Positions 1 to 64,000 of a stretch of DNA of 64,000 nt are shown in pieces. Position 1 is the stretch's first letter; the number at the start of each line of letters is the position of its first letter. The stretch comes from Ramlibacter sp. GTDB lineage: Bacteria > Pseudomonadota > Gammaproteobacteria > Burkholderiales > Burkholderiaceae_C. The DNA lies in the NCBI GenBank assembly GCA_030695945.1, contig JAUYOG010000022.1, positions 62,001 through 126,000 on the forward strand, in the 5' to 3' direction. The notes below the pieces were generated by a model. That model had not been told where the DNA came from and did no database searches. It was given only the letters and a program-made list of their open reading frames with translations. The translations under genes were made by a program, and so were the position numbers.

Positions 1-1145
1 ACCGCGCTGCGGCCCGCGCGCGTGCGTGCGATGATCGTCTTCATGATCTGCGCGGTGCCGTCACCGATCTGGAAGCCGAGCACGTCGCGCAGACGCTGCT
101 CCATCGGCCCGCGGTCGTAGCCGCCGTGGCCGAAGCTGAGGAGGCACTGGTGGATGGTGTCGTAGGCGAGCTTGGGCGCCCACCACTTGCACATCGCGGC
201 CTCGGCGCCGTGGGGCAGGCCCTGGTCCTTCAGCCACAGCGCCTGGTAGCACAGCAGCCGCGCGGCCTGAACCTGGGTCTCGAAATCGGCCAGCGGATGC
301 GATACACCCTGGAATGACGCCAGCGGCTTGCCGAAGGCCTCGCGCTGCGCGACGTAGGTCCACGACTCTTCCAGCGCCACGCTCGCCACGGCCAGCACCT
401 GCAGGCCGATGAGCGCGCGCGAAAAGTCGAAGCCCTGCATCACCTGCACGAAGCCGCGGTTCTCGTCGCCCAGGCGGTGCGAGACCGGCACGCGCACGTT
501 GTCGAAGAAAAGCGAGCCGCGGCCGATGGCGCGCTGGCCATGGCAGTCGAAGCGGCTGCGCGTGAGGCCGGGCGCGTCCCCCGGCACCAGCAAGGCCGTG
601 ACGCCGTGCGCACCCGATTCGGGCGTGCCGGTGCGGCCGAAGACGATGATCGCGTCGGCCTGGTCGGCGGCGGAAATCGACGTCTTCTCGCCGTTGATCA
701 CATATTCGTCGCCCTTGCGCTCCACGCGCAGCCGCAGGTTGGCGGCGTCCGATCCGCCCTGCGGTTCCGTGAGGGCGATGGCGACCAGCGCCTCGCCGCG
801 CGTGAGCTTCTGCAGCCAGGGGAGCGTGACCTCCGGCTGGCCGTATTGCGAGAGGATCTGGCCGTTCAGCGACGCGAGCAGGTTGATGTACGACAGGCTC
901 AGGTCGGCGCGCGCGATCTCCTCGTGGATGACGCCGGCGGCGAGCGTGCCCATGCCCTGCCCGCCCACGGCTTCGGGCAGTTCGGGCGCGATGAAGCCCA
1001 TCTCGCCCATCTCGCGCATCAGCGCCCTGTCCAGCACGCGCGTGCTGTCGCGCTCCAGGAAGCCCGGCGCGACGCGCTGCGTGGCGTAACGCCGGGCGTG
1101 TTCGGCCAGCGCCTGCAGCGTCTCGTCGATGTACGGGCTGCGCAT
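1..1145 (-). CDS. aliB: Cyclohexanecarboxyl-CoA dehydrogenase-like acyl-CoA dehydrogenase (AliB/BadJ type), 3' end outside window
   Basis: This is a flavin-dependent acyl-CoA dehydrogenase, expected to desaturate cyclohexanecarboxyl-CoA to cyclohex-1-ene-1-carboxyl-CoA. The frame is open from ATG at 1143-1145 (MRSPYIDE) to the left window edge, about 381 codons, so only the last few residues and the stop are missing. Visible family marks are the LTEPQGGSDAA segment in the middle and a C-terminal LSFGHGGYDRG followed by FQIGDGTAQIM, which resembles AliB of Rhodopseudomonas. It starts 4 nt after the badI stop, so it is co-transcribed with badH and badI. The substrate is inferred from this context; another alicyclic or aliphatic acyl-CoA remains possible. 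Confidence 0.75.
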   Translation of the reverse strand, partial: MRSPYIDETLQALAEHARRYATQRVAPGFLERDSTRVLDRALMREMGEMGFIAPELPEAVGGQGMGTLAAGVIHEEIARADLSLSYINLLASLNGQILSQYGQPEVTLPWLQKLTRGEALVAIALTEPQGGSDAANLRLRVERKGDEYVINGEKTSISAADQADAIIVFGRTGTPESGAHGVTALLVPGDAPGLTRSRFDCHGQRAIGRGSLFFDNVRVPVSHRLGDENRGFVQVMQGFDFSRALIGLQVLAVASVALEESWTYVAQREAFGKPLASFQGVSHPLADFETQVQAARLLCYQALWLKDQGLPHGAEAAMCKWWAPKLAYDTIHQCLLSFGHGGYDRGPMEQRLRDVLGFQIGDGTAQIMKTIIARTRAGRSA

Positions 1146-1149
1146 GGCG

Positions 1150-1932
1150 CTACTTCGCGAACTGGCGGAAGTCGGGCTTGCGCTTTTCCCCCAGCGCCTT
1201 CACGCCCTCGCGCGATTCATCGGTGTCGTAGTAAAGCTTGAGCGCGTACATCCCCATGCCCGCGATGCCGGCCTGGTGGGCCGTGTCCATGTTGAAGCTG
1301 CGCTTGGCGATAGCGAGCGCCGTCGGGCTCTTCTCGCAGATCTCCTCGGCCCATTGCTGCACCACGGTGTCCAGCTGGTCGGGCGGCACGCACACATTGG
1401 CCAGGCCCATCGCGACGGCCTCCTGGCCGGAATAGCGGCGGCACAGGTACCACATTTCGCGCGCCTTCTTCTCGCCCACCACGCGCGCCAGCAACGCCGT
1501 GCCGTAGCCCGGGTCCACCGAGCCCATCTTGGGGCCGACCTGGCCGAAGATGGCTTTTTCGGAGCAGATGGTCAGGTCGCAGATGGTGCACAGCACGTTG
1601 CCGCCGCCGATCGCGTAGCCCTGCACGCGCGCGATGACCGGCTTGGGCACGTCGCGGATGGCGGTGTGCAGTTCCTCCATCGGCAGGCCGATGGTGCCGC
1701 GCCCGTCGTAGTTGCCGTCGTGCGCCGACTGGTCGCCGCCGGTGCAGAACGCGCGGTCGCCCGCGCCGGCCAGCACGATGCAGCCGACTTCCCGGTCGTA
1801 GCCTGCCTTGTGCAAGGCCTTGATCAACTCGTCGCAGGTGGTGCCGCGGAACGCGTTCATCTTGTCGGGGCGGTTGATGGTGATCCACGCCACGCGGTTG
1901 CGTACTTCGTACAGGATGTCCTCGAATTGCAT
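1150..1932 (-). CDS. badI: 2-ketocyclohexanecarboxyl-CoA hydrolase BadI
   Basis: A 260-residue crotonase-fold enzyme that hydrolytically opens the ring of 2-ketocyclohexane-1-carboxyl-CoA to pimeloyl-CoA. The sequence is strikingly like BadI: it opens MQFEDILYEVRN, carries the NRPDKMNAFRG and CTGGDQSAHDGNYDGRG segments, the GYAIGGGNVL oxyanion-hole loop and the FGQVGPKMGSVDPGYG loop, with the C-terminal TAHQAGIAGMGMYALKLYYD stretch. The length equals the family norm. An AAGGAAA Shine-Dalgarno lies just upstream. It sits between badH and the aliB-like gene, the order expected of the alicyclic ring-cleavage module. Recognition is by remembered similarity, not by a search, but the match is very strong. 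Confidence 0.92.
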   Translation of the reverse strand: MQFEDILYEVRNRVAWITINRPDKMNAFRGTTCDELIKALHKAGYDREVGCIVLAGAGDRAFCTGGDQSAHDGNYDGRGTIGLPMEELHTAIRDVPKPVIARVQGYAIGGGNVLCTICDLTICSEKAIFGQVGPKMGSVDPGYGTALLARVVGEKKAREMWYLCRRYSGQEAVAMGLANVCVPPDQLDTVVQQWAEEICEKSPTALAIAKRSFNMDTAHQAGIAGMGMYALKLYYDTDESREGVKALGEKRKPDFRQFAK

Positions 1933-1959
1933 GATGTTTCCTTTGGTGCCTGGTGAGAT

Positions 1960-2727
1960 TCAGCCCGCCATCGTGAGGCCGCCCGAGACGCTGAGCACCT
2001 GGCCCGTGACGAAGGCGGCGTCGTCGCTCGCGAAAAAGAGAATGGCGCCCGGCAGGTCGTCGGCCTTGCCGATGCGGCCGAGCGGGATCGAGCGCACGAA
2101 GGCCTCGACCAGCTTCTCCGGGTTGCCCGCGCCCTTCTTGTAATCCTCGAAGAGCGCCGTATCCGTGGGGCCGGGGCACACGACGTTGGCGGTGATGTTG
2201 TGGCGCGAATGCTCGCGCGCGATGGTCTTGGAAAACCCGATCAACCCCGCCTTGCAGGCGGCGTAAACGGCTTCACCCGACGAGCCGACGCGCCCCGCGT
2301 CCGACGCGATGTTGACGATGCGGCCCTGGCGGCGCTCGATCATGCCCGGCAACACGGCGTGGTGCATGTGAAGCGCGCCGGTGAGGTTGATCGCGATGAT
2401 CTTCTCCCACTGCTCGGGCCGGGTCTTCATGAAAGGCGAGAAGACATCCCAGCCGGCGTTGTTCACGAGGATGTCGATGGGGCCCCACTGGCCGGTGACC
2501 TGCGCCACGGCAGCGTCCACGCTGGCGCGGCTGGTGATGTCGCATTCGACGGCGAGCGCGGCGCCGCCCTCCCCGGTGATGCGCTGCGCCACCGCCTGCG
2601 CCGCTTCGAGGTTGCGGTCCAGCACGGCGACGCGCGCGCCCTCCTGAGCGAAGCGCGCGCAGGTTGCGCCCCCGATGCCACCGCCGCCACCGGTGATGAC
2701 GGCCACCTTGTCCTGCAATCTGCCCAT
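1960..2727 (-). CDS. badH: 2-hydroxycyclohexanecarboxyl-CoA dehydrogenase BadH (SDR)
   Basis: A 255-residue short-chain dehydrogenase/reductase that oxidises 2-hydroxycyclohexanecarboxyl-CoA to the 2-keto ester with NAD+. It has the Rossmann motif TGGGGGIGG near residue 12, NNAGWDVF, the catalytic Ser (NIASDAGRVGSS) and YxxxK (YAACK), and ends TGQVLSVSGGLTMAG like known BadH. I start it at MGRLQDK (ATG 2725-2727) because AAGGAG stands 8 nt upstream and the resulting length equals the family; an ATG 48 nt further upstream would overlap the palindromic operator. It is the first gene of the leftward badH-badI-aliB operon and is divergent from the regulator at 2841. Confidence 0.9.
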   Translation of the reverse strand: MGRLQDKVAVITGGGGGIGGATCARFAQEGARVAVLDRNLEAAQAVAQRITGEGGAALAVECDITSRASVDAAVAQVTGQWGPIDILVNNAGWDVFSPFMKTRPEQWEKIIAINLTGALHMHHAVLPGMIERRQGRIVNIASDAGRVGSSGEAVYAACKAGLIGFSKTIAREHSRHNITANVVCPGPTDTALFEDYKKGAGNPEKLVEAFVRSIPLGRIGKADDLPGAILFFASDDAAFVTGQVLSVSGGLTMAG

Positions 2728-2764
2728 GGTCGCAACTCCTTGATGTCTGCCGCCATTTATGACA

Positions 2765-2777
2765 ATATGCGGCATAT
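2765..2777. promoter_or_regulatory. Perfect palindrome, probable BadR (MarR) operator
   Basis: ATATGC and GCATAT flank one central G, giving a perfect 13-bp inverted repeat in the 113-bp gap between divergent badH and the MarR gene. It is the most AT-rich part of the gap. Symmetric AT-rich sites of this size are typical MarR-family operators, and the position would allow control of both directions. Binding is inferred. Confidence 0.55.
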
Positions 2778-2840
2778 CTTAGGCGCGAACGCCGGGGTGC
2801 GCAAGTGAACTAAAGCACAGGGGAAAGGCAAGTCGTCCAT

Positions 2841-3332
2841 ATGGAAAGCATCGACGAGACACGCTCGGCCATCGCCAACCGGCTTTTTTTCCGGCTGTAT
2901 CAATGTGCCAACATGCTGCATAAAACGGGCACGCGGGCCATCGAGGAAGAAGGCCTCACCACCCAGCAGTGGGCGGTGCTTGGCGCCCTCTCCCGGCCCC
3001 AGGCGGGCGGCGCCATGAAGCTGGGCGAGCTTGCCCGCTACCTCATGGTGAGTCGGCAGAACCTGGCCGGCGTGATCGGCCGGCTGGAGCGCGACGGCCG
3101 CGTCGAGAGCGCGCCGGATCCGCAGGACGGCCGCTCACGGCTCATCCGCCTGACCCCGGGCGGGCGGCAGGTCTGGCAGCGCAAGGCGGTGCCCAAGATC
3201 CAGGACTACTACGAGCAGGCGCTCGAAGGCTTCTCGGTCAACGACATGGTGCACACCGTGCACTACCTGCTCAAGATCCTGGAGAACATGCAGAAGATCG
3301 ACACGCCGGACGGCGATGGCGAGGCGGAGTAA
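2841..3332 (+). CDS. badR: MarR-family regulator, BadR-like
   Basis: A 163-residue MarR-type winged-helix DNA-binding protein. The HTH lies around residues 60-85 (LGELARYLMVSRQNLAGVIGRLERDGRV) and the wing carries the usual DGRSRLIRLTPGG. Flanking helices would form the dimer interface. A GGGAAAGGCAAG region serves as ribosome binding site before ATG 2841. Divergence from badHI and a shared palindrome indicate that it regulates alicyclic-acid degradation; in Rhodopseudomonas the MarR protein BadR controls such genes in response to a pathway CoA intermediate. The specific effector here is not visible. The symbol rests on family plus context. Confidence 0.75.
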   Translation: MESIDETRSAIANRLFFRLYQCANMLHKTGTRAIEEEGLTTQQWAVLGALSRPQAGGAMKLGELARYLMVSRQNLAGVIGRLERDGRVESAPDPQDGRSRLIRLTPGGRQVWQRKAVPKIQDYYEQALEGFSVNDMVHTVHYLLKILENMQKIDTPDGDGEAE

Positions 3333-3344
3333 ATGGCTGTCACT

Positions 3345-3413
3345 GCGGCCCCGAGCCGCAATCCATCGAGGCTTCGTGACGTGCCTCGATGGATCCCGGG
3401 TCCGGCCCGGGAT
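3345..3413. repeat. Composite palindromic intergenic element
   Basis: The gap between convergent badR and the transporter gene holds two nested palindromes. One is a perfect 12-bp stem (3361-3372 with 3383-3394, loop about 10 nt). The other is ATCCCGGG with CCCGGGAT (3393-3413). No T-tract follows, so it is not a classical terminator, but it could end transcription from both sides or protect mRNA ends. Similar ATCCC-type palindromes occur at 32152-32169 and 48087-48106. Confidence 0.6.
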
Positions 3414-3424
3414 GGCAACCGTTG

Positions 3425-4675
3425 TTACTTCCCGGTCTTCGCGAACTCGGCGGACTGCTCCTTCACCACCTTGTCCACCTCGTCGGTGTAGGCGGCCACC
3501 CAGTCGGATTGCGGCACCCACTTCGTGCCGTCCCACATGTCGATGCGGGTCTTGCCGCCGCCGCCGTGGTCCTTGGCGGTGACAGTCACGGGCGCGATGA
3601 AACCGTTGGCGTCGAAGCCGCGCAGGCTTTCCAGGCCGGCCTTGATCTTGGTGGGCGTCAGGGGCCACTTGTCCTTGCGGATCGCCTGCTTCACGCCTTC
3701 GAACATGACGGAATACATCGCCAGGCCGGTGTTGTAGTAGATGTCGTCCATGTGCTTCACGTCGCCGGCGCCCTTGCCCGCGCCGTAGACTTCCTTGGCG
3801 ATCTGCTGCATCAGCGGGTGTTCCTTGCCGCCAACCACGTTGGTGCCGCGCTTCAAGCCCTTGGCTTCGGCCGGCCCGATGTTGTTGATGTCCACCTCGT
3901 TGAGCCAGTTCACGACGATCAGCTTGTCCATGGAGATGCCGTTGCGCTTCATCTCCTTGGCCGCCACGACGTGCATCGCCGAGAGGTTCCAGCTGATCAT
4001 GTGGTCCGGATCGAACCGGCGGATCTGCGTCCACACAGCGGCCTGGTCACGCCCGGGCATCGGATTGGGGAACAGGCCCAGCTCGAAGCCTTCCTTGGCC
4101 GCCAGAGTCTTGAGCACCGGGATCGGCTCCTGGCCGAAGGCGTAGTCCGGGTAGATGAAGCCGATCTTCACGCCCTTCAGGTTGCCCTTGTGCAGCGTCT
4201 TGATGTAGGCGATGTCGTTGGCGACCTGGCCCCAGTAGGTCGGGCCGATCGGGAAGATCCACTTGAACACGTCGCCGTCCACCGCGTCGCCGCGGCCCAC
4301 GAACGACTGCAGCAGGATGTTGCCGTCGGCCATGATGCGCGGCAGCACCGCGCGCGAGACCGGCGTGGACAGCATGTCGAACATCATCACGCCTTCGCGC
4401 TTGAGCTTCTCGTAGCACTCGATGCCGCGCTGCGGCTCGTTGCCGTGGTCCTGCACCACGATCTCGATCGGGTGCCCTTCGATACCGCCCTTGGCGTTCA
4501 GCAACGTCGCGTAGTCCTTGGCCGCCTGCACGATCTGCGGGGTGACGAAGGTGTAGGCCTTGCTCAGGTCGTAACACAGGCCGAACTTGATGTTGTTGGA
4601 TGCCTGGGCCTGCGCGGCCCCGCCGCCCAGCAGCAGGGCCAGGCCGGCCAGCATCGATAGCGCTCTTCTCTTCAT
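3425..4675 (-). CDS. ABC transporter periplasmic substrate-binding protein (liv/HAAT type)
   Basis: A 416-residue periplasmic type-I binding protein of the branched-chain amino-acid transporter family. It starts MKRRALSMLAGLALLLGGGA and has a clear signal peptide ending AQAQA. The body has the family pattern of alternating Rossmann-like segments (IKFGLCYDLSKAYTF, NAKGGIEGHPIEIV, IGFIYPDYAFG). I chose ATG 4673-4675 because GAGGAG precedes it; a longer frame exists but lacks a ribosome site. It is the last gene of the operon, separated from livF by two strong hairpins. Liv-type binding proteins next to CoA ligases often bind aromatic or alicyclic carboxylates, so the ligand may be the acid degraded here; that is inference. 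Confidence 0.85.
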   Translation of the reverse strand: MKRRALSMLAGLALLLGGGAAQAQASNNIKFGLCYDLSKAYTFVTPQIVQAAKDYATLLNAKGGIEGHPIEIVVQDHGNEPQRGIECYEKLKREGVMMFDMLSTPVSRAVLPRIMADGNILLQSFVGRGDAVDGDVFKWIFPIGPTYWGQVANDIAYIKTLHKGNLKGVKIGFIYPDYAFGQEPIPVLKTLAAKEGFELGLFPNPMPGRDQAAVWTQIRRFDPDHMISWNLSAMHVVAAKEMKRNGISMDKLIVVNWLNEVDINNIGPAEAKGLKRGTNVVGGKEHPLMQQIAKEVYGAGKGAGDVKHMDDIYYNTGLAMYSVMFEGVKQAIRKDKWPLTPTKIKAGLESLRGFDANGFIAPVTVTAKDHGGGGKTRIDMWDGTKWVPQSDWVAAYTDEVDKVVKEQSAEFAKTGK

Positions 4676-4802
4676 GGCATGACTCCTCGCGTACGGTTGA
4701 TACACGCTGCAGCCGCCAAGTACGCGCGCGGCCGCAACAAAGAAACCTTCGCCTGACCAGTGTGCTGGCCGCGCGCAATAACATGGAGCGCGGCCCCCTT
4801 GT

Positions 4803-4832
4803 GAAGAGGATCCGGCTTCGCCGGTCCTCTTC
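4803..4832 (-). terminator. Stem-loop between livF and the binding-protein gene
   Basis: GAAGAGGA and TCCTCTTC form an 8-bp stem extended after one bulged T by CCGGC/GCCGG around a TTC loop. It lies in the leader of the binding-protein gene. It has no T-tract, so an mRNA-stabilising or processing role is as likely as termination. Confidence 0.45.
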
Positions 4833-4845
4833 GCACTGATCAAAC

Positions 4846-4880
4846 AACTTTGAAAACCGCGGAACGCGGTTTTCAAAGTT
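4846..4880 (-). terminator. Perfect 16-bp hairpin directly after livF
   Basis: AACTTTGAAAACCGCG pairs without mismatch with CGCGGTTTTCAAAGTT around a 3-nt loop, 4 nt beyond the livF stop. On the minus strand it is followed by GTTGTTTG, which is T-rich enough for a leaky intrinsic terminator. It would let livKHMGF-type operons set a separate dose for the binding protein, or shield the transcript end. Function is inferred from structure and position. Confidence 0.6.
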
Positions 4881-4884
4881 ACTC

Positions 4885-5703
4885 TCAACTCAGCCAGCGC
4901 TTGCGCCGGCTGTAATGCTTGATGTCGTGGAAATTCTTGCCTTCGGCGCCGCCCAGGTAGAACTCCTGGATGTCGGGGTTGCGCTTCATGGCTTCGGCGC
5001 TGTCGTGCATCACGATGCGCCCGTTCTCCATCAGGTAGCCGTGCGACACCACCTCCAGCGCGGCCATTGCGTTCTGCTCCACCAGCAGCACCGACAGGCC
5101 CTCCTCGCGGTTGATGCGCTGCACGATGTCGAAGATCTCCGCCACCAGGAAGGGCGCCAGCCCCAGGCTCGGCTCGTCGAGCATCAGCAGCTTGGGCTGC
5201 GTCATCAGCGCCCGGCCGATCGCCAGCATCTGCTGCTCCCCGCCGGAGAGGAAGCCCGATTCCGCCGAGCGCCGCTCCGCCAGCCGCGGGAAATAAGCGT
5301 AGACCCGGTCGCGCCGGCGCACGAGCTCGGCGGTGCTGCAGCCCGTGACGGCCGAGGCGGCCACCAGGTTCTCGTCGGGCGTGAGGTGCTCGAAGACGCG
5401 CCGGCCCTCCAGCACCTGCACGATGCCGTGCCTGACGCGTTGCTGCGGCATCAGGCCGTCGATGTCGCCGCCTTCGAAGCGCACCTCTCCGCGCGTGATC
5501 AGCCCGCGCTCGGGTTTGAGCAGGCCGCTGATCGCCTTGAGCGTCGTGCTCTTGCCCGCCCCGTTGGCGCCGAGCAGCGCCACCATGCCGCCCTTGGGAA
5601 CGGCGATCGACACGCCCTTGATCGCGAGGGCGACCTTGTCGTAGATCACCTCCACGTTGTTGAGCGTGAGGATGTCGGCGGCGGTGGCTGGCACTGTCGT
5701 CAT
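4885..5703 (-). CDS. livF: ABC transporter ATP-binding protein LivF-type
   Basis: A 272-residue cytoplasmic ATPase of a branched-chain amino-acid-type importer. It shows Walker A GANGAGKST near residue 46, the ABC signature LSGGEQQ near 153, and Walker B LLMLDEPSLGLAP, followed by the H-loop region. The C-terminus is about 30 residues longer than the shortest LivF proteins (GGAEGKNFHDIKHYSRRKRW), which is common in this group. ATG 5701-5703 follows the livM stop by 4 nt. It pairs with LivG to energise LivH/LivM. The transported substrate cannot be read from the ATPase. Confidence 0.88.
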   Translation of the reverse strand: MTTVPATAADILTLNNVEVIYDKVALAIKGVSIAVPKGGMVALLGANGAGKSTTLKAISGLLKPERGLITRGEVRFEGGDIDGLMPQQRVRHGIVQVLEGRRVFEHLTPDENLVAASAVTGCSTAELVRRRDRVYAYFPRLAERRSAESGFLSGGEQQMLAIGRALMTQPKLLMLDEPSLGLAPFLVAEIFDIVQRINREEGLSVLLVEQNAMAALEVVSHGYLMENGRIVMHDSAEAMKRNPDIQEFYLGGAEGKNFHDIKHYSRRKRWLS

Positions 5704-5707
5704 CGCG

Positions 5708-6781
5708 TCACTTCCTCGCGTAGCCGAACGGCCAGACCATCAGGTAGTTGCGCAGGTTGCCGTAGAGCTTGCCCAAGCCCATGGGCTCGATCAGCAGTAC
5801 GACGATGATGGCAGCGCCGTACACCATGTGGGGAATGTGCGCGAGGGCTTCCACCCCGATATCCATGCCCAGCGCCTTCGCGCCCCAGGCGATGAGCGCG
5901 TTCATCTGCCCGGGCAGCAGCAGGATGAATGCGGTGCCGAGGAAGCTGCCGATGATGCTGCCGAGGCCGCCCACGATCACCATCGCCAGCAGCTCGATCG
6001 ACACGTTTACCGCGAACTGCTCGGGCGTCACCGCATGGTAGAAGCCGAACACCAGCATGGCGCCGCTCACCCCGCCGATGAAGGCCGACGCGGCGAATGC
6101 CACGAGCTTGTAATAGAAGCTCTGCACGCCGATCACGGCCGCCGCGTAATCCTTCTCGCGCACGGCCACCAGCGCCCGCCCCAGGGCGCTGCGCCGCAGG
6201 TTCAGCATGAACAGCGCGACCAGGATCGTCCACGCCAGCACCACGTAATAGGTGCCGGCCTCGGACGTGATGGCCTGGCCGAGCAGCTTCATCGGCGGCG
6301 CCTGCAGCGTGGCGGACACGCCGCCGCTAATCGCAGGCACGTGCGAGATCACCCAGTCCATCACGAATTGCAGCGCGAGCGTGGACAGGGCGAGGTACAG
6401 GCCCTTGACCCGCAAGGCCGCGAAGGCGAAGACGACGCCCACCACCGTGGCGGTGAGGCCGCCGAGGACGATGGCGATCTCCCACGGCACGCCGTGACGC
6501 GTCGCGTGCACCGACGCATAGGCGCCGATGGCCATGATCGCCGCGTAGCCGAAGTGGAACTGCCCCGCCCAGCCGAGGATCAGGTTGAGGCCGAGCACCG
6601 CGCTGGTCCAGATGAGCCAGGGGCGGATGTAGCTCGTGAGCGCCAGCGAGCTGAAGATCCAGGGTGCGGCCAGGGCGATGGCGAACACCACGAACATCGC
6701 GTTGCGCTCGAACGGGATAGGGAACAGCGACCGGTCGGCCTGGTAGTTGGTGTGGAAGATGCCTGCGCGCCGGTAGAACAT
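5708..6781 (-). CDS. livM: ABC transporter permease LivM-type
   Basis: A 357-residue inner-membrane permease. From residue 25 it is a series of hydrophobic segments (FVVFAIALAAPWIF, LILGWAGQFHFGYAAIMAIGAYAS, LGGLTATVVGVVFAFAALRVKGLYLALSTLALQ), with the EAA-like loop near SALGRALVAVREKDYAAAVIG. The start at ATG 6779-6781 (MFYRRAGIF) leaves a 2-nt gap to the livH stop; upstream in-frame sequence belongs to another frame of livH. It forms the translocation channel with LivH. Confidence 0.88.
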   Translation of the reverse strand: MFYRRAGIFHTNYQADRSLFPIPFERNAMFVVFAIALAAPWIFSSLALTSYIRPWLIWTSAVLGLNLILGWAGQFHFGYAAIMAIGAYASVHATRHGVPWEIAIVLGGLTATVVGVVFAFAALRVKGLYLALSTLALQFVMDWVISHVPAISGGVSATLQAPPMKLLGQAITSEAGTYYVVLAWTILVALFMLNLRRSALGRALVAVREKDYAAAVIGVQSFYYKLVAFAASAFIGGVSGAMLVFGFYHAVTPEQFAVNVSIELLAMVIVGGLGSIIGSFLGTAFILLLPGQMNALIAWGAKALGMDIGVEALAHIPHMVYGAAIIVVLLIEPMGLGKLYGNLRNYLMVWPFGYARK

Positions 6782-6783
6782 CG

Positions 6784-7671
6784 CTAGATCCTTTCGATGT
6801 CGTGCCGGCCGAACAGGCCGTGCGGGCGGATCATGATGGTCAGGATCAGCACCGCGGCCACCACCAGTTCGCGCGTGCCCCCGCCCAGGAGCGGATCGAG
6901 GTAGCCCGAGGCGACGTTCTCCAGGATGCCGAGCAGCAGGCCCGCCAGCATCGCGCCGCCGATGCTGTCCAGCCCGCCGAGCACGCCGACCGTGATGCCC
7001 TTGAGCAGCAGCATCGACAGCGACTGGTCCACCGTCTGCACCGAGCCCCACAGGACGCCGGCGGCGGTGGCTGCCACCGCGGACAGGGCCCAGGAGAGCG
7101 CCACGCCACGCTCGACCGAAATGCCCACCGACCAGGACGCGGTGTAGTCATCGGCAATCGCGCGCAGCACCACACCCATGCGGGTGCGGAAGAAGAACAT
7201 GAACACGCCGAACAGCACCATCGTCACCACGGCGCCGATGGCGTAGGCGCGGTTCACCAGCAGCGGCCCCAGGAACAGCGGCGAATCGCTGATGCCCAGC
7301 GGCATGTTGCGGCCGCTGCCGCCCCAGATCGTGAGCGCCGTGGCGCGAATGAAGATGTCGATGCCCAGCGTCATCATCAGGATCATCACGATAGGCCGGC
7401 CCGCGAGCCGTCGCAGGGCGATGCGCTCGATGGCCATGCCGATAACGAACATCGACACGATCGCCAGCGGGATCGCCGCCCAGATCGAGATGCCCAGCTT
7501 GCCTGCGAAGGCCAGCACCAGGTACGGCCCCAGCATGGTGAGCGCGCCCTGGGCGAGGTTGGGCACCGACGATGACTTGTAGATCAGCACGATGCCCATC
7601 GCGACCAGCGCGTACATGAGGCCCGCGAGCCCGCCGTTCACCGCCAGTTCGAGGAAGTACATGATGTCCAT
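6784..7671 (-). CDS. livH: ABC transporter permease LivH-type
   Basis: A 295-residue inner-membrane permease with about eight hydrophobic stretches. Family segments include GLAGLMYALVAMGIVLIYKSS, VPNLAQGALTMLGPYLV, and the coupling loop RTRMGVVLRAIADDYTAS that contacts the ATPases. It ends IMIRPHGLFGRHDIERI, the usual LivH tail. The start at 7671 is 3 nt from the stop of the preceding ligase gene; an in-frame ATG three codons later is also possible. It partners LivM in the importer encoded by this operon. Confidence 0.88.
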   Translation of the reverse strand: MDIMYFLELAVNGGLAGLMYALVAMGIVLIYKSSSVPNLAQGALTMLGPYLVLAFAGKLGISIWAAIPLAIVSMFVIGMAIERIALRRLAGRPIVMILMMTLGIDIFIRATALTIWGGSGRNMPLGISDSPLFLGPLLVNRAYAIGAVVTMVLFGVFMFFFRTRMGVVLRAIADDYTASWSVGISVERGVALSWALSAVAATAAGVLWGSVQTVDQSLSMLLLKGITVGVLGGLDSIGGAMLAGLLLGILENVASGYLDPLLGGGTRELVVAAVLILTIMIRPHGLFGRHDIERI

Positions 7672-7674
7672 GGT

Positions 7675-9597
7675 TCAGACTCCCGTCACGGCCAGTTCGC
7701 GCTCGGTGGTGCCCACCTCGCCGGTTTCGTACACCACCTGCGCCTTCACGGCGACGCTGGCTTTGCCGCTATAAACGGCCTCGATGATGGGCGCGTAGCG
7801 CTCCTCCACCACGTTGCGCCGGAGCTTCCGGGTGCGCGTGATCTCGCCGTCGTCCGCGTCGAACTCCTTGTGCAGGCTCACGAAGTGCTTCAGGCGCAAC
7901 GGCTCGGGCAGCTTGCCGTTCACGCGCTCCACCGCCTTGGCCAGCAGCTGGGTCACCTCGGGCTTTTGCGACAGGTCGGCATACGACATGTAGGAGATGC
8001 CGCGGGTCTCGGCCCAGTGGCCCACTGTCTCCTTGTCGATGCAGATCATGGCCGCCAGCGTGTCGCGGCCGTTGCCGAGCACCGCGACATCCTTGATGAA
8101 GGGGCTGAACTTCAGCAGGTTCTCGATGTAGTTGGGGATGTAGCGCTCGCCCCTGGCGGTGTACACCACTTCCGACAGGCGCCCCAGCACGACGAGGTGC
8201 CCATCCGGTTCCACATAGCCGGCGTCCCCCGTATGCAGCCAGCCGTCCTCGAGCGTTTCGCGGGTGGCGGCCTCGTTCTGGAAATAACCGCTGAACACGC
8301 TGCCGGAGCGGATCATGATCTCGCCGGTATCGCTGATCTTCACTTCCACCCCCGGCAGCGGCCGGCCCACGGTGTGGAGCTGGACCTCGTCGGGCGACTG
8401 CATCGCGTTGTAGGCGCTGCTCTCGGTCTGGCCGTAGAGCTGGCGCAGCTTCAGGCCGAGCGCGCGGTAGAAGATGAAGGTGTCCTCGCCGATGGCCTCG
8501 CCCCCCGTGAAAGCGTGGCGCAGGCGGGTGAGGCCCAGCTGGTCCTTGATCGGGGCCATCACCAGGAACTCGCCGAACGGGCGCATCAGCTTCTGCGCCA
8601 GGGTCGGTTGCTTGCCTTCGAGCTTGCGCCGCTCGGCATCGCGCGCCGAATCCATGAACGTGTCGTACAGGAATTTCTTCAGGCGCGTCGAGTCTTCCAT
8701 CCGCACGTGCACGGTGGTGAGCATGTTGTCCCAGCTGCGCGGCGCCGCGAGGTAGAACGTGGGGGCGATCTCGCGCAGGTCGTGCAGCACCGTCTCCTGC
8801 CGCTCGGGCACGTTGACCGTGAACCTCAGCGCGATGCCGGCGCCGATGGTGAAGGCGAAATCGCCGATCCACGCCATCGGCAGGTAAGCCAGGATGGATT
8901 CGCCGAAATCGAAGGCACCGCTGCGGTGGGCGTTGCGCACGCCCGAGAGAATGTTGCGGTGGCTGAGCACCACGCCCTTGGGCTTGCCGGTGGTGCCGGA
9001 GGAATGGATGAATACGGCCGGGTCGCCCGGCTGGGCGAAATCCAGCAGCGCCTCGCGCAGGCCCGGTTCGCGCTGCAGCCGCTCGCGGCCGCTGGCTTCC
9101 AGGTCCGTCCAGGAAACGAGCCCGGGCGCCGTGTAGCGCGACACGCCGCGCGAGTTGTCGTACACGACGTTGCCGATGTAGGCGCCGCGCTCGCGCAGGT
9201 CGAGCGCCTTGTCAACCTGCTCCTGGTCCTCGGCGATGACGAAGGCGACTTCCACTTCGCTGGCCACGTGCAGCACCTCATCGGGGGTTGCGTCCGGGTA
9301 TACCGGCATGGCGTACGCGCCGAGGACACCGGCGCACAGCATGCCCATGTAAAGGCGGGGCCGGTTGTCCCCGAGCACGAGCACGCCCTTGCCGCGCGCC
9401 AGGCCCATCTGCTGCAGCCCGGCGGCCACCGACAGCACCGTGTCGGCCATCTGCGCCCACGTGATCTCCTGCCAGATGCCGCGATCCTTCTCGCGCATCG
9501 CGACCGCATGAGGCACGGCCTGCGCATTGGCCGCCACCAGGCGTACCAGCGTGGTTTCCGGATCGAAGTTCCAGCGCGACGGGTCAGGTTGCCGCAT
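7675..9597 (-). CDS. Long-chain-type acyl-CoA synthetase (AMP-forming)
   Basis: A 640-residue adenylate-forming ligase of the long FAA1/FadD15 type, activating a carboxylic acid to its CoA ester with ATP. Visible marks are the P-loop HSSGTTGKPKGVVLSH near residue 200, the YGQTESS motif near 385, and LHTGDAGYVEPDGHL near 440. A C-terminal Lys domain follows, with EITRTRKLRRN. It overlaps livG by 14 nt and lies inside the transporter operon, between livG and livH, so uptake and CoA activation of the same acid are probably coupled. Chain length or ring specificity is not evident. Confidence 0.82.
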   Translation of the reverse strand: MRQPDPSRWNFDPETTLVRLVAANAQAVPHAVAMREKDRGIWQEITWAQMADTVLSVAAGLQQMGLARGKGVLVLGDNRPRLYMGMLCAGVLGAYAMPVYPDATPDEVLHVASEVEVAFVIAEDQEQVDKALDLRERGAYIGNVVYDNSRGVSRYTAPGLVSWTDLEASGRERLQREPGLREALLDFAQPGDPAVFIHSSGTTGKPKGVVLSHRNILSGVRNAHRSGAFDFGESILAYLPMAWIGDFAFTIGAGIALRFTVNVPERQETVLHDLREIAPTFYLAAPRSWDNMLTTVHVRMEDSTRLKKFLYDTFMDSARDAERRKLEGKQPTLAQKLMRPFGEFLVMAPIKDQLGLTRLRHAFTGGEAIGEDTFIFYRALGLKLRQLYGQTESSAYNAMQSPDEVQLHTVGRPLPGVEVKISDTGEIMIRSGSVFSGYFQNEAATRETLEDGWLHTGDAGYVEPDGHLVVLGRLSEVVYTARGERYIPNYIENLLKFSPFIKDVAVLGNGRDTLAAMICIDKETVGHWAETRGISYMSYADLSQKPEVTQLLAKAVERVNGKLPEPLRLKHFVSLHKEFDADDGEITRTRKLRRNVVEERYAPIIEAVYSGKASVAVKAQVVYETGEVGTTERELAVTGV

Positions 9598-10420
9598 GCG
9601 CGCCCCCGATGTACGCCTTGATCACCCGCGGGTCGGCGATGACTTCGCGCGGGATGCCGGTCTGGATCACTTCGCCGTAGCTGAGCACCAGCATGCGGTC
9701 GCAGATGCCGGTGATGATGTCCATGTGGTGTTCGATGATCAGCACGGTGACGCCGCGCTCGTCCCGCGCGTCCAGGACGAAGCGGGCCATGTACGCCTTT
9801 TCCTCCTGGTTCATGCCGGCCATCGGCTCGTCCAGGATCAGGAAGCTCGGCTCGGCCACCAGCGCCCGCGCCAGCTCCACCCGCTTCTTAATGCCCAGCG
9901 GCAGCGAGTCCACATGCTCTTCGCGCACGCTTTCGAGCTGCATGAGGTCGATGATCTCCTCCACCACTTCGCGCTGGCGCATCTCCTCGGGCGCCGAGAA
10001 CCACGGGTAGAGCGCGGTGCGCCAGACGCTGGGGCGCATGTGCACGTGCCGCCCGAGCAGGATGTTGTCCAGCACGCTCATGCCATTGAAGAGGGCCAGG
10101 TTCTGGAAGGTGCGGGCCACGCCCTTGCGCGCCACCTTGTGCGGCGGCAGGCCGGTGATGTCCTCGCCGTTGAGCACGATGCTGCCCTTTTGCGGCGGGA
10201 AGAAGCCCGTGATGGCGTTGGTCATCGTGGTCTTGCCGCTGCCGTTGGGGCCGACCAGGCCGAAGATCTCGCCCTTGTCGATGCGCAGGTGCACGCCCGT
10301 CACGGCGACCAGGCCGCCGAAACGGCGCTCCACGTCGCGGCACTCCAGCACCGCCTGCTGCGGGGATCGCGAGGAGGCGGCGGACGAGGGCTGGCCGGCA
10401 GGGATCGGTGCGGTTTCCAC
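9584..10420 (-). CDS. livG: ABC transporter ATP-binding protein LivG-type, GTG start
   Basis: A 278-residue ATPase partner of LivF. It has Walker A GPNGSGKT near residue 62, the LivG-typical signature LPLGIKKRVELARAL, Walker B FLILDEPMAGM and a switch His in IIEHHMD. No ATG fits the reading frame; the GTG at 10418-10420 overlaps the TAG stop of the upstream dehydrogenase by one base (TAGTG), a clear translational-coupling arrangement. The first 25 residues (VETAPIPAGQPSS onward) are low-complexity and precede the conserved AVLECRDVERRFGG. The stop overlaps the ligase start. Confidence 0.85.
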   Translation of the reverse strand: METAPIPAGQPSSAASSRSPQQAVLECRDVERRFGGLVAVTGVHLRIDKGEIFGLVGPNGSGKTTMTNAITGFFPPQKGSIVLNGEDITGLPPHKVARKGVARTFQNLALFNGMSVLDNILLGRHVHMRPSVWRTALYPWFSAPEEMRQREVVEEIIDLMQLESVREEHVDSLPLGIKKRVELARALVAEPSFLILDEPMAGMNQEEKAYMARFVLDARDERGVTVLIIEHHMDIITGICDRMLVLSYGEVIQTGIPREVIADPRVIKAYIGGAHAAT

Positions 10421-11562
10421 TATCTGAGCAGTTCCCTTCCGATGAGCATGCGGCGGATCTCCGAGGTGCCGCCGCCGATCTCGTACAGCTTGGCGTCGCG
10501 CAGCAGCCGGCCCGCATCGTAATCGTTGGTGTAGCCGTTGCCGCCGAGGCATTGGATCGCGTCCAGCGCCGAGTGCGTGGCGGCCTCTGCCGCGAACAGG
10601 GCAACGCTGGCAGATTCCTTGCGCAAGGACTCGCCCTTGTCGGCGCGCGCCGCCATCGTGTCGAGGTAGGCGCGCGCCGCGCCATGCCGCGTGAACATGT
10701 CGGCGATCTTGGCCTGCACCAGCTGGAACTCGCCGATCGCCTGGCCGAACTGCTTGCGCTGTGCCACGTAGGGCAGCACGATGTCCAGCGCCGCCTGCAG
10801 GAAGCCGACGCAGGCCGAAGCGACGATCAGGCGCTCGTAATCGAGGCCGCGCATGAGCACGCGCACGCCATGGTTGAGTTCGCCCAGGACGTTCGCCGCC
10901 GGCACGTAACAGTTCTCGAACACCAACTCGCACGTGCCCGAGCCGCGCATGCCCAGCTTGTCCATCTTCTGCCGGGTGTCGAAGCCGGGGCTCTTGCGCT
11001 CGACGATGAATGCAGTGATGCCGGCCTTGCCCGCGTCGGGCTCGGTCTTGGCATAGACGACAAAGGTATCCGCGTACCAGCCGTTGGTGGTCCAGAGCTT
11101 GTTGCCATTCAAGCGGTAGCCGTCGCCGTCGCGGGTGGCGCGCAGCTTCATCGACACCACGTCCGAGCCAGCGCCCTCCTCGCTCATAGCGAGCGCACCG
11201 ACGGCCGCGCCGGAGATCAGCGCGGGCAGGAACCTGCGCTTCTGCTCATCGGTGCCATGCAGCTGGATCTGGTTGACGCACAGGTTGGAATGGGCGATGT
11301 ACGAGACGCCCACGGAGCCGGAAACCCGGTGGATTTCCTCGGAGATCACCGCATGGGCCTGGTAGCCCAGGCCGGCGCCGCCGTACTGCTCAGGCACCGT
11401 CGGGCCGAGGATGCCGAGCTCACCCATCTTGGGCCAGAGTTCGCGCGCGAACCAGTCCTCACGGTCGATGCGGCGGGCCAGCGGTGCGATCTCCGCCACG
11501 GCAAAGCGGCGTACGGCGTCACGCAATTCGTCCAGCTCGGTGGCGTCGGGATATGACAACAT
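10420..11562 (-). CDS. Isovaleryl-CoA dehydrogenase-like acyl-CoA dehydrogenase
   Basis: A 380-residue flavoenzyme of the IVD/LiuA subgroup that would desaturate a 3-methyl-branched or related acyl-CoA. It shows ALAMSEEGAGSDVVSMKL, KLGMRGSGTCELVFENC and GLDYERLIVAS; the Glu in the last motif is at the catalytic-base position of isovaleryl-CoA dehydrogenase. It ends with the usual CLGGNGYTNDYDAGRLLRDAKLYEIGGGTSEI pattern. There is no Shine-Dalgarno before ATG 11560-11562; instead a TAGTAT hexamer lies 8 nt upstream, suggesting a leaderless transcript. It is coupled to livG by a one-base overlap. Substrate is inferred from its carboxylase and lyase neighbours. Confidence 0.82.
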   Translation of the reverse strand: MLSYPDATELDELRDAVRRFAVAEIAPLARRIDREDWFARELWPKMGELGILGPTVPEQYGGAGLGYQAHAVISEEIHRVSGSVGVSYIAHSNLCVNQIQLHGTDEQKRRFLPALISGAAVGALAMSEEGAGSDVVSMKLRATRDGDGYRLNGNKLWTTNGWYADTFVVYAKTEPDAGKAGITAFIVERKSPGFDTRQKMDKLGMRGSGTCELVFENCYVPAANVLGELNHGVRVLMRGLDYERLIVASACVGFLQAALDIVLPYVAQRKQFGQAIGEFQLVQAKIADMFTRHGAARAYLDTMAARADKGESLRKESASVALFAAEAATHSALDAIQCLGGNGYTNDYDAGRLLRDAKLYEIGGGTSEIRRMLIGRELLR

Positions 11563-11570
11563 GCGAACAA

Positions 11571-11600
11571 ATACTAGGGCAGTAGCGAGTCCGGGCGCAA
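11571..11600 (-). promoter_or_regulatory. Probable promoter for the isovaleryl-CoA-dehydrogenase-like gene
   Basis: On the minus strand TTGCGC (11600-11595) and TAGTAT (11576-11571) are separated by 18 bp, and the start codon follows the second hexamer after 8 nt. The 101-nt gap to the upstream hydratase gene also holds a GTTGCC/GGCAAC stem at 11632-11650. This would allow transcription independent of the hydratase gene. Confidence 0.4.
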
Positions 11601-11663
11601 GCGGTTCCGTCTCGGGGATTACGCTAGTTGCGTTGCCGGCGATAGGCAACACCCTGCCTAAAT

Positions 11664-12452
11664 TCAGGCGTCGCGCCAGGCCGGCTCGCGCTTCTCCCCG
11701 AAGGCGCGCACGCCCTCCCGCCCGTCCTCGGACAGCAGCAAATGTGCAAACGCGTTGCGCTCTTCCCCAAGGGCGTCGGCCAGCTCCTGGAATCTTGCGC
11801 GCCGCAGCAAGGCCGTGCAGGCGCGCACGGCGCCCGGCGCCCGGGCGGCCACGGTTTCGGCCAGCCCCAGCGCCTCGTCCAGCAGCCGGTCGGGCGCGAC
11901 CACGCGGCTCACGAGGCCCGCCTGCAGCGCCCGCTCGGCACCGATGGGCTCGCCGGTGAGGATCATCTCCGCGGCCAGCGCCGCGGGGATCATGCGCGGC
12001 AAGCGGGTGCAGCCGCCGGCCGCCGCCAGCAGGCCCAGGCGGATTTCCGGCAGGCCGAAGCGTGCGTTGGAAGAGGCGATGCGCAGGTCGCATGCCAGCG
12101 CGAGCTCCAGGCCGCCGCCCAGCGCCAGCCCGTTCACCGCCGCCAGCATCGGCTTGGCGGTGCTGTTGCGATGCGTCATGCCGCAGATCTGCGGGTCGTG
12201 CCGGCCTGCCTCGACGTCGGCTCGCAGGCGAGGCAGCAGCGTGGGAATGTCCGCCCCGACGCAGAACGCCTTGTCGCCCGCGCCCGTGACCACGATGCAG
12301 CGGACCTGCGCGTCGCGCTCCAGCTCGGCCAGCCATCGCGCCATGGCGTCGTTGGTGTCCGGGTCGATGGCGTTGAGCCGCTGCGGGCGGTCGATGGTGA
12401 GCAGGGCCACGCCGGCCCGAGGATATGCGCAGGTGACGGTTTCGGTTTCCAT
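11664..12452 (-). CDS. Enoyl-CoA hydratase/isomerase family protein (LiuC-like position)
   Basis: A 262-residue crotonase. Both acid/base Glu positions of true hydratases are kept: one in GLALGGGLELALACD and one in FGLPEIRLGLL. The entry motif is DRPQRLNAIDP and the oxyanion loop GDKAFCVGADI. It would hydrate the 2,3-double bond of an acyl-CoA; with the carboxylase and lyase across the divergent gap it fits a methylglutaconyl-CoA-hydratase-like role. It heads the leftward transporter operon. No Shine-Dalgarno is present; TAGCAT stands 6 nt before the ATG. Confidence 0.75.
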   Translation of the reverse strand: METETVTCAYPRAGVALLTIDRPQRLNAIDPDTNDAMARWLAELERDAQVRCIVVTGAGDKAFCVGADIPTLLPRLRADVEAGRHDPQICGMTHRNSTAKPMLAAVNGLALGGGLELALACDLRIASSNARFGLPEIRLGLLAAAGGCTRLPRMIPAALAAEMILTGEPIGAERALQAGLVSRVVAPDRLLDEALGLAETVAARAPGAVRACTALLRRARFQELADALGEERNAFAHLLLSEDGREGVRAFGEKREPAWRDA

Positions 12453-12458
12453 GCAACC

Positions 12459-12464
12459 ATGCTA
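12459..12464 (-). promoter_or_regulatory. -10-like hexamer for the hydratase operon
   Basis: TAGCAT (minus strand) lies 6 nt before the ATG of the hydratase at 12452, placing a start site on or next to the start codon. The 63-bp divergent gap to the ligase at 12516 also contains ACCGGT (core of TGACCGGTTA, about 12484-12493), a candidate site for the TetR regulator; this second point is weak. Confidence 0.35.
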
Positions 12465-12515
12465 GCATCTAAAAACGGACATGTGACCGGTTATTACCCC
12501 CGTCCAGGAGACAGC

Positions 12516-13877
12516 ATGAGCGCACCACAACCCACCGCGCCCTTCAGTGAAGTGGAATCCCGCCCGTGGGCCGACATCGAGGCCATGCAACTGCGGCGCC
12601 TGCGCACGCAGCTCGACTACCTGGCCGCAAACTCCGTGTTCTACCAGCGCAAGTTCGCGGCCGCCGGCGTCGAACCGGCCGCCATCCGAACCGCGGGCGA
12701 CCTGCAGCGCATCCCCTTCACCACCAAGCGGGAACTGCGCGACAGCCTGCAGGCCGCGCCGCTGCTGGGGCTGCACCAGGCCGCGCCGCAGGCCGATATC
12801 GTGCAGGTCCAGGCGTCGTCCGGCACCACCGGCAGCCCGGCCTATGTGGGGCTCACCCGCGCCGATCGCGAGAGCTGGGCCGAGATGACGGCGCGGGGCC
12901 TGTATGCGAGCGGCATCCGGCCGGGCGATACGGTGCTGCACGGTTTCTCCATGAGCAAGGGTTTCGTCGGCGGCGTGCCGATCTACCAGGGCATCGAGCG
13001 CATCGGCGCGGTGGACATCCCGATCGGCGCCGATGGCGGCGTGGACCGGCTGTTGATCGCGGCGCGCGACGCCCGGCCGCGCTGCATCGTCGGCACGCCC
13101 AACTTCCTGCTGTACCTGGCCCAGGTCGCGCCCGACTTGATCGGCATGACGGCCAGTGACATCGGCGTGCAGCGCCTGGTGGTCGGCGGCGAGCCGGGCG
13201 GGGGCATCCCCGCGATCCGCGAAGGCCTGCAATCGCACTGGGGCGCGATGTGCTGCGAGGTGATGGGCGGCACCGACCTGGCCTGCGTGTACTGGGCCGA
13301 AGCCGAGGACCAGCGCGGCATGTACTTCGTCGCGCCCGATTTCATCCTGGCCGAGCTGGTCGACCCTCATACCTCGCAGCCGGTGGCCTGGCGCGAGGGC
13401 GCGACGGGCGAGCTGGTTTACAGCGCGCTGGGCCGGCAGGCCTCGCCGGTGCTGCGCTTTCGTTCCGGCGACCACGTGACGGTCACCGCGATGGGCGGGC
13501 CCGGCGGGCGCACCACGCCAGCCATCCGCTGCTTCGGCCGCACCGACGACATGCTGATCGTGCGCGGCATCAACCTCTTCCCTTCGGCCGTGCAGGACGT
13601 CGTCTCGGCGATGAAGCCACAGGTGGCGGGCATCGTGCGCGTGCTCGCGGACTTCGAGGGCCACACGACGCAGGGCAACCTCAAGCTGCTGGTAGAGCGG
13701 GCGCCCGGCGCGCGGCCGCAGGACGACGCCGCCACGGCCGCGCTGGTCGAGGCGCGCGTTCGCAACGCCCTTGCCGTGAAGGCCGAGGTGCGCATGGTGC
13801 GCCACGGCTTCTTCGATGCCCCGGGCGCGCAGAAAGTCGCGCTCACCTTGCGCCGCGCGCCGGACTTCGACAAATGA
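12516..13877 (+). CDS. PaaK-like phenylacetate-CoA ligase family protein
   Basis: A 453-residue AMP-forming CoA ligase of the short PaaK class. The adenylation loop QASSGTTGSPAYVGLTRAD lies near residues 100-118. A Glu-containing MGGTDLACVYWAE segment follows at about 250, and FGRTDDMLIVRGINLFPSAVQD with the terminal domain at 340-360. AGGAG 5 nt before ATG 12516 fixes the start, although the frame is open far upstream. Its stop overlaps the next start (ATGA). It begins the rightward carboxylase operon and presumably supplies the CoA ester that the operon processes. The exact acid is unknown; aryl or alicyclic acids are plausible. Confidence 0.8.
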   Translation: MSAPQPTAPFSEVESRPWADIEAMQLRRLRTQLDYLAANSVFYQRKFAAAGVEPAAIRTAGDLQRIPFTTKRELRDSLQAAPLLGLHQAAPQADIVQVQASSGTTGSPAYVGLTRADRESWAEMTARGLYASGIRPGDTVLHGFSMSKGFVGGVPIYQGIERIGAVDIPIGADGGVDRLLIAARDARPRCIVGTPNFLLYLAQVAPDLIGMTASDIGVQRLVVGGEPGGGIPAIREGLQSHWGAMCCEVMGGTDLACVYWAEAEDQRGMYFVAPDFILAELVDPHTSQPVAWREGATGELVYSALGRQASPVLRFRSGDHVTVTAMGGPGGRTTPAIRCFGRTDDMLIVRGINLFPSAVQDVVSAMKPQVAGIVRVLADFEGHTTQGNLKLLVERAPGARPQDDAATAALVEARVRNALAVKAEVRMVRHGFFDAPGAQKVALTLRRAPDFDK

Positions 13878-15460
13878 CCGCAAACGCCAATCCCGAATTC
13901 CAGGCCAATGAGGCCGCTTACCAGGCGCTGCTGGCGTCCCTCATGGAGGCGCGCCGGCAGGCGTGGCAGGGAGGCCCGCCGGCCACGCACGAGAGGCACC
14001 GCCAGCGCGGCCGCCTGCTGGTGCGCGAGCGCATCGAGGTGCTGCTCGACCTCGGCTCGCCTTTCCTCGAGATCGCGGAACTGGCGGGCGAAGGCATGTA
14101 CGAGGGCGTGGCCCCCGGCGCGGGCATCGTCACGGGCGTCGGGCTGATCCAGGGCCGCGCGTGCATGGTGATCGCCAACGATGCCACGGTGAAAGGTGGC
14201 ACGTATTTCGGTATGACGTGCAGGAAGCATGTGCGGGCGCAGCGTTTCGCATGGCAGCACCGGCTGCCGTGCGTCACGCTGGTGGACAGCGGCGGCGCCT
14301 TCCTGCCGGACCAGGCCAACATCTTCCCGGACGAGGGCCTGTTCGGCAGCATCTTCCACAACCAGGTCGGCATGTCGGCCGACGGCATCGCCCAGATCGC
14401 CGTGGTGCTGGGCGCATGCACCGCGGGCGGGGCCTACATCCCGGCGCTGTGCGACGAAGTCGTGATCGTGCGCGGCAAGGGCTTCCTGTTCCTCGGCGGG
14501 CCGCAGCTGGTGCAGGCGGCCACCGGCGAGATTGTCGACGCCGAGCAGCTCGGCGGCGCCGACATGCACGGCCGCGTTAGCGGTGTCACCGACCACATCG
14601 CGGAGGACGACGGGCAGGCCATCGCGATCGCGCGCCGGCTCGTCGGCGAGCTGCCGCCGATGCCAGCGCCGCTGCGCGACCGGGCGGCGCCCCGTGAACC
14701 GGCGCGGCCCATCACCGACATCTACGGCCTGGTGCAGCGCGATTCGCGCAAGCCCACGCCGACGCGCGAGGTGCTGCAATGCCTGCTGGACGGCGGCGCG
14801 CTCTCGGAGTTCAAGGCCGAGTACGGCGACACCTTGATCACCGGTTTCGCGCGCATCGGCGGCTGGCAGGTGGGCGTGCTGGCCAACAACGGCGTGCTGT
14901 TCGTGGACAGCGCGCTGAAGGCCACGCACTTCATCGACCTGTGCTGCAAGCGCAACGTGCCGCTCTTGTTCCTGGCGGACGTGTCCGGCTTCATGGTCGG
15001 CAAGGAGGCCGAGCAGGCCGGCATTGCCAAGGCGGGCGCGAAGTTCATCACCGCGATGAGTTCGGCGGCGGTGCCCAAGTTCACGATCATCACGGGCGGC
15101 GCGTACGGCGCGGGGTACCTGGCGATGTGCGGACGGGCCTTCAAGCCGAACGCCATGTTCATGTGGCCCAACAGCCGCGCGGCCATCATGGGCCCGGACC
15201 AGGCGGCGACGACGCTCGCACTGGTCAAGCGCCAGAACTTGAAGCCCGGCGAGTCATGGAGCGCCGGGGACGAGGAGTCTTTCAAGGCGCCCATCCGCAA
15301 GCAGTACGAGGACTTTGCCGCCGCGCGCAACTACGCCCGCAACCTGTGGGTGGACGGCATCATCGACCCCGCCGAAACGCGCGAGACGATGACGCTGCTG
15401 CTCGACCTCGCGGCGCGCGTCCCCGCGCCCCCCACGCGCTTCGGCGTATTCCGGATGTAA
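13874..15460 (+). CDS. Acyl-CoA carboxylase carboxyltransferase (beta) subunit
   Basis: A 528-residue carboxyltransferase of the methylcrotonyl/geranyl-CoA carboxylase type, transferring carboxyl from biotin to an enoyl-CoA. It contains VDSGGAFLPDQANIFPDEG, ACTAGGAYIPALCDE and, in the second half, the biotin-binding GAYGAGYLAMCGRAF. The tail MWPNSRAAIMGPDQAATTLA is typical. It starts at ATG 13874, overlapping the ligase stop by 4 nt, so translation is coupled. It pairs with the biotin-carboxylase subunit that follows after an unusual 146-nt gap. Propionyl-CoA-type subunits are less similar; methylcrotonyl versus geranyl versus a novel branched enoyl-CoA cannot be settled by eye. Confidence 0.83.
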   Translation: MTANANPEFQANEAAYQALLASLMEARRQAWQGGPPATHERHRQRGRLLVRERIEVLLDLGSPFLEIAELAGEGMYEGVAPGAGIVTGVGLIQGRACMVIANDATVKGGTYFGMTCRKHVRAQRFAWQHRLPCVTLVDSGGAFLPDQANIFPDEGLFGSIFHNQVGMSADGIAQIAVVLGACTAGGAYIPALCDEVVIVRGKGFLFLGGPQLVQAATGEIVDAEQLGGADMHGRVSGVTDHIAEDDGQAIAIARRLVGELPPMPAPLRDRAAPREPARPITDIYGLVQRDSRKPTPTREVLQCLLDGGALSEFKAEYGDTLITGFARIGGWQVGVLANNGVLFVDSALKATHFIDLCCKRNVPLLFLADVSGFMVGKEAEQAGIAKAGAKFITAMSSAAVPKFTIITGGAYGAGYLAMCGRAFKPNAMFMWPNSRAAIMGPDQAATTLALVKRQNLKPGESWSAGDEESFKAPIRKQYEDFAAARNYARNLWVDGIIDPAETRETMTLLLDLAARVPAPPTRFGVFRM

Positions 15461-15467
15461 GGCGCGT

Positions 15468-15614
15468 ATGTACAGCAAGATCCTCATCGCCAACCGCGGC
15501 GCTCGCGCCTTAGGCGCGGGGGTGCGCTCATATGCGAAGCATGTGACGCGCACACCAAATCGCCGGGCACGCGCAGCGTGCGGCGATTTCACCTCGGGCA
15601 CCGACAATGTTTAA
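15468..15614 (+). pseudogene. Duplicated 5' end of the biotin-carboxylase gene, now a 48-codon leader frame
   Basis: ATG 15468 begins MYSKILIANRG, a second copy of the biotin-carboxylase N-terminus, written in the GC-rich codons usual here. After eleven codons the similarity stops and the frame runs through hairpin-forming sequence to TAA 15612-15614. It thus ends 5 nt beyond the A of the functional start codon at 15607. The functional copy (MFKKILIANRGEIACRI) uses AT-richer codons (ATA CTT ATT). It may be a relic of an insertion that displaced the old start, or a translated leader peptide that couples to the downstream gene. Confidence 0.6.
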
Positions 15615-15648
15615 GAAGATACTTATTGCCAACCGAGGTGAAATCGCC
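15504..15648 (+). repeat. Cluster of hairpins with mutually exclusive pairings at the biotin-carboxylase start
   Basis: Several stems are visible. CGCGCC/GGCGCG (15504-15518, loop TTA). An imperfect stem TGCGC...GCGCA over about 15520-15553. AAATCGCC/GGCGATTT with inner GCACGC/GCGTGC (15557-15589). A perfect 16-bp pair between 15582-15597 and 15633-15648 that encloses the ATG at 15607. The segment 15582-15589 takes part in both of the last two, so they cannot form together. Either a remnant of an inserted palindromic element or an RNA switch controlling translation of the alpha subunit. Confidence 0.6.
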
Positions 15649-17598
15649 TGCCGCATCGCCCGCACGCTGCGCCGCATGGGCATCGCCGCCGCCACCGTCC
15701 ATTCCAGCGCCGATGCGCAGGCGCTGCACGTGCGCGAGATCGGCGAGTCGGCGCTCATCGGCGGCGGCCCGGCCCGCGAAAGCTACCTGGACATCGACAA
15801 GGTCGTCGCGGCCGCGCAGCGCGTGGGTGCACAGGCCATCCACCCGGGTTTCGGTTTTCTCTCCGAGAACGCTGCCTTCGCGCAGCGCTGCGCCGATGCC
15901 GGCATCGCCTTCATCGGGCCGGCGCCGGAATCGCTCATCTTGTTCGGCGACAAGGCCGCCGCCAAGCGGCTCGCCCGCTCGCTGGACATCCCCACCGCGG
16001 CCGGGCTGGAGGAGCCGAGCGACGACGTGGGGGCATTGCTCGCGGCCGTGGCCACCCTGCCCCTGCCCTACATCCTCAAGGCGGTGGCCGGCGGCGGCGG
16101 CAAGGCGATGCGCGTGATCCGCGAACCGGGCCAGGCCCGCGCCGCGATCGAGGCGGCGATCCGCGAGGGGCGTTCGTCCTTCGGCGACGGGCGCCTGATC
16201 GCCGAGCGCTACCTGCCCTCGGTGCGGCACATCGAAGTACAGATCCTCGGCGACGGGGCCGGCAACGTGGTGCACCTGTTCGACCGCGAGTGCAGCCTGC
16301 AGCGTCGCTTCCAGAAAGTGGTGGAAGAAGCGCCGGTGACGAGCATCGCCCAACCTCTGCGCGAACGGCTGTGGGCGCATGCGGTGGCGCTGGGCCGCGC
16401 CGCCCGCTACCTCGGCCTGGGTACCGTCGAATTCGCGGTGGCCGGCGACGAAGCCGTGTTCCTGGAAGTCAATCCGCGCCTGCAGGTGGAGCATCCCGTC
16501 ACCGAAGCCGTCACCGGCCTGGACCTCGTGCAGCTGCAGGTCGAAACCGTTGCGCGGCGGCGCCTCCCCTTCACGCAGCTGCACTTGCCCGCGCCGCATA
16601 GCGTGGCCGTGCAGGCGCGGCTCTACGCCGAGGACGCGCAGCGCGGGTTCCTGCCCTCCACGGGCCGCATCATGCAATTCGACGTGCCGGCCACGGTGCG
16701 CGTAGACGCCGGCGTGGCCGCGGGCTGCGAGATCACGTCGCACTACGACCCGATGATCGCCAAGTTGATCGCCCACGGGGCCAGCCGCGCCGAAGCCCTG
16801 GCGCAGCTGCGCGACGCGCTGGCGCAGGCCACGGTGCTCGGCGTCACCAGCAATCGCAGTTTCCTGATGGCGTTGCTGGGCGACGCCGCCGTGCAGGCCA
16901 ACGAGGTGGGCACGGAATACATCGACGGCTGGCTCGCGCGGCAGCCGCCCGCCCAGGAACCGCCGAAGCACGTGGCCGTGCTCGCCGCCTTCTGGCTCAT
17001 GCAACAACGCGCGGAAGCGGCCGGCAGCACGCACGCGAGTTGGGGCGATGCCCCGCTGACGGGATGGCGGCTGCAACGCGGTCCGCCGCAGCGGCTGCCG
17101 GCGCATACCTGCCGGGCCGTCGGCGCGGGCGGGTCCTGGCGGATCGGGTTCGGCCGGGAGCGCGGGGTGATGGCGATCCGCGTGGAGGACGAGGTCTTCG
17201 ACGTCGCACTGCCGGCGCGGGGCGGGGACCCGCAAGCCTTCACGATCGGCGGTTGCGTGGTCCAGCTGCGTGCAAGGTGCGAGGGCCCCCAGGTCCACGC
17301 CCAGGTGGCAGGACACGAGTTGTCGCTGGAACTGGCGCCGCTGCACAAGGCGGCCGGCGGTTCGGTTGCGGCGCTGCAGGGCCTCGTGCGTGCGCCGATG
17401 ATGGGGATCGTGATCGGCGTGGACGCGGCATGCGGGCAGCAGGTGGCCGCGGGCGATCGCCTGGGGACGCTGGAATCCATGAAAATGGAGATGGCGATCA
17501 CTGCGCCCGTGGCCGGCGTCGTGGCCTGGGTGGGCTGCGAGGCCCGCGGCAAGGTCGAGCGCCACCAGGACCTGTTCCGCATCGAACCCACCGCCTGA
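15607..17598 (+). CDS. Acyl-CoA carboxylase biotin-carboxylase/BCCP (alpha) subunit
   Basis: A 663-residue biotin-dependent carboxylase alpha chain. It holds an N-terminal biotin-carboxylase domain (MFKKILIANRGEIACRI; ATP-grasp loop KAVAGGGGKAMR near 160; EVNPRLQVEHPVTE near 290), a linker, and a C-terminal BCCP domain with the biotinylation motif ESMKMEM (Lys about 626). It carboxylates biotin with bicarbonate and ATP for the subunit at 13874. The chosen ATG lies in the loop of a 16-bp inverted repeat; no ordinary Shine-Dalgarno is seen. The first codons are richer in A/T than the rest of the gene, suggesting that the 5' end was rebuilt. Confidence 0.85.
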   Translation: MFKKILIANRGEIACRIARTLRRMGIAAATVHSSADAQALHVREIGESALIGGGPARESYLDIDKVVAAAQRVGAQAIHPGFGFLSENAAFAQRCADAGIAFIGPAPESLILFGDKAAAKRLARSLDIPTAAGLEEPSDDVGALLAAVATLPLPYILKAVAGGGGKAMRVIREPGQARAAIEAAIREGRSSFGDGRLIAERYLPSVRHIEVQILGDGAGNVVHLFDRECSLQRRFQKVVEEAPVTSIAQPLRERLWAHAVALGRAARYLGLGTVEFAVAGDEAVFLEVNPRLQVEHPVTEAVTGLDLVQLQVETVARRRLPFTQLHLPAPHSVAVQARLYAEDAQRGFLPSTGRIMQFDVPATVRVDAGVAAGCEITSHYDPMIAKLIAHGASRAEALAQLRDALAQATVLGVTSNRSFLMALLGDAAVQANEVGTEYIDGWLARQPPAQEPPKHVAVLAAFWLMQQRAEAAGSTHASWGDAPLTGWRLQRGPPQRLPAHTCRAVGAGGSWRIGFGRERGVMAIRVEDEVFDVALPARGGDPQAFTIGGCVVQLRARCEGPQVHAQVAGHELSLELAPLHKAAGGSVAALQGLVRAPMMGIVIGVDAACGQQVAAGDRLGTLESMKMEMAITAPVAGVVAWVGCEARGKVERHQDLFRIEPTA

Positions 17599-17609
17599 AA
17601 GGCAACGCC

Positions 17610-18575
17610 ATGGCCGCCCTGCCCGCCCGCGTCGAGATCCACGAGGAAGGCCCGCGCGAGGGCTTCCAGATCGAGCCGCCGGGTTTCTCGATCGCCGACC
17701 GTGCCGCGCTGGTCGAAGCGCTCGCGGACAGCGGGCTGACGCGGATCCAGGTCGCCTCCTTCGTCAATCCCGCCCGCGTGCCGCAGATGGCCGACGCGGC
17801 CGAGCTCTTCGCGGCGATCCGCAGGAAGCCCGGCGTGCGCTACACGGCGCTGTGGCTGAACGAGCAGGGCTTCGACCGCGCCCGAGCCACCGCCGCGGTA
17901 GACCTGGCCGGCACGCTCTATTTCTACGCGTCGGACGCGTTCAGTCGCCAGAACAACGGGCGTGGCGCCGCCGAGCAGGCGCAGGGGCAGCGCGGCTGGG
18001 TCGCCCGCTACCGCGCCGAGGGCTTGGCCATCGAATCGGCCTATGTCATGACCGCGTTCGGCTGCAACCTGGAGGGCGCCATCAGCGAGGAGCGCGTGGC
18101 CGAGTCGCTGCGGTTCATCGCGCAGCTGCAGCAAGATGAAGGCTTTCGCCTGCCCGCCGTGTACCTCGCGGACACCGTCGGCTGGGCCGAGCCGCGCATG
18201 ATCCGGCGCCGCATCGACCTCGTGCGCGACTTGCTGCCCGGCGTGCGCGTCGGCCTGCACCTGCACGACACGCGCGGCCTGGGCATGGCCAACGCGCTGG
18301 CGGCGCTGGAACACGGCGTGGACCTGTTCGATGCGTCCGTGGCCGGGCTCGGCGGCTGCCCGTTCTGCGGCCACGCCCATGGTGGCGCGGCCGGGAACAT
18401 CTGCACCGAGGACCTCGCATTCCTGTGCGAGCAGATGGGCATCGCCACCGGCATCGACCTGCCCCGGCTGCTCGACGCAGCCCGCCTTGCCGAGCGCATC
18501 ATCGGGCGTCGCCTGGACGGCAAGCTGATGCACAGCGGGCTGCCGCAAGCGCAGCTGCCGGAGGCGGCCCGATGA
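17610..18575 (+). CDS. HMG-CoA lyase-like enzyme (divergent)
   Basis: A 321-residue TIM-barrel aldol lyase of the HMG-CoA lyase family, expected to split a 3-hydroxy-3-substituted glutaryl-CoA-type ester into two products. The metal-binding HLHDTRG pair of His and the GLGGCPF...GNICTED signature are present. Two departures are visible. The N-terminal motif is GPREGFQIE where HMG-CoA lyases have PRDG, replacing the metal-ligand Asp by Glu. The signature loop between CP and GN is about four residues longer (CPFCGHAHGGAAGN). It therefore may act on a bulkier substrate. AAGG precedes ATG 17610; its stop overlaps the next gene (ATGA). Confidence 0.75.
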   Translation: MAALPARVEIHEEGPREGFQIEPPGFSIADRAALVEALADSGLTRIQVASFVNPARVPQMADAAELFAAIRRKPGVRYTALWLNEQGFDRARATAAVDLAGTLYFYASDAFSRQNNGRGAAEQAQGQRGWVARYRAEGLAIESAYVMTAFGCNLEGAISEERVAESLRFIAQLQQDEGFRLPAVYLADTVGWAEPRMIRRRIDLVRDLLPGVRVGLHLHDTRGLGMANALAALEHGVDLFDASVAGLGGCPFCGHAHGGAAGNICTEDLAFLCEQMGIATGIDLPRLLDAARLAERIIGRRLDGKLMHSGLPQAQLPEAAR

Positions 18576-20083
18576 AGCCGGCGAACGCGCAGTCGATGGA
18601 CCTGGGCGCGCTGTTTCGCGAGCGCGTGCGGATGCAGCCCGCCGCGCCGGCGCTGGCCGGCGTCGGGGACGCCGTGCTGACCTATGCGCAACTCGCCGAT
18701 CGCGTCGCGCGTCTCGCGGGGGGCTTGCGCGCGCTCGGCCTGCGTCGCGGCGACCGCGTGGCCATGTGGTCCGAGAACCGCATGGAGTACATCGAACTCG
18801 AACTGGCTGCCGCGCACCTCGGCCTCATCGTCGCGTGCCTGAACTGGCGCCTGAGCGACGATGAGCAGCGCCATTGCATCCGGCTGGTAGAGCCGGAGCT
18901 GGTGGTCGTGTCGCCGCGCTACGCGGAATCGCTTCGACGCGTCGGCGCCGCCACGGCGCAGGTGCTGGAACTGGGGGCCACGTTCGACGCCTGGCGCGAC
19001 GCCTGTGCGCCCCTCCCGCCCGACGAATCCGTGGATCCGGAGGACGGGCTCGTGATCCTCTACACCAGCGGCACCACGGGCCTTCCCAAGGGCGCCCTGG
19101 TCAGCCAGCGCGCGATGGCGGCCCGCGCGCTGGTCTTCGCGGCCGACTACGGCATTCGCGGGGACGACAGCTTCATCGCGTGGTCGCCGCTCTTCCACAT
19201 GGCCGCGACGGACCACTCGCTGGCCACCTTGTTGCTGGGCGGCAAGGTGCTGGTGTGCGACGGGCTCGACCTGCCGCTGGTCTGCGACTGGCTGGCGCGG
19301 GAGCCGGTCGGATGGCTGCTGGCGATGCCCGGCATGATCGAAGCCTTCATCGACGCGTTGCGAGCAGCCGGCACGCGGCCGCGCTCGGTGCGCCTGGTTG
19401 GCGCGATGGCCGACCTGGTGCCCCACCAGCAGATCACCGAGCTCTGCGAGCTGGTGGGGGCGCCCTACTTCAACTCCTTCGGCTCGACCGAGACGGGCCT
19501 GCCGCCGGTTTCAGGCGGCACGCTCGACCCCGCCCGGGGACCGCTGTCGCTCGCCAAGCGGCAGTCATCGTGGTGCCTCATCCGCCTTGTCGACGAGGCC
19601 GGCAACGAGGTGCCCGAGGGAACGCCCGGCGAGATGACGGTGCGCGGCCCGACGCTCTTTTCGGGCTACTGGGGCAACGAACGGGCCAATGCCGAGTCGT
19701 TCCAGGGCGGCTGGTTCCACATGGGCGACGTGTTCGTGCGCCACCCCGACGGCTCGCTCGACTTCGTGGACCGGCTGAAGTACTTGATCAAGTCCGGCGG
19801 CGAGAACATCTACCCGGCCGAGATCGAGCGTGTCCTGCTGGCCCACCCCGGCGTGCGCGACGCCGCCGTCGTGCGCCGCCGCGATGCGCGCTGGGGCGAG
19901 GTGCCGGTGGCGTTCGTTGCCGCGGACGAATCCGCCTTCGATGCCGCGGCGCTGGCGGCGTTCTGCCGCGAGCGGCTGGCGGCCTACAAGGTACCCCGAG
20001 AATTCCGCCGCATCGAGGTGGCCGACCTGCCGCGCAGCAGCACCGGCAAGATCCAGCGGCACGAGCTGGAAAAACGGGTCTAG
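18572..20083 (+). CDS. AMP-dependent acyl-CoA synthetase
   Basis: A 503-residue adenylate-forming ligase of the medium-chain/FadD3-like class. It shows LYTSGTTGLPKGALVSQ near residue 165, NSFGSTETG near 300, HMGDVFVRHPDGSLDFVDR near 385 and the catalytic-Lys motif STGKIQRHEL near the end. It overlaps the lyase stop by 4 nt (ATGA). It is the last gene of the carboxylase operon and is the third CoA ligase within 12 kb, implying several related acids or successive activation steps. Substrate is not readable from sequence alone. Its TAG overlaps the stop of the convergent TetR gene. Confidence 0.82.
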   Translation: MKPANAQSMDLGALFRERVRMQPAAPALAGVGDAVLTYAQLADRVARLAGGLRALGLRRGDRVAMWSENRMEYIELELAAAHLGLIVACLNWRLSDDEQRHCIRLVEPELVVVSPRYAESLRRVGAATAQVLELGATFDAWRDACAPLPPDESVDPEDGLVILYTSGTTGLPKGALVSQRAMAARALVFAADYGIRGDDSFIAWSPLFHMAATDHSLATLLLGGKVLVCDGLDLPLVCDWLAREPVGWLLAMPGMIEAFIDALRAAGTRPRSVRLVGAMADLVPHQQITELCELVGAPYFNSFGSTETGLPPVSGGTLDPARGPLSLAKRQSSWCLIRLVDEAGNEVPEGTPGEMTVRGPTLFSGYWGNERANAESFQGGWFHMGDVFVRHPDGSLDFVDRLKYLIKSGGENIYPAEIERVLLAHPGVRDAAVVRRRDARWGEVPVAFVAADESAFDAAALAAFCRERLAAYKVPREFRRIEVADLPRSSTGKIQRHELEKRV

Positions 20084-20676
20084 CCCGCCACGCCGAGCAT
20101 GCGCCTGGCCAGGCGCTGGTAGATGCGGATGAGGCGCTCCTGGCGCAGGCGCCCGTCATCGCGGTACCAGGTGCTGATGCCGGTGAGCAGGGACAGCAGG
20201 GCGAGCGTGGTGATGCGCACGTCGTCCAGCTTCCACAGGCCGGATTTCTGCCCGTCCGAAAGGATCGCCCTCACGTGCGCCTCGTAGTCCTTGCGCAGGC
20301 CGATGATGCGGCGGTACTGCTCGGGCGTGAGGCTTCGCAGTTCCATGTTGCCGATGAAGGTCTCCTCCTTGCGGGCCGTGTGCCACTCGATGTGGAAGCG
20401 CACGAAGCCCAGCAGCCGCTCCATCGGGTCGCGCAGCCCTGTCATCCGCTGGGCGAAGTCCTGCAGCAGCTCCAGCATGATGTCCTCGAGCAGGCTGGCA
20501 AGGAACTCCTGCTTCTGGGGCACGTGGTTGTACAGCGAGCCCAGGCGCAGGTTGGCGTCCGCGGCGAGGTCGCGCAGGTTCATCGCCTCGAAGCCGTGGC
20601 GATAGATGCGCGCGATTGCCGCCTTGCGGATCGTCCGCATCGTGTCCGCGCCGCTCACCCCCGCCGGTCTGCCCAT
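20080..20676 (-). CDS. TetR-family transcriptional regulator
   Basis: A 198-residue TetR-type repressor. The N-terminal HTH spans about residues 15-55 (IYRHGFEAMNLRDLAADANLRLGSLYNHVPQKQEFLASLL), and the rest is a helical ligand domain. I start at MGRPAGVSG (ATG 20674-20676) because GGGGG lies just upstream and the HTH spacing is normal; a start 69 nt earlier is open but less likely. It converges with the acyl-CoA synthetase with overlapping stops. By position it probably controls the carboxylase and transporter operons in response to an acyl-CoA, but no operator could be assigned firmly. Confidence 0.8.
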   Translation of the reverse strand: MGRPAGVSGADTMRTIRKAAIARIYRHGFEAMNLRDLAADANLRLGSLYNHVPQKQEFLASLLEDIMLELLQDFAQRMTGLRDPMERLLGFVRFHIEWHTARKEETFIGNMELRSLTPEQYRRIIGLRKDYEAHVRAILSDGQKSGLWKLDDVRITTLALLSLLTGISTWYRDDGRLRQERLIRIYQRLARRMLGVAG

Positions 20677-20756
20677 CGCACCCCCGATTGAATGGATCTC
20701 ATCATAAGGGGCCGCCGTCCTGCGAGAATCGAGCGCCAAATCCAAGGAGACAGGCT

Positions 20757-21689
20757 ATGCGATTTAGCTGGAATGCAAGGAGCAAGGCGCGGGCCGCCGC
20801 GGTGATGCTGGCGGCCATGGCGCTCGCCGGCTGTGCGTCGATCGGCGGCAGGCCGGCCATGGGCACTCCACCCACTTACCTCGAATCGTTCACCGATGCC
20901 GTCCCCAATGCCGCCGCCCTCGGCCATCGCATCTTCACCCCCGGCCTCGACGATGGCTACGTGCCGCAGGGCCTCACCGCCGCGGGCGGGTATCTTTTCG
21001 TCAGCAGCTACAAGCCCACGCCCGACCTGAAGGCGAACACCGGACCCTGCCGGGTGTTCCGCATCGAGATGGCCACGGGCAAGTCCGCGGGCGGCTTCGA
21101 CATTCCACCCGGCACCTGCACGCACTCCGGTGGCCTCGCGTACGCGGGCAACGGCAAGCTGTTCCTCGCCGACACGCGCCAGGTTTTCATGATCGACCTC
21201 GAGAAGGCGTTGGCCACCGGCACTTCCGCGGGTGCGTCGAAAGCCGTGAAGATCACCGGCGAGCTGCGGGGCTCGTACGCCACGCACGACGGCAAGGACG
21301 CGTGGATCGGCACGTGGACCAAGGAGCAGCCCAAGGCGCGCATGTTCCGGCTCGACCCCCGGCTGTTCGACGATTACGACGGCCAGACCGTGAAGGAGGA
21401 TCGCGCGGTCGAATCGATCCCCGTTCCGCTCGAAGCGCAGGGCGCCGCCTTCGACAAGGCCGGCAACCTGTGGGTCTCGGCGAGCAACAGCAAGTGGGGC
21501 AGGCTCTACCGGCTGGACCGGCAGGGCAACGTGAAGGCGGAGTACGAAATGGTGGCCGGCCTGGAGGACATCGCCGTCGATGATGCGGGGCGGCTCTGGA
21601 GCCTGTCCGAATCGGGCACGCGCAAGTACCTGCACTGGGAAACGAAGTTCCCGTACATCTTCCGGATCGATACGGGCAAGCTCAAGTAG
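20757..21689 (+). CDS. Lipoprotein with beta-propeller-like repeats
   Basis: A 310-residue predicted outer- or inner-membrane-anchored lipoprotein. The N-terminus is basic, then hydrophobic, ending in lipobox LAGC (Cys about 27). The body has repeated strand-turn units ending in short hydrophobic strands (GGYLFVSSYKP, NGKLFLADTRQVFMIDLEK, AGNLWVSASNSKWGRLYRLD, AGRLWSLSESG), suggesting a six-bladed propeller of the SMP-30/NHL kind. AAGGAGA 7 nt upstream fixes ATG 20757. It is divergent from the TetR gene. No catalytic residues were recognised, so function is unassigned. Confidence 0.7.
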   Translation: MRFSWNARSKARAAAVMLAAMALAGCASIGGRPAMGTPPTYLESFTDAVPNAAALGHRIFTPGLDDGYVPQGLTAAGGYLFVSSYKPTPDLKANTGPCRVFRIEMATGKSAGGFDIPPGTCTHSGGLAYAGNGKLFLADTRQVFMIDLEKALATGTSAGASKAVKITGELRGSYATHDGKDAWIGTWTKEQPKARMFRLDPRLFDDYDGQTVKEDRAVESIPVPLEAQGAAFDKAGNLWVSASNSKWGRLYRLDRQGNVKAEYEMVAGLEDIAVDDAGRLWSLSESGTRKYLHWETKFPYIFRIDTGKLK

Positions 21690-21758
21690 GGACGCCGCTG
21701 GGCCTGCTTGACAGACTGGCCGGGGATCGTTTCCCGGCGATGCCGGCCAGGACGGCCG

Positions 21759-22253
21759 CTAGCCCATGCGCACGGCCTCGGCGCCGAACCCTGCTTCCGC
21801 CCACGCCGCGGCGCTGGCCCGCGTGAGCTTGAAGGAAGGCGCCACGCGCGCTTCCGACAGCACTTCACCGGCGGCGTCAGAGGCGCGCAGCACTGCGGAC
21901 GGGTTCTCCTCGTCGGGTTCGATGTCCAGCGAAACGGTGACACGGCCCGTGCCGTGAGTGATGACGACCTGCTGGTGCAGGGCGGCATGCAACTGCTGCT
22001 CATGGCGCCGGACGAACTCGGCGGCCGTTTTCACCAGGGTGTTGAAGGCCGGCGAGTCGAGCGGCTTGGGGTTCTTTTTGTCGCGGCCCATCGTCCATGG
22101 GCCAACCAATGCCGGCTCCACCTGCCCGTCGGGCGTCATCGCCACGGCCCACCCGTCGTCGTCCTCGTTCTTGATGACCCGCGCCGTCCAGCCGTTGTCC
22201 CGCCACAGGCGTGCCTCGGTGATCTTCCCACCGCCGTGTTCCAATTCAGTCAT
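21759..22253 (-). CDS. Conserved hypothetical protein, 164 aa
   Basis: A soluble, acidic 164-residue protein without signal peptide or membrane segment (MTELEHGGGKITEARLWRDNGWTARVIKNEDDDGWAVAM). It looks like a small alpha/beta protein; no known motif was recognised. The coding frame is supported by GC-rich third positions and sensible amino-acid composition. It has no Shine-Dalgarno; GACAAT lies exactly 6 nt before ATG 22251-22253, pointing to a leaderless transcript. It is convergent with the lipoprotein gene. Confidence 0.6.
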   Translation of the reverse strand: MTELEHGGGKITEARLWRDNGWTARVIKNEDDDGWAVAMTPDGQVEPALVGPWTMGRDKKNPKPLDSPAFNTLVKTAAEFVRRHEQQLHAALHQQVVITHGTGRVTVSLDIEPDEENPSAVLRASDAAGEVLSEARVAPSFKLTRASAAAWAEAGFGAEAVRMG

Positions 22254-22265
22254 CGCCCCATTGTC

Positions 22266-22800
22266 GCGGAACCGAAGGAGTGATTTTTTCCATGCGTAGC
22301 CTGCTTTGCGCCATGGATCGGCGGCATGGCCCGCCTCACCTGCCCGCCATCCATCGCGTATGGGGAGCGCGGCGCGGGCGGTGTGATACCGCCGAAAGCC
22401 ACCCTGCTATTCGAAATCGAGCTGCTCTTCGTCCGGCGTTAAAAGCCGCACGGCACCGCGGGCGCCTCTGGATGAGTAACTTTTGCGGCTGAGCTTGCCG
22501 TAAGCTTCGGGTAATCCCGCAATCCGCCCGCGGCGCGAAGTCCAGCCCAGCCTTGACTTAGCCCATCTTTCAGTACGGTCGAGTACGAATGCGCCGGCCA
22601 TCGCCCGGTTAACAAAATCTGGAACCCGGTTACGTTGTCGGCTGCCGCCCGGTCGGGATGTGGGACGTCTCCTACTACAGTCGCGGCTCTTGCTGAGGTT
22701 TGCGGCTGACTTGGCCGCTGGACAGCCACAGCTCATCTTTCAACAGGTCACTGCCCGGCTTGCTGCCGCCACGGGACCTTTTTTGAAGTTTTGTTGAACC
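22266..22800. other. 535-bp region without a convincing gene, upstream of the GH8 gene
   Basis: No frame here has convincing coding character. Two direct copies of CCCGGTTA (22604-22611 and 22625-22632) lie 21 bp apart, two helical turns, about 170-200 bp before the GH8 start, as expected for activator sites. A weak GG-N10-GC match to a sigma-54 promoter lies near 22745-22760. No Shine-Dalgarno is obvious before 22801. Confidence 0.4.
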
Positions 22801-24138
22801 ATGAGAAGACGTGTATTCATCCAGTCCGGCTCCGCAGCCATGGCCGCCCTTGCACTCGCCGGTTGTGGCGGCGGAGGCGGTGGAGTCGCCGCGGAAACGG
22901 CGGGCCCCGTCGGCTCGGACGGCGCTGCCGTCGCCGGCACCCCCCAGACATCGCCTGTGGGCAACGCGGAGGGGGCCTATCCGTTCGCATCCCGCCAGGT
23001 TGCCTATGCCGCCGGCATCAAGCCCACCAGCACGACGGCCGCGCAGATGGACTCGACGATCAGGGCAGCCTACGACGCCTGGAAATCGCGCTCCATCGTC
23101 GATGTGCCCACCGTTCCCGGCGGCAAGGCCGTCAAGTTCGGCTCGTCGGCCGATTACCTGACGGTCTCGGAAGGCGCGGGCTACGGCATGCTGCTCGCCG
23201 TGGTGATGGCAGGGCATGACCCGGGCGCACGGACGCTCTTCGACGGCCTGTTGACGACCGTGCGTGCGCGCCCCGCCAAGGGCATGATGCAGTACTTCGG
23301 CGACGAGGCGAAGTACCTGATGGATTGGCGCCTGAAGAAGGACGGAACGTCGAGCGACTGGAACGACAAGGGCGCGAACGCGATGGACGGCGACCTGGAC
23401 ATCGCCATGGCGCTCTTGATGGCTCACCGCCAATGGGGTTCCAGCGCGGGGTGGAACTACCGCCAGGAAGCCATCAACACGATCAATGCACTCAAGCTCG
23501 TCGACATGAAGCCGGACGGCGCCACCAAGGGCCTGCCCAGCGCCGACAACAACCGCACGTCGGATTACATGATCGGCCACTTCCGCGCCTTCGCCAGGGC
23601 GACGGGCGACAGCTTCTGGACCAAGGCGGTGGACCGGGCCTACGAGCTCATCAACCACATCCAGACGGTGTATGCCCCGGGCACGGGCCTGATGCCCGAC
23701 TTCATCATCAACACCCACACCGCGAACCCCGAGCCCTCGAAGGGCTACATCGGCGACGGCACGCCCACCGAGGGGTTCTTCTACGCCAATGCCTTGCGCA
23801 ACCCCTGGCGCTTCGGCAGCGACTACGTTCTGTCCGGCGACAGCCGCTGGAAGGACGTGACCCACAAGCTGGTGAATTTCATCAAGGCCGACTGCGGTGG
23901 CGACCCGACCCGTATCGCGCTGGGCTACCGCCTCGACGGCTCGCCAACGGAGCGCAGCTACCCGCCCAAGGCCACCATCGCCTGCATGATCGGCGGGGCG
24001 CTGGTGGACGGCAGCCACCAGGCATTCCTCAACAGCCTGTGGGACTGGACGGCGAGCCACATCTCCCAGGACTACTACGACTCCGAGCTGCAGCTGCTGC
24101 CGATGATCGTGGCGTCCGGCAACTGGTGGACGCCCTGA
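22801..24138 (+). CDS. Glycoside hydrolase family 8 lipoprotein (endoglucanase type)
   Basis: A 445-residue exported GH8 enzyme, a family that cleaves beta-1,4-glucans, xylans or chitosan by inversion. The family marks are SEGAGYGM near residue 123 with the acid Glu, and AMDGDLDIAMALL near 194-206, the classical GH8 signature with the base Asp. The N-terminus RRRVFIQSG plus a hydrophobic stretch and LAGC suggests a Tat-type lipoprotein; a Gly-rich spacer follows. In cellulose-synthase operons a GH8 (BcsZ) trims the polymer, but no bcs gene is adjacent, so this stands alone and may process a different extracellular glucan. Start and frame are clear. Confidence 0.85.
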   Translation: MRRRVFIQSGSAAMAALALAGCGGGGGGVAAETAGPVGSDGAAVAGTPQTSPVGNAEGAYPFASRQVAYAAGIKPTSTTAAQMDSTIRAAYDAWKSRSIVDVPTVPGGKAVKFGSSADYLTVSEGAGYGMLLAVVMAGHDPGARTLFDGLLTTVRARPAKGMMQYFGDEAKYLMDWRLKKDGTSSDWNDKGANAMDGDLDIAMALLMAHRQWGSSAGWNYRQEAINTINALKLVDMKPDGATKGLPSADNNRTSDYMIGHFRAFARATGDSFWTKAVDRAYELINHIQTVYAPGTGLMPDFIINTHTANPEPSKGYIGDGTPTEGFFYANALRNPWRFGSDYVLSGDSRWKDVTHKLVNFIKADCGGDPTRIALGYRLDGSPTERSYPPKATIACMIGGALVDGSHQAFLNSLWDWTASHISQDYYDSELQLLPMIVASGNWWTP

Positions 24139-24148
24139 ACGATCGGCC

Positions 24149-25057
24149 TCAGGCCCGCTTGCCTTCCAGCAGCTTCACCAGCGCCCACAGCACCCGGTTG
24201 GCCGGCGTGGCGATGCCCAGCGCCTCGCCGCGCCGCACGACGAGGCCGTTGAGGTGATCGATCTCGGTGCGCCTGCCGCGCGCCAGGTCCTGAGCAGTCG
24301 ATGACATCTGGCCGGGCATGGACTCCACGAGTTTCGCAACCGTGGCGTGCACATCGCCCGGCACCTCGACGCCTTCGGCCTTCGCCACGGCGAGGCATTC
24401 GTCCACCACGTCGCGCATGACGTCCGGGATGCCCTCGCCCTGCACATTCAGGCCGTAGGGCTGCCGGGCGATGGCGGAAACGGCGTTGTAGGCGCAGTTG
24501 ATGATGAGCTTGAGCCACAGCGCGCCGCGCACGTTGCCCGATATCTCGGTGGGCACGCCGGCGGCGATGAGCGCCTTCGCGGCCGCCTCGCTGCCGCGCG
24601 AAGGCTCGATCACCAGCTCGCCGCGTCCGTGGTGCTTCACGTGCCCGGGGCCGGCCATTTCGGTGGCGACATAGACGACGGCAGCCGCGACCTGGTGCGG
24701 CGGCAACACGGTGCGCAACCGGTCGGCGTTGTCCACGCCGTTCTGCAGGCACAGCACCAGCGCGCCGGGCGGCAAGTGCGCCTTGACCTGCGCGCCGGCC
24801 TCTTCGGTATCGTTGGATTTCACGCAGAACAGGACGAGGTCGGCGCCTTGCACGGAGGCCGCGTCGCCACTGGCGCCGAGCTTCACGTGTTCATCGAAGG
24901 TCTTCGTTTCCATGCGCAGCCCGGCGCGGCGAATGGCCTCGACGTGCTGCGGCCGCGCGATCAGCGTCACATCGTGCCCGGCGCGCGCGAGCATGCCGCC
25001 GAAGTAGCAGCCGACGGCGCCCGCGCCCATGACGGCGACTTTGGGGGGTTGGGTCAT
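24149..25057 (-). CDS. 2-dehydropantoate 2-reductase family protein (PanE/ApbA)
   Basis: A 302-residue NADPH-dependent ketopantoate reductase family member. The Rossmann motif GAGAVGCYFGG is at residues 11-21, followed by VKSND, the catalytic Lys in WLKLIINCAYN (about 180) and a Glu in TEIDHLNGLVVRRG (about 265). Many genomes of this group carry several PanE paralogues acting on other 2-keto acids, so the pantothenate role is not certain. It has no Shine-Dalgarno; TAGAAT is 6 nt upstream of the ATG. It is divergent from the kinase-enolase operon, only 36 bp away. Confidence 0.78.
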   Translation of the reverse strand: MTQPPKVAVMGAGAVGCYFGGMLARAGHDVTLIARPQHVEAIRRAGLRMETKTFDEHVKLGASGDAASVQGADLVLFCVKSNDTEEAGAQVKAHLPPGALVLCLQNGVDNADRLRTVLPPHQVAAAVVYVATEMAGPGHVKHHGRGELVIEPSRGSEAAAKALIAAGVPTEISGNVRGALWLKLIINCAYNAVSAIARQPYGLNVQGEGIPDVMRDVVDECLAVAKAEGVEVPGDVHATVAKLVESMPGQMSSTAQDLARGRRTEIDHLNGLVVRRGEALGIATPANRVLWALVKLLEGKRA

Positions 25058-25063
25058 GGCCGC

Positions 25064-25084
25064 ATTCTAGGAACACCGGATAAT
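25064..25084. promoter_or_regulatory. Overlapping divergent -10 elements between panE-like and kinase genes
   Basis: TAGAAT on the minus strand (25069-25064) is 6 nt before the panE-like ATG, and GATAAT on the plus strand (25079-25084) is 9 nt before the kinase ATG. The whole gap is 36 bp, so the two promoters must interfere or be co-regulated, and both transcripts would be leaderless or nearly so. Confidence 0.45.
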
Positions 25085-25093
25085 CCTTGCGCA

Positions 25094-26107
25094 ATGGCCT
25101 ATGTGGATTTATCCCAGGACGCAGCTGCGATGCGGCGTATTTTCGTCTCGCTCGGGCTGGCACAACCCGATGAGGAGGTGGCCGCGGTCGCGCTGCCCGG
25201 CGGCGTCTCGTCGGGGATCTACCGCATCGACCTGCGGTCGGGCAGCTACTGCCTGAAGCAGGCCTTGCCGAAGCTGAAGGTCGCGAAAGAGTGGAACGTG
25301 CCCGTCGAGCGCGTGTTCGCGGAGATCGACTGGCTCGAGACGGTGGGCCGCATCGCCCCGGGGAACGTGCCGCGCGTGCTGGGGCAGGACGACGCCTCCA
25401 AGAGTTTCGTTATGGAGTTCCTGGGGCCGGAATTTCGCAACTGGAAGTCGCAGTTGCTGGCCGGCGGCGTTGACGCTGCCGTGGCTCGCGACGCCGGCGA
25501 CGTCCTCGGGCGCATCCACGCAGCGACGGCCGACGATGCCTCGCTGGCGGCGCGCTTTGCCAACGACGACAACTTCTACGCGATCCGGCTCGAACCATAC
25601 CTGGTGGAGACTGCGCGCGTGCACCCGTCCCTGGCCGATGGTCTGCTGGCCACCGTGGCGCGCACCGCCGGCACGCGTCGGGTGCTCGTGCATGGAGACG
25701 TCAGCCCGAAGAACATCATGATCGGGCCGAACGGGCCCGTGTTGCTGGATGCGGAATGCGCCTGGTTCGGCGATCCTGCGTTCGACCTGGCGTTCTGCCT
25801 CAACCACTTCCTGCTCAAGGCGGCGCACATGCCGTCGCACATCGACGGGCTGATGGCTTGCTTCGCCGCCCTGAAAGCCGCCTACTTCGCGCGGGTGGCG
25901 TGGGAGCCGATCGATGAGCTCGAGGGTCGCGTCGCAAGGCTGTTGCCGGGGCTGACGCTGGCGCGGGTGGATGGCAAGTCGCCCGTCGAGTACCTGGGCG
26001 AGGCACAGCGCGAGCTCGTGCGCACCCTCGCCGCCAGGCTGTTGTGGGACGCCCCCGTCTCGCTGGACGTCATCGCCGCCTTCTGGGCGTGGGAGTTGGG
26101 TTCATGA
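25094..26107 (+). CDS. Aminoglycoside-phosphotransferase-fold kinase (APH family)
   Basis: A 337-residue small-molecule kinase of the APH/choline-kinase fold. The catalytic loop VHGDVSPKNIMI is near residue 205 and the metal-binding Asp in VLLDAECAWFGDPAFDLA near 220. It would phosphorylate a hydroxyl group of an unknown metabolite with ATP. Its stop overlaps the start of the enolase-like gene (ATGA), so the two are translated together, which suggests that the kinase product feeds the enolase-like enzyme. Resistance is unlikely given this context. No Shine-Dalgarno; GATAAT lies 9 nt before the ATG. Confidence 0.72.
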   Translation: MAYVDLSQDAAAMRRIFVSLGLAQPDEEVAAVALPGGVSSGIYRIDLRSGSYCLKQALPKLKVAKEWNVPVERVFAEIDWLETVGRIAPGNVPRVLGQDDASKSFVMEFLGPEFRNWKSQLLAGGVDAAVARDAGDVLGRIHAATADDASLAARFANDDNFYAIRLEPYLVETARVHPSLADGLLATVARTAGTRRVLVHGDVSPKNIMIGPNGPVLLDAECAWFGDPAFDLAFCLNHFLLKAAHMPSHIDGLMACFAALKAAYFARVAWEPIDELEGRVARLLPGLTLARVDGKSPVEYLGEAQRELVRTLAARLLWDAPVSLDVIAAFWAWELGS

Positions 26108-27372
26108 AAATCAAGCAGGTCCTCTCCCGCCGCATCTGGGATTCGCGCGGCCGCCCCACCGTGGAGGTGGAGGTGGTCAACGAGGACGGCACCTCCGGGC
26201 TCGGCATCGCGCCTGCGGGCGCCTCGATGGGCACGCGAGAGGCCGTCGAATTGCGCGACGGCGGCGCGCGCTTCAAGGGGCTCGACGTGCAGAACGCGCT
26301 GCGCGGCATCGCCACCGAGATCGCGCCCGCCCTCGCCGGCCGCGACGTGGCGCACCAGGCGGACATCGACGCGGCGCTGATGGCGCTGGACGGCACCCCG
26401 ACAAAGTCGCGGCTGGGCGGCAATGCCTTGATCGCCACGTCGCTGGCCGTGCTGCATGCGGCGGCGGCTCATGCGCGCCTGCCGCTGTGGCAATACCTCG
26501 CCCAGGGCCGTCCCGTGCGGCTGCCGCTGCCGCAGATCCAGATCTTCGGCGGCGGCGCGCATGCCGGCCGGCGCGTGGACGTGCAGGACTTCATGGTCAT
26601 CGCAACGGGCGCGACGTCCTTCTCGCACGCGCTGGAAATGACGGCGGAGGTCTACCGGGCGGCGGGCGAGCTGATGGCTTCGCGCGGCCAGCTCGCGGGC
26701 GTTGCGGACGAAGGCGGCTGGTGGCCCAGCTTCGCCCGCAACGAGGAGGCGCTGGACGCGCTGGTCGCTTCCATCGAGAAGGCCGGCTTCGTTCCGGGCC
26801 AGGACATGGCGATCGCGCTGGACATCGCGGCGTCCGAGTTCGGGCACGGCGGCAGGTACCGGCTGGCCCTGGAGGGCGAAGAGCTGGATACCGACGCGCT
26901 GTGCGAGCGCCTGGTGCGCTGGACCGAGAAGTACCCCATCGTCTCGATCGAGGACCCGCTGGCCGAGGACGACGAGGCCGGGCTGGTCGCCTTCACGCGC
27001 GCCGTGGGCGGGCGCGTGCAGGTGGTCGGCGACGATTACCTCGTCACCAACGCAGACAGTGTGCGCGCCGCCGCCACGGTGGGCGCGTGCAATTGCGCGT
27101 TGATCAAGCCGAACCAGGCCGGAACCGTGACGGAAACGCTTGCGGCGCTGGAGGCGGCGAAAGCCGCGGGCTACGCGACCATCGTGTCGGCGCGCTCGGG
27201 CGAGACGGAGGACGTGGCGATCGTGCACCTCGCCACGGGCTGGAACGCGGGCCAGCTGAAGGTGGGGTCGTTCGCGCGCTCCGAGCGCATGGCGAAGTGG
27301 AACGAGGGCATCAGGATCGAATCGCGCGCCGGCGCGCCCTCGGGCTTCGCCGGCAGGGCCGCCCTTGCGTAA
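26104..27372 (+). CDS. Enolase paralogue with altered active site
   Basis: A 422-residue member of the enolase superfamily, close to phosphopyruvate hydratase. Retained positions: loop Ser 41 (AGASMG), His 153 (GGGAHAG), Glu 203 (ADEGGWWP), metal ligands Asp 240, Glu 283 (SIEDPLAEDD) and Asp 310, base Lys 335 (LIKPNQAGT), Arg 364 and Ser 365, and Lys 386 (GQLKVGS). Two catalytic-site residues differ from true enolases: Glu 168 (yeast numbering) is Asp 162, and His 373 is Ala 363 (SARSGETED). The glycolytic enolase is normally next to pyrG in this order, so this is a second, probably re-purposed copy. It overlaps both neighbours. Confidence 0.8.
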   Translation: MKIKQVLSRRIWDSRGRPTVEVEVVNEDGTSGLGIAPAGASMGTREAVELRDGGARFKGLDVQNALRGIATEIAPALAGRDVAHQADIDAALMALDGTPTKSRLGGNALIATSLAVLHAAAAHARLPLWQYLAQGRPVRLPLPQIQIFGGGAHAGRRVDVQDFMVIATGATSFSHALEMTAEVYRAAGELMASRGQLAGVADEGGWWPSFARNEEALDALVASIEKAGFVPGQDMAIALDIAASEFGHGGRYRLALEGEELDTDALCERLVRWTEKYPIVSIEDPLAEDDEAGLVAFTRAVGGRVQVVGDDYLVTNADSVRAAATVGACNCALIKPNQAGTVTETLAALEAAKAAGYATIVSARSGETEDVAIVHLATGWNAGQLKVGSFARSERMAKWNEGIRIESRAGAPSGFAGRAALA

Positions 27373-28243
27373 GGCGATCCCGCTGGTCCTGCTGCTCACG
27401 CTGGTGTGGGGAACCACCTGGCCGCTGTTTCCCATGGCGGTGCGAGAGGTGTCCGTCTGGACGTTCCGGTCGGTGAGCCTGGTCGGCGCGGGCGTGCTGC
27501 TGCTGGCCCTCGCGCGCATGCGAGGCGAATCGCTGCGCATCCCGCGCGCCCATTGGGGCACCGTACTCGGCGCGTCCTGGGTGTACCTCGTGGTCTGGAA
27601 TGTGGCGAGCACCTACGCCGCCATTCTCATCCCGTCCGGGCAGGCCGCGATCCTGGGATTCACGATGCCGCTCTGGGCGGCACTCGTGGCGTGGGTCCTG
27701 CTCGGACAGGCGCCTGGCGTGCGGGTGCTGCTGGCGCTGCTCGCCGGCGGCATCGGGGTCGGGCTCCTGATCTTCGATGGCGTGGGCGTGTACGCGAAGG
27801 CGCCGCTCGGATTCGCGCTGGGGCTGCTGTCGGGGTTTGGATGGGCGCTCGGCACGGTGCTCCTGAAACGCCGGCCCGTCCCGGTCTCCTCGCTCGTGCT
27901 GACCGGGTGGCAGGTGCTCGTGGCCGCGGTGCCCGTCGTCCTCACTGCGTTCCTGCTGGGCGACGGCCCCTGGTTCATGCCATCGGCCACGACGATCGCC
28001 GTGATCGCCTACATCACGCTGGTTCCCATGGCGATCGGCAACGTGACATGGTTCTCGATCGTGGGGCTGCTGCCGGCCAACATCGCCGGGCTTTCCTCGG
28101 TGATGGTGCCGGTGGTGGCGATGGTCTCCGGCGCGGTCGTGCTGGGCGAGCCGCTCGGCCCCATCCAGTGGGCCGCCATGCTCTGCTGCGCAACGGGGCT
28201 GGCGCTGGCACTGCTCAAACCCCCGGCACCCGCGGCGAAATAG
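27365..28243 (+). CDS. EamA/DMT-superfamily transporter, TTG start
   Basis: A 292-residue inner-membrane protein with about ten hydrophobic helices in two EamA repeats (residues about 5-135 and 145-285). The first opens VLLLTLVWGTTWPLFPMA; the second contains LLSGFGWALGTVLLKRR. Such proteins export or import small metabolites. The TTG at 27365 overlaps the end of the enolase-like gene by 8 nt; no better start is available because the first helix would be cut. Its place in the kinase-enolase operon suggests that it moves the substrate or product of that pathway. Confidence 0.75.
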   Translation: MRKAIPLVLLLTLVWGTTWPLFPMAVREVSVWTFRSVSLVGAGVLLLALARMRGESLRIPRAHWGTVLGASWVYLVVWNVASTYAAILIPSGQAAILGFTMPLWAALVAWVLLGQAPGVRVLLALLAGGIGVGLLIFDGVGVYAKAPLGFALGLLSGFGWALGTVLLKRRPVPVSSLVLTGWQVLVAAVPVVLTAFLLGDGPWFMPSATTIAVIAYITLVPMAIGNVTWFSIVGLLPANIAGLSSVMVPVVAMVSGAVVLGEPLGPIQWAAMLCCATGLALALLKPPAPAAK

Positions 28244-28258
28244 TAGGATCGCTCTCCC

Positions 28259-28723
28259 ATGAAGAACTACTGGCTGATGAAATCCGAACCGAGCGAGGTT
28301 TCGGTGGACGACGCGATCGCGGCGCCCCGGTCGACCGTCGCCTGGACCGGTGTGCGCAACTATCAGGCGCGCAATTTCATGCGCGACCAGATGCGCATGG
28401 ACGATGGCGTGCTGTTCTACCACTCCAGCTGCGCCGAGCCCGGGATCGTCGGGATCGGGCGCGTGGCCTCCACACCGTACCCGGACCCGACGCAGTTCGA
28501 CCGGAAATCCAAGTACTACGACGCGGCCTCGAAGAAGGACGAGCCGCGCTGGCAGCTGGTGGACGTGCAGGTGCTGAAGAAGACCCGCACGCTGGGCCTG
28601 CCGGAGCTTCGGTCAGCCCCCGGGCTGGAGGAGATGATCGTCCTGCGCAAGGGCAACCGGCTCTCCATCACGCCGGTGGAAGCGAAGCACTGGCGACTGA
28701 TCGTCAGGATGCTGGAGGCCTGA
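28259..28723 (+). CDS. EVE-domain protein (thymocyte nuclear protein 1 homologue)
   Basis: A 154-residue single EVE domain, related to PUA/YTH folds that read modified bases in nucleic acids. Characteristic segments are NYWLMKSEPSEVSVDD, WTGVRNYQARNFMRDQM, and VLFYHSSCAEPGIVGIGRV. The length is normal for the bacterial family. It starts at ATG 28259, with TAGGAT 9 nt upstream and no firm Shine-Dalgarno. A bidirectional terminator separates it from clpA. The ligand is unknown; a housekeeping role is likely. Confidence 0.88.
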   Translation: MKNYWLMKSEPSEVSVDDAIAAPRSTVAWTGVRNYQARNFMRDQMRMDDGVLFYHSSCAEPGIVGIGRVASTPYPDPTQFDRKSKYYDAASKKDEPRWQLVDVQVLKKTRTLGLPELRSAPGLEEMIVLRKGNRLSITPVEAKHWRLIVRMLEA

Positions 28724-28727
28724 AAGG

Positions 28728-28753
28728 AAAAAGCCGCCCAAGGGCGGCTTTTT
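28728..28753. terminator. Bidirectional intrinsic terminator between EVE gene and clpA
   Basis: AAAAAGCCGCCC and GGGCGGCTTTTT form a perfect 12-bp stem with an AA loop, giving a T-tract on both strands. It serves the convergent EVE-domain and clpA transcripts. Confidence 0.9.
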
Positions 28754-28768
28754 CGCTGGCTCGGGCGC

Positions 28769-31111
<2,343 letters not shown>

Positions 31112-31174
31112 GAGGTTTCCTTTTGCCTTTGCTTCACTGACACTCTAAATGCTTCAGATGGGTATGACCCGGCT

Positions 31175-31534
31175 TTACTCAACCGGTTCACTCACGCATT
31201 GCAGGGGATGCCCGGCTTGACGGGCGGCTTCCTGCACCTGTTCGACCTTGGTCGCCGCCACGTCCCTCGAATAGACGCCGCAGATCCCTTTGCCGTCGAG
31301 GTGGATCTTCAGCATGATCTGGGTGGCCGTTTCCCGGTCCTTGTTGAAAAACTCCTGGATCACCACCACCACGAATTCCATGGGGGTGTAGTCATCATTG
31401 AGCATGACGACCTGGTACATCTGGGGTGGTTTGGTCTTCTGGGTCCTGCGCTCGAGCACAACCGACCCGCCGTCATCGTCCTTCGGGCGCGTTTTCGGCG
31501 CGACCGGGGCGGGGACGGGTGTTTTACTGGCCAT
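31175..31534 (-). CDS. clpS: ATP-dependent Clp protease adaptor ClpS
   Basis: A 119-residue N-recognin that hands N-degron substrates to ClpA. The conserved core [22 protein letters not shown] begins near residue 40, and the Asp-Asp pair and following Met line the N-degron pocket. The first 35 residues are a flexible Pro/Lys-rich tail ([21 protein letters not shown]). I start at ATG 31532-31534; an in-frame ATG three codons upstream is possible. There is no Shine-Dalgarno, but TAGAAT is 7 nt before the ATG, suggesting a leaderless message. It is followed after 63 nt by clpA. Confidence 0.93.
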
Positions 31535-31714
31535 GAAAATCATTCTATCGAGCGCGCTTTGCGCATGCTGCGTCAAGGTGAATTGGTGATGCAATCGTCA
31601 CATTCAAGCGACACGGCAGCGGCGCGTGGCGCTCCTCATTCTTGCGCACGGCGCGGACCTTCGACGGGCTTGGGAGGGCTCGCAGACCGCCGAAAACTTT
31701 AGTTCGTGAAAATA

Positions 31715-31739
31715 TTGACAGGCGTACCCGGAATCCGGG
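31715..31739 (+). promoter_or_regulatory. Cold-shock gene promoter/leader with TTGACA and hairpin
   Basis: A consensus -35 hexamer TTGACA (31715-31720) lies 62 bp before the cold-shock ATG. A CCCGG-AAT-CCGGG hairpin (31727-31739) follows. No good -10 is seen at 17 bp, so the exact start is uncertain, but the spacing would give a structured leader of the kind that controls csp mRNAs. Confidence 0.35.
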
Positions 31740-31781
31740 ACACTTCGGGTTCGTCAAGAGGGAAAACGGAAGGTCGAAGAA

Positions 31782-32102
31782 ATGGCGACAGGTACAGTCA
31801 AGTGGTTCAACGACGCAAAGGGCTTCGGATTCATCGAGCCCGACGGCGGCGGTGCGGATGTGTTCGCGCATTTCTCCGCCATTGCCATGGAGGGCTTCAA
31901 GACCCTCAAGCAAGGTTCGCGCGTGACCTTCGAAATCACGGAGGGCCCCAAGGGCCAGCTCGCCCAGAACATCCAGTCCGAGGCGCCGATCGGCCGGATC
32001 GAAACCCAGCCCGGCCAGCCCGCCGAGCGGCCGCAACGCCACTCCAAGGTGCGCGCCCCGCAGTTCCATGCGTCGGGGCATGGTGACCTGATGTCGAAGT
32101 AG
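31782..32102 (+). CDS. Cold-shock protein with a C-terminal tail
   Basis: A 106-residue protein whose first 68 residues are a CspA-type OB-fold RNA chaperone: [20 protein letters not shown] with RNP-1 (KGFGFI) and RNP-2 as VFAHF. It is followed by 38 extra residues ([30 protein letters not shown] onward) rich in Pro, Gln and basic residues. Typical Csp proteins end at about 67-70. The tail might extend RNA binding. An AGG-containing region precedes the ATG and an intrinsic terminator follows, so it is monocistronic. Confidence 0.9.
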
Positions 32103-32118
32103 CCGGACCCGGGCCGAC

Positions 32119-32144
32119 AAAAGCCGCCTCACGGGCGGCTTTTT
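32119..32144 (+). terminator. Intrinsic terminator after the cold-shock gene
   Basis: AAAAGCCGCC pairs with GGCGGCTTTT around a 5-nt loop and is followed by further T residues, 17 nt after the stop. The A-run on the left also makes it usable by the convergent icd transcript. Confidence 0.9.
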
Positions 32145-32151
32145 TTCTGGG

Positions 32152-32169
32152 TCCCCGCCTGCGCGGGGA
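32152..32169. repeat. Short palindromic element (TCCCCGC-4-GCGGGGA)
   Basis: A perfect 7-bp inverted repeat with CTGC loop lies between the terminator and icd. It has the same plan as the elements at 3393-3413 and 48087-48106 (ATCCC..GGGAT with a 4-5 nt loop), consistent with a dispersed REP-like family. Confidence 0.45.
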
Positions 32170-32206
32170 TGACGTGCCTTTGCCCCGCGGCGCGGAGCAC
32201 TGCGCG

Positions 32207-33460
32207 TCACATGTTCTCGATCATCACCTGCCCGAAACCGGAGCAGCTGACCTGGGTGGCGCCGTCCATCAGCCGCGCGAAGTCGTACGTGACCTTCTTG
32301 GAGAGGATGGACTTTTCCATCGAGCTGATGATCAGGTCGGCCGCTTCGGTCCAGCCCATGTGACGCAGCATCATCTCGGCCGAGAGGATTTCCGAGCCCG
32401 GGTTGACGTAGTCCTTGCCCGCGTACTTGGGCGCCGTGCCATGCGTGGCTTCGAACATCGCGACGGTGTCGCTCAGGTTCGCGCCGGGGGCGATGCCGAT
32501 GCCGCCGACCTGGGCCGCGAGCGCGTCCGAGACGTAGTCGCCGTTCAGGTTCAGCGTGGCGATCACGCTGTACTCGGCCGGGCGCAGCAGGATCTGCTGC
32601 AGGAAGGCGTCGGCGATGGAGTCCTTGACGATGATGTCCTTGCCCGTCTTCGGATTCGGGAACTTGCACCACGGGCCGCCATCGATCAGCTGCGCGCCGA
32701 ATTCCTTTTGCGCCAGGCCGTATGCCCAGTCGCGGAAGCCGCCCTCGGTGAACTTCATGATGTTGCCCTTGTGCACGATGGTGACGCTGGGCTTGTCGTT
32801 GTCGATGGCGTACTGGATGGCCTTGCGCACCAGGCGCTCGGTGCCCTCACGCGACACGGGCTTGATGCCGATGCCCGAGGTGTTCGGGAAGCGGATCTTC
32901 TTGACGCCGAAGTCTTCCTGCAGGATCTTGATCAGCTTCTTGGCCTTTTCGCTCTCAGCCTCGAACTCGATGCCGGCGTAGATGTCCTCCGAGTTCTCGC
33001 GGAAGATCACCATGTTGGTCTTGTGCGGCTCCTTGACCGGCGAAGGCACACCGTCGAAGTACTGGATCGGGCGCAGGCAGACGTACAGGTCCAGCTCCTG
33101 GCGCAGGGCGACGTTCAGGGAGCGGATGCCGCCGCCGACGGGCGTTGTGAGCGGGCCCTTGATGGACACGACGTAGTCGCGCACGGCGTGCAGGGTTTCC
33201 TCGGGCAGCCAGACATCGGGGCCGTAGACCTTGGTCGACTTCTCCCCGGCATACACCTCCATCCAGTGGATCTTCTTCTTGCCGCCGTAGGCCTTGGCCA
33301 CGGCCGCGTCGACCACCTTGAGCATGACCGGGGTGATGTCCATCCCGGTGCCGTCACCCTCGATGAAGGGGATGATCGGCTGGTCCGGCACGTTGAGGGA
33401 CATGTCGGCGTTGACGGTGATCTTCTGGCCCTGGGCAGGGACCTTGATGTGCTGGTACAT
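32207..33460 (-). CDS. icd: NADP-dependent isocitrate dehydrogenase
   Basis: A 417-residue TCA-cycle enzyme converting isocitrate to 2-oxoglutarate with NADP+. It carries [13 protein letters not shown] near residue 37, the substrate-binding Ser in [23 protein letters not shown] near 110, [11 protein letters not shown], and the metal-binding [17 protein letters not shown] near 305. The cofactor segment is [20 protein letters not shown] start at [11 protein letters not shown] (ATG 33458-33460), which gives the usual beta-proteobacterial length; a GGAG lies about 12 nt upstream. The upstream extension in frame lacks similarity. It is monocistronic. Confidence 0.95.
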
Positions 33461-33654
33461 GGGGAAAACGTCTCCGGAAGGGGAACTGGGCTTGTGGCTG
33501 TTTTTTTGCAGTGCGCAAAACCAACGAATTCTAGCTGCGAAACCGACCCCCACCTTACGAAACGCGGCCGGCGCCCATGATGCTTGTCAACCTTCCGGCG
33601 TGCTGGCGCGTTGCCGTTGAGGTTTCCCGCGATTTCGCAGTACGTGGGGCGCCG

Positions 33655-33666
33655 TTTTTCGAAAAA
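33655..33666. promoter_or_regulatory. TTTTTCGAAAAA palindrome before the first small exported gene
   Basis: A perfect 12-bp palindrome 20 nt before ATG 33687. A near-identical copy (TTTTCGAAAA) precedes the second gene at 33976-33985, so it is a shared element of this gene pair; possible operator. Confidence 0.5.
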
Positions 33667-33686
33667 TCAACTTAAGGACTCAACCC

Positions 33687-33860
33687 ATGAACAAGCTCGT
33701 CGCTGGCCTCGTCGCCGGTCTCTTCGCCGCCGCCACCTTCGCCGCCTCGCACGCCGGCGCCCCGATGGCAGCCGCTTCCGGTGCCAAGCCCGCCGCGTCC
33801 GGCGCCAAGGCCGCAGCCCCGGCTGCCAAGCCGGCTTCGGCCGCTTCCGCCAAGAAGTAA
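33687..33860 (+). CDS. Small exported Ala-rich protein, first of a tandem pair
   Basis: A 57-residue protein with a signal peptide (MNKLVAGLVAGLFAAATFAA) followed by a low-complexity mature part made almost only of Ala, Lys, Pro, Gly and Ser (KPAASGAKAAAPAAK). AAGGA stands 9 nt before ATG 33687 and a strong terminator follows the TAA, so it is a real single-gene unit. It is a paralogue of the protein at 34016, with the same signal-peptide start and the same upstream palindrome and AGGACTCA leader. The composition recalls acid-shock-type (Asr) and other periplasmic Ala/Lys proteins; function unknown. Confidence 0.7.
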   Translation: MNKLVAGLVAGLFAAATFAASHAGAPMAAASGAKPAASGAKAAAPAAKPASAASAKK

Positions 33861-33877
33861 TCTTCCTGGCAGCAGCG

Positions 33878-33904
33878 AAATGCCCGCCCCTGGCGGGCAT
33901 TTTT
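33878..33904 (+). terminator. Intrinsic terminator of the first small exported gene
   Basis: AAATGCCCGCC and GGCGGGCATTT form an 11-bp stem around CCT, followed by T residues, 17 nt after the stop. Confidence 0.9.
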
Positions 33905-33975
33905 GTTTGCGGCGGCCGTGTCAACCGCAAGCCTGCACGCCCCGTTACGGATGGGCCTTCCGATTACTGGGAGGA

Positions 33976-33985
33976 TTTTCGAAAA
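33976..33985. promoter_or_regulatory. TTTTCGAAAA palindrome before the second small exported gene
   Basis: A 10-bp palindrome 30 nt upstream of ATG 34016, matching the core of the element at 33655-33666. The leader downstream (TTAGGACTCAGAC) also matches that of the first gene. Confidence 0.5.
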
Positions 33986-34015
33986 AATCGGCTCCGCCAC
34001 CTTTAGGACTCAGAC

Positions 34016-34237
34016 ATGAACAAACTCCTCGCCACCCTGATCGCTACGCTGTTCGTCGCTTCGACGGCCTTCGCACAAGCCACGCCGGCCACCCCGGCAA
34101 CGCCTGCCACCCCGGCCAAGCCCGCCGCCGCCGCTTCCGCCCCGAAGGCTGAAGCCAAGGCCGAAGCCAAGACCGAAAAGAAGGCCGCCAAGAAGACCGC
34201 CAAGAAGGCGAAGAAGGCCGCCTCCGCCGCCAAGTAA
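34016..34237 (+). CDS. Small exported Ala/Lys-rich protein, second of a tandem pair
   Basis: A 73-residue protein with signal peptide MNKLLATLIATLFVASTAFA and a mature chain of ATP repeats (TPATPATPATPAKP). It ends in a strongly basic Lys/Ala tail (KAEAKTEKKAAKKTAKKAKK) resembling histone-H1-like or acid-shock proteins. AGGA precedes the ATG; its own terminator follows. It arose by duplication together with the gene at 33687 but has a much more basic tail. A periplasmic role such as buffering or binding of polyanions is possible, but not shown. Confidence 0.75.
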   Translation: MNKLLATLIATLFVASTAFAQATPATPATPATPAKPAAAASAPKAEAKAEAKTEKKAAKKTAKKAKKAASAAK

Positions 34238-34276
34238 GGAAGGAAGTCGCGGTCCCCGCGACGCTTTCCTGCCCCG

Positions 34277-34301
34277 AATGCCCGCCTCGCGCGGGCATTT
34301 T
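34277..34301 (+). terminator. Intrinsic terminator of the second small exported gene
   Basis: AATGCCCGC pairs with GCGGGCATT around CTCGC and is followed by a short T-tract. Confidence 0.85.
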
Positions 34302-34379
34302 GCTTTCGCATGACAAGCGCTGCGCGCAGTTGTTGGCGCATGCGCGCCGGGGCCAGCGATGGCACGCCACAATAGCGCC

Positions 34380-34832
34380 ATGACGAGAATCCCCCATGCA
34401 CTGGCCGCGCTGGTGCTGTCCGCCGCCTGCGCCGCGGCCGCGGCCGAGGAGCCGCAGATGAACCTGCCGCGCGTCGCGCTTTCGGCGGGCTTGCACCGCA
34501 TCGACGCCCAGGTGGCGCTCACGCCCGAGCAGCGAACCATCGGCCTGATGTTCCGCAAGGACATGCCGCAGCACGAAGGCATGCTGTTCGTCTTCGAGCA
34601 GCCGTCGGTCCAATGCTTCTGGATGAAGAACACCTTCCTGCCGCTCACGGCCGCGTTCGTGGCGGACGACGGCACCGTGGTGAACCTGGTGGACATGAAG
34701 CCTCACTCCACAGATTCGCACTGCTCGGCGAAGCCCGTGCGCTACGTGCTGGAGATGAACCAGGGGTGGTTCGCGAAGAAGGGCCTGAAGGCCGGCGCGA
34801 AGCTGGCCGGGAAACCATTCGAGTCCCGATAG
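34380..34832 (+). CDS. DUF192 family exported protein
   Basis: A 150-residue secreted protein of the DUF192 family. A signal peptide (MTRIPHALAALVLSAACAAAAA) precedes a compact domain with the family hallmarks RTIGLMFRKDMPQHEGMLFVFE, CFWMKNTFLPLTAAFV and VRYVLEMNQGWFAKKGLKAGAKL. Its biochemical role is unknown. I prefer ATG 34380 over one 21 nt upstream because the signal peptide then starts normally; CACAAT lies 6 nt before this ATG and no Shine-Dalgarno is present. A perfect terminator follows. Confidence 0.85.
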   Translation: MTRIPHALAALVLSAACAAAAAEEPQMNLPRVALSAGLHRIDAQVALTPEQRTIGLMFRKDMPQHEGMLFVFEQPSVQCFWMKNTFLPLTAAFVADDGTVVNLVDMKPHSTDSHCSAKPVRYVLEMNQGWFAKKGLKAGAKLAGKPFESR

Positions 34833-34841
34833 GCCACAAGG

Positions 34842-34866
34842 ACAAGGGCCGCGCAGCGGCCCTTGT
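34842..34866. terminator. Terminator between DUF192 gene and sodB
   Basis: ACAAGGGCCGC and GCGGCCCTTGT form a perfect 11-bp stem with a GCA loop, followed by TTTCTCC. It sits between convergent genes, so may act on both. Confidence 0.8.
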
Positions 34867-34886
34867 TTTCTCCTTTGCCGAAGGCG

Positions 34887-35468
34887 TTACCCGAAATTCT
34901 TCTCGGCGAACGACCAGTTCACCAGCTTGTCCAGGAACGTCTCCACGTACTTCGGGCGCAGGTTGCGGTAGTCGATGTAGTACGCGTGCTCCCACACGTC
35001 CACGGTCAGCAGCGCCTTGTCCGCGGTGGTAAGCGGGGTGCCGGCGGCGCCGGTGTTGACGATGTCCACGCTGCCGTCCGGCTTCTTGACCAGCCAGGTC
35101 CAGCCCGAACCGAAGTTGCCCACGGCCGACTTCACGAACGCCTCGCGGAACGCCGTGAAGCTTCCCCACTTGCTGTTGATGGCCGCAGCCAGCGCGCCCG
35201 ACGGCTCGCCGCCACCGGCGGGCTTCATGCAGTTCCAGAAGAACGTGTGGTTCCACACCTGGGCCGAATTGTTGTAGATGCCGCCGGAGGATTTCTTGAT
35301 GATCTCCTCGAGCGTCATGTTCTCGAATTCGGTGCCCTTCTGCAGGTTGTTGAGGTTCACCACATAGGCGTTGTGGTGCTTGCCGTGGTGATACTCCAGC
35401 GTCTCCTTCGAGTAGTGCGGCGCGAGCGAATCGATCGGGAACGGGAGCGGAGGCAGGGTATGTTCCAT
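34887..35468 (-). CDS. sodB: Superoxide dismutase [Fe]
   Basis: A 193-residue cytoplasmic iron superoxide dismutase. Metal ligands are His 27 ([10 protein letters not shown]), His 74 (VWNHTFFW), Asp 157 and His 161 ([13 protein letters not shown]). The residues around the metal ([13 protein letters not shown], and Gln near NSAQVWNH) agree with the iron rather than the manganese class. I start at [10 protein letters not shown] (ATG 35466-35468), which follows GAGGAAAAACC; upstream codons do not belong to the family. It removes superoxide and stands alone between two terminator-like gaps. Confidence 0.95.
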
Positions 35469-35525
35469 GGTTTTTCCTCTTGGTTTGTTCGGTGTCTGCA
35501 CAAGCCGCTGATTCTAAGAACTAAA

Positions 35526-36812
35526 TCACGGCGGCGGCGTGACGGTGAGAGCAACCTCGCCGTCGGCAAGGGTTGCACGCAGCGCCTGGCCGGCCCGCGT
35601 CTGGTGCACGCTGGTGATCGCCTTGCCCACCTCATCGGTCAGCAGCGCATAGCCACGCTGGAGTACGAGGCGCGGATCGAGCAACTCCAGCCGCAGGCGC
35701 GACCGCTCCAGCACCTGGACGGCCCGTTCGGATCGGGCCTGGACCGCTCGCTTGAGCTGGCCCTCGAGCAACGGGATGCGCGCGGACGCCCGCTCGAGTC
35801 TGCCGAGCACGGCGTAGCGCAGCCGATGCGCGGCGCGGCCCAGCCGCATGTGCTGGTCGCCCATGCGTGCGAGCGGCCGCCCCAGGCGCGAAGCCGCCAC
35901 GTCGAGCCGCTGCGCGCCGACGTCCAGCCTGCGGCGCAACGCATCCTGGAGGCGTTCCTCGCACCGTTCGATACCGTCCAGCCAATCGCCCCGTGCCCGC
36001 GCGGCGAGTTCGGCGGCGGCAGTAGGCGTCGGTGCGCGCACGTCCGCGCAGAAATCGGCAATGGTGAAGTCGGTTTCGTGGCCGACACCGCAGACCAGCG
36101 GCACCGGGCTGCGCACGATGGTGCGCGCCAGTTGCTCGTCGTTGAAGGCCCAGAGATCCTCGATCGACCCGCCGCCGCGCACCAGGACGATCACGTCCAG
36201 CGTGCCGGCTTCGGCCAGCCGATACAACGCCGCCAATGCACGCACGAGTTCGGCCGGGGCCTGGCCGCCCTGCACCGCCGCCGGCGCGAAGACCACCGGA
36301 ACATGCGGCGCACGCCGCGCCAGCGCGGTGACGACGTCGTGCAGCGCCGCGGCGCCGGGCGAGGTCACCAAGCCGATGCCGCGCGGCAGGGCCGGCACCG
36401 CGCGCTTGCGCGCCGTGTCGAACAGGCCCTCGGCCTCCAGCCTGGCCTTCAGGCGCAGGAACTGCTCGAACAGAGCGCCCTGCCCCGCCCGCGTCATGCT
36501 CTCGACGATCAATTGCAGGTCGCCCCGGGGCTCATAGACGCCCAGCCGGCCCGTCACTTCGACCATTTCCCCGTCACGCGGCTGGAAGTCCATCAGGCTG
36601 GCCGCACGCCGGAACATGGCGCAGCGCAACTGACCTTGCGGGTCCTTCAGCGAGAAGTAGCAATGCCCGCTGGAAGCGCGCGAGAAGCCGGAAACCTCCC
36701 CCCGGACCGCGACGGGATTGAACCTGGCCTCCAGCGCATCAGCAACGGCGCGGCACAGCGCACCGACTTGCCAGATTCGCGGCGCGGATACTGGATGGGC
36801 TGCGTCGGCCAT
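35526..36812 (-). CDS. xseA: Exodeoxyribonuclease VII large subunit
   Basis: A 428-residue XseA, the catalytic subunit of ExoVII that degrades single-stranded DNA in repair. An N-terminal OB-fold (about 10-105, FNPVAVRGEVSGFSRASSGHCYFSLKD) is followed by the catalytic region with IGLVTSPGAAALHDVVTALARR, VVFAPAAVQGGQAP, VLVRGGGSIEDLWAFNDE and HETDFTIADFCADVRAPTP. A long coiled coil (about 260-400) comes next. The length is normal. It is divergent from exbB and separated by an AT-richer gap. No clear Shine-Dalgarno precedes ATG 36810-36812. Confidence 0.95.
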   Translation of the reverse strand: MADAAHPVSAPRIWQVGALCRAVADALEARFNPVAVRGEVSGFSRASSGHCYFSLKDPQGQLRCAMFRRAASLMDFQPRDGEMVEVTGRLGVYEPRGDLQLIVESMTRAGQGALFEQFLRLKARLEAEGLFDTARKRAVPALPRGIGLVTSPGAAALHDVVTALARRAPHVPVVFAPAAVQGGQAPAELVRALAALYRLAEAGTLDVIVLVRGGGSIEDLWAFNDEQLARTIVRSPVPLVCGVGHETDFTIADFCADVRAPTPTAAAELAARARGDWLDGIERCEERLQDALRRRLDVGAQRLDVAASRLGRPLARMGDQHMRLGRAAHRLRYAVLGRLERASARIPLLEGQLKRAVQARSERAVQVLERSRLRLELLDPRLVLQRGYALLTDEVGKAITSVHQTRAGQALRATLADGEVALTVTPPP

Positions 36813-37144
36813 CAGTCGCTTCGCGGCTGCCGGGCCGGTTGGGGGCTGGACTTAGTCCACAGACGGTGCCGATTGACAACTTGCGGTAGGGTTTCCCGTC
36901 CAGACGCTGATTCTCCCGAGCAAGTGCTTGAATTCATTTGATTTTTTCCTGCTCAATTTGTCATCGATTTGTCATATCGAAGGCTTGGCGCGGCTTCGCG
37001 GGGGATGAGGGCCCATTTCTGCACAAAGTTATCCACAACTTCTGTGAGTCGCGTCCTACGGCGCATCGATGTTTTCCTACAGGCAGCCGAGTACACGATA
37101 ATCGGCCGCTACTTTGCACTCGCAGTCGCGCGGAGACCCTCCCT
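36813..37144. other. AT-rich divergent intergenic region with a DnaA box
   Basis: This 332-bp gap between xseA and exbB is less GC-rich than its surroundings. It holds a consensus DnaA box TTATCCACA (37029-37037) and two direct copies of ATTTGTCAT (36956-36964 and 36967-36975), 11 bp apart. No gene is seen. Promoters for both flanking genes must lie here; GATAAT occurs at 37097-37102 on the exbB side. Confidence 0.45.
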
Positions 37145-37780
37145 TTGTTTTCGATCATACAAGCCGCAGGCTGGCCGATCTGGCCCTTGATAGCCTGCTC
37201 CATCCTCGCGCTCGCCCTCGTCATCGAGCGTTTCATCAGCCTCAAGACCGCCAAGGTGGCGCCGCCCCGCTTGCTGGACGAAGCGCTCGCCGTGTCGCGC
37301 ACGTCCGTGCCCACGCCCGACGTCGTGACCCAGCTCGAGCAGAATTCGGCGCTGGGTGAGGTGCTGGCCAGCGGCTTCCGGGCCCTCAACTCCGACCCGC
37401 GCTGCACCGAGGTGGACTTGCGCGCGACCATGGAGAACAGCGGCCGCGCCGTGGCGCACCGTCTGGAACGCTACCTGAGCGCGCTGGCGACCATCGCCTC
37501 GGCCGCTCCCCTGCTGGGCCTGCTGGGCACGGTGATCGGCATGATCGAGATCTTCGGGTCGCAGGCGCCCACCGGCGGCGGCGCGCCCGGCGGCAACCCG
37601 GCGCAACTGGCGCACGGGATTTCCGTCGCCCTGTACAACACCGCGTTCGGGCTGATCATCGCCATCCCGTCCCTGATCTTCTGGCGCTACTTCCGGGGCC
37701 GCGTGGACGAATACCTGCTGACGCTGGAGCTCTCGGCCGAACGCTTCGTGCGCCACCTCAACACCTTGCGCGGCAAGTGA
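37145..37780 (+). CDS. exbB: ExbB/TolQ-family proton-channel protein, TTG start
   Basis: A 211-residue inner-membrane protein of the MotA/TolQ/ExbB family that with ExbD couples the proton-motive force to TonB. Three membrane helices are visible: about 12-32 (PIWPLIACSILALALVIERF), 125-148 (ATIASAAPLLGLLGTVIGMIEIF) and 172-192 (ALYNTAFGLIIAIPSLIFW). The start is a TTG at 37145 behind GGAG; upstream ATGs in frame would add unrelated residues. exbD follows after 13 nt. No tonB or TonB-dependent receptor is adjacent. Confidence 0.9.
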   Translation: MFSIIQAAGWPIWPLIACSILALALVIERFISLKTAKVAPPRLLDEALAVSRTSVPTPDVVTQLEQNSALGEVLASGFRALNSDPRCTEVDLRATMENSGRAVAHRLERYLSALATIASAAPLLGLLGTVIGMIEIFGSQAPTGGGAPGGNPAQLAHGISVALYNTAFGLIIAIPSLIFWRYFRGRVDEYLLTLELSAERFVRHLNTLRGK

Positions 37781-37793
37781 CGGGGATGCGCCG

Positions 37794-38222
37794 ATGAATT
37801 TCCGTCCGCGCCAGAAGGATGAGCCGGAGATCAACCTGATCCCGTTCATCGACGTGCTGCTGGTGATCCTGATCTTCCTGATGCTCACCACCACGTACAG
37901 CAAGTTCACGGAGCTGCAGCTCAAGCTGCCGGTGGCCGATGCCGATGCGCAACGCGACTACCCCAAGGAAGTGATCGTCGCCGTCGGCAGTGACGGCCGG
38001 TACTCGATCAAGGGCACGCCCGTACCCGGGCGCAGCGTCGATGCGATCGCCCAGGCGCTCAGCGCGGCGGCGACGGCAGGCAAGGACAGCGTCGTGATCA
38101 TCAGCGCCGACGCCACGGCGCCGCACCAGTCGGTGATCAACGTGATGGAAGCGGCCCGCCGTACCGGCCTGGTGCACATCACCTTCGCCACCCAATCCTC
38201 GGCGCAGGCCGGGTCCCGCTAG
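37794..38222 (+). CDS. exbD: ExbD/TolR-family biopolymer transport protein
   Basis: A 142-residue protein with one N-terminal membrane helix and a periplasmic domain. The motif [20 protein letters not shown] contains the Asp essential for proton translocation in this family. The periplasmic part ([42 protein letters not shown]) has the expected TolR-like fold pattern. It is co-transcribed with exbB and lpxK; the next gene begins 2 nt after its stop. Confidence 0.92.
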
Positions 38223-38224
38223 CC

Positions 38225-39220
38225 ATGGGCCGCGCCCTGCAGCGCGCGTGGCTGAGGCGCGGCGTGCTGGCCTGCCTGCTCTGGCCGCTGTCGATCCTGC
38301 TCGGCATGCTGGCCGCCGGGCGGCGCCTCGCCTACCGGCAGGGATGGTCCAAGACGCACCGCATCGGCGTCCCGGTGATCGTCGTGGGCAACGTCGTCGC
38401 GGGCGGCGCCGGCAAGACGCCGGTGGTGATGGCGCTGGTCGCACACCTGCGTGCGAGGGGCCTCGCGCCCGGCGTCATTTCACGCGGCTACGGGCGCAGC
38501 ACCTCGGATTGCCGCGAAGTGACGTCCGGCAGCCGCGCGGCCGAGGTCGGCGACGAGCCCCTGCTGGTCGCGCGAAGCTGCGGCGTGCCGGTCTTCGTGG
38601 CGCCGCGCCGCATCGATGCCGCCAACGCATTGCTGGCCGCGCACCCGGGCACGCGCGTCATCGTCTGCGACGACGGCCTTCAGCACCTCGGCCTGCATCG
38701 CGACATCGAGATCTGCGTGTTCGACGAGCGTGGCGTGGGCAATGGCTGGCTGCTGCCGGCCGGGCCGCTGCGGGAATACTGGCCACGGCCCGTCGACCTG
38801 GTGCTGCGCACCGGTGCGCCCGAAGGGATCGACGGGTTCGACGCCACGCGGCGCCTCGCGCCCCATGCGATGCGGGCCGATGGCAAACGCGTGCCGCTCG
38901 AGGCGCTGAAGGGCCGCCAGCTCACCGCCATTGCAGGGGTCGCGCGGCCCGAGGCCTTTTTCGAGATGCTGCGGGCCGAGGGCCTGCACCTGGCGAAGAC
39001 GATCGCGCTGCCGGACCATCACGACTTCCGCGGCGACCCGATCGCCTCGGGCAGCGCCGAGCTGGTCTGCACCGAGAAAGACGCCGTGAAGCTCTGGCGA
39101 TTGCGCCCGGGCGCCTGGGCCGTGCCGCTGGAGCTGGAAGTCGATCCTGAGTTCTGGTCGGCGCTGGATCGCCTGCTCGATGCGAAGCTATCATCCGCGG
39201 ATGGACCCCAAACTTCTTGA
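38225..39220 (+). CDS. lpxK: Tetraacyldisaccharide 4'-kinase LpxK
   Basis: A 331-residue membrane-associated kinase that phosphorylates the 4' position of lipid A disaccharide. It has an N-terminal hydrophobic anchor (about 12-30), the P-loop [16 protein letters not shown] near residue 57, SRGYGRS near 88, [12 protein letters not shown] near 148 and FPDHHDF-like [10 protein letters not shown] near 262. The C-terminus overlaps the start of the Trm112-like gene by 20 nt. exbBD-lpxK-kdsB is a lipopolysaccharide-supporting operon in this order. Confidence 0.94.
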
Positions 39221-39407
39221 GCTGCTCGTCTGCCCCGTGACCAAGGGACACCTGGACTATGACCGGGAGCGGCAGGAGCTGTTGTCGCGCTCGGCGCGCC
39301 TGGCGTATCCGATCCGGGACGGCATGCCCGTACTCCTGGAAGAAGAAGCACGCACGCTGAGCGACGAGGAGCTCGAGCGGCTGCCGGCACGCACGCCGCT
39401 GGTCTAG
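39201..39407 (+). CDS. Trm112-family small protein
   Basis: A 68-residue YcaR/Trm112-like zinc-ribbon-type protein ([29 protein letters not shown]...[17 protein letters not shown]). Bacterial members sit between lpxK and kdsB, as here; their function is not settled. The CPVTKG segment keeps one Cys; a second zinc Cys pair is absent. It begins inside lpxK. TATCAT is 6 nt before the ATG, so it may also have its own leaderless transcript. Confidence 0.85.
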
Positions 39408-39420
39408 CACGAAGGCACCG

Positions 39421-40185
39421 GTGGGCTTCACCGTCCTGATCCCCGCGCGGCTGGCCTCCACGCGCCTGCCCGACAAGCCCCTGGCCGACATCGGAGGCCG
39501 GCCGATGGTCGTGCGGGTGGCCGAGCAGGCGCGCCGCTCGGCCGCGATCCGCGTGATCGTGGCGGCCGACAGCGCCCGCATCATCGACGCGTGCGAGGCC
39601 CATGGCGTCGAGGCGGTGCTGACGCGCGCAGACCATCCGTCGGGCAGCGACCGCCTCGCCGAAGCCTGCGAACTGCTGGGCCTTGGCGACCAGGACATCG
39701 TGGTCAACGTCCAGGGCGACGAGCCGCTGATCGACCCGGCGCTGATCGATGCGGTCGCGGCGCTGCTCGAGGCGGGGCCCGGCGCGAGCATGAGCACGGC
39801 GGCCCACCCCATCGACGACATCGCCGAGTACACCAACCCGAACGTGGTGAAGGCCGTCCTCGATGCACAGGGCTTCGCCCTCTACTTCAGCCGTGCGCCG
39901 ATTCCGTGGTGGCGCGATGGCCTCGCGGCCGGCAACCGGGCGCTGCCCGAGCCGCGGCCGCTGCGCCACGTCGGCATCTACGGCTACCGGGCGGGTTTCC
40001 TGCGGCTGTTCCCGCGGCTTCGGCCGGCGCCGATGGAGCAGATCGAGGCGCTGGAACAGCTGCGCGCGATGTGGCACGGCCACCGTATCGCGGTGCACGT
40101 GACCATGGCAGCGCCAGGCATCGGCGTCGACACGCCCGAGGACCTGGAACGCGTGCGCGCCCTCTGGAAATCAGACTTTACGTAA
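39421..40185 (+). CDS. kdsB: 3-deoxy-manno-octulosonate cytidylyltransferase
   Basis: A 254-residue CMP-KDO synthetase, activating KDO for lipopolysaccharide core synthesis. It shows the nucleotidyltransferase motif [24 protein letters not shown] at the N-terminus, a [13 protein letters not shown] segment near 75, [12 protein letters not shown] near 97, and [12 protein letters not shown] near 180. It starts with GTG at 39421, preceded by GAAGG; no in-frame ATG is near. It completes the exbB-exbD-lpxK-trm112-kdsB operon. Confidence 0.94.
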
Positions 40186-40278
40186 GCAAGCGCCAAGGGC
40201 ACGCGTGCTATCCTTTGCTGCAATGAAGCGCGAAGGCCGGCAGCCTCATGCCCCGCCCGCAGCGCCTGCGATATCTAA

Positions 40279-40950
<672 letters not shown>

Positions 40951-40957
40951 CCGCGCC

Positions 40958-41899
40958 TCAAGCCAGAAGTTCGAGCATCAGGGCGATCCGTGCCTTGACG
41001 GGCGCGAGCCCGCCTGAATCGGGCAGCCCGGCGCCCGCCGGCGACAACACCCTGCCCTGCGCGCAGCGCGTGGATCGAACCACTTTCACGCCGCGCGCCT
41101 GCGCGGCCAGCAGCGCCGCCTCCAGGTCATGGTGCAGGGTGCCGTTGCCGGTGGCGGCCGCAACGATGCCATCGATGCCCTGCGCCACGAGGGCTTCCAC
41201 CACCTCAGCACCCGCGCCCGCGTAATTCATGACGATCTCGACGCGGGGCCACCGCTTCGCCGCCGTCCATTTCTGCAACGCCGCCTGCGCGCCGACGGCA
41301 GCCGTCGGCCAGGGCCGCACCAGCCGCAGCCGGCCCTCTTCCACGTAGCCGATCGGGCCCGCATCACCGGACGTGAAGGCGTCCAGCCGGTAGGTGTGCT
41401 GCTTGGCGACGTCCCAGGCGCCGTGGATCGTGCCGGCGCAAACCGCCACGACGCCATGCGCCCCCTCGGCCGCGGCTATCGCGAGCGCATCCGCGATGTT
41501 CTGGGGACCGTCGGGCGCCAGCGCTGTCGCGGGCCGCATGGCGCAAGTCAGCACCACGGGTTTGGCCGGGGCCAGCACCGCATGCAGGAAGTACGCTGTC
41601 TCCTCCAGCGTGTCGGTGCCGTGCGTTATCACCAGGCCCGCCACGTCCTCTTGCGCGAGGTAATGTGCGCAGCGCAAGGCGAGCTGGCGCCAGAGCTCGA
41701 AGCTCATGTCCTTGCTGTCGACCTGGGCCACCTGTTCCGTCACCAGCGGAGCGCCGTGCAGCGCGGGAATCGCGGCCAGCAACTCCTCCACGCCCAGTTG
41801 CGCCGCTGTGTAGCCGATGTTGTCCGCGGCGCTGGCCGCCTTGCCGGCCAGGGTGCCCCCAGTTGCCAGAACTGCAATTTTTTTGCCGGTCACTTGCAC
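40958..41899 (-). CDS. Type-I-like asparaginase, GTG start
   Basis: A 313-residue asparaginase/glutaminase-family amidohydrolase. The first catalytic Thr lies in [12 protein letters not shown] near residue 13 and the second in [16 protein letters not shown] near 91; the partner Lys region is [20 protein letters not shown]. No signal peptide, so it is probably cytoplasmic. It starts with GTG (41897-41899) behind GAAAGA. The start is only 12 bp from a LexA box shared with the divergent lexA promoter, so it may be weakly SOS-responsive. Confidence 0.88.
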
Positions 41900-41910
41900 T
41901 CTTTCAAAAA

Positions 41911-41926
41911 CTGTTTAAAAATACAG
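41911..41926. promoter_or_regulatory. LexA box 1 (SOS operator)
   Basis: CTGT-N8-ACAG, an exact match to the proteobacterial LexA consensus, 46 bp before the lexA start and 12 bp before the divergent asparaginase start. It indicates autoregulation of lexA. Confidence 0.9.
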
Positions 41927-41929
41927 ATA

Positions 41930-41945
41930 CTGGATATTAAGACAG
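41930..41945. promoter_or_regulatory. LexA box 2 (one mismatch)
   Basis: CTGG-N8-ACAG, one base off consensus, 19 bp downstream of box 1 and 27 bp before the lexA start. A tandem arrangement of two boxes is common for lexA genes. Confidence 0.6.
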
Positions 41946-41971
41946 TGGGTCATTTTGATGGAGAAGCCAGC

Positions 41972-42646
41972 ATGCTCGATTCGCCCAAGCTCACAGCCCG
42001 CCAGCAACAGATTCTGGACCTGATCCAAAGCGCCATTGCGCGCACCGGCGCGCCGCCCACGCGCGCCGAGATCGCCACGGAGCTGGGCTTCAAGTCCGCC
42101 AACGCGGCCGAAGAGCACCTCCAGGCGCTGGCACGCAAGGGTGTGATCGAACTGGTCAGCGGCACTTCGCGCGGCATCCGGCTGCAAAGCGAAGCGCTGC
42201 GCTCGATCAATGAATCGCGCAACAAGCAGTTCTCCCTGCCGCTGCAGACCCTGGCCCAGCTCGCGCTGCCCCTCATCGGCCGGGTCGCCGCCGGCTCGCC
42301 GATCCTCGCGCAGGAACACGTGGACCAGACCTATTACGTCGAGAGCAGCCTGTTCCAGCGCCGGCCCGATTACCTGCTCAAGGTGCGCGGCATGTCCATG
42401 CGCGATGCCGGCATCATGGACGGCGACCTGCTCGCCGTGCAGGCCACGAAGGACGCGAAGAACGGCCAGATCATCGTCGCGCGGCTGGGCGACGACGTCA
42501 CCGTCAAGCGCTTCCGCCGCAATAAGCACCTGATCGAACTGCACGCGGAAAACCCCGACTACCCCACCATCATCGTGGAGCCGGGTGAGCCCTTCGAGAT
42601 CGAAGGCCTCGCCGTCGGCCTGATCCGCAACACCATGCTGATGTAG
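41972..42646 (+). CDS. lexA: SOS repressor LexA
   Basis: A 224-residue LexA. The N-terminal winged HTH (about 1-70: [36 protein letters not shown]) binds the SOS box. The self-cleavage site is Ala 107-Gly 108 (RVAAGSP), the nucleophile Ser 142 (GMSMRDAG) and the general base Lys 179 (DVTVKRF). GGAGA precedes ATG 41972. Two LexA boxes lie immediately upstream. The linker between domains is slightly longer than in enteric LexA, as usual in Burkholderiales. Confidence 0.96.
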
Positions 42647-42765
42647 CAGCGCATCCGGGCGTTGCCGCAGGTGGCGGGCGTATGGCACCGATTGCCATCA
42701 CCCTGCGGCGCTCCTTTCGTTCCAATCCTGCCTGTGTTCAACCTCTGAAGTCCAAGGAGAGTCGC

Positions 42766-43092
42766 ATGGGAATCGCTTTTTTCACTTTCAACGGCCTGTG
42801 CAGGCCGCTGCGCAATCTCATGGGCTGGCTCGGCCACCGGACAGGCACCGCCGAGGCCATCCCCGCAGCGCGCCAGCCGATGAAGCACGCGTCCGTTGCC
42901 CGGGCTCGCGCCGTACGCCCTGCCGCCCCGGCAAGGCTGTGCGAGAAGGCCCGGCGGCCCTTGCGCGTCGTGCGCCTGGTCGAAGGCAGCGGCCCTCCGG
43001 CCAGCGCGGGCCGCATGTTCATGTCCGGCCGCATGGCCGACGTCTGCGCCGAACTCGACCGCCTGGCCGCGCTGGAGGCAGCGGCCGGCTAG
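42766..43092 (+). CDS. Conserved hypothetical protein, 108 aa
   Basis: A 108-residue basic protein beginning MGIAFFTFNGLCRPLRNLMGWLGHR, with an Arg/Ala-rich middle and a conserved-looking C-terminus (LRVVRLVEGSGPPASAGRMFMSGRMADVCAELDRLAALE). AAGGAGA 4 nt before ATG 42766 fixes the start, although the frame is open further upstream. It follows lexA after 119 nt and might be transcribed from the lexA promoter. No known domain recognised; the first 20 residues are moderately hydrophobic but no clear signal peptide is seen. Confidence 0.55.
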   Translation: MGIAFFTFNGLCRPLRNLMGWLGHRTGTAEAIPAARQPMKHASVARARAVRPAAPARLCEKARRPLRVVRLVEGSGPPASAGRMFMSGRMADVCAELDRLAALEAAAG

Positions 43093-43099
43093 ACCTGCG

Positions 43100-43615
43100 T
43101 CAGCCCTTGGCGCCGGCCAGGTAGTCGGATTTGCCCAGCTCCACGCCGTTGTGGCGCAGGATGGCGTAGGCCATGGTGACGTGGAAGTGGAAGTTGGCCA
43201 GCACCCAGTGCTTCAGGTAGGCCTCGCCCTTCATGGTGCGCGTCTTGTCCCGGCCGACCGGGAAAGTGATTTCCTTGTCCTCGGTGCCGTCGATGCGGTC
43301 TTCGGGCACGCTGGCGAGGTAATCCAGCGTCTTCTGAATCCGCGCTTTCAGCTCGGGGAAAGTCGATTCGGTGTCATCGAACTTGGGGGCCTCCACGCCG
43401 GAGATGCGGGCGATCCCGTTCTTGGCGCCGTCGCACGCGATCAGCACCTGCCGCGTGAACGGGAGCATGTCCGGCGCCAGCCGGTACGACAGCAGCACGG
43501 CCGGGTCGAACTTGCGGGCCTCCGCGTGGGCCGCCCCCTTGTCGAGGATATGGCTCAGGTTGGCAAGCATGGTCTTGAAGACCGGCAGGCTCGCGGAAGA
43601 CATCGAAATCGTCAT
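43100..43615 (-). CDS. DUF1993 family protein
   Basis: A 171-residue helical protein of the DUF1993 family, related to the DinB four-helix fold. Family segments are LPVFKTMLANLSHILDKGAAHAEAR, LSYRLAPDMLPFTRQVLIACDGAKNGIARISG, and LKHWVLANFHFHVTMAYAILRHNGVELGKSDYL, whose His residues could bind a metal. AGGAG precedes ATG 43613-43615. It is convergent with the hypothetical gene at 42766. Function unknown, widespread in proteobacteria. Confidence 0.85.
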   Translation of the reverse strand: MTISMSSASLPVFKTMLANLSHILDKGAAHAEARKFDPAVLLSYRLAPDMLPFTRQVLIACDGAKNGIARISGVEAPKFDDTESTFPELKARIQKTLDYLASVPEDRIDGTEDKEITFPVGRDKTRTMKGEAYLKHWVLANFHFHVTMAYAILRHNGVELGKSDYLAGAKG

Positions 43616-43715
43616 GGATGGGCACTCCTGGGTAACAGAACGAAAGCACGGATGCTAACGGCCCGGCGCAATGTCTGCTGGCGGCGCCGTTGGCGCGCCG
43701 AGGCACAATCCATGC

Positions 43716-44723
43716 ATGAACATTGTCATCCTCGACGATTACCAGGACGCGGTGCGCAAGCTTCGTTGTGCGTCCAAGCTCGAAGCCTATCCCGCCAAGG
43801 TCTACACCAACACCGTCAAGGGCATCGGACAGCTCTCGGTGCGCCTGCGGGACGCGGATGTCATCGTGCTGATACGTGAACGCACCCACATCACGCGGCA
43901 ACTGCTGGAAAAACTCCCCCGCCTGAGGCTCATCGCCCAGACCGGCCGCGTCGGCGCCCATATCGACGTGCAGGCTTGCACCGAGCGGGGAATCGCCGTC
44001 GCCGAAGGCGTCGGCTCGCCCATCGCGCCTGCCGAACTGACCTGGGCCCTCGTCATGGCCGCCATGCGCCGGCTGCCGCAGTACATCGCGACGCTGAAGC
44101 ACGGCGGCTGGCAGCAATCGGGAATGAAGTCCGCGTCGATGCCGCCTAACTTCGGATTGGGCGTGGTGCTGCGAGGCCGCACCCTGGGCATCTGGGGTTA
44201 CGGCAAGGTCGGCCAGCTGGTGGCCGGCTACGGCAATGCCTTCGGCATGCAGGTGATGGTCTGGGGCAGCCAGGAGGCGCGCGAAAAGGCGGCAAACGAC
44301 GGCTACCAGGTGGCGGGCTCGCGCGAGGAACTGTTCGCCGTGAGCGACGTGCTGAGCCTGCACCTGCGCCTCGCGGACGAGACCGCCGGCGTGGTCACGC
44401 TGGAAGACCTCGGCCGGATGAAGCCCACCTCGCTGCTGGTGAATACCTCACGCGCCGAACTCATCGAGCACGACGCGCTGATCGCCGCGCTCAACCGGGG
44501 CCGGCCCGGCATGGCCGCGGTCGACGTCTTCGAGAGCGAGCCCATCCTGCAGGGCCACGCGCTGCTGCGGCTGGAAAACTGCATCTGCACGCCGCACATC
44601 GGCTACGTGGAACTGGACAGCTACGAGCTGTACTTCGGCGCGGCTTTCGACAACGTCGTGAACTTCATCAAGGGCACGCCGACCAACATCGTGAATCCCG
44701 GAGCCCTGCAGGTTCGCCGGTAG
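43716..44723 (+). CDS. D-2-hydroxyacid dehydrogenase family protein
   Basis: A 335-residue NAD-dependent D-isomer-specific 2-hydroxyacid dehydrogenase. The nucleotide-binding motif is LGIWGYGKVGQLVAGYGNAFGM near residue 155, followed by LSLHLRLADETAGVVT and LLVNTSRAELIEHDALIAAL (active-site Arg). The Glu is in VDVFESEP and the catalytic His in CTPHIGYVE near 295. It resembles SerA/PdxB-type oxidoreductases with unknown substrate. ATG 43716 has no Shine-Dalgarno, but CACAAT lies exactly 6 nt upstream; an in-frame start further up is unlikely. Confidence 0.82.
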   Translation: MNIVILDDYQDAVRKLRCASKLEAYPAKVYTNTVKGIGQLSVRLRDADVIVLIRERTHITRQLLEKLPRLRLIAQTGRVGAHIDVQACTERGIAVAEGVGSPIAPAELTWALVMAAMRRLPQYIATLKHGGWQQSGMKSASMPPNFGLGVVLRGRTLGIWGYGKVGQLVAGYGNAFGMQVMVWGSQEAREKAANDGYQVAGSREELFAVSDVLSLHLRLADETAGVVTLEDLGRMKPTSLLVNTSRAELIEHDALIAALNRGRPGMAAVDVFESEPILQGHALLRLENCICTPHIGYVELDSYELYFGAAFDNVVNFIKGTPTNIVNPGALQVRR

Positions 44724-44732
44724 CGGCTGACC

Positions 44733-44750
44733 CCGTCGCGTGCGCGACGG
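44733..44750 (+). terminator. Hairpin after the D-2-hydroxyacid dehydrogenase gene
   Basis: CCGTCGCG pairs with CGCGACGG almost without a loop (practical 7-bp stem, 4-nt loop), 10 nt after the stop. No T-tract follows, so this may be Rho-dependent or only a stability element. Confidence 0.4.
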
Positions 44751-44796
44751 CGGGAACGACCCGCTGCTGCGCCGGGTTTGGCAAACGCGCGGGGGC

Positions 44797-44892
44797 ATGG
44801 ACATGCTGCACTGGGCCGGTTTTGCGGGATTGCTGCTCGCCCTTGCCGTCAGCGCGCTCGCGACGCGCTGCCAAGGCACCCACCGCTCCTGA
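44797..44892 (+). CDS. Possible small membrane peptide, 31 aa
   Basis: ATG 44797 opens MDMLHWAGFAGLLLALAVSALATR and ends TGA 44890-44892. It would be a 31-residue peptide with one hydrophobic helix. There is no clear Shine-Dalgarno and the frame could be chance in GC-rich DNA. It is listed because the 227-bp gap is otherwise empty apart from a hairpin and a promoter-like GATAAT at 44938. Confidence 0.25.
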   Translation: MDMLHWAGFAGLLLALAVSALATRCQGTHRS

Positions 44893-44950
44893 GGCGTGCA
44901 CGTCGCGCCGGTGCCTGGGGGCGGCCGCGCCCTACGGGATAATCGGCCGC

Positions 44951-46471
44951 ATGACTTCTCTCTACGACACCGTGGGCGTGGTGGGCGCCGGCGCAATGGG
45001 CCGCGGCATCGCCCAGATTGCGGCGCAGGGCGGCAGCACCGTGAGGCTGTACGACACCCAGCCAGAAGCCGTTGCGAAGGCCCGCAACGAGATCTGTTCC
45101 CAGTGGGACCGCCTGCTCGAAAAGGGCCGGATGGATGCGCCTTCGGTCCAGGCCTGCAAGGCGCGCCTGCAGCCTGCGGCGACGCTGGAGGCACTGGCGG
45201 ATTGCGCGCTGGTGGTCGAGGCCATCGTCGAGCGGCTGGACGTGAAGGCTTCGCTCTTTGCGCAGCTGGAAGCGGTGGTGGGACCGGATGCCGTGCTCGC
45301 CACCAACACCTCGTCGCTTTCCGTGACCGCGATCGCCGCCGGCCTGAAGCGGCCGCAGCGCTTTGCCGGCTACCACTTCTTCAACCCGGTGCCGCTGATG
45401 AAGGTGGTGGAGGTGGTCGCCGGGCTGAAGACCGACCCGGCGGTGTGCGAGGCGCTCGCCGCCTATGCGCGCCAGATGGGCCACACGCCGGTGCAGGCGC
45501 AGGACACGCCGGGCTTCATCGTCAACCACGCCGGCCGCGGTTACGGCACCGAGGCGCTGCGCATCGTGGGTGAGGGTGTCGCCGATTTCGCGACGGTGGA
45601 CCGCATCCTGAAGGACCAGGTGGGCTTCAGGCTCGGGCCCTTCGAGCTGATGGACCTCACGGCGCTCGACGTCTCCCATCCGGTGATGGAATCGATCTAC
45701 CGCCAGTACTACGACGAGCCGCGCTACCGGCCCAGCGTCATCACGGCGCAGCGGCTGGCAGGCGGCGTCGTGGGCAAGAAGGTCGGCGAAGGCTTCTACC
45801 GGTACGTGGACGGAAAGGCCCAGGTCGCGGCGGAACCGCCGGTGCCGCAGGTGGCCGACATGCCACCGGTGTGGGTATCCACGCGGGCGGCCCGCCGCAG
45901 CGAGCTGTACCAGCTGCTGAAGGACCTGGGCGCCAAAATCGAGACCGGGCAATCGCCTTCGCCCACGGCGCTCTCGCTGGTGGCGCCGCTCGGCTTCGAC
46001 GGGACCACGGTCGCGGTGGTGGAGCGGCTCGATCCGGCACGCACACTGGGCATCGACATGCTGGTGGAGGACGCCGCGACGAAGCGGCGCGTGCTCGCGA
46101 CCAACCCCGCCACTCGCGCCGACATGCGCGATGCGGCCCACGCTCTCTTCGCCCGCGACGGCAAGGCCGTGAGCGTCATCCGGGATTCGGGCGGTTTCGT
46201 GACGCAGCGCGTCGTCGCGACGATCGTCAACATCGCCTCCGACATCTGCCAGCAACGCATCTGCAGCCCGAAGGACCTGGAAACCGCCGTGACGCTGGGG
46301 CTGGGCTATCCGCTCGGCCCGCTCGCCATGGGCAACCGCTGGGGGCCCACCAACGTGCTGGAAGTCCTCTTCAACATGCAGACGGTCTATGGCGATCCGC
46401 GCTACCGCCCCAGCCCCTGGCTGCGCCGGCGCGGCGCGATCGGCCTGTCCCTGCTGCACGAGGAAGACTAG
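44951..46471 (+). CDS. 3-hydroxyacyl-CoA dehydrogenase (PaaH/PaaC type, two 3HCDH C-domains)
   Basis: A 506-residue NAD-dependent 3-hydroxyacyl-CoA dehydrogenase. The Rossmann motif VGVVGAGAMGRGIAQIAAQGG is at residues 8-28, the catalytic His in GYHFFNPVPLMKVVEVV near 140, and DTPGFIVNHAGR near 180. A second C-terminal 3HCDH domain follows (DSGGFVTQRVVATIVNIASDICQQ, near 415). This long architecture is that of the phenylacetate-pathway enzyme, but the neighbours are not paa genes, so the substrate is open. GATAAT lies 7 nt before the ATG and there is no Shine-Dalgarno. The crotonase gene follows after 3 nt. Confidence 0.85.
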   Translation: MTSLYDTVGVVGAGAMGRGIAQIAAQGGSTVRLYDTQPEAVAKARNEICSQWDRLLEKGRMDAPSVQACKARLQPAATLEALADCALVVEAIVERLDVKASLFAQLEAVVGPDAVLATNTSSLSVTAIAAGLKRPQRFAGYHFFNPVPLMKVVEVVAGLKTDPAVCEALAAYARQMGHTPVQAQDTPGFIVNHAGRGYGTEALRIVGEGVADFATVDRILKDQVGFRLGPFELMDLTALDVSHPVMESIYRQYYDEPRYRPSVITAQRLAGGVVGKKVGEGFYRYVDGKAQVAAEPPVPQVADMPPVWVSTRAARRSELYQLLKDLGAKIETGQSPSPTALSLVAPLGFDGTTVAVVERLDPARTLGIDMLVEDAATKRRVLATNPATRADMRDAAHALFARDGKAVSVIRDSGGFVTQRVVATIVNIASDICQQRICSPKDLETAVTLGLGYPLGPLAMGNRWGPTNVLEVLFNMQTVYGDPRYRPSPWLRRRGAIGLSLLHEED

Positions 46472-46474
46472 GAC

Positions 46475-47254
46475 ATGGCCGCTGAACTGAAGAGCACGAG
46501 CCGGGGCCGGACCATGGTCCTCACGCTGAGCAACCCCGAGCATCGCAACGCGCTCGGGCCCGAGATGTACGCCGCCGGCATCGAGGCCCTCAGCGTCGCC
46601 GAGAGCAGCCCGGACGTTCGCAGCGTCGTCATCACGGGCGAAGGCAGCCTCTTTTCGGCCGGAGGCAACCTGCAGCGCCTGCAGGCCAACCGGCAGCAGC
46701 CGCCGGACGTTCAGGCGCAGAGCATCGAAGGCCTGCACGGCTGGATCGAGGCGGTGCGCACGTTTCCCAAACCGGTGATCGCGGCCGTGGAAGGCGCGGC
46801 GGCCGGGGCGGGGTTCTCGCTGGCGCTGGCCTGCGACCTGATCGTCGCCGCGGAAGACGCCGTCTTCGTGATGGCCTACAGCAACATCGCGCTGTCGCCC
46901 GACGGCGGCGCGACCTGGAGCCTGTCGCGAGCCCTGCCCCGGCAGCTTGCGGCCGAGTTGCTGATGATGGGCGAGCGCCTGGGCGCCCGCCGCCTGCATG
47001 AGCTGGGGGTGGTCAATCGCGTTGCCGCGCCCGGCGGCGCGCTCGACGAGGCGCTGGCGCTGGCCGAGCGGCTCAACGACCGCGCGCCCAATGCCCTGGC
47101 CAGTATCAAGGAACTGCTGAACGACGCCGACGGCGCGACCTTGGGCCGGCAACTGGCGAACGAGCGGGATCACTTCGTGCGCAACCTGCACCATGCCAAC
47201 GCGGGCATCGGCATCGCCGCCTTCCTGGCCAAGCAGCCGCCGCGTTACGAATAG
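46475..47254 (+). CDS. Crotonase-family enoyl-CoA isomerase/hydratase (PaaG-like)
   Basis: A 259-residue crotonase. The oxyanion loops are GSLFSAGGNL and GAAAGAGFSLALACD. The two Glu residues of classical hydratases are replaced (FSLALACD and AYSNIALSPDGG), while the Asp in SPDGGATW matches the catalytic Asp of PaaG-type isomerases. It therefore more likely shifts a double bond than adds water. It lies 3 nt behind the dehydrogenase gene and shares its transcript. Confidence 0.78.
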   Translation: MAAELKSTSRGRTMVLTLSNPEHRNALGPEMYAAGIEALSVAESSPDVRSVVITGEGSLFSAGGNLQRLQANRQQPPDVQAQSIEGLHGWIEAVRTFPKPVIAAVEGAAAGAGFSLALACDLIVAAEDAVFVMAYSNIALSPDGGATWSLSRALPRQLAAELLMMGERLGARRLHELGVVNRVAAPGGALDEALALAERLNDRAPNALASIKELLNDADGATLGRQLANERDHFVRNLHHANAGIGIAAFLAKQPPRYE

Positions 47255-47351
47255 CCTTCCGCCCGCGCACCTTTCGGGGGACAACCCAGTTGTTGCCGCC
47301 GGTCCCGCACGCGACAATGAGCGCGCGCCCCAGTCACTCAAAAGACAGATC

Positions 47352-48071
47352 ATGGACGACCCCATTCTTACCATTGAAGAACGCGAGGCGATCAATTCCG
47401 GTCGCTGGTTTTCCTCACTCTCACCATCACTGCGGCACGACATCCTTCGATGCGCCTACGTCAAACGTTACAAGGACGGCGAGCTGATCTGCGCCCGCGG
47501 CGACCCGCCCGAACAGTGGATCGCTTGTGCCAAGGGCGCGGTGCGGGTGAGTTCGACGGCGATTTCCGGCAAGCAGGTGACACTGACGTACGTGGAGCCG
47601 GGCATCTGGTTCGGCGACGTCGCGATCTTCGATGGGGACCGGCGCACGCACGATGCCTATGCCCACGGCGACACCACGATCCTGTGCGTGGCGCGCGGCG
47701 ACCTGCGCAAGATCCTCAGCCAGCACGTCGAGCTGTACGAAGCCCTGTTGCGCCTGCACGCGCGGCGCATTCGCCAGCTGTACGGCCTGGTGGAAGACCT
47801 CAACACCCTGCCCTTGCGCGCACGGCTGGCCAAGCAGCTGACGCACCTGATCCGCAGCTATGGCGTTCCCTCGTTGTCGGACGGGCGCGAGGTGCGCATC
47901 GGCCTGCAGCTGGCGCAGGAAGAGCTGGCGCAGCTGCTGGGTGCATCGCGCCAGCGCGTGAACCAGGAGCTCAAGGCCATGGAACGCGAGGACGTGATCC
48001 GCATCGAGCCGGGCGGCCTGGTCGTTCGCAACCGCGAGGCGCTGGCCCGTATCGTCGAAGCCGACAACTGA
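47352..48071 (+). CDS. Crp/Fnr-family transcriptional regulator
   Basis: A 239-residue regulator with an N-terminal cyclic-nucleotide-binding-type beta-barrel (about 20-135, VKRYKDGELICARGDPPEQWIACAKGAVRVSS; WFGDVAIFDGDRRTHDAYA), a long dimerisation helix, and a C-terminal winged HTH (about 185-225, LAQEELAQLLGASRQRVNQELKAMEREDVI). It lacks the Cys cluster of Fnr. The start follows AAAAGACAGATC, a weak ribosome site. It may control the flanking CoA-ester genes; a GACAAT hexamer near 47315 could be its own promoter. Confidence 0.87.
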   Translation: MDDPILTIEEREAINSGRWFSSLSPSLRHDILRCAYVKRYKDGELICARGDPPEQWIACAKGAVRVSSTAISGKQVTLTYVEPGIWFGDVAIFDGDRRTHDAYAHGDTTILCVARGDLRKILSQHVELYEALLRLHARRIRQLYGLVEDLNTLPLRARLAKQLTHLIRSYGVPSLSDGREVRIGLQLAQEELAQLLGASRQRVNQELKAMEREDVIRIEPGGLVVRNREALARIVEADN

Positions 48072-48086
48072 TGGCGCAAGGGCCTC

Positions 48087-48106
48087 ATCCCGGCGCAGGC
48101 CGGGAT
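48087..48106. repeat. Short palindromic element (ATCCCGGC-4-GCCGGGAT)
   Basis: A perfect 8-bp inverted repeat with GCAG loop lies between the regulator stop and the kinase gene. Same plan as the elements at 3393-3413 and 32152-32169. Confidence 0.45.
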
Positions 48107-48120
48107 CCGCAAACCAACAC

Positions 48121-49227
48121 ATGAGCGAATTCGACCATTTCATCGGCACCCGCGCCGTCTCCGACAAGCACGCGTTCGACACGGCCGCCCTGACGGGATG
48201 GCTGGAGAAGAACCTGGAGGGCTTCGCCGGCCCGCTGGCGGTGGAGATGTTCAAGGGCGGGCAGTCCAACCCGACGTACAAGCTCCTCACGCCCGCCCGC
48301 AGCTACGTGATGCGCGCCAAGCCCGGCCCGGTGGCGAAACTGCTGCCTTCGGCGCACGCGATCGAGCGGGAATTCGCCGTGATGAGCGGCCTGCACGGCA
48401 CGGACGTTCCGGTGCCCCGCATGTACTGCCTGTGCGAGGACGAATCGGTGATCGGCCGCGCCTTCTACGTGATGGAGTTCATGCAGGGCCGCGTGCTGTG
48501 GGACCAGTCCTTGCCAGGGATGACGCCCGCGCAACGCGCCGAGATCTACGACGAGATGAACCGCGTGATCTCCGCGCTGCACAGCGTGAAGTTCGCGGAC
48601 CGGGGCCTGGCCGGCTATGGCAAGCCCGGCAACTACTTCGACCGCCAGATCGGCCGGTGGACCAAGCAGTACAAGGCATCCACGGACGGGGCCGGGCCGA
48701 TGTCGCAGCCCATCCCCGAGATGGAACGGCTCGTGGAATGGCTGCCCGCCCACATCCCGGCCGCTGCGCGCGACGAAAGCAAGGTGTCCATCGTCCACGG
48801 CGACTATCGCCTGGACAACCTGATGTTCCATGCCACGGAGCCGCACATCATCGCCGTACTCGACTGGGAGCTCTCGACGCTCGGCCATCCGCTGGCCGAC
48901 TTCAGCTACCACTGCATGGCCTGGCACATCCCGCATGGCCCGGGCTCGCGCGGCATCGGCGGGCTGGACCACGCCGCCCTGGGCATTCCGGGCGAAGACG
49001 ACTACATGCGCCGCTATTGCGAGCGCACGGGCCTGGCCACGGTCCCCGAACTCAAGGCCGACTGGAACTTCTACCTGGCCTACAACCTGTTTCGCATCGC
49101 GGCCATCCTGCAAGGCATCGCCAAGCGCGTCGAGGCCGGCACGGCGTCGAGCGCCCAGGCGGCGGCCTCCGGCGCCGGCGCCCGGCCGATGGCTGAACTG
49201 GCCTGGAAGTTCGCGCAGCAGGCCTGA
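48121..49227 (+). CDS. APH-family kinase, probable 4-hydroxyacyl-CoA kinase (LvaA/ACAD10-11 N-domain type)
   Basis: A 368-residue APH-fold phosphotransferase. It has the ATP-site segment FKGGQSNPTYKL near 42, KPGPVAKLLPSAHAIEREF, the catalytic loop SIVHGDYRLDNLMFH near 220 and the metal Asp in VLDWELSTLGHPLADFSY near 242. This subgroup equals the kinase half of eukaryotic ACAD10/11 and the LvaA protein of levulinate catabolism, which phosphorylate the 4-hydroxyl of 4-hydroxyacyl-CoAs. The next gene is the matching dehydrogenase-fold partner, which supports that role. Chain length is unknown. Confidence 0.8.
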   Translation: MSEFDHFIGTRAVSDKHAFDTAALTGWLEKNLEGFAGPLAVEMFKGGQSNPTYKLLTPARSYVMRAKPGPVAKLLPSAHAIEREFAVMSGLHGTDVPVPRMYCLCEDESVIGRAFYVMEFMQGRVLWDQSLPGMTPAQRAEIYDEMNRVISALHSVKFADRGLAGYGKPGNYFDRQIGRWTKQYKASTDGAGPMSQPIPEMERLVEWLPAHIPAAARDESKVSIVHGDYRLDNLMFHATEPHIIAVLDWELSTLGHPLADFSYHCMAWHIPHGPGSRGIGGLDHAALGIPGEDDYMRRYCERTGLATVPELKADWNFYLAYNLFRIAAILQGIAKRVEAGTASSAQAAASGAGARPMAELAWKFAQQA

Positions 49228-49257
49228 CCCCCACACGCATCACCCGAAGGAAGCACC

Positions 49258-50532
<1,275 letters not shown>

Positions 50533-50544
50533 TCATGGCCCCCA

Positions 50545-50608
50545 CGCTTGTCACTTCGTGTACTGCGCGGCCCCCCAAGGGGGCTTCAGTCGCCTTGGGG
50601 CGGCCCGG
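50545..50608. repeat. Intergenic palindromic repeat at a convergent gene junction
   Basis: GCCCCC and GGGGGC pair at 50570-50584, and CGCC/GGCG at 50591-50602. CCAAGG (50575-50580) can also pair with CCTTGG (50593-50598). Sequences of this type (CCCCCCAAGGGGG followed by CCTTGGGGCGG) are, from memory, frequent between genes in Comamonadaceae. It lies between the stop of the dehydrogenase and the C-terminal codons of the hypothetical protein, whose last residues (GPPQGD) are encoded by it. Confidence 0.45.
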
Positions 50609-51308
50609 CGCCGACTGAGCGCTGCTTGCGGCCGAAGGCGCCCAGCGCCGACTCGCACGCGCTGGTGAAGATCAGCGCGGCGTGCTGGAGCGTGAGCAAG
50701 TCCGCTGGCGTGTACTCCATGCGCAGGTAGGCCTTGCCATTCAGGAGCAGCACCATGAAGGGCACTTCGGCGGTCGGTGCCGGCGCCGGCCATTTCATCA
50801 TCAGGTCCGCCAGCGGGGAATCGATCCAGGCCAGCGCATGTTCGCGCTTGTCGGTCAGCACGCCGTACCGGTCCCAGAAGGCGGCCGGCAGGGTCCCCCA
50901 GCCGACCTCGTCGAACATGGCCAGCCAGCGCATTTCCTCGGGCAGCGTGCTGTCCACTGAGGTCTGCAGCTCGTCGGTGTAGATCTGGTAAGCCCGCTTC
51001 TCGAGCGCCTCTTTCAGAGGCCGGTTCATCGCAAGCACCGCGATGTCTTCGGGGATGCCCAGTTCCGCGCGGGCCCGCACTTCCTGGCCCAGGATGTAGT
51101 TGCGCGTGGGCCGGCCCCGTTGCAGCCGCCAGGGCTTGCCCCCCACCTTGCCTTCCAGCGCAATGCCCTGTCCGGCCTCGTCGATCGAAAATGCGAAGCC
51201 CTGCGTGCCGGCCCACTCCGACACCGGCCCATGCGCCAGCTGCGAAGCCGGTCCCTCCTGCGACTCCTTGGCCGCCATTGAAAAGGCCTTCTTGATGCGG
51301 TCGAACAT
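50586..51308 (-). CDS. Conserved hypothetical protein, 240 aa
   Basis: A 240-residue soluble protein with no signal peptide (MFDRIKKAFSMAAKESQEGPASQLAHGPVSEWAGTQG). Its sequence has regular alpha/beta character, with segments such as VGGKPWRLQRGRPTRNYILGQEVRARAELGI and LNGKAYLRMEYTPADLLTLQHAALIFTSACESAL. No known domain was recognised. A GTGAAATGCCC stretch precedes the ATG; a weak AGGTGA is the only ribosome site. It is divergent from the glutathione transferase gene. The last few codons run into a palindromic repeat. Confidence 0.65.
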   Translation of the reverse strand: MFDRIKKAFSMAAKESQEGPASQLAHGPVSEWAGTQGFAFSIDEAGQGIALEGKVGGKPWRLQRGRPTRNYILGQEVRARAELGIPEDIAVLAMNRPLKEALEKRAYQIYTDELQTSVDSTLPEEMRWLAMFDEVGWGTLPAAFWDRYGVLTDKREHALAWIDSPLADLMMKWPAPAPTAEVPFMVLLLNGKAYLRMEYTPADLLTLQHAALIFTSACESALGAFGRKQRSVGAGPPQGD

Positions 51309-51367
51309 GGTCCGGGCATTTCACCTAAAGTCGCATTATTAGTTGAAACCGTGCGCAAAGGTCATCC

Positions 51368-52060
51368 ATGATCGACGTTTACTCCTGGGCGACGCCCAAT
51401 GGCCACAAGGTCCACATCATGCTGGAGGAGTGCGGCCTTCCCTACCGCGCCATCCCCGTGAACATCGGCGCGGGCGACCAGTTCAAGCCCGAGTTCCTGA
51501 AGATCAGCCCCAACAACCGGATCCCTGCCATCACCGACCCCCAGGGCCCGGACGGCAAGCCGATATCACTGTTCGAGTCAGGCGCGATCCTGGTGTACCT
51601 GGCCGCGAAGACCGGCAAGTTCATGCCCGCGACCGACCGGGCGAAGTACGAGGTGCTGGAGTGGCTGATGTTCCAGATGGGCGGGGTCGGCCCGATGCTG
51701 GGGCAGAACCACCACTTCCGACTCTATGCGCCGGAGAAAGTCCCTTACGCCATCGAGCGCTACACCAACGAGGCCAGGCGCCTGTACGGCGTCATCGACC
51801 GGCGCCTCGCGCAAACCGCGTACCTGGGGGGCGAGGACTACTCGATTGCGGATATCGCTACCTATCCCTGGCTTCGCAACTGGGAAAGGCAGGGCATCGT
51901 CCTGGCCGAATACCCGCACCTGAAAGCGTGGTTCGAGAAGATTGCGGATCGGCCGGCGGTGCAGCGCGGCGTGAAGGTGCTTGCGGACCTGCGCAAGCCC
52001 ATCACGGACAGGAAGTCTTGGGAGATCCTGTTCGGCAAGGCCCAGTACGCCAAGCACTGA
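51368..52060 (+). CDS. Glutathione S-transferase family protein (YfcG/nu-like)
   Basis: A 230-residue GST. The N-terminal thioredoxin-like domain begins MIDVYSWATPNGHKVHIMLEECGL, has the cis-Pro region NNRIPAITD and the glutathione-binding LFESGAILVYLA. The helical domain contains LMFQMGGVGPMLGQNHHF and GEDYSIADIATYPWL. This matches YfcG/YghU disulfide-bond oxidoreductase-like members, in which Thr/Asn near residue 9-11 replaces a catalytic Tyr or Ser. AAAGG precedes the ATG. Substrate unknown; stress or catabolic roles are both possible. Confidence 0.88.
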   Translation: MIDVYSWATPNGHKVHIMLEECGLPYRAIPVNIGAGDQFKPEFLKISPNNRIPAITDPQGPDGKPISLFESGAILVYLAAKTGKFMPATDRAKYEVLEWLMFQMGGVGPMLGQNHHFRLYAPEKVPYAIERYTNEARRLYGVIDRRLAQTAYLGGEDYSIADIATYPWLRNWERQGIVLAEYPHLKAWFEKIADRPAVQRGVKVLADLRKPITDRKSWEILFGKAQYAKH

Positions 52061-52135
52061 CGCGCGCGGTGCGCAGCCTTCATTCCTCGCCTCATGGTTT
52101 GTCGACCCGACATGACCATCGCGCCGGGCCAACCC

Positions 52136-52166
52136 CCGCGAGTCAACCTTGACAGCTGACTCGCGG
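52136..52166. terminator. Inverted repeat between convergent genes
   Basis: CCGCGAGTCA pairs perfectly with TGACTCGCGG around an 11-nt loop, 10 nt beyond the stop of the glycosidase gene (minus strand) and 76 nt beyond the GST stop. No long T-tract is seen; it probably limits convergent read-through. Confidence 0.5.
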
Positions 52167-52175
52167 CGCTGAACG

Positions 52176-53618
52176 TCATTGGGTGGACACCTGGATCGAG
52201 GTGCGGGCGGAGTTGCCCGACTTATCGATGGCCGTGGCCTCGAGGGTCATGGCCCGCCGATTGCCGTTGAGCCTCACGGAGCACTGGTAAGGCGCGGCGC
52301 TGACGGCGCAAACGAGGTTACCGTCCTTGGTCAGCCGGACCTCACGGATTCCGACGTTGTCCGCCGCACTCATGCTGACGCCGATCGTCGAGTTGCGGGA
52401 AAAGGACGCCCCATTCGCGGGACTGGTGATCGAGACGGCTGGCACCGTCGTGTCTAGCGCCGGAGCGGGCGCAGGAGCAGGAGCCGGGGCGGGCGCGGGA
52501 GCCGGTGCGGGAGCCGGTGCGGGCGCAGGCGCCGGTGCCGCGACCTGCCGCAGCGAATCGATCTCGGCATCCGTCATGAGGCCCCGCCGGGTGATTTCGA
52601 AACGCTCGGCTGCCGAAAGCGCGCCGCCGGCATAGGCGGTGGCCAGGTACAGGTGCGCCTTGGGCCGGCTCAGGTCGTACATCATCCCAAAGCGGCCCTC
52701 GGCCCCCGCCTTGCTGGGATCGTCCAGCAATTCGTAGTGGATGATCGACTCGATGTTGGCAATGGTCTGGGTGCGCAGGTCGTTCAGGTGTTTGTCGATC
52801 GACTTGAGGCAGGCCTCGGTGTTCGTGGCCCATTCCTGGTTCTCGTACCCGGCACCGTAGATCTCGCCGCAATTCCACTCGTTGATGGTGATTGGCTTGC
52901 CGCGGTTGGCCAGCTGGGCGAGCGGACCGCCGGCGCCGTACCAGGTGTCGTTGAGCAGGCTCGCGTTGTAGCTCCATGGGTAGATGTGATAGCCGGTCAA
53001 ATCCCAGGTCACACCGCTTTGTGCGGCGAAGTCCAGGAAGCCGAAGTCGCGGTTGACGGCCCCCAGAATGCCGCGCAGGGGCAGCCCGCTGCTGGCGCGA
53101 ATGTCCCGCAGCGCCCGTGACATGCCGCGCAGCGCGGCCATGGCGGTGGCAACGCAGGGCTTGTTGGCGTACGCGCTGGCCTGCTGTCCAGTGCCAGGCG
53201 GCACTTCACGCTGGATTTCCGGGCGCAAGGTGATCTCGTTGAGGTACTCGAAGTCGGTCACCAGATCCTTGAGCTGGTGGATCATGTTCGACATTTCGCT
53301 GTAGGCATTTGACTCGATCTGCGCCAGGTTGGTATTGCAGGAGTTGTCCCACTGGAAATTGATCTGCGCCGAAACCTGCGCACGGCCGCCGTTGGCGCGG
53401 ATCCTGGTGATCATGTCGCGCGTTTGCGAGATGTTCCAGGTGTCCAGGCGGGCAAGCTTGATGTTGCGGTACTTCATGAGGTCGGCAACGGTCTGGTTGC
53501 CTGTCGTGTTGCCGGTGCCGGTATGCAGGTTCAGGCCGAAGTCATTGGCAAACGCGCCTGCCGACATGGCGGCTGAAATGGCGCAGGCAAGGCTGAGTCG
53601 TCGAATCAATTTCATCAA
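52176..53618 (-). CDS. Secreted GH-A-clan glycosidase with Ala-Pro linker and Ig-like domain
   Basis: A 480-residue exported protein. A signal peptide (about 1-24) is followed by a TIM-barrel hydrolase domain whose catalytic Glu residues appear to be Glu 128 (FEYLNEITL, acid/base) and Glu 247 (TINEWNCGE, nucleophile), the pattern of clan GH-A retaining glycosidases. An Ala-Pro linker (about 360-387) leads to a C-terminal Ig-like domain (TTVPAVSITSPANGASFSRNSTIGVSM to the end) with a Cys pair. The family (GH39- or GH5-like) cannot be fixed by eye. It faces away from the exopolysaccharide genes at 54142 and probably trims or releases that polymer. Confidence 0.72.
   Translation of the reverse strand: MMKLIRRLSLACAISAAMSAGAFANDFGLNLHTGTGNTTGNQTVADLMKYRNIKLARLDTWNISQTRDMITRIRANGGRAQVSAQINFQWDNSCNTNLAQIESNAYSEMSNMIHQLKDLVTDFEYLNEITLRPEIQREVPPGTGQQASAYANKPCVATAMAALRGMSRALRDIRASSGLPLRGILGAVNRDFGFLDFAAQSGVTWDLTGYHIYPWSYNASLLNDTWYGAGGPLAQLANRGKPITINEWNCGEIYGAGYENQEWATNTEACLKSIDKHLNDLRTQTIANIESIIHYELLDDPSKAGAEGRFGMMYDLSRPKAHLYLATAYAGGALSAAERFEITRRGLMTDAEIDSLRQVAAPAPAPAPAPAPAPAPAPAPAPAPAPALDTTVPAVSITSPANGASFSRNSTIGVSMSAADNVGIREVRLTKDGNLVCAVSAAPYQCSVRLNGNRRAMTLEATAIDKSGNSARTSIQVSTQ
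52458..52541. repeat. Hexanucleotide-type repeat encoding the Ala-Pro linker
   Basis: About 14 imperfect GGNGCN units on the plus strand encode alternating Pro and Ala on the minus strand, linking catalytic and Ig-like domains. Third positions vary, so selection on the protein rather than recent slippage is indicated. Copy number may vary between strains. Confidence 0.8.
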
Positions 53619-54141
53619 GTATTTCCGGGGGGGTGGGTTGCAGAAGCGGCCGGGTCGAGCTCAGCCTTGCGCGCATGGTAGACATACTGAAGAGCAGCAG
53701 CCCGGCCGTTTCAGCCGGAAACGTAACCGGATGGTTTGCACGTCTAACAAATGCTGAGCCAGGGCACCTCGACAGTGCCGCGCTAGAGCTGGTTCTGGGC
53801 GCCGATGCAACTGGGCTGTAACGAGATCAGCTCAACAGAAGTTACGGCTCGTTGCGAGCGTGAGGGGGCGCCCGCCGACGCGCAATGGCTGCCTTCAAGT
53901 GGCTGGGCGCGGGGGGACGACTCGCCGAGGGACAAAAGGGTCGTAAAAAACAGTCCGCACCCTGCTTTTTCGCGCGATCGAAATCACCGCATGAGAGTCT
54001 TTTTGTTCTTGTTTAAGCCGACCGCACTTCAATAGGCCCGCACACTGTCGGGCACATCGCCGCTGTCGAGCACCTCAAAGAGAAATACAGGTGTCCTGAG
54101 AACAAAATGACATTTCGCCCATGGCTTTTAGGAGGCGATGA
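53619..54141. other. 523-bp divergent regulatory gap of the exopolysaccharide locus
   Basis: No convincing gene is present. Two imperfect direct repeats CTGTCGGGCAC (54046-54056) and CTGTCGAGCAC (54064-54074) lie 18 bp apart, about 70-95 bp before the epsF-like start, and are candidate regulator sites. The middle contains AT-rich patches near 53948-54035. A strong AGGAGG (54130-54135) serves the gene at 54142. Both flanking genes read away from this gap. Confidence 0.5.
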
Positions 54142-55548
54142 ATGTTAGAGTTTCATGCAATCAACAAGGCGGCAAGAATAAACTTTGCGCGAGGCCGTAT
54201 GCATGCAACCCTGTCCTCCTCAAGGTTCGTAGCTGTCATCGCCGGCAGGCGCGTGGCTTTTGTCTCCGCGCTGTGCGGCGTGGTGCTCCTGGCGCTGCTC
54301 GGGAGCTATGTCGTGCCACCACGCTATGTCGCAAAGGCCGAGGTGATGGTCGATGGCCGTGGCTCGCAGAACGGGCCGGCGTTCTCGAGCCCCCTGTCGA
54401 CCGAGGCCGACCTGCTGCAAAGCGAGCGCGTCTCCATCGCCGCACTGCGCATCCTGGGGCTTCAGAACGACCCCGCGCTGCGCGCCGAATGGAAAGAGAC
54501 GGTCGGCGGCCGCGGCGCCTTCGAGTCGTGGGCCGCCGGGACCCTCCTGAAAAAGCTCGATGTCAAGCCCGCCCGCAACTCCAACATCCTCACGATTTCC
54601 TATAGCTCGCCGGACCCCGAGCTGGCTGCCAGGACCGTGAATGGGTTCGTGACGGCCTACGTGGAAACCATACGCGAACTTCGCGAGGAAGGCGCGACGC
54701 AGTCGTCCGCCTCCTTCGAGAAGAGGACCAGGAACCTGAAGGCATCGCTCGACCTGGCCCAGGCAAGACTGGACGACTTCCAGAAGGAGAACGGCATTTC
54801 GTCCACCGACGAGCGCTACGACATAGAGAACCTCCGGCTGTCCGAGCTCAATGCGCAGCTTGTCACCCTTCAATCCGCCGCGGCCAATGCGGCCGGACGC
54901 CAAAAGGCAGCCGCCAACGGCTCCGGGATGCAGGAAGTCCTCAGCGACCCGCTGGTTTCATTGCTGGGTGCCGAGTTGGCGCGCCAGGAGGCCCGGTTGG
55001 GAGAGCTCAGGTCACGAGCCGGGAGCGAGCACCCTGCCGTGGCCGACCAGCGCGCTGCAGTCGATGAACTGCGTGCACGCCTGAACGCCGCCACCCGACG
55101 CGCCTCGTCGGCGATAGGCGCGGAAAGCCGGATCGCGTCTGAACGAGCCGGTTCGGTCCAGGCCGCGCTCAGCGCGCAAAGGGCCAAGGTCATGGAGGCG
55201 AAATCCAAGCGCGACCAGGCGCAGGTCCTGCAGCGGGACCTGGAACTTGCCCGGCGCGCATACGACGCCGCCGTGACGCGCTCCAACGACTCCGTCCTGG
55301 ACAGCGGCGCGTCGCGTGGCAACGTGTCGGTCGTGAAGGCGGCGACGGTTCCGGCCGAGCCGGCTTCTCCCAGGGTCGCAGTCAACCTCGCCGCGTCCGT
55401 CGTGATTGGCTTGTTGTTCGCCGTAGTTGTCGCGTTCTGGGTCGAGTCGCGTGATCGCCGCCTGCGGCTGTGCCAGGACATCCCGGAACTGCTTGACCAG
55501 CCGCTGCTTTGCGTGCTCTCCAGTGAAACAAGAACTGCCACGCCCTAG
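54142..55548 (+). CDS. epsF: Exopolysaccharide chain-length determinant, EpsF/Wzz-like
   Basis: A 468-residue polysaccharide co-polymerase. It has an N-terminal membrane helix (about 38-58, FVSALCGVVLLALLGSYVV), and a periplasmic Wzz domain beginning PPRYVAKAEVMVD. A long coiled-coil region follows (about 180-390; Ala/Glu/Arg/Gln-rich), then a second helix (about 415-438, ASVVIGLLFAVVVAFWVESRDRR). It controls polymer length together with the ATPase encoded next. AGGAGG 6 nt upstream fixes ATG 54142; ATG 54138 in another frame is too close to it. Resemblance to the EpsF family of Methylobacillus-type EPS loci is recalled from memory. Confidence 0.82.
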   Translation: MLEFHAINKAARINFARGRMHATLSSSRFVAVIAGRRVAFVSALCGVVLLALLGSYVVPPRYVAKAEVMVDGRGSQNGPAFSSPLSTEADLLQSERVSIAALRILGLQNDPALRAEWKETVGGRGAFESWAAGTLLKKLDVKPARNSNILTISYSSPDPELAARTVNGFVTAYVETIRELREEGATQSSASFEKRTRNLKASLDLAQARLDDFQKENGISSTDERYDIENLRLSELNAQLVTLQSAAANAAGRQKAAANGSGMQEVLSDPLVSLLGAELARQEARLGELRSRAGSEHPAVADQRAAVDELRARLNAATRRASSAIGAESRIASERAGSVQAALSAQRAKVMEAKSKRDQAQVLQRDLELARRAYDAAVTRSNDSVLDSGASRGNVSVVKAATVPAEPASPRVAVNLAASVVIGLLFAVVVAFWVESRDRRLRLCQDIPELLDQPLLCVLSSETRTATP

Positions 55549-55561
55549 GGAGGGAACCAAC

Positions 55562-56410
55562 ATGGCCCAAATGAACCGCCGCGCAGACGATCCTGGGTTC
55601 GATCCGTCCATGGCCGACTCGCGCCAACTCGTTCGCCGCAGGCCGGAGCTGGCCAAGGCGGAAGGCGAGCAGGTCGTGGCCTTGTGGAACGAGCACAAGC
55701 TGCGTTCGGCGGGCGTGGGAGCGGAACTGCGGACCCAGCAGTACTACTATCCATTCGATGTCCAGGGCATGGACGGTCAATCCATCGCCAACGAGCTGGT
55801 GGCCGCCAGGGAACCGTTCTCCGACCGGGCGGAGGAGTTCCGGTCGTTGCGGCGCGCACTCCTGGCCAGGGTGTTTTCCGACGCGGTCAAACGGGCGGTC
55901 GCCGTGGTCAGCGCCGAAGACGGTGTCGGGAAGACCTACATGGTTGCCAACCTCGCCATCAGCTTCAGCCAGTTCACGGGCCGCACACTCCTCATAGATG
56001 CAAACCTGCGGCAGCCCCGTCTTCACCGCCTCTTCGGGACGACGGTCGCAGCGGGCCTTGGCAACTTGCTGGCGGGTGAGGTCAAGAGCGAGGGGGTCTT
56101 GCCGGTGGAAGTGCTGAAAGGACTCCACTTCCTTGCGGCCGGGGACACCGACGATGATCCCGTGCAACTGCTCCATGGACCGCGCTTCAGCATGTTTCTC
56201 GAGCAGATGGCCGACAGTTTCGACTACGTATTCCTCGACACACCGTCCAACCGGTGTGGTCCGGACGCCCGCCTCATTGCCGCTCGCGCGGGGGCCGCCT
56301 TGCTGGTGGGCCGCGAAGGGCAAAGCCGCGTCGCGCGGCTCCAGCAACTCGTGTCGCAGTTGCACCGGGGCCCGGCGCTGGTGGCAGGTGTCGTCCTGAA
56401 CCTGCAATAA
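55562..56410 (+). CDS. epsG: Exopolysaccharide CpsD/EpsG-like P-loop ATPase (BY-kinase family) without Tyr tail
   Basis: A 282-residue cytoplasmic partner of the EpsF-like protein. A Walker A variant SAEDGVGKTYMVANLA lies near residue 120, Walker A' LLIDANLRQP near 145, and Walker B DYVFLDTPSN near 222. The protein ends GVVLNLQ directly after the ATPase core, so the C-terminal tyrosine cluster of classical bacterial tyrosine kinases is missing. Tyrosines occur only near residue 60 (QQYYYPFD). It probably acts as an ATP-dependent switch of polymer export. GGGAGGG precedes ATG 55562. Confidence 0.82.
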   Translation: MAQMNRRADDPGFDPSMADSRQLVRRRPELAKAEGEQVVALWNEHKLRSAGVGAELRTQQYYYPFDVQGMDGQSIANELVAAREPFSDRAEEFRSLRRALLARVFSDAVKRAVAVVSAEDGVGKTYMVANLAISFSQFTGRTLLIDANLRQPRLHRLFGTTVAAGLGNLLAGEVKSEGVLPVEVLKGLHFLAAGDTDDDPVQLLHGPRFSMFLEQMADSFDYVFLDTPSNRCGPDARLIAARAGAALLVGREGQSRVARLQQLVSQLHRGPALVAGVVLNLQ

Positions 56411-56447
56411 ACCTGTTGCTCCGGGGCGCCGCGCGGCTGGCGCATCG

Positions 56448-57443
56448 TCACGGTGCGCTGCCGGCCGGCGGCTGTACGCCCGGCGACGGCCAGCTGCCTT
56501 TCCAGCCCAGCTGCTTCTTAACCTCCGATCGAAGACAGACGTCGAACAGCCTGAAAATCCAGATCAGCCGGAAGCCCGGACCCGATTGGGCCCGAACGTC
56601 GGGCCACGCCCTGGAAAACATGGCGCGACGCAGCCGTCTCGGCGCGCGCCCGATTTCCCCGGCAATCTGCAGGATCATTCGCTGGCGAACCGCTCTCCAG
56701 TAATCCGCCATCTCCGGGATACGGGCGGCGGCCTCACTTGCATTCACCAGCAGGTCGTCGATGTGCTTGTCGGCGACCGAACTGGTGATGCTCCCCGGCC
56801 GGAAGCGGTACGAATAGAGCTCCTCCTGGAGCGTTTCGATGTGTGAAGCCCTGACGTACAGGGTCGGCACGACCGCGGCGTCTTCGTAATATCGGCGATC
56901 AGGGAAGCTGATCCCGTCCAGGAGGCGGGTCCTGTAGATGCGGGCCCACGTGTGCCACTCGGCCACGACCGCCGCGTCCCGGGCCAGTTGTGCACAGGAG
57001 AACCGGCCCCGGCCCGAAAAAAGGCTATGGGTCCGCAAGGCCCGCACCCGTCGTCCGGCCATGTCCACCATGCTGGCGTTGAAGGCGATGATGTCCGCAC
57101 GGCCCTGGTCGATCATGGGCATCACGACGTCGAGGAAATCAGGAGCCCAGAGGTCATCGCTGTCGAGGAAAGCGACATAGGGCGTCCGGACCAGGCGAAG
57201 GCCGGTGTTTCTCGCGCCACTGATGCCCTGGTTCGGTTGCGTCACCAGCTCGCAGCTCACGTCCTGCCGGGCCGCGATTTCCGATCGGACGACTTCGGCA
57301 GTGTCGTCGGTGGATCCGTCATCGATGATCAGGACGTGCAGCCTGTCCACCCGGCGCTGGGCGAAGATCGATTGAAGGCAGGCAGCGACGAACTCCGCCA
57401 CGTTGTAGCAGGCGACGATCACGGTCAGCTCGGGCGAGGCCAA
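56448..57443 (-). CDS. Family-2 glycosyltransferase, TTG start
   Basis: A 331-residue GT-A-fold glycosyltransferase. The N-terminal nucleotide-sugar motif is LTVIVACYNVAEFVAACLQSI, then IIDDGSTDDTAEVV, QGISGARNTGL and the DXD-like FLDSDDLW near 95. The C-terminal third is helical and basic. It starts with TTG at 57441-57443 because AAGGGAGAACGAGA precedes it and no in-frame ATG fits; the long upstream frame overlaps the next gene. Last gene of the minus-strand EPS operon, convergent with the epsG-like gene. Sugar specificity unknown. Confidence 0.85.
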   Translation of the reverse strand: MASPELTVIVACYNVAEFVAACLQSIFAQRRVDRLHVLIIDDGSTDDTAEVVRSEIAARQDVSCELVTQPNQGISGARNTGLRLVRTPYVAFLDSDDLWAPDFLDVVMPMIDQGRADIIAFNASMVDMAGRRVRALRTHSLFSGRGRFSCAQLARDAAVVAEWHTWARIYRTRLLDGISFPDRRYYEDAAVVPTLYVRASHIETLQEELYSYRFRPGSITSSVADKHIDDLLVNASEAAARIPEMADYWRAVRQRMILQIAGEIGRAPRRLRRAMFSRAWPDVRAQSGPGFRLIWIFRLFDVCLRSEVKKQLGWKGSWPSPGVQPPAGSAP

Positions 57444-57475
57444 TCTCGTTCTCCCTTCGTGGGGCCGCAATGGCG

Positions 57476-58297
57476 CTATTGGCGACCGAAGCCCAGGAGA
57501 AAATCGCGCAGCTTCGCGTTGAACACGCTGAACTGGCGCCTGCGAAGCATGACGACGGCGCGCGAGAACTTGCCGCGCCAGTAGTCCCGGAACAGCGGCG
57601 AGAAAAATCGGCCGCCATGCCCGCGCGTCATCGTCCGCCCCTCGCTCCACAGCGCATACTTGCGAACGGCCGAGAGCTGGCTGTCGTGGAGGCGGAACGC
57701 GCCCCACCAGTCGTCGACGAACTGGATTGGGTATTCCCGGCTGATCCTGAGGAAGAGGTCCCAGTCGGCGACCATCGGGTACCGCTTGTCGAGGGGCCCG
57801 ATTCGCTCAAGGGCCTCGCGCCGCATGAAGGCTGTCTGCAACGGCACGTAGCATCGTTCGTCCAGCAGTTCCCGAAAGCCCGCTTGCCGGCCTTGCTCGC
57901 GATCGACCTCGATGCTGTTCTCGTCCACGCGGAGGTTGCTGCAGTAGACGAGCGCGGCATCGGGGTTGCGCTGCAGCGCCGCCACGGCCCTGGAGATCGC
58001 GCCGGGAAGGTAGTAGTCGTCGGCACACAGCCAGGCCACGATGTCGCCGCGAGCGATCGAAATCCCCTGGTTGACTTTTTCAACCGGCCCGGCCGGCGCG
58101 GGCCAGATCACGCGAACCGACGGATAGCGCGAAAGGATCTCCGCCGTTTCATCCGTGGACCCGGAATCGAGGACGATATGCTCGACCCTCGGATAGTCCT
58201 GCATCCGGACGCTGCGCAAAGTCTCCTCGATGTATCGGCCGGTGTTGTACGACGGCGTCACGATGGATACCAGGGGGGTTTCGGGTAAGGCCTTCAT
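57476..58297 (-). CDS. Family-2 glycosyltransferase
   Basis: A 273-residue glycosyltransferase of the WcaA/GT2 class. It shows PLVSIVTPSYNTGRYIEETL, HIVLDSGSTDETAEIL, KVNQGISIARGDIVAWLCADDYY (metal-binding DD) and VADWDLFLRISREY. It adds a sugar from an NDP donor to the EPS repeat unit at the cytoplasmic membrane face. Its ATG overlaps the stop of the upstream glycosyltransferase by 4 nt. Confidence 0.88.
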   Translation of the reverse strand: MKALPETPLVSIVTPSYNTGRYIEETLRSVRMQDYPRVEHIVLDSGSTDETAEILSRYPSVRVIWPAPAGPVEKVNQGISIARGDIVAWLCADDYYLPGAISRAVAALQRNPDAALVYCSNLRVDENSIEVDREQGRQAGFRELLDERCYVPLQTAFMRREALERIGPLDKRYPMVADWDLFLRISREYPIQFVDDWWGAFRLHDSQLSAVRKYALWSEGRTMTRGHGGRFFSPLFRDYWRGKFSRAVVMLRRRQFSVFNAKLRDFLLGFGRQ

Positions 58298-59529
58298 GCG
58301 GGTCTCCTTCCAGGTTGCCGCGCGAGCTCGTTGTCGGCTGCCGCTTGCCTCGCTTCCGAAAGAAGACGGAGGTAGTTCGCTTGCATCCTGTCCGCCAGGA
58401 AATCGCGCGATTTCTCCAGCACCAGGGGCCGCATGTCCTCGACCAGTCGCCGGTCGCGCAGGAATCGGTCGATGGCTAGCGGCAACCCGTCGGCCTCGAG
58501 TGGCTCGTAGACGAATCCCGTCCTGCCTTCATCGACCATTTCGGGCAGTCCGCCCCTTCTCGAAACGATCACGGGCACACCGTGCAGATAGGCCTCCAAC
58601 ACCGTTGTGGCAAGCGGCTCTTCCCACAGCGACGGCACCACCAGGACATCGATGGCGCGATAGACCTCCTGCGGATCGATGAAGCCCAGGAAGCGCACGT
58701 TCTCCGGCGCCTCGGCGCGCAGCTGCGCTTCGTCATCGGCGGCTCCCCTGCCCGCCACGCGCAATTCGCACTGCCCGTCCCGCCAGCGGCCCATTTGCCG
58801 GATCAACTGCGCAATGCCTTTCTGCGGCGTGAGCTGCCCCACGTACCCTAGTTGCAGCGGCTGTCCGGGTGGAGCCTGCCGCACAAGGGCGGACGGCAAA
58901 CCGGGAAGGCCGTTATGAATCACGTGCGTCTGGCGAGCAGACCGGAAATAGCCGGCCGCCAGGTGACGATCGAGCGTGAACCTGCTCACGCCGACGACAT
59001 GGTCGACCTCCTGCGACAAGCGCTTGGCCGGTGACTTGTAAAACGCGCACGTGGTGCACTGGCCGCGGCAGTTGCGACCCGCCTTGTACATGGATGTCCG
59101 TGGGCACATCAGGGAATAGTCGTGCAGGGTGTGGACGAGCGGCAGGCCGCGCGACTTCACCGCGCTCCAGACAGCACAAGAAAATCCGGTCAGGTTGTGC
59201 GTGTTGACCACGTCGGGTTTTTCGGCGTCCAGTGCCCGCGCCACCGCCCGCGCCATGGGCAGGTTGCAGCTATCGACTCCATGCCAAAGCGCTTTGGAGA
59301 CCGCGCGCCGCTGCGTCGGGGCATAGGGCCAGTAGATGTTCCTCAATGCCATGTAGCGGACCTTGACGCCGCCGACATCGGCAATATGGTCAGCGGGACC
59401 ATCGTGCATCGTGACCACCACGGGGGTGTGGCCATGCTGGAGCATGCTCTCGGCGATGATGAGCACGACCTTCTCCGCCCCACCGACCTGATTCGGATGG
59501 TAGAGCGAGCTGATGAACAGCGGTTTCAT
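58294..59529 (-). CDS. Family-4 glycosyltransferase
   Basis: A 411-residue GT-B-fold glycosyltransferase. The N-terminal acceptor domain has FISSLYHPNQVGGAEKVVLIIAES and HTLHDYSLMCPRTSMYKAGRNCRGQCTTC. The latter is an unusual Cys-containing stretch (three Cys within about ten residues). The donor domain has LGYVGQLTPQKGIAQLI and the E-x7-E motif in EEPLATTVLEAYLHGVPVI. The start MKPLFISS (ATG 59527-59529) overlaps the upstream gene by 4 nt. Confidence 0.88.
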   Translation of the reverse strand: MKPLFISSLYHPNQVGGAEKVVLIIAESMLQHGHTPVVVTMHDGPADHIADVGGVKVRYMALRNIYWPYAPTQRRAVSKALWHGVDSCNLPMARAVARALDAEKPDVVNTHNLTGFSCAVWSAVKSRGLPLVHTLHDYSLMCPRTSMYKAGRNCRGQCTTCAFYKSPAKRLSQEVDHVVGVSRFTLDRHLAAGYFRSARQTHVIHNGLPGLPSALVRQAPPGQPLQLGYVGQLTPQKGIAQLIRQMGRWRDGQCELRVAGRGAADDEAQLRAEAPENVRFLGFIDPQEVYRAIDVLVVPSLWEEPLATTVLEAYLHGVPVIVSRRGGLPEMVDEGRTGFVYEPLEADGLPLAIDRFLRDRRLVEDMRPLVLEKSRDFLADRMQANYLRLLSEARQAAADNELARQPGRRPA

Positions 59530-60671
59530 CGCCACTCCCCCGAGGCGGAAAGCATCGGCGCCAGCATCGAGGCCAGCAGCCCGGCAGTCTTGTCCCACGA
59601 AAATTGCGCAAGCCAGGCCCGCCGCGCAGATTCATCCACGTGGTGGTCACCCTCCATCCACCGCGCCAGCGCTTCGGCGTCGTCGGGCTCGATCACATCC
59701 ACCAACGGCCCGCCAATTTCGACGCATGACGTCCCGCTGGCGACCACGACGGGCGAGCCGCACGCGAGCGACTCCAGCACCGGGATGCCGAAGCCCTCCG
59801 AGAAGGATGGGTAGAGCAATCCCCGCGACTGGCGGTACAGGGCGGGAAGGAGTTCCGACGGCACATAACTGATCTTGCGAAAATTGCCGGCCAATCCACA
59901 CGCTTCGATCCTGGCCCACTCGCCTTCGTCGCGCCATCCCTTCGGGCCTGCCACGACGACGCACGGCTCTCCCCCGCGCTCCTTCAGCCGTCTTGCCGCC
60001 TCGATGACGAGCGACAGATTCTTGCGCGGCGAAACGCGCCCGACGAAGAGGTGGTAGCTTTTTGGCTGGATGCCATACGCGGCGAACAGTTGCTCGGCTT
60101 CCTTGTCCCCGGCGTGCGTCGAATACCGGCCGGTGTCGAATCCGTTCGGGGAAACGACGATCCGCTTGCCGTCCGCGTGCAGAACCTTCATCAGTTTGCG
60201 CGCCGTGTGGTCGCTGACCGTCGCAATGCGGCTGGCCGTGCGCAATACCCTGGGCAACTGGATGCCGAAATAGAGCCGCTTCAGCGATCCGTACTCGGCC
60301 GGGAATTCCAGCGGGCAGATATCGTGCACGGTAGCGATGCGGCAACCCGGCAGCAAGGCCTTGACCGGCAGCTTGTGGTCCAGGCTGTAGTAGCACTTCC
60401 ATCCGCGCGACTGAAGCGGAAGCCGCCAGTAGACTTCGGCAAGCCTGCTGCTGGTGGATGCCGAGCCCGGAAGCAGGGTAACGACATCACCACCGGCCTC
60501 GCGGACCTCATCGGCCAGGCTCGGCGCGTCTTCGCGTATCGCAACGGTCACCCCGAGTCGGTAGGGCCTCAGGAGGGCCGGCATGCGCCGGGCCACTTCG
60601 TAGGCGTAGACGCCCAGGCCGGAGCTTTGTGGACCCCATTGGTCCGCCACGAGGAAGAGGTCCTTTCTCAT
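59526..60671 (-). CDS. Family-4 glycosyltransferase
   Basis: A 381-residue GT-B glycosyltransferase, mannosyltransferase-like in appearance. Visible motifs: DQWGPQSSGLGVYAYEVARRM at the N-terminus, TVHDICPLEFPAEYG near 120, LFVGRVSPRKNLSLVIEAARRL near 215 and the donor-site SFSEGFGIPVLESLACGSPVV with its two Glu residues near 295. It overlaps both neighbours by 4 nt, so the set is translationally coupled. Confidence 0.9.
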   Translation of the reverse strand: MRKDLFLVADQWGPQSSGLGVYAYEVARRMPALLRPYRLGVTVAIREDAPSLADEVREAGGDVVTLLPGSASTSSRLAEVYWRLPLQSRGWKCYYSLDHKLPVKALLPGCRIATVHDICPLEFPAEYGSLKRLYFGIQLPRVLRTASRIATVSDHTARKLMKVLHADGKRIVVSPNGFDTGRYSTHAGDKEAEQLFAAYGIQPKSYHLFVGRVSPRKNLSLVIEAARRLKERGGEPCVVVAGPKGWRDEGEWARIEACGLAGNFRKISYVPSELLPALYRQSRGLLYPSFSEGFGIPVLESLACGSPVVVASGTSCVEIGGPLVDVIEPDDAEALARWMEGDHHVDESARRAWLAQFSWDKTAGLLASMLAPMLSASGEWR

Positions 60672-61792
60672 ACGGGTCGCAGCTTCCGATAGAGTTCATC
60701 CAGCTCCTGGACGACGCGTTCGGTGCGGAACGATTCCAGGAAGCGGCGGCGGGCATTGATGCTCATGGAATGCCGGGTTGGAGCGTCCAGGCAGCCCAGG
60801 ACTGCCACGAGCTGCCACGGCGCATCGACGTCGATCAGCCTTCCCGTGACACCGTCCTCAACGGCTTCGGGGATCCCGCCCACCCGCGTGGCAATCACCG
60901 GCAGCCCGGCGCGCATCGCTTCGACGGTCACCAGGCCGAAGGCTTCCCATCTGGACGGGACCACCAGGACGTCCGCCGCGGCGTAGAGACTGGCCGTCTG
61001 GGGCCGCGTACGCCATCCCAGCGCCCGCGCATTGGCAGGCGGTTGAACAGCGGCCTCGTCGCCCACCACGGGCGCCCCGACGACAACGCCGAACGCCCCC
61101 TCACCCAGCTTGCGCAACGCCTCGTAGAAAACGTCGACGCCTTTCTGGTGGTCGAGCCTGCCCACGAACAGGAGCCGCAGGCAGCCCTCCGGCCATTGCC
61201 GCGCGGCGTCCTTCACGCTGGCCGAGTCCGCAACCACGTCCGACACGCCGTTGAGCACCACGACGAGCACTCCTGGCCTGATTCCCACCGCCCGGGCTTG
61301 ACCGGCGTCGAACCGTGACACGCAAACGATCGCATCACAGAAGCGGGCAAGCACGCGCTCTACCAGCGCGATGGCGCGCGTCCCCACGCCCGTGCCCTCG
61401 CGGTTGAACGCCCATCCGTGAGGGCAGTACACGACCCGCGGCCCGCGGGGCATGAGCGCCAGCAGCGGCCTCATGACCAGGCCCGCAAAGGTGGAGTGGA
61501 GGTGCACCACCGCCGGGCGCCACTTCCAGATCTGCAACATCGCCATGCCCGCCATCCGCAGCGAACTCATCATGCGTCCGCCGTCGCCGTTGCGAAAGGT
61601 CACCAGCCATTGCGGCTTCAACCCCGGGAACAGGTGCGCATGCGCGTCGGGGATAACGACGCGGACCGAGTCGGCACCGTACAGCCGAGCCCATTGGGGA
61701 ACGATCTCCTCGAGGTAGCTCCCGACGCCGCCCTGGGCTGTCTGGGCAACGTGCAGCACCTTCAAGGGAACGCGGGCGCCATCCGGATTCAC
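60668..61792 (-). CDS. Family-4 glycosyltransferase, GTG start
   Basis: A 374-residue GT-B glycosyltransferase. It begins with GTG (61790-61792, overlapping the TGA of the preceding glycosidase) behind GGAGGAA. The N-terminal segment LKVLHVAQTAQGGVGSYLEEIVPQW is the usual opening of EPS GT4 enzymes. LLFVGRLDHQKGVDVFYEAL marks the donor domain, and SRWEAFGLVTVEAMRAGLPVI carries the E-x7-E motif. Upstream in-frame codons up to 62017 belong to the overlapping glycosidase gene in another frame. Confidence 0.88.
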   Translation of the reverse strand: MNPDGARVPLKVLHVAQTAQGGVGSYLEEIVPQWARLYGADSVRVVIPDAHAHLFPGLKPQWLVTFRNGDGGRMMSSLRMAGMAMLQIWKWRPAVVHLHSTFAGLVMRPLLALMPRGPRVVYCPHGWAFNREGTGVGTRAIALVERVLARFCDAIVCVSRFDAGQARAVGIRPGVLVVVLNGVSDVVADSASVKDAARQWPEGCLRLLFVGRLDHQKGVDVFYEALRKLGEGAFGVVVGAPVVGDEAAVQPPANARALGWRTRPQTASLYAAADVLVVPSRWEAFGLVTVEAMRAGLPVIATRVGGIPEAVEDGVTGRLIDVDAPWQLVAVLGCLDAPTRHSMSINARRRFLESFRTERVVQELDELYRKLRPV

Positions 61793-63099
61793 GGAAGTTC
61801 CTCCACCTTCAACGCACCACCCGCCGGAACGTCGATGACATGCACACTGCCGGGCATGAGTCGCACCGTCGCGGATCGACCCTGCGACTCCACCTGCATC
61901 TGGGGTGCGGGCATTCCGCACAACGCGGGCGACGCAAAAGCCTTGGCAACGCCTGTCGTGCTCTCCAGCCTGACCGACACGTTGCGCTGGGCTTTCCCAC
62001 GGGCCCAAAGCAGCCACCGATCGGTACCACCATTGCGAAACCCCGCTGCGCCCGAAGCACTGCCCGGCAAGAAGGTGAATGGCCTTTCCGCCAGCTTGGC
62101 GCCGAATTCGCGCAGGGCGCAGCCGGCCGGCTTCTCCGTTCCGTCCCGCCGCAGGAGGCCGAATCGATGCTCCCTGTTCTGTGCGTCGTCACCGCCGTCC
62201 TGCAGTTCATAGAACCAGACGCCGGCCACCCACGGCCGCACGCTCGCCTCCAGCAGAAAACGCAGCGAGTGGGCAGCGGCCGCCGGCTCGGTGACACCGC
62301 AGTGTCCCTCGTGTGTCGGCCACCCAACCTCGGTGACGAACAGCGGCATCTGGGGGTACCCCGCCGCCCCGACGATCCCGTGCAGTGCGTCAAGGCGCTC
62401 GGCGAGCTCGTCCGAGCCCACCAGATCGGCCCGTGCACAGTGGTTATACAAATGAACCGCGACGCCATCGGTGTGGGCGAGCAGGCCGTGGCCGATCGCC
62501 TGCCGCATCCAGCGCCAGTCGGGCACATCGTCTCCCGGTGATCCGGTAAGCACCCGGATCTGGGGATGCGCCGCCTTCAGCCGCCGGTAGGTGCTCCGCG
62601 CGAGGTCCACATACGATTTCGGGTTTCCGTGGCCCATTTCGCGCTCCGCCGGTGGCACGAGGTTCCACTCGTTCCACACCTCGACCCAACGCAGGTAAGG
62701 CTTGCCCTGGGAAGTCACGAATTCCGCATAGCGGGCAAACGCGTCCCGCGCCCTGTCGGACCTGGGCTGGCCTCCCGAGTCATAGCCGGGGTGTCCGTAG
62801 TCCAGGATGAGCAAGCCCGAAAAGGACCTCGGCATGGACTTCCACACCTCATGGGAGCGAAGCGCGCCTGCCCGCAGCTGCAATCTTCCCGAGCCATCTT
62901 CGACATGGCCCCAGAACATCTCGTCGCGCGACGAGATGAACCGGGAGCGCAGCATCCAGGCACGGAACGCATTGATATCCGTACCCGGCGCGTCGAACCC
63001 GAAGTGCGTCTGGATGCCTATCGCCAGCGGTTCGGCCGAGCACGGCAAGGTTGCCAGGACCACGAAAGCAGCCGCCAGCAGGTTCCACAAGGATTTCAC
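61789..63099 (-). CDS. Secreted GH-A-clan glycosidase within the EPS operon, GTG start
   Basis: A 436-residue exported hydrolase. The signal peptide (MKSLWNLLAAAFVVLATLPCSA, first codon GTG at 63097-63099) is followed by a TIM-barrel domain with acid/base Glu 144 (VEVWNEWNL) and nucleophile Glu 257 (FVTEVGWPTH), the GH39-like clan GH-A arrangement. A smaller beta domain ends the protein. GGAGGTG precedes the start, which overlaps the polymerase-like gene by 4 nt. Such periplasmic glycosidases in EPS operons usually cut polymer during export or turnover. It is the second of this clan in the locus. Confidence 0.78.
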   Translation of the reverse strand: MKSLWNLLAAAFVVLATLPCSAEPLAIGIQTHFGFDAPGTDINAFRAWMLRSRFISSRDEMFWGHVEDGSGRLQLRAGALRSHEVWKSMPRSFSGLLILDYGHPGYDSGGQPRSDRARDAFARYAEFVTSQGKPYLRWVEVWNEWNLVPPAEREMGHGNPKSYVDLARSTYRRLKAAHPQIRVLTGSPGDDVPDWRWMRQAIGHGLLAHTDGVAVHLYNHCARADLVGSDELAERLDALHGIVGAAGYPQMPLFVTEVGWPTHEGHCGVTEPAAAAHSLRFLLEASVRPWVAGVWFYELQDGGDDAQNREHRFGLLRRDGTEKPAGCALREFGAKLAERPFTFLPGSASGAAGFRNGGTDRWLLWARGKAQRNVSVRLESTTGVAKAFASPALCGMPAPQMQVESQGRSATVRLMPGSVHVIDVPAGGALKVEELP

Positions 63100-64000
63100 C
63101 TCTGCACCTCCGGCCGCAGCCACGCCTGTGCTGCGGCGCCGCAGCACAGGCCGATACATATGGCAAAAAAGCTTTCCTCGACCATGTTGATCGACATGCC
63201 GTAGCCATAGGCGACAAACAGCAAGGCGACATAGGCCCGGTGGACGGGTGCGGGCTGGCTGGCGGCAATCCCGCGCACTGACAAGGCCGGCGCCACGTAG
63301 TAGCACAGCCCCGGCAGCCCGAAACTGACCATCATGTAGATCGCGAAGTTGTCGGCGGCATTCGCGCGGTGCGAAGCGTCGCCGAACATCTGCGGTGTGC
63401 CGATGCTGCCAAGACCCGCTCCCAGCAGCGCGTGCGGCCCTTCCGGCAGAAGGCCAAAGGCGAGAGGCCACATGTCCGAGAAGCGATCCCAGACCGAGAG
63501 CAGCACGTCCGGGAAGCTGGAGGCCCGCATCGCGGAGCCAAGGTCCAGTAGAACGATCGCGAGCGGCAACGCCAGCGTCGCCGCACACAGCGTCATGACG
63601 AGCCCGTTGCCCTTCATCCACGGCCTGTCATCCTGGACCAGCAGCCAGAGCGCCGCCAGGGGGAACACCAGCATCATGCCTTTGCTGGTGGTGAGGACGA
63701 TGGCCGAGATGGCGACCGCTGCGATCGCGACCCGCGCCATCGGATGGCGGAACTTGATCAGCGCCAGCAGTCCCGTGATGCCCAGGATCATGGCCGCGTT
63801 GAACGACGTCCGAGCGAAGCCCGGCAAGCGCGGGACCAGGTCGCCCATCCACCACAGGCGCGTTGTAGAAACCGTCCCGAAGGCGGTCTCGTACTCCAGG
63901 CCCTCCCATGGCAGCCTCCCGAAAAGGAAGTTCGCGAAAACGCCCACGGCGGTGGCGGCGAACATGACGCAAGCCAGCGTCAGGGCAGCGTCGAACCTTT
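63096..64000 (-). CDS. Polysaccharide polymerase/O-antigen-ligase-like membrane protein, 5' end outside window
   Basis: At least 300 residues of a polytopic membrane protein whose frame is still open at the right edge, so the N-terminus is missing. Hydrophobic segments alternate with short loops (AAMILGITGLLALI, VAIAAVAISAIVLTTSKGMMLVFPLAALWLLV, GLVMTLCAATLALPLAIVLLDL). A periplasmic loop holds LLPEGPHALLGAGLGSIG, and then YGYGMSINMVEESFFAICIGL. The G-x-G-L-G-S-I-G region and overall pattern fit Wzy/WaaL proteins. It begins the visible part of the EPS operon and overlaps the glycosidase gene. Confidence 0.7.
   Translation of the reverse strand, partial: RFDAALTLACVMFAATAVGVFANFLFGRLPWEGLEYETAFGTVSTTRLWWMGDLVPRLPGFARTSFNAAMILGITGLLALIKFRHPMARVAIAAVAISAIVLTTSKGMMLVFPLAALWLLVQDDRPWMKGNGLVMTLCAATLALPLAIVLLDLGSAMRASSFPDVLLSVWDRFSDMWPLAFGLLPEGPHALLGAGLGSIGTPQMFGDASHRANAADNFAIYMMVSFGLPGLCYYVAPALSVRGIAASQPAPVHRAYVALLFVAYGYGMSINMVEESFFAICIGLCCGAAAQAWLRPEVQR

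Follow-up and report, generated by a model that had tools for sequence, protein, structure and literature searches.

A cluster of about 20 kb in a Ramlibacter relative holds genes for cyclohexane ring opening beside an MCC-type carboxylase/lyase set. The link between these two halves is real, as seen in their co-occurrence across genomes and their arrangement on shared contigs. From gene content and sequence, both halves are predicted, with a confidence slightly above even, to form a single pathway: cyclohexylacetate, or a similar alicyclic acetic acid, would gain a carboxyl group on its ring and then go to BadI. The broader proposal is more tentative, a little short of an even chance: the locus may encode a new, oxygen-independent catabolic route for even-chain naphthenic acids that combines biotin-dependent carboxylation of a ring carbon, a new class of HMG-CoA-lyase-like enzyme yielding 2-oxocyclohexanecarboxylate, and ring opening by BadI.

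Beta-oxidation of cyclohexyl acids with even side chains ends at cyclohexylacetate, the beta carbon of which is a ring carbon and cannot be oxidized further. Cyclohexylacetic acid is an oil-type acid that is likely beyond ordinary fatty-acid breakdown. Degraders of it are known, but PMC4547698 terms the pathway of Cupriavidus KUA-1 largely unknown. If the proposed route is true, it would name genes for cyclohexylacetate breakdown for which oxygen is not needed, explain why cyclohexanecarboxylate enzymes and an MCC-type set share one locus, and imply carboxylase activity at a carbon of the ring. Cultured strains such as Ottowia thiooxydans DSM 14619 also carry the carboxylase genes.

Organization of the locus

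The cluster lies at the start of the window, the whole stretch of 64,000 nucleotides that was analysed. Its ring-opening half consists of three minus-strand genes that all score above curated NCBIfam cut-offs: an AliB-type cyclohexanecarboxyl-CoA dehydrogenase (1..1145; TIGR03207, 703 bits, cut-off 575), the 2-ketocyclohexanecarboxyl-CoA hydrolase BadI (1150..1932; TIGR03210, 524 bits, cut-off 468) and the 2-hydroxycyclohexanecarboxyl-CoA dehydrogenase BadH (1960..2727; TIGR03206, 457 bits, cut-off 431). The last codons of AliB, at the 3' end, fall just beyond the window edge; its full length is 384 residues (locus L008). Divergent from BadH is a MarR regulator in the BadR position (2841..3332, plus strand; PF12802), relatives of which, 50-84% identical, adjoin badI in other genomes.

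A liv-type importer follows on the minus strand, comprising a periplasmic binding protein (3425..4675; PF13458), a LivF-type ATPase (4885..5703; PF00005), LivM- and LivH-type permeases (5708..6781 and 6784..7671; both PF02653) and a LivG-type ATPase (9584..10351; PF00005, PF12399). Between LivH and LivG sits an AMP-forming acyl-CoA ligase, Lig1 (7675..9597, minus strand; PF00501), which is far below the cut-off of its nearest model, FadD11 (NF038343; 299 versus 950 bits). The same minus-strand run continues with an isovaleryl-CoA dehydrogenase (IVD)-type acyl-CoA dehydrogenase (10420..11562) and a crotonase (11664..12452), which are divergent from the carboxylase genes.

The plus-strand genes begin with a PaaK-like acyl-CoA ligase (12516..13877), which has a start codon and scores 207 bits to phenylacetate-CoA ligase 2y4o, and an MCC-type carboxyltransferase beta subunit (CT; 13874..15460) of a distinct clade, assigned from PDB scores, clade signature and tree. 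Directly after the CT stop, MYSKILIANRG can be read, the relic of a biotin-carboxylase start; this relic and an insert of about 117 bp make up 15461..15606. Then come the alpha subunit (15607..17598; PF00289, PF02786, PF02785, PF00364), in which biotin carboxylase is fused to BCCP with the biotin site ESMKM at residues 623-627, an HMG-CoA-lyase-like enzyme of a GPREGFQ subfamily (17610..18575; PF00682), and a further AMP-forming acyl-CoA ligase, Lig3 (18572..20083; PF00501 and PF13193), with feruloyl-CoA synthetase as its nearest PDB entry (240 bits). A TetR regulator on the minus strand (20080..20676; PF17932) closes the cluster; it is kept with the carboxylase genes, being nearby in L035-L043, L087, L192, L195 and L198. 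Family scores and domain matches thus confirm every element named in a preliminary description of this DNA, including three CoA ligases, one of which proves to be PaaK-like.

The two halves occur together

The preliminary description held that the halves belong together, and the co-occurrence check bears this out. In a family sample of 299 genomes, searched by scoring first-look candidates (at most eight and at most four per genome), BadI is above cut-off in all 10 genomes with a CT at least 60% identical and in 36 of the 289 others (Fisher p = 3e-9, relatedness ignored; six genera). Genera g1, g29 and g96 each include members with both BadI and CT and members with neither. At order level, 3 genomes in a sample of 399 (our own among them) reached E 1e-200, a number too small to be pooled with these figures. 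BadI was also surveyed among carboxylase relatives, covering 47 of 80 loci plus our own genome, G000 (47 genomes). Within the window's CT clade, drawn from the tree with G070 and G071 added by identity, BadI occurs in 14 of 15 genomes, counting a frameshifted copy in G071.

BadI is linked to cluster genes on the same contig in 7 of these 15 genomes (G000, G061, G062, G067, G071, G203 and G377), in several gene orders; for G061 the linkage consists of the dehydrogenase, the crotonase and the PaaK start near BadI, with CT on a different contig. The complete genome G377, of the same genus, consists of one contig. It carries a run of crotonase, DctP, a likely DctQ, DctM, FAD dehydrogenase and BadI, divergent from PaaK-CT-BC-HMGL-Lig3. 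This BadI is a second copy (532 bits), with AliB and BadH absent beside it, and the genome has its usual aliB-badI-badH-marR-liv cluster at a distance of 0.8 Mb. Similarly, in the Afipia metagenome-assembled genome (MAG) G067, ECH-ACAD-BadI is divergent from Liv-TetR-PaaK-CT-BC-HMGL, and neither AliB nor BadH is beside BadI. BadH has no match genome-wide at E 1e-85 in G061, G063 and G067; G061 and G063 have AliB-BadI-MarR with the badH slot empty. Since MAGs are incomplete, BadH may just fall into an assembly gap in these genomes; its work could also be done by a different SDR. Gene calls in the fetched loci came from a GC3-based gene finder with some starts mis-set; in G400 it merged BadH, which is present, with a neighbour.

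The association is not universal. BadI occurs without the carboxylase set in 36 of the 46 BadI genomes of the family sample, and G066 has the set without BadI. BadI and CT are on different contigs in drafts G063-G065 and G068-G070, and are 2.5 Mb apart in G400, an assembly of two contigs. Fetched stretches L036, L038, L039, L041, L043 and L087 lack a Lig3 relative, and L037 and L087 lack HMGL and PaaK. Outside the clade, BadI is above cut-off in 14 of 35 genomes with relatives of the carboxylase; among the alphaproteobacterial ones this holds for 1 of 12, with three more matching below cut-off. A single Roseobacter plasmid was examined; it has PaaK-CT-BC-HMGL, and nothing within 25 kb matches at the level of BadI. 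Carboxylase relatives in Alphaproteobacteria are thus mostly without BadI, which means that other substrates exist.

The carboxylase/lyase set is distinct from that for leucine

The preliminary description rightly read MCC-type logic in the second half. The dehydrogenase scores 507 bits to bacterial IVD (4o5m) versus 300 to the best non-IVD entry, and has the motifs LDYER and YEIGGGTSE; the Glu of LDxER is an IVD-type mark. PMC11659651 describes the IVD type as having Gly or Ala in the JK loop, as seen here. The crotonase matches enoyl-CoA hydratase models at up to 243 bits, none above its own cut-off, and 3r0o at 184 bits. It has a Glu in both GGGLE and GLPE, presumably the two catalytic ones.

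CT is closest to MCC-type enzymes (AccD1, 611 bits; PaMCC, 583 bits), with 409 bits to geranyl-CoA carboxylase (GCC). MCC beta subunits have an active-site Phe and a 3-residue insertion, where GCC has Gly (PMC4673880). By alignment, CT keeps this Phe (position 157) within an MCC-like insertion. The Q-N at 368-369 and N-Y at 415-416 of solved MCCs are replaced by A-D and Y-L. In comparisons in which some genes were entered twice, reached via two loci (as also in the CT tree and the HMGL motif comparison), Asp 369 is present in 79 of 79 CT rows at least 60% identical, and 39 of the 53 rows with lower identity have Q-N with N-Y. The lyase-like enzyme scores 240 bits on the HMG-CoA lyase model NF004283, below the cut-off of 246, and reads GPREGFQIE rather than GPRDGLQNE. 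R16, H217/H219, C250 and N263, the conserved Arg, HxH, Cys and Asn of the HMG-CoA lyase active site, are invariant with the canonical L011 enzyme.

The set is distinct from the leucine set, which sits elsewhere in the genome: a separate liu cluster at C2 has a canonical HMGL (452 bits, cut-off 246), and C69 has another IVD-type gene, which shares 63% identity with that of the locus. The liu pathway shares with the locus an IVD-type dehydrogenase, an MCC-type carboxylase, a crotonase, an HMGL-like lyase and a ligase, with the same step chemistry, but the locus differs in its CT signature, in the longer loop after the Cys of its GPREGFQ lyase, and in being tied to BadI. Although such enzymes gathered in one cluster with an AMP ligase could be expected of ordinary leucine or isovalerate catabolism under the TetR regulator, the second set of genes and the clade-specific changes in CT and HMGL make this highly improbable; in addition, CT finds a match at E 1e-180 in 200 of the 299 family genomes, whereas only 10 reach 60% identity.

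A proposed route for cyclohexylacetate

In the proposed route, the Liv importer would take up cyclohexylacetate, and the PaaK-like enzyme, a putative cyclohexylacetate-CoA ligase, or the embedded ligase would activate it. The IVD-type dehydrogenase would desaturate cyclohexylacetyl-CoA to cyclohexylideneacetyl-CoA, which resembles 3-methylcrotonyl-CoA in being an enoyl-CoA with two substituents on the beta carbon. The biotin carboxylase would then place CO2 on the gamma carbon, here ring C2, and the 2-carboxycyclohexylideneacetyl-CoA so formed would be hydrated by the crotonase, giving a ring counterpart of HMG-CoA. Cleavage by the HMGL-like lyase would release acetyl-CoA along with 2-oxocyclohexane-1-carboxylate, which corresponds to acetoacetate in ring form. 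An AMP ligase, possibly Lig3, would activate the latter, and BadI would hydrolyse 2-oxocyclohexanecarboxyl-CoA to pimeloyl-CoA. We infer all seven steps, ring carboxylation and the hand-over to BadI included. Cyclohexanecarboxylate would be left to AliB and BadH, which would enable the locus to deal with cyclohexyl acids of odd as well as even chain length.

The order, with carboxylation and lyase first and BadI last, fits the BadI genes without AliB and BadH in G377 and G067, and the unfound BadH in G061, G063 and G067. Several observations count against the route, among them the incomplete association described above: the Phe that CT keeps by alignment limits the MCC pocket, putting room for a ring in question, and AliB is kept in G061 and G063 despite the unfound BadH.

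Alternative explanations

The preliminary description had the reverse order: ring opening of a methylcyclohexanecarboxylate by AliB, BadH and BadI would come first and yield a methylpimeloyl-CoA, whose methyl branch would then be the target of the carboxylase, hydratase and lyase. While the linkage and the MCC-type logic stand, this order and substrate are less well supported. All the enzymes lie within one locus, AliB is kept in G061 and G063, and chemical derivation agrees that 3-methylpimeloyl-CoA, from the 2-methyl isomer, needs the set. The 5-methyl compound, claimed to need it too, does not, as 4-methylcyclohexanecarboxylate would pass through 5-methylpimeloyl-CoA to 3-methylglutaryl-CoA with no carboxylase, and by derivation the 3-methyl isomer needs none either. 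Together with the same BadI and BadH distributions that fit the order above, this makes the methyl-branch reading distinctly unlikely. It is also unlikely that the locus joins two independent modules, with ali-bad acting on cyclohexanecarboxylate and the carboxylase set handling an acyclic branched acid that has nothing to do with BadI. The separate MarR and TetR regulators, the distances in G400 and the drafts, and the 11 of 12 alphaproteobacterial relatives without BadI above cut-off (likewise the Roseobacter stretch) would fit such modules, but the co-occurrence argues against them, as do the BadI genes that G377 and G067 carry within their carboxylase clusters and the different gene order in G203.

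In a naphthalene-type variant, the same carboxylated and hydrated intermediate would be ring-cleaved (C1-C2) to 3-oxoazeloyl-CoA, as reported for ThnQS, leaving BadI unused. The cut made by HMG-CoA lyases is adjacent to the side chain that bears the thioester, which disfavours this variant. The genome does have an AtuA-like gene, at C53, but this single PF07287 match lies outside the window; paired AtuA-like genes were not found in the cluster, and a ThnQS-like lyase was rejected on these grounds. As BadI is also kept, and even duplicated in G377, we consider the variant very unlikely.

Comparison with known pathways

The cyclohexylacetate route resembles the treatment of the second ring in the anaerobic naphthalene (thn) pathway, as described in PMC11659651 and PMC12016498. 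There, an IVD-like dehydrogenase, 41% identical to IVD, makes such an exocyclic double bond, the carboxylated and hydrated intermediates equal the predicted products of the carboxylase and crotonase, and the end products are pimeloyl-CoA and acetyl-CoA. In that pathway the ring carboxyl is left over from the first ring, whereas at the locus the biotin carboxylase would add it; the JK loop of ThnO, unlike that of IVD, contains its Glu; and ring opening is reported for an AtuA-like lyase, where at the locus the HMGL-like lyase and BadI would finish. If true, the route would get around the tertiary-alcohol problem in a second way, next to the AtuA-like lyase reported in the naphthalene field.

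The geranyl-CoA carboxylase/atu pathway for acyclic terpenes likewise carboxylates an enoyl-CoA substituted at C3 on its gamma carbon before a hydratase and a lyase act, but the CT scores and the retained Phe and insertion (by alignment) are of the MCC type. A geranyl/citronellyl route was rejected for this reason; a GCC-type set is located at C48 of the genome instead. Sterol side-chain carboxylation was likewise rejected; the main text of PMC11061730 contains neither the word carboxylase nor biotin.

No described pathway joining the ring-opening and carboxylase halves was found in an open-access literature search, and the preliminary description's statement to this effect is uncontradicted. 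The bad-ali pathway of Rhodopseudomonas palustris and Aromatoleum sp. CIB (PMC9795900) has the same AliB, BadH, BadI and divergent MarR in the BadR position. The locus differs from it in the attached carboxylase/lyase set and liv importer, in relatives that keep BadI without detectable BadH, and in that no AliA cyclohexanecarboxylate-CoA ligase is above cut-off in its genome (79% complete; best 220 versus 792 bits). The BadR operator CAAN4TTG has three sites in 21.5 kb, one at 2733 in the BadH-MarR gap; CAATNNATTG with one mismatch was seen 8 times versus 9.9 expected. No operator was found at the ECH/PaaK gap, and common BadR control of both halves was rejected on this account. The mrc monoterpene pathway of Castellaniella defragrans (PMC4109377) likewise has enzymes of BadH/BadI type acting on a cyclohexane ring with substituents, but it is proposed for perillyl-CoA, and the main text of the paper lacks the word carboxylase.

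Organization of the locus

Ring-opening genes do lie beside a branched-chain carboxylase set, as the preliminary description held, within an 18-gene stretch at positions 1-20676 of the window (G000:C20:62001-126000). G000 is the 3.75-Mb draft genome studied here (73 contigs, 79% complete). AliB, BadI and BadH are encoded on the minus strand, each above its curated cut-off, with a divergent MarR gene. A single minus-strand run carries a crotonase, an IVD-type acyl-CoA dehydrogenase, LivG, an AMP ligase, LivH, LivM, LivF and a binding protein. Divergent from this run, on the plus strand, are a PaaK-like ligase (PaaK), carboxyltransferase (CT), biotin carboxylase (BC), an HMG-CoA-lyase-like enzyme (HMGL) and another AMP ligase (Lig3), to which a TetR gene is convergent. 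AliA was not detected in this incomplete genome, and a search for a BadR operator common to both halves found none.

Ahead of the real biotin carboxylase gene is a relic of a biotin-carboxylase start (MYSKILIANRG) with an insert of ~117 bp (15461-15606). The alpha subunit is 67% identical to its Ramlibacter BP03 counterpart and the carboxyltransferase 87%, as if alpha had been exchanged. Downstream of the cluster lies a glycosyl hydrolase family 8 gene (22801-24138), and a second acyl-CoA cluster (44822-50532) encodes a 3-hydroxyacyl-CoA dehydrogenase, a crotonase, an APH-family protein and an acyl-CoA dehydrogenase.

Co-occurrence of BadI and the carboxylase

The two halves belong together. 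When one 299-genome family sample was searched for both BadI and the carboxyltransferase, BadI was above cut-off in all 10 genomes with a carboxyltransferase of at least 60% identity, versus 36 of the 289 others (Fisher p = 3e-9; six genera, relatedness not corrected for), which bears out the proposed link across genomes. The three genomes at 81% or above, taken alone, give p = 0.003. In each of three genera (g1, g29 and g96) some members have both and others neither, and BadI without the carboxylase is common (36 of 46 BadI genomes).

Scanning named genomes with a carboxyltransferase alignment yielded 80 loci, 47 of which were submitted to the BadI test. Twelve loci from 11 genomes reach at least 73% identity and keep the core dehydrogenase-PaaK-CT-BC-HMGL-TetR whole or in part. 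Once the window genome is included, BadI is above cut-off in 10 of the resulting 12 genomes, compared with 14 of the 35 other genomes tested. In one miss, Ramlibacter terrae (G071), the BadI adjoining the cluster is frameshifted; the other, Bradyrhizobium G066, has no BadI at E 1e-40. With G377, G400 and G203 (in the tree, a sister to the clade with 0.905 support) added, BadI is found in 14 of 15 clade genomes, counting the frameshifted copy. BadI and cluster genes share a contig in seven of them (G000, G061, G062, G067, G071, G203 and G377), with the G061 carboxyltransferase on a different contig from the BadI-linked genes; they lie 2.5 Mb apart in G400 and on separate contigs in six drafts.

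Order of steps

BadI likely acts at the end of the pathway rather than at its start. Two BadI genes are present in G377, a single-contig genome from the same genus. The first belongs to an ordinary aliB-badI-badH-marR-liv cluster. The second, 87% identical to the window BadI (532 bits against the model), ends a run of crotonase, DctP, a likely DctQ, DctM, FAD dehydrogenase and BadI, divergent from PaaK-CT-BC-HMGL-ligase, and this cluster contains neither aliB nor badH. In the Afipia metagenome-assembled genome G067, crotonase-dehydrogenase-BadI diverges from Liv-TetR-PaaK-CT-BC-HMGL. Nothing occupies the badH position in G061 and G063, where badI and marR are separated by gaps of 177 and 130 bases. 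Among the 15 clade genomes searched, BadH is above cut-off in 10, truncated by a contig end in G070, and without a match at E 1e-85 in G061, G063, G066 and G067. Thus, because the search is blank in G061, G063 and G067, three genomes retain BadI and carboxylase genes with BadH undetected. 2-Oxocyclohexanecarboxyl-CoA is the established substrate of BadI (PMC9795900), and the carboxylase and lyase could supply it where BadH does not.

The order put forward in the preliminary description, in which a methylcyclohexanecarboxylate is opened first and carboxylated later, works chemically only when the methyl group ends at C3 of pimeloyl-CoA, as in the 2-methyl isomer; by our derivation the 4-methyl isomer gives 3-methylglutaryl-CoA, for which no carboxylase is needed. 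Under that order BadI should also be accompanied by AliB and BadH, a prediction contradicted by G377 and G067. G061 and G063 contradict it only in part, because both retain AliB.

In G377 (L195 4675-11180), a PF00890 flavoprotein beside the second BadI scores 529 of 900 bits against a related model, one for a cyclohexene-carboxylate dehydrogenase. Flavoprotein and TRAP transporter genes here replace the IVD-type gene and Liv importer.

Proposed chemistry

Cyclohexyl acids with even side chains end at cyclohexylacetate; in Arthrobacter, a lyase route of another kind leads to cyclohexanone. With cyclohexylacetate as substrate and BadI last, each catabolic enzyme of the second set would be used once: ligase, IVD-type dehydrogenase, carboxylase, crotonase, lyase and second ligase, followed by BadI. 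By HMG-CoA-lyase chemistry, a gamma-carboxylated, hydrated, beta-branched acyl-CoA would yield acetyl-CoA and a beta-keto acid. Two of the proposed intermediates, and a dehydrogenase forming the exocyclic double bond, are known from anaerobic naphthalene degradation (PMC11659651). Unlike in that pathway, a biotin enzyme would here add the carboxyl group, and an HMGL-like lyase and BadI would finish, which would be new if true. A review citing unpublished results reports that in that pathway an AtuA-like lyase, ThnQS, cuts the ring to 3-oxoazeloyl-CoA, a reaction it likens to that of LiuE (PMC12016498). In the open-access literature searched, no listed paper joined the two halves.

Counting against the scheme, a Lig3 relative is absent from the fetched stretches of six loci (L036, L038, L039, L041, L043 and L087), as are HMGL and PaaK from those of L037 and L087.

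Wider relatives

Alphaproteobacterial relatives of the carboxylase mostly lack BadI: it is above cut-off in 1 of 12, and three others match below that level. A single Roseobacter plasmid was examined; it has PaaK-CT-BC-HMGL and no BadI-level match in 25 kb. The wider carboxylase clade therefore has other substrates. This cassette is on a Sulfitobacter sp. BSw21498 plasmid (L240). Lyase matches at E 1e-50 fall in 47 plasmid records, not all necessarily of the GPREGFQ subfamily.

A sister cluster in Comamonadaceae, AliB-like-crotonase-CT-BC-HMGL (L026, most of L044-L057, and L239 on Polaromonas JS666 plasmid 2), is likely another alicyclic route. Its AliB-like genes are 50-57% identical (L026 copy, 548 of 575 bits). 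It often adjoins a liu-like (leucine/isovalerate) set, and the JS666 copy also has dienoyl-CoA reductase and thiolase genes.

Carboxyltransferase and lyase features

The window carboxylase and lyase are specialised. The carboxyltransferase scores highest against MCC-type enzymes, with 611 and 583 bits (GCC, 409), and in our alignment it retains the MCC-type Phe and insertion that Jurado et al. (PMC4673880) give as separating MCC from GCC. Positions 146, 368, 369, 415 and 416 are D-A-D-Y-L. Among 132 rows from fetched loci, some genes being counted twice, 79 reach at least 60% identity; D/E-A-D-Y-L occurs in 66 of these and D at 369 in all of them, and Q-N and N-Y are retained in 39 of the 53 below 60%. 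At L028 (G047:C21), two tandem clade carboxyltransferases have Gly or Ala at the MCC pocket Phe.

The lyase scores 240 bits, marginally under the HMG-CoA lyase cut-off of 246; GPREGFQ replaces GPRDGLQ, and the loop following the conserved Cys is longer. GPREGFQ is present in 31 of 31 rows of at least 46% identity, a count that includes the window's own lyase and has two genes entered twice; none of the 10 below 41% shows it.

Other carboxylase sets in the genome

The window set is very probably not the leucine pathway: a separate liu-type cluster lies on contig C2 of G000 and a second IVD-type gene on C69 (63% identical to that of the window). The C2 cluster comprises a carboxyltransferase truncated by the contig end, a dehydrogenase, a crotonase, a carboxylase alpha subunit and an HMG-CoA lyase (452 bits, cut-off 246). 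A third set, on C48, is of the geranyl-CoA-carboxylase type (562 bits to GCC versus 445 to MCC). This locus (L009 5861-17725) also has two acyl-CoA-dehydrogenase-looking genes and, on the opposite strand, MeaB-like and methylmalonyl-CoA mutase-like genes, labels guessed from sequence starts. Away from the window, an AtuA-like gene (G000:C53:282133-283461, 486 bits) adjoins a crotonase-like gene.
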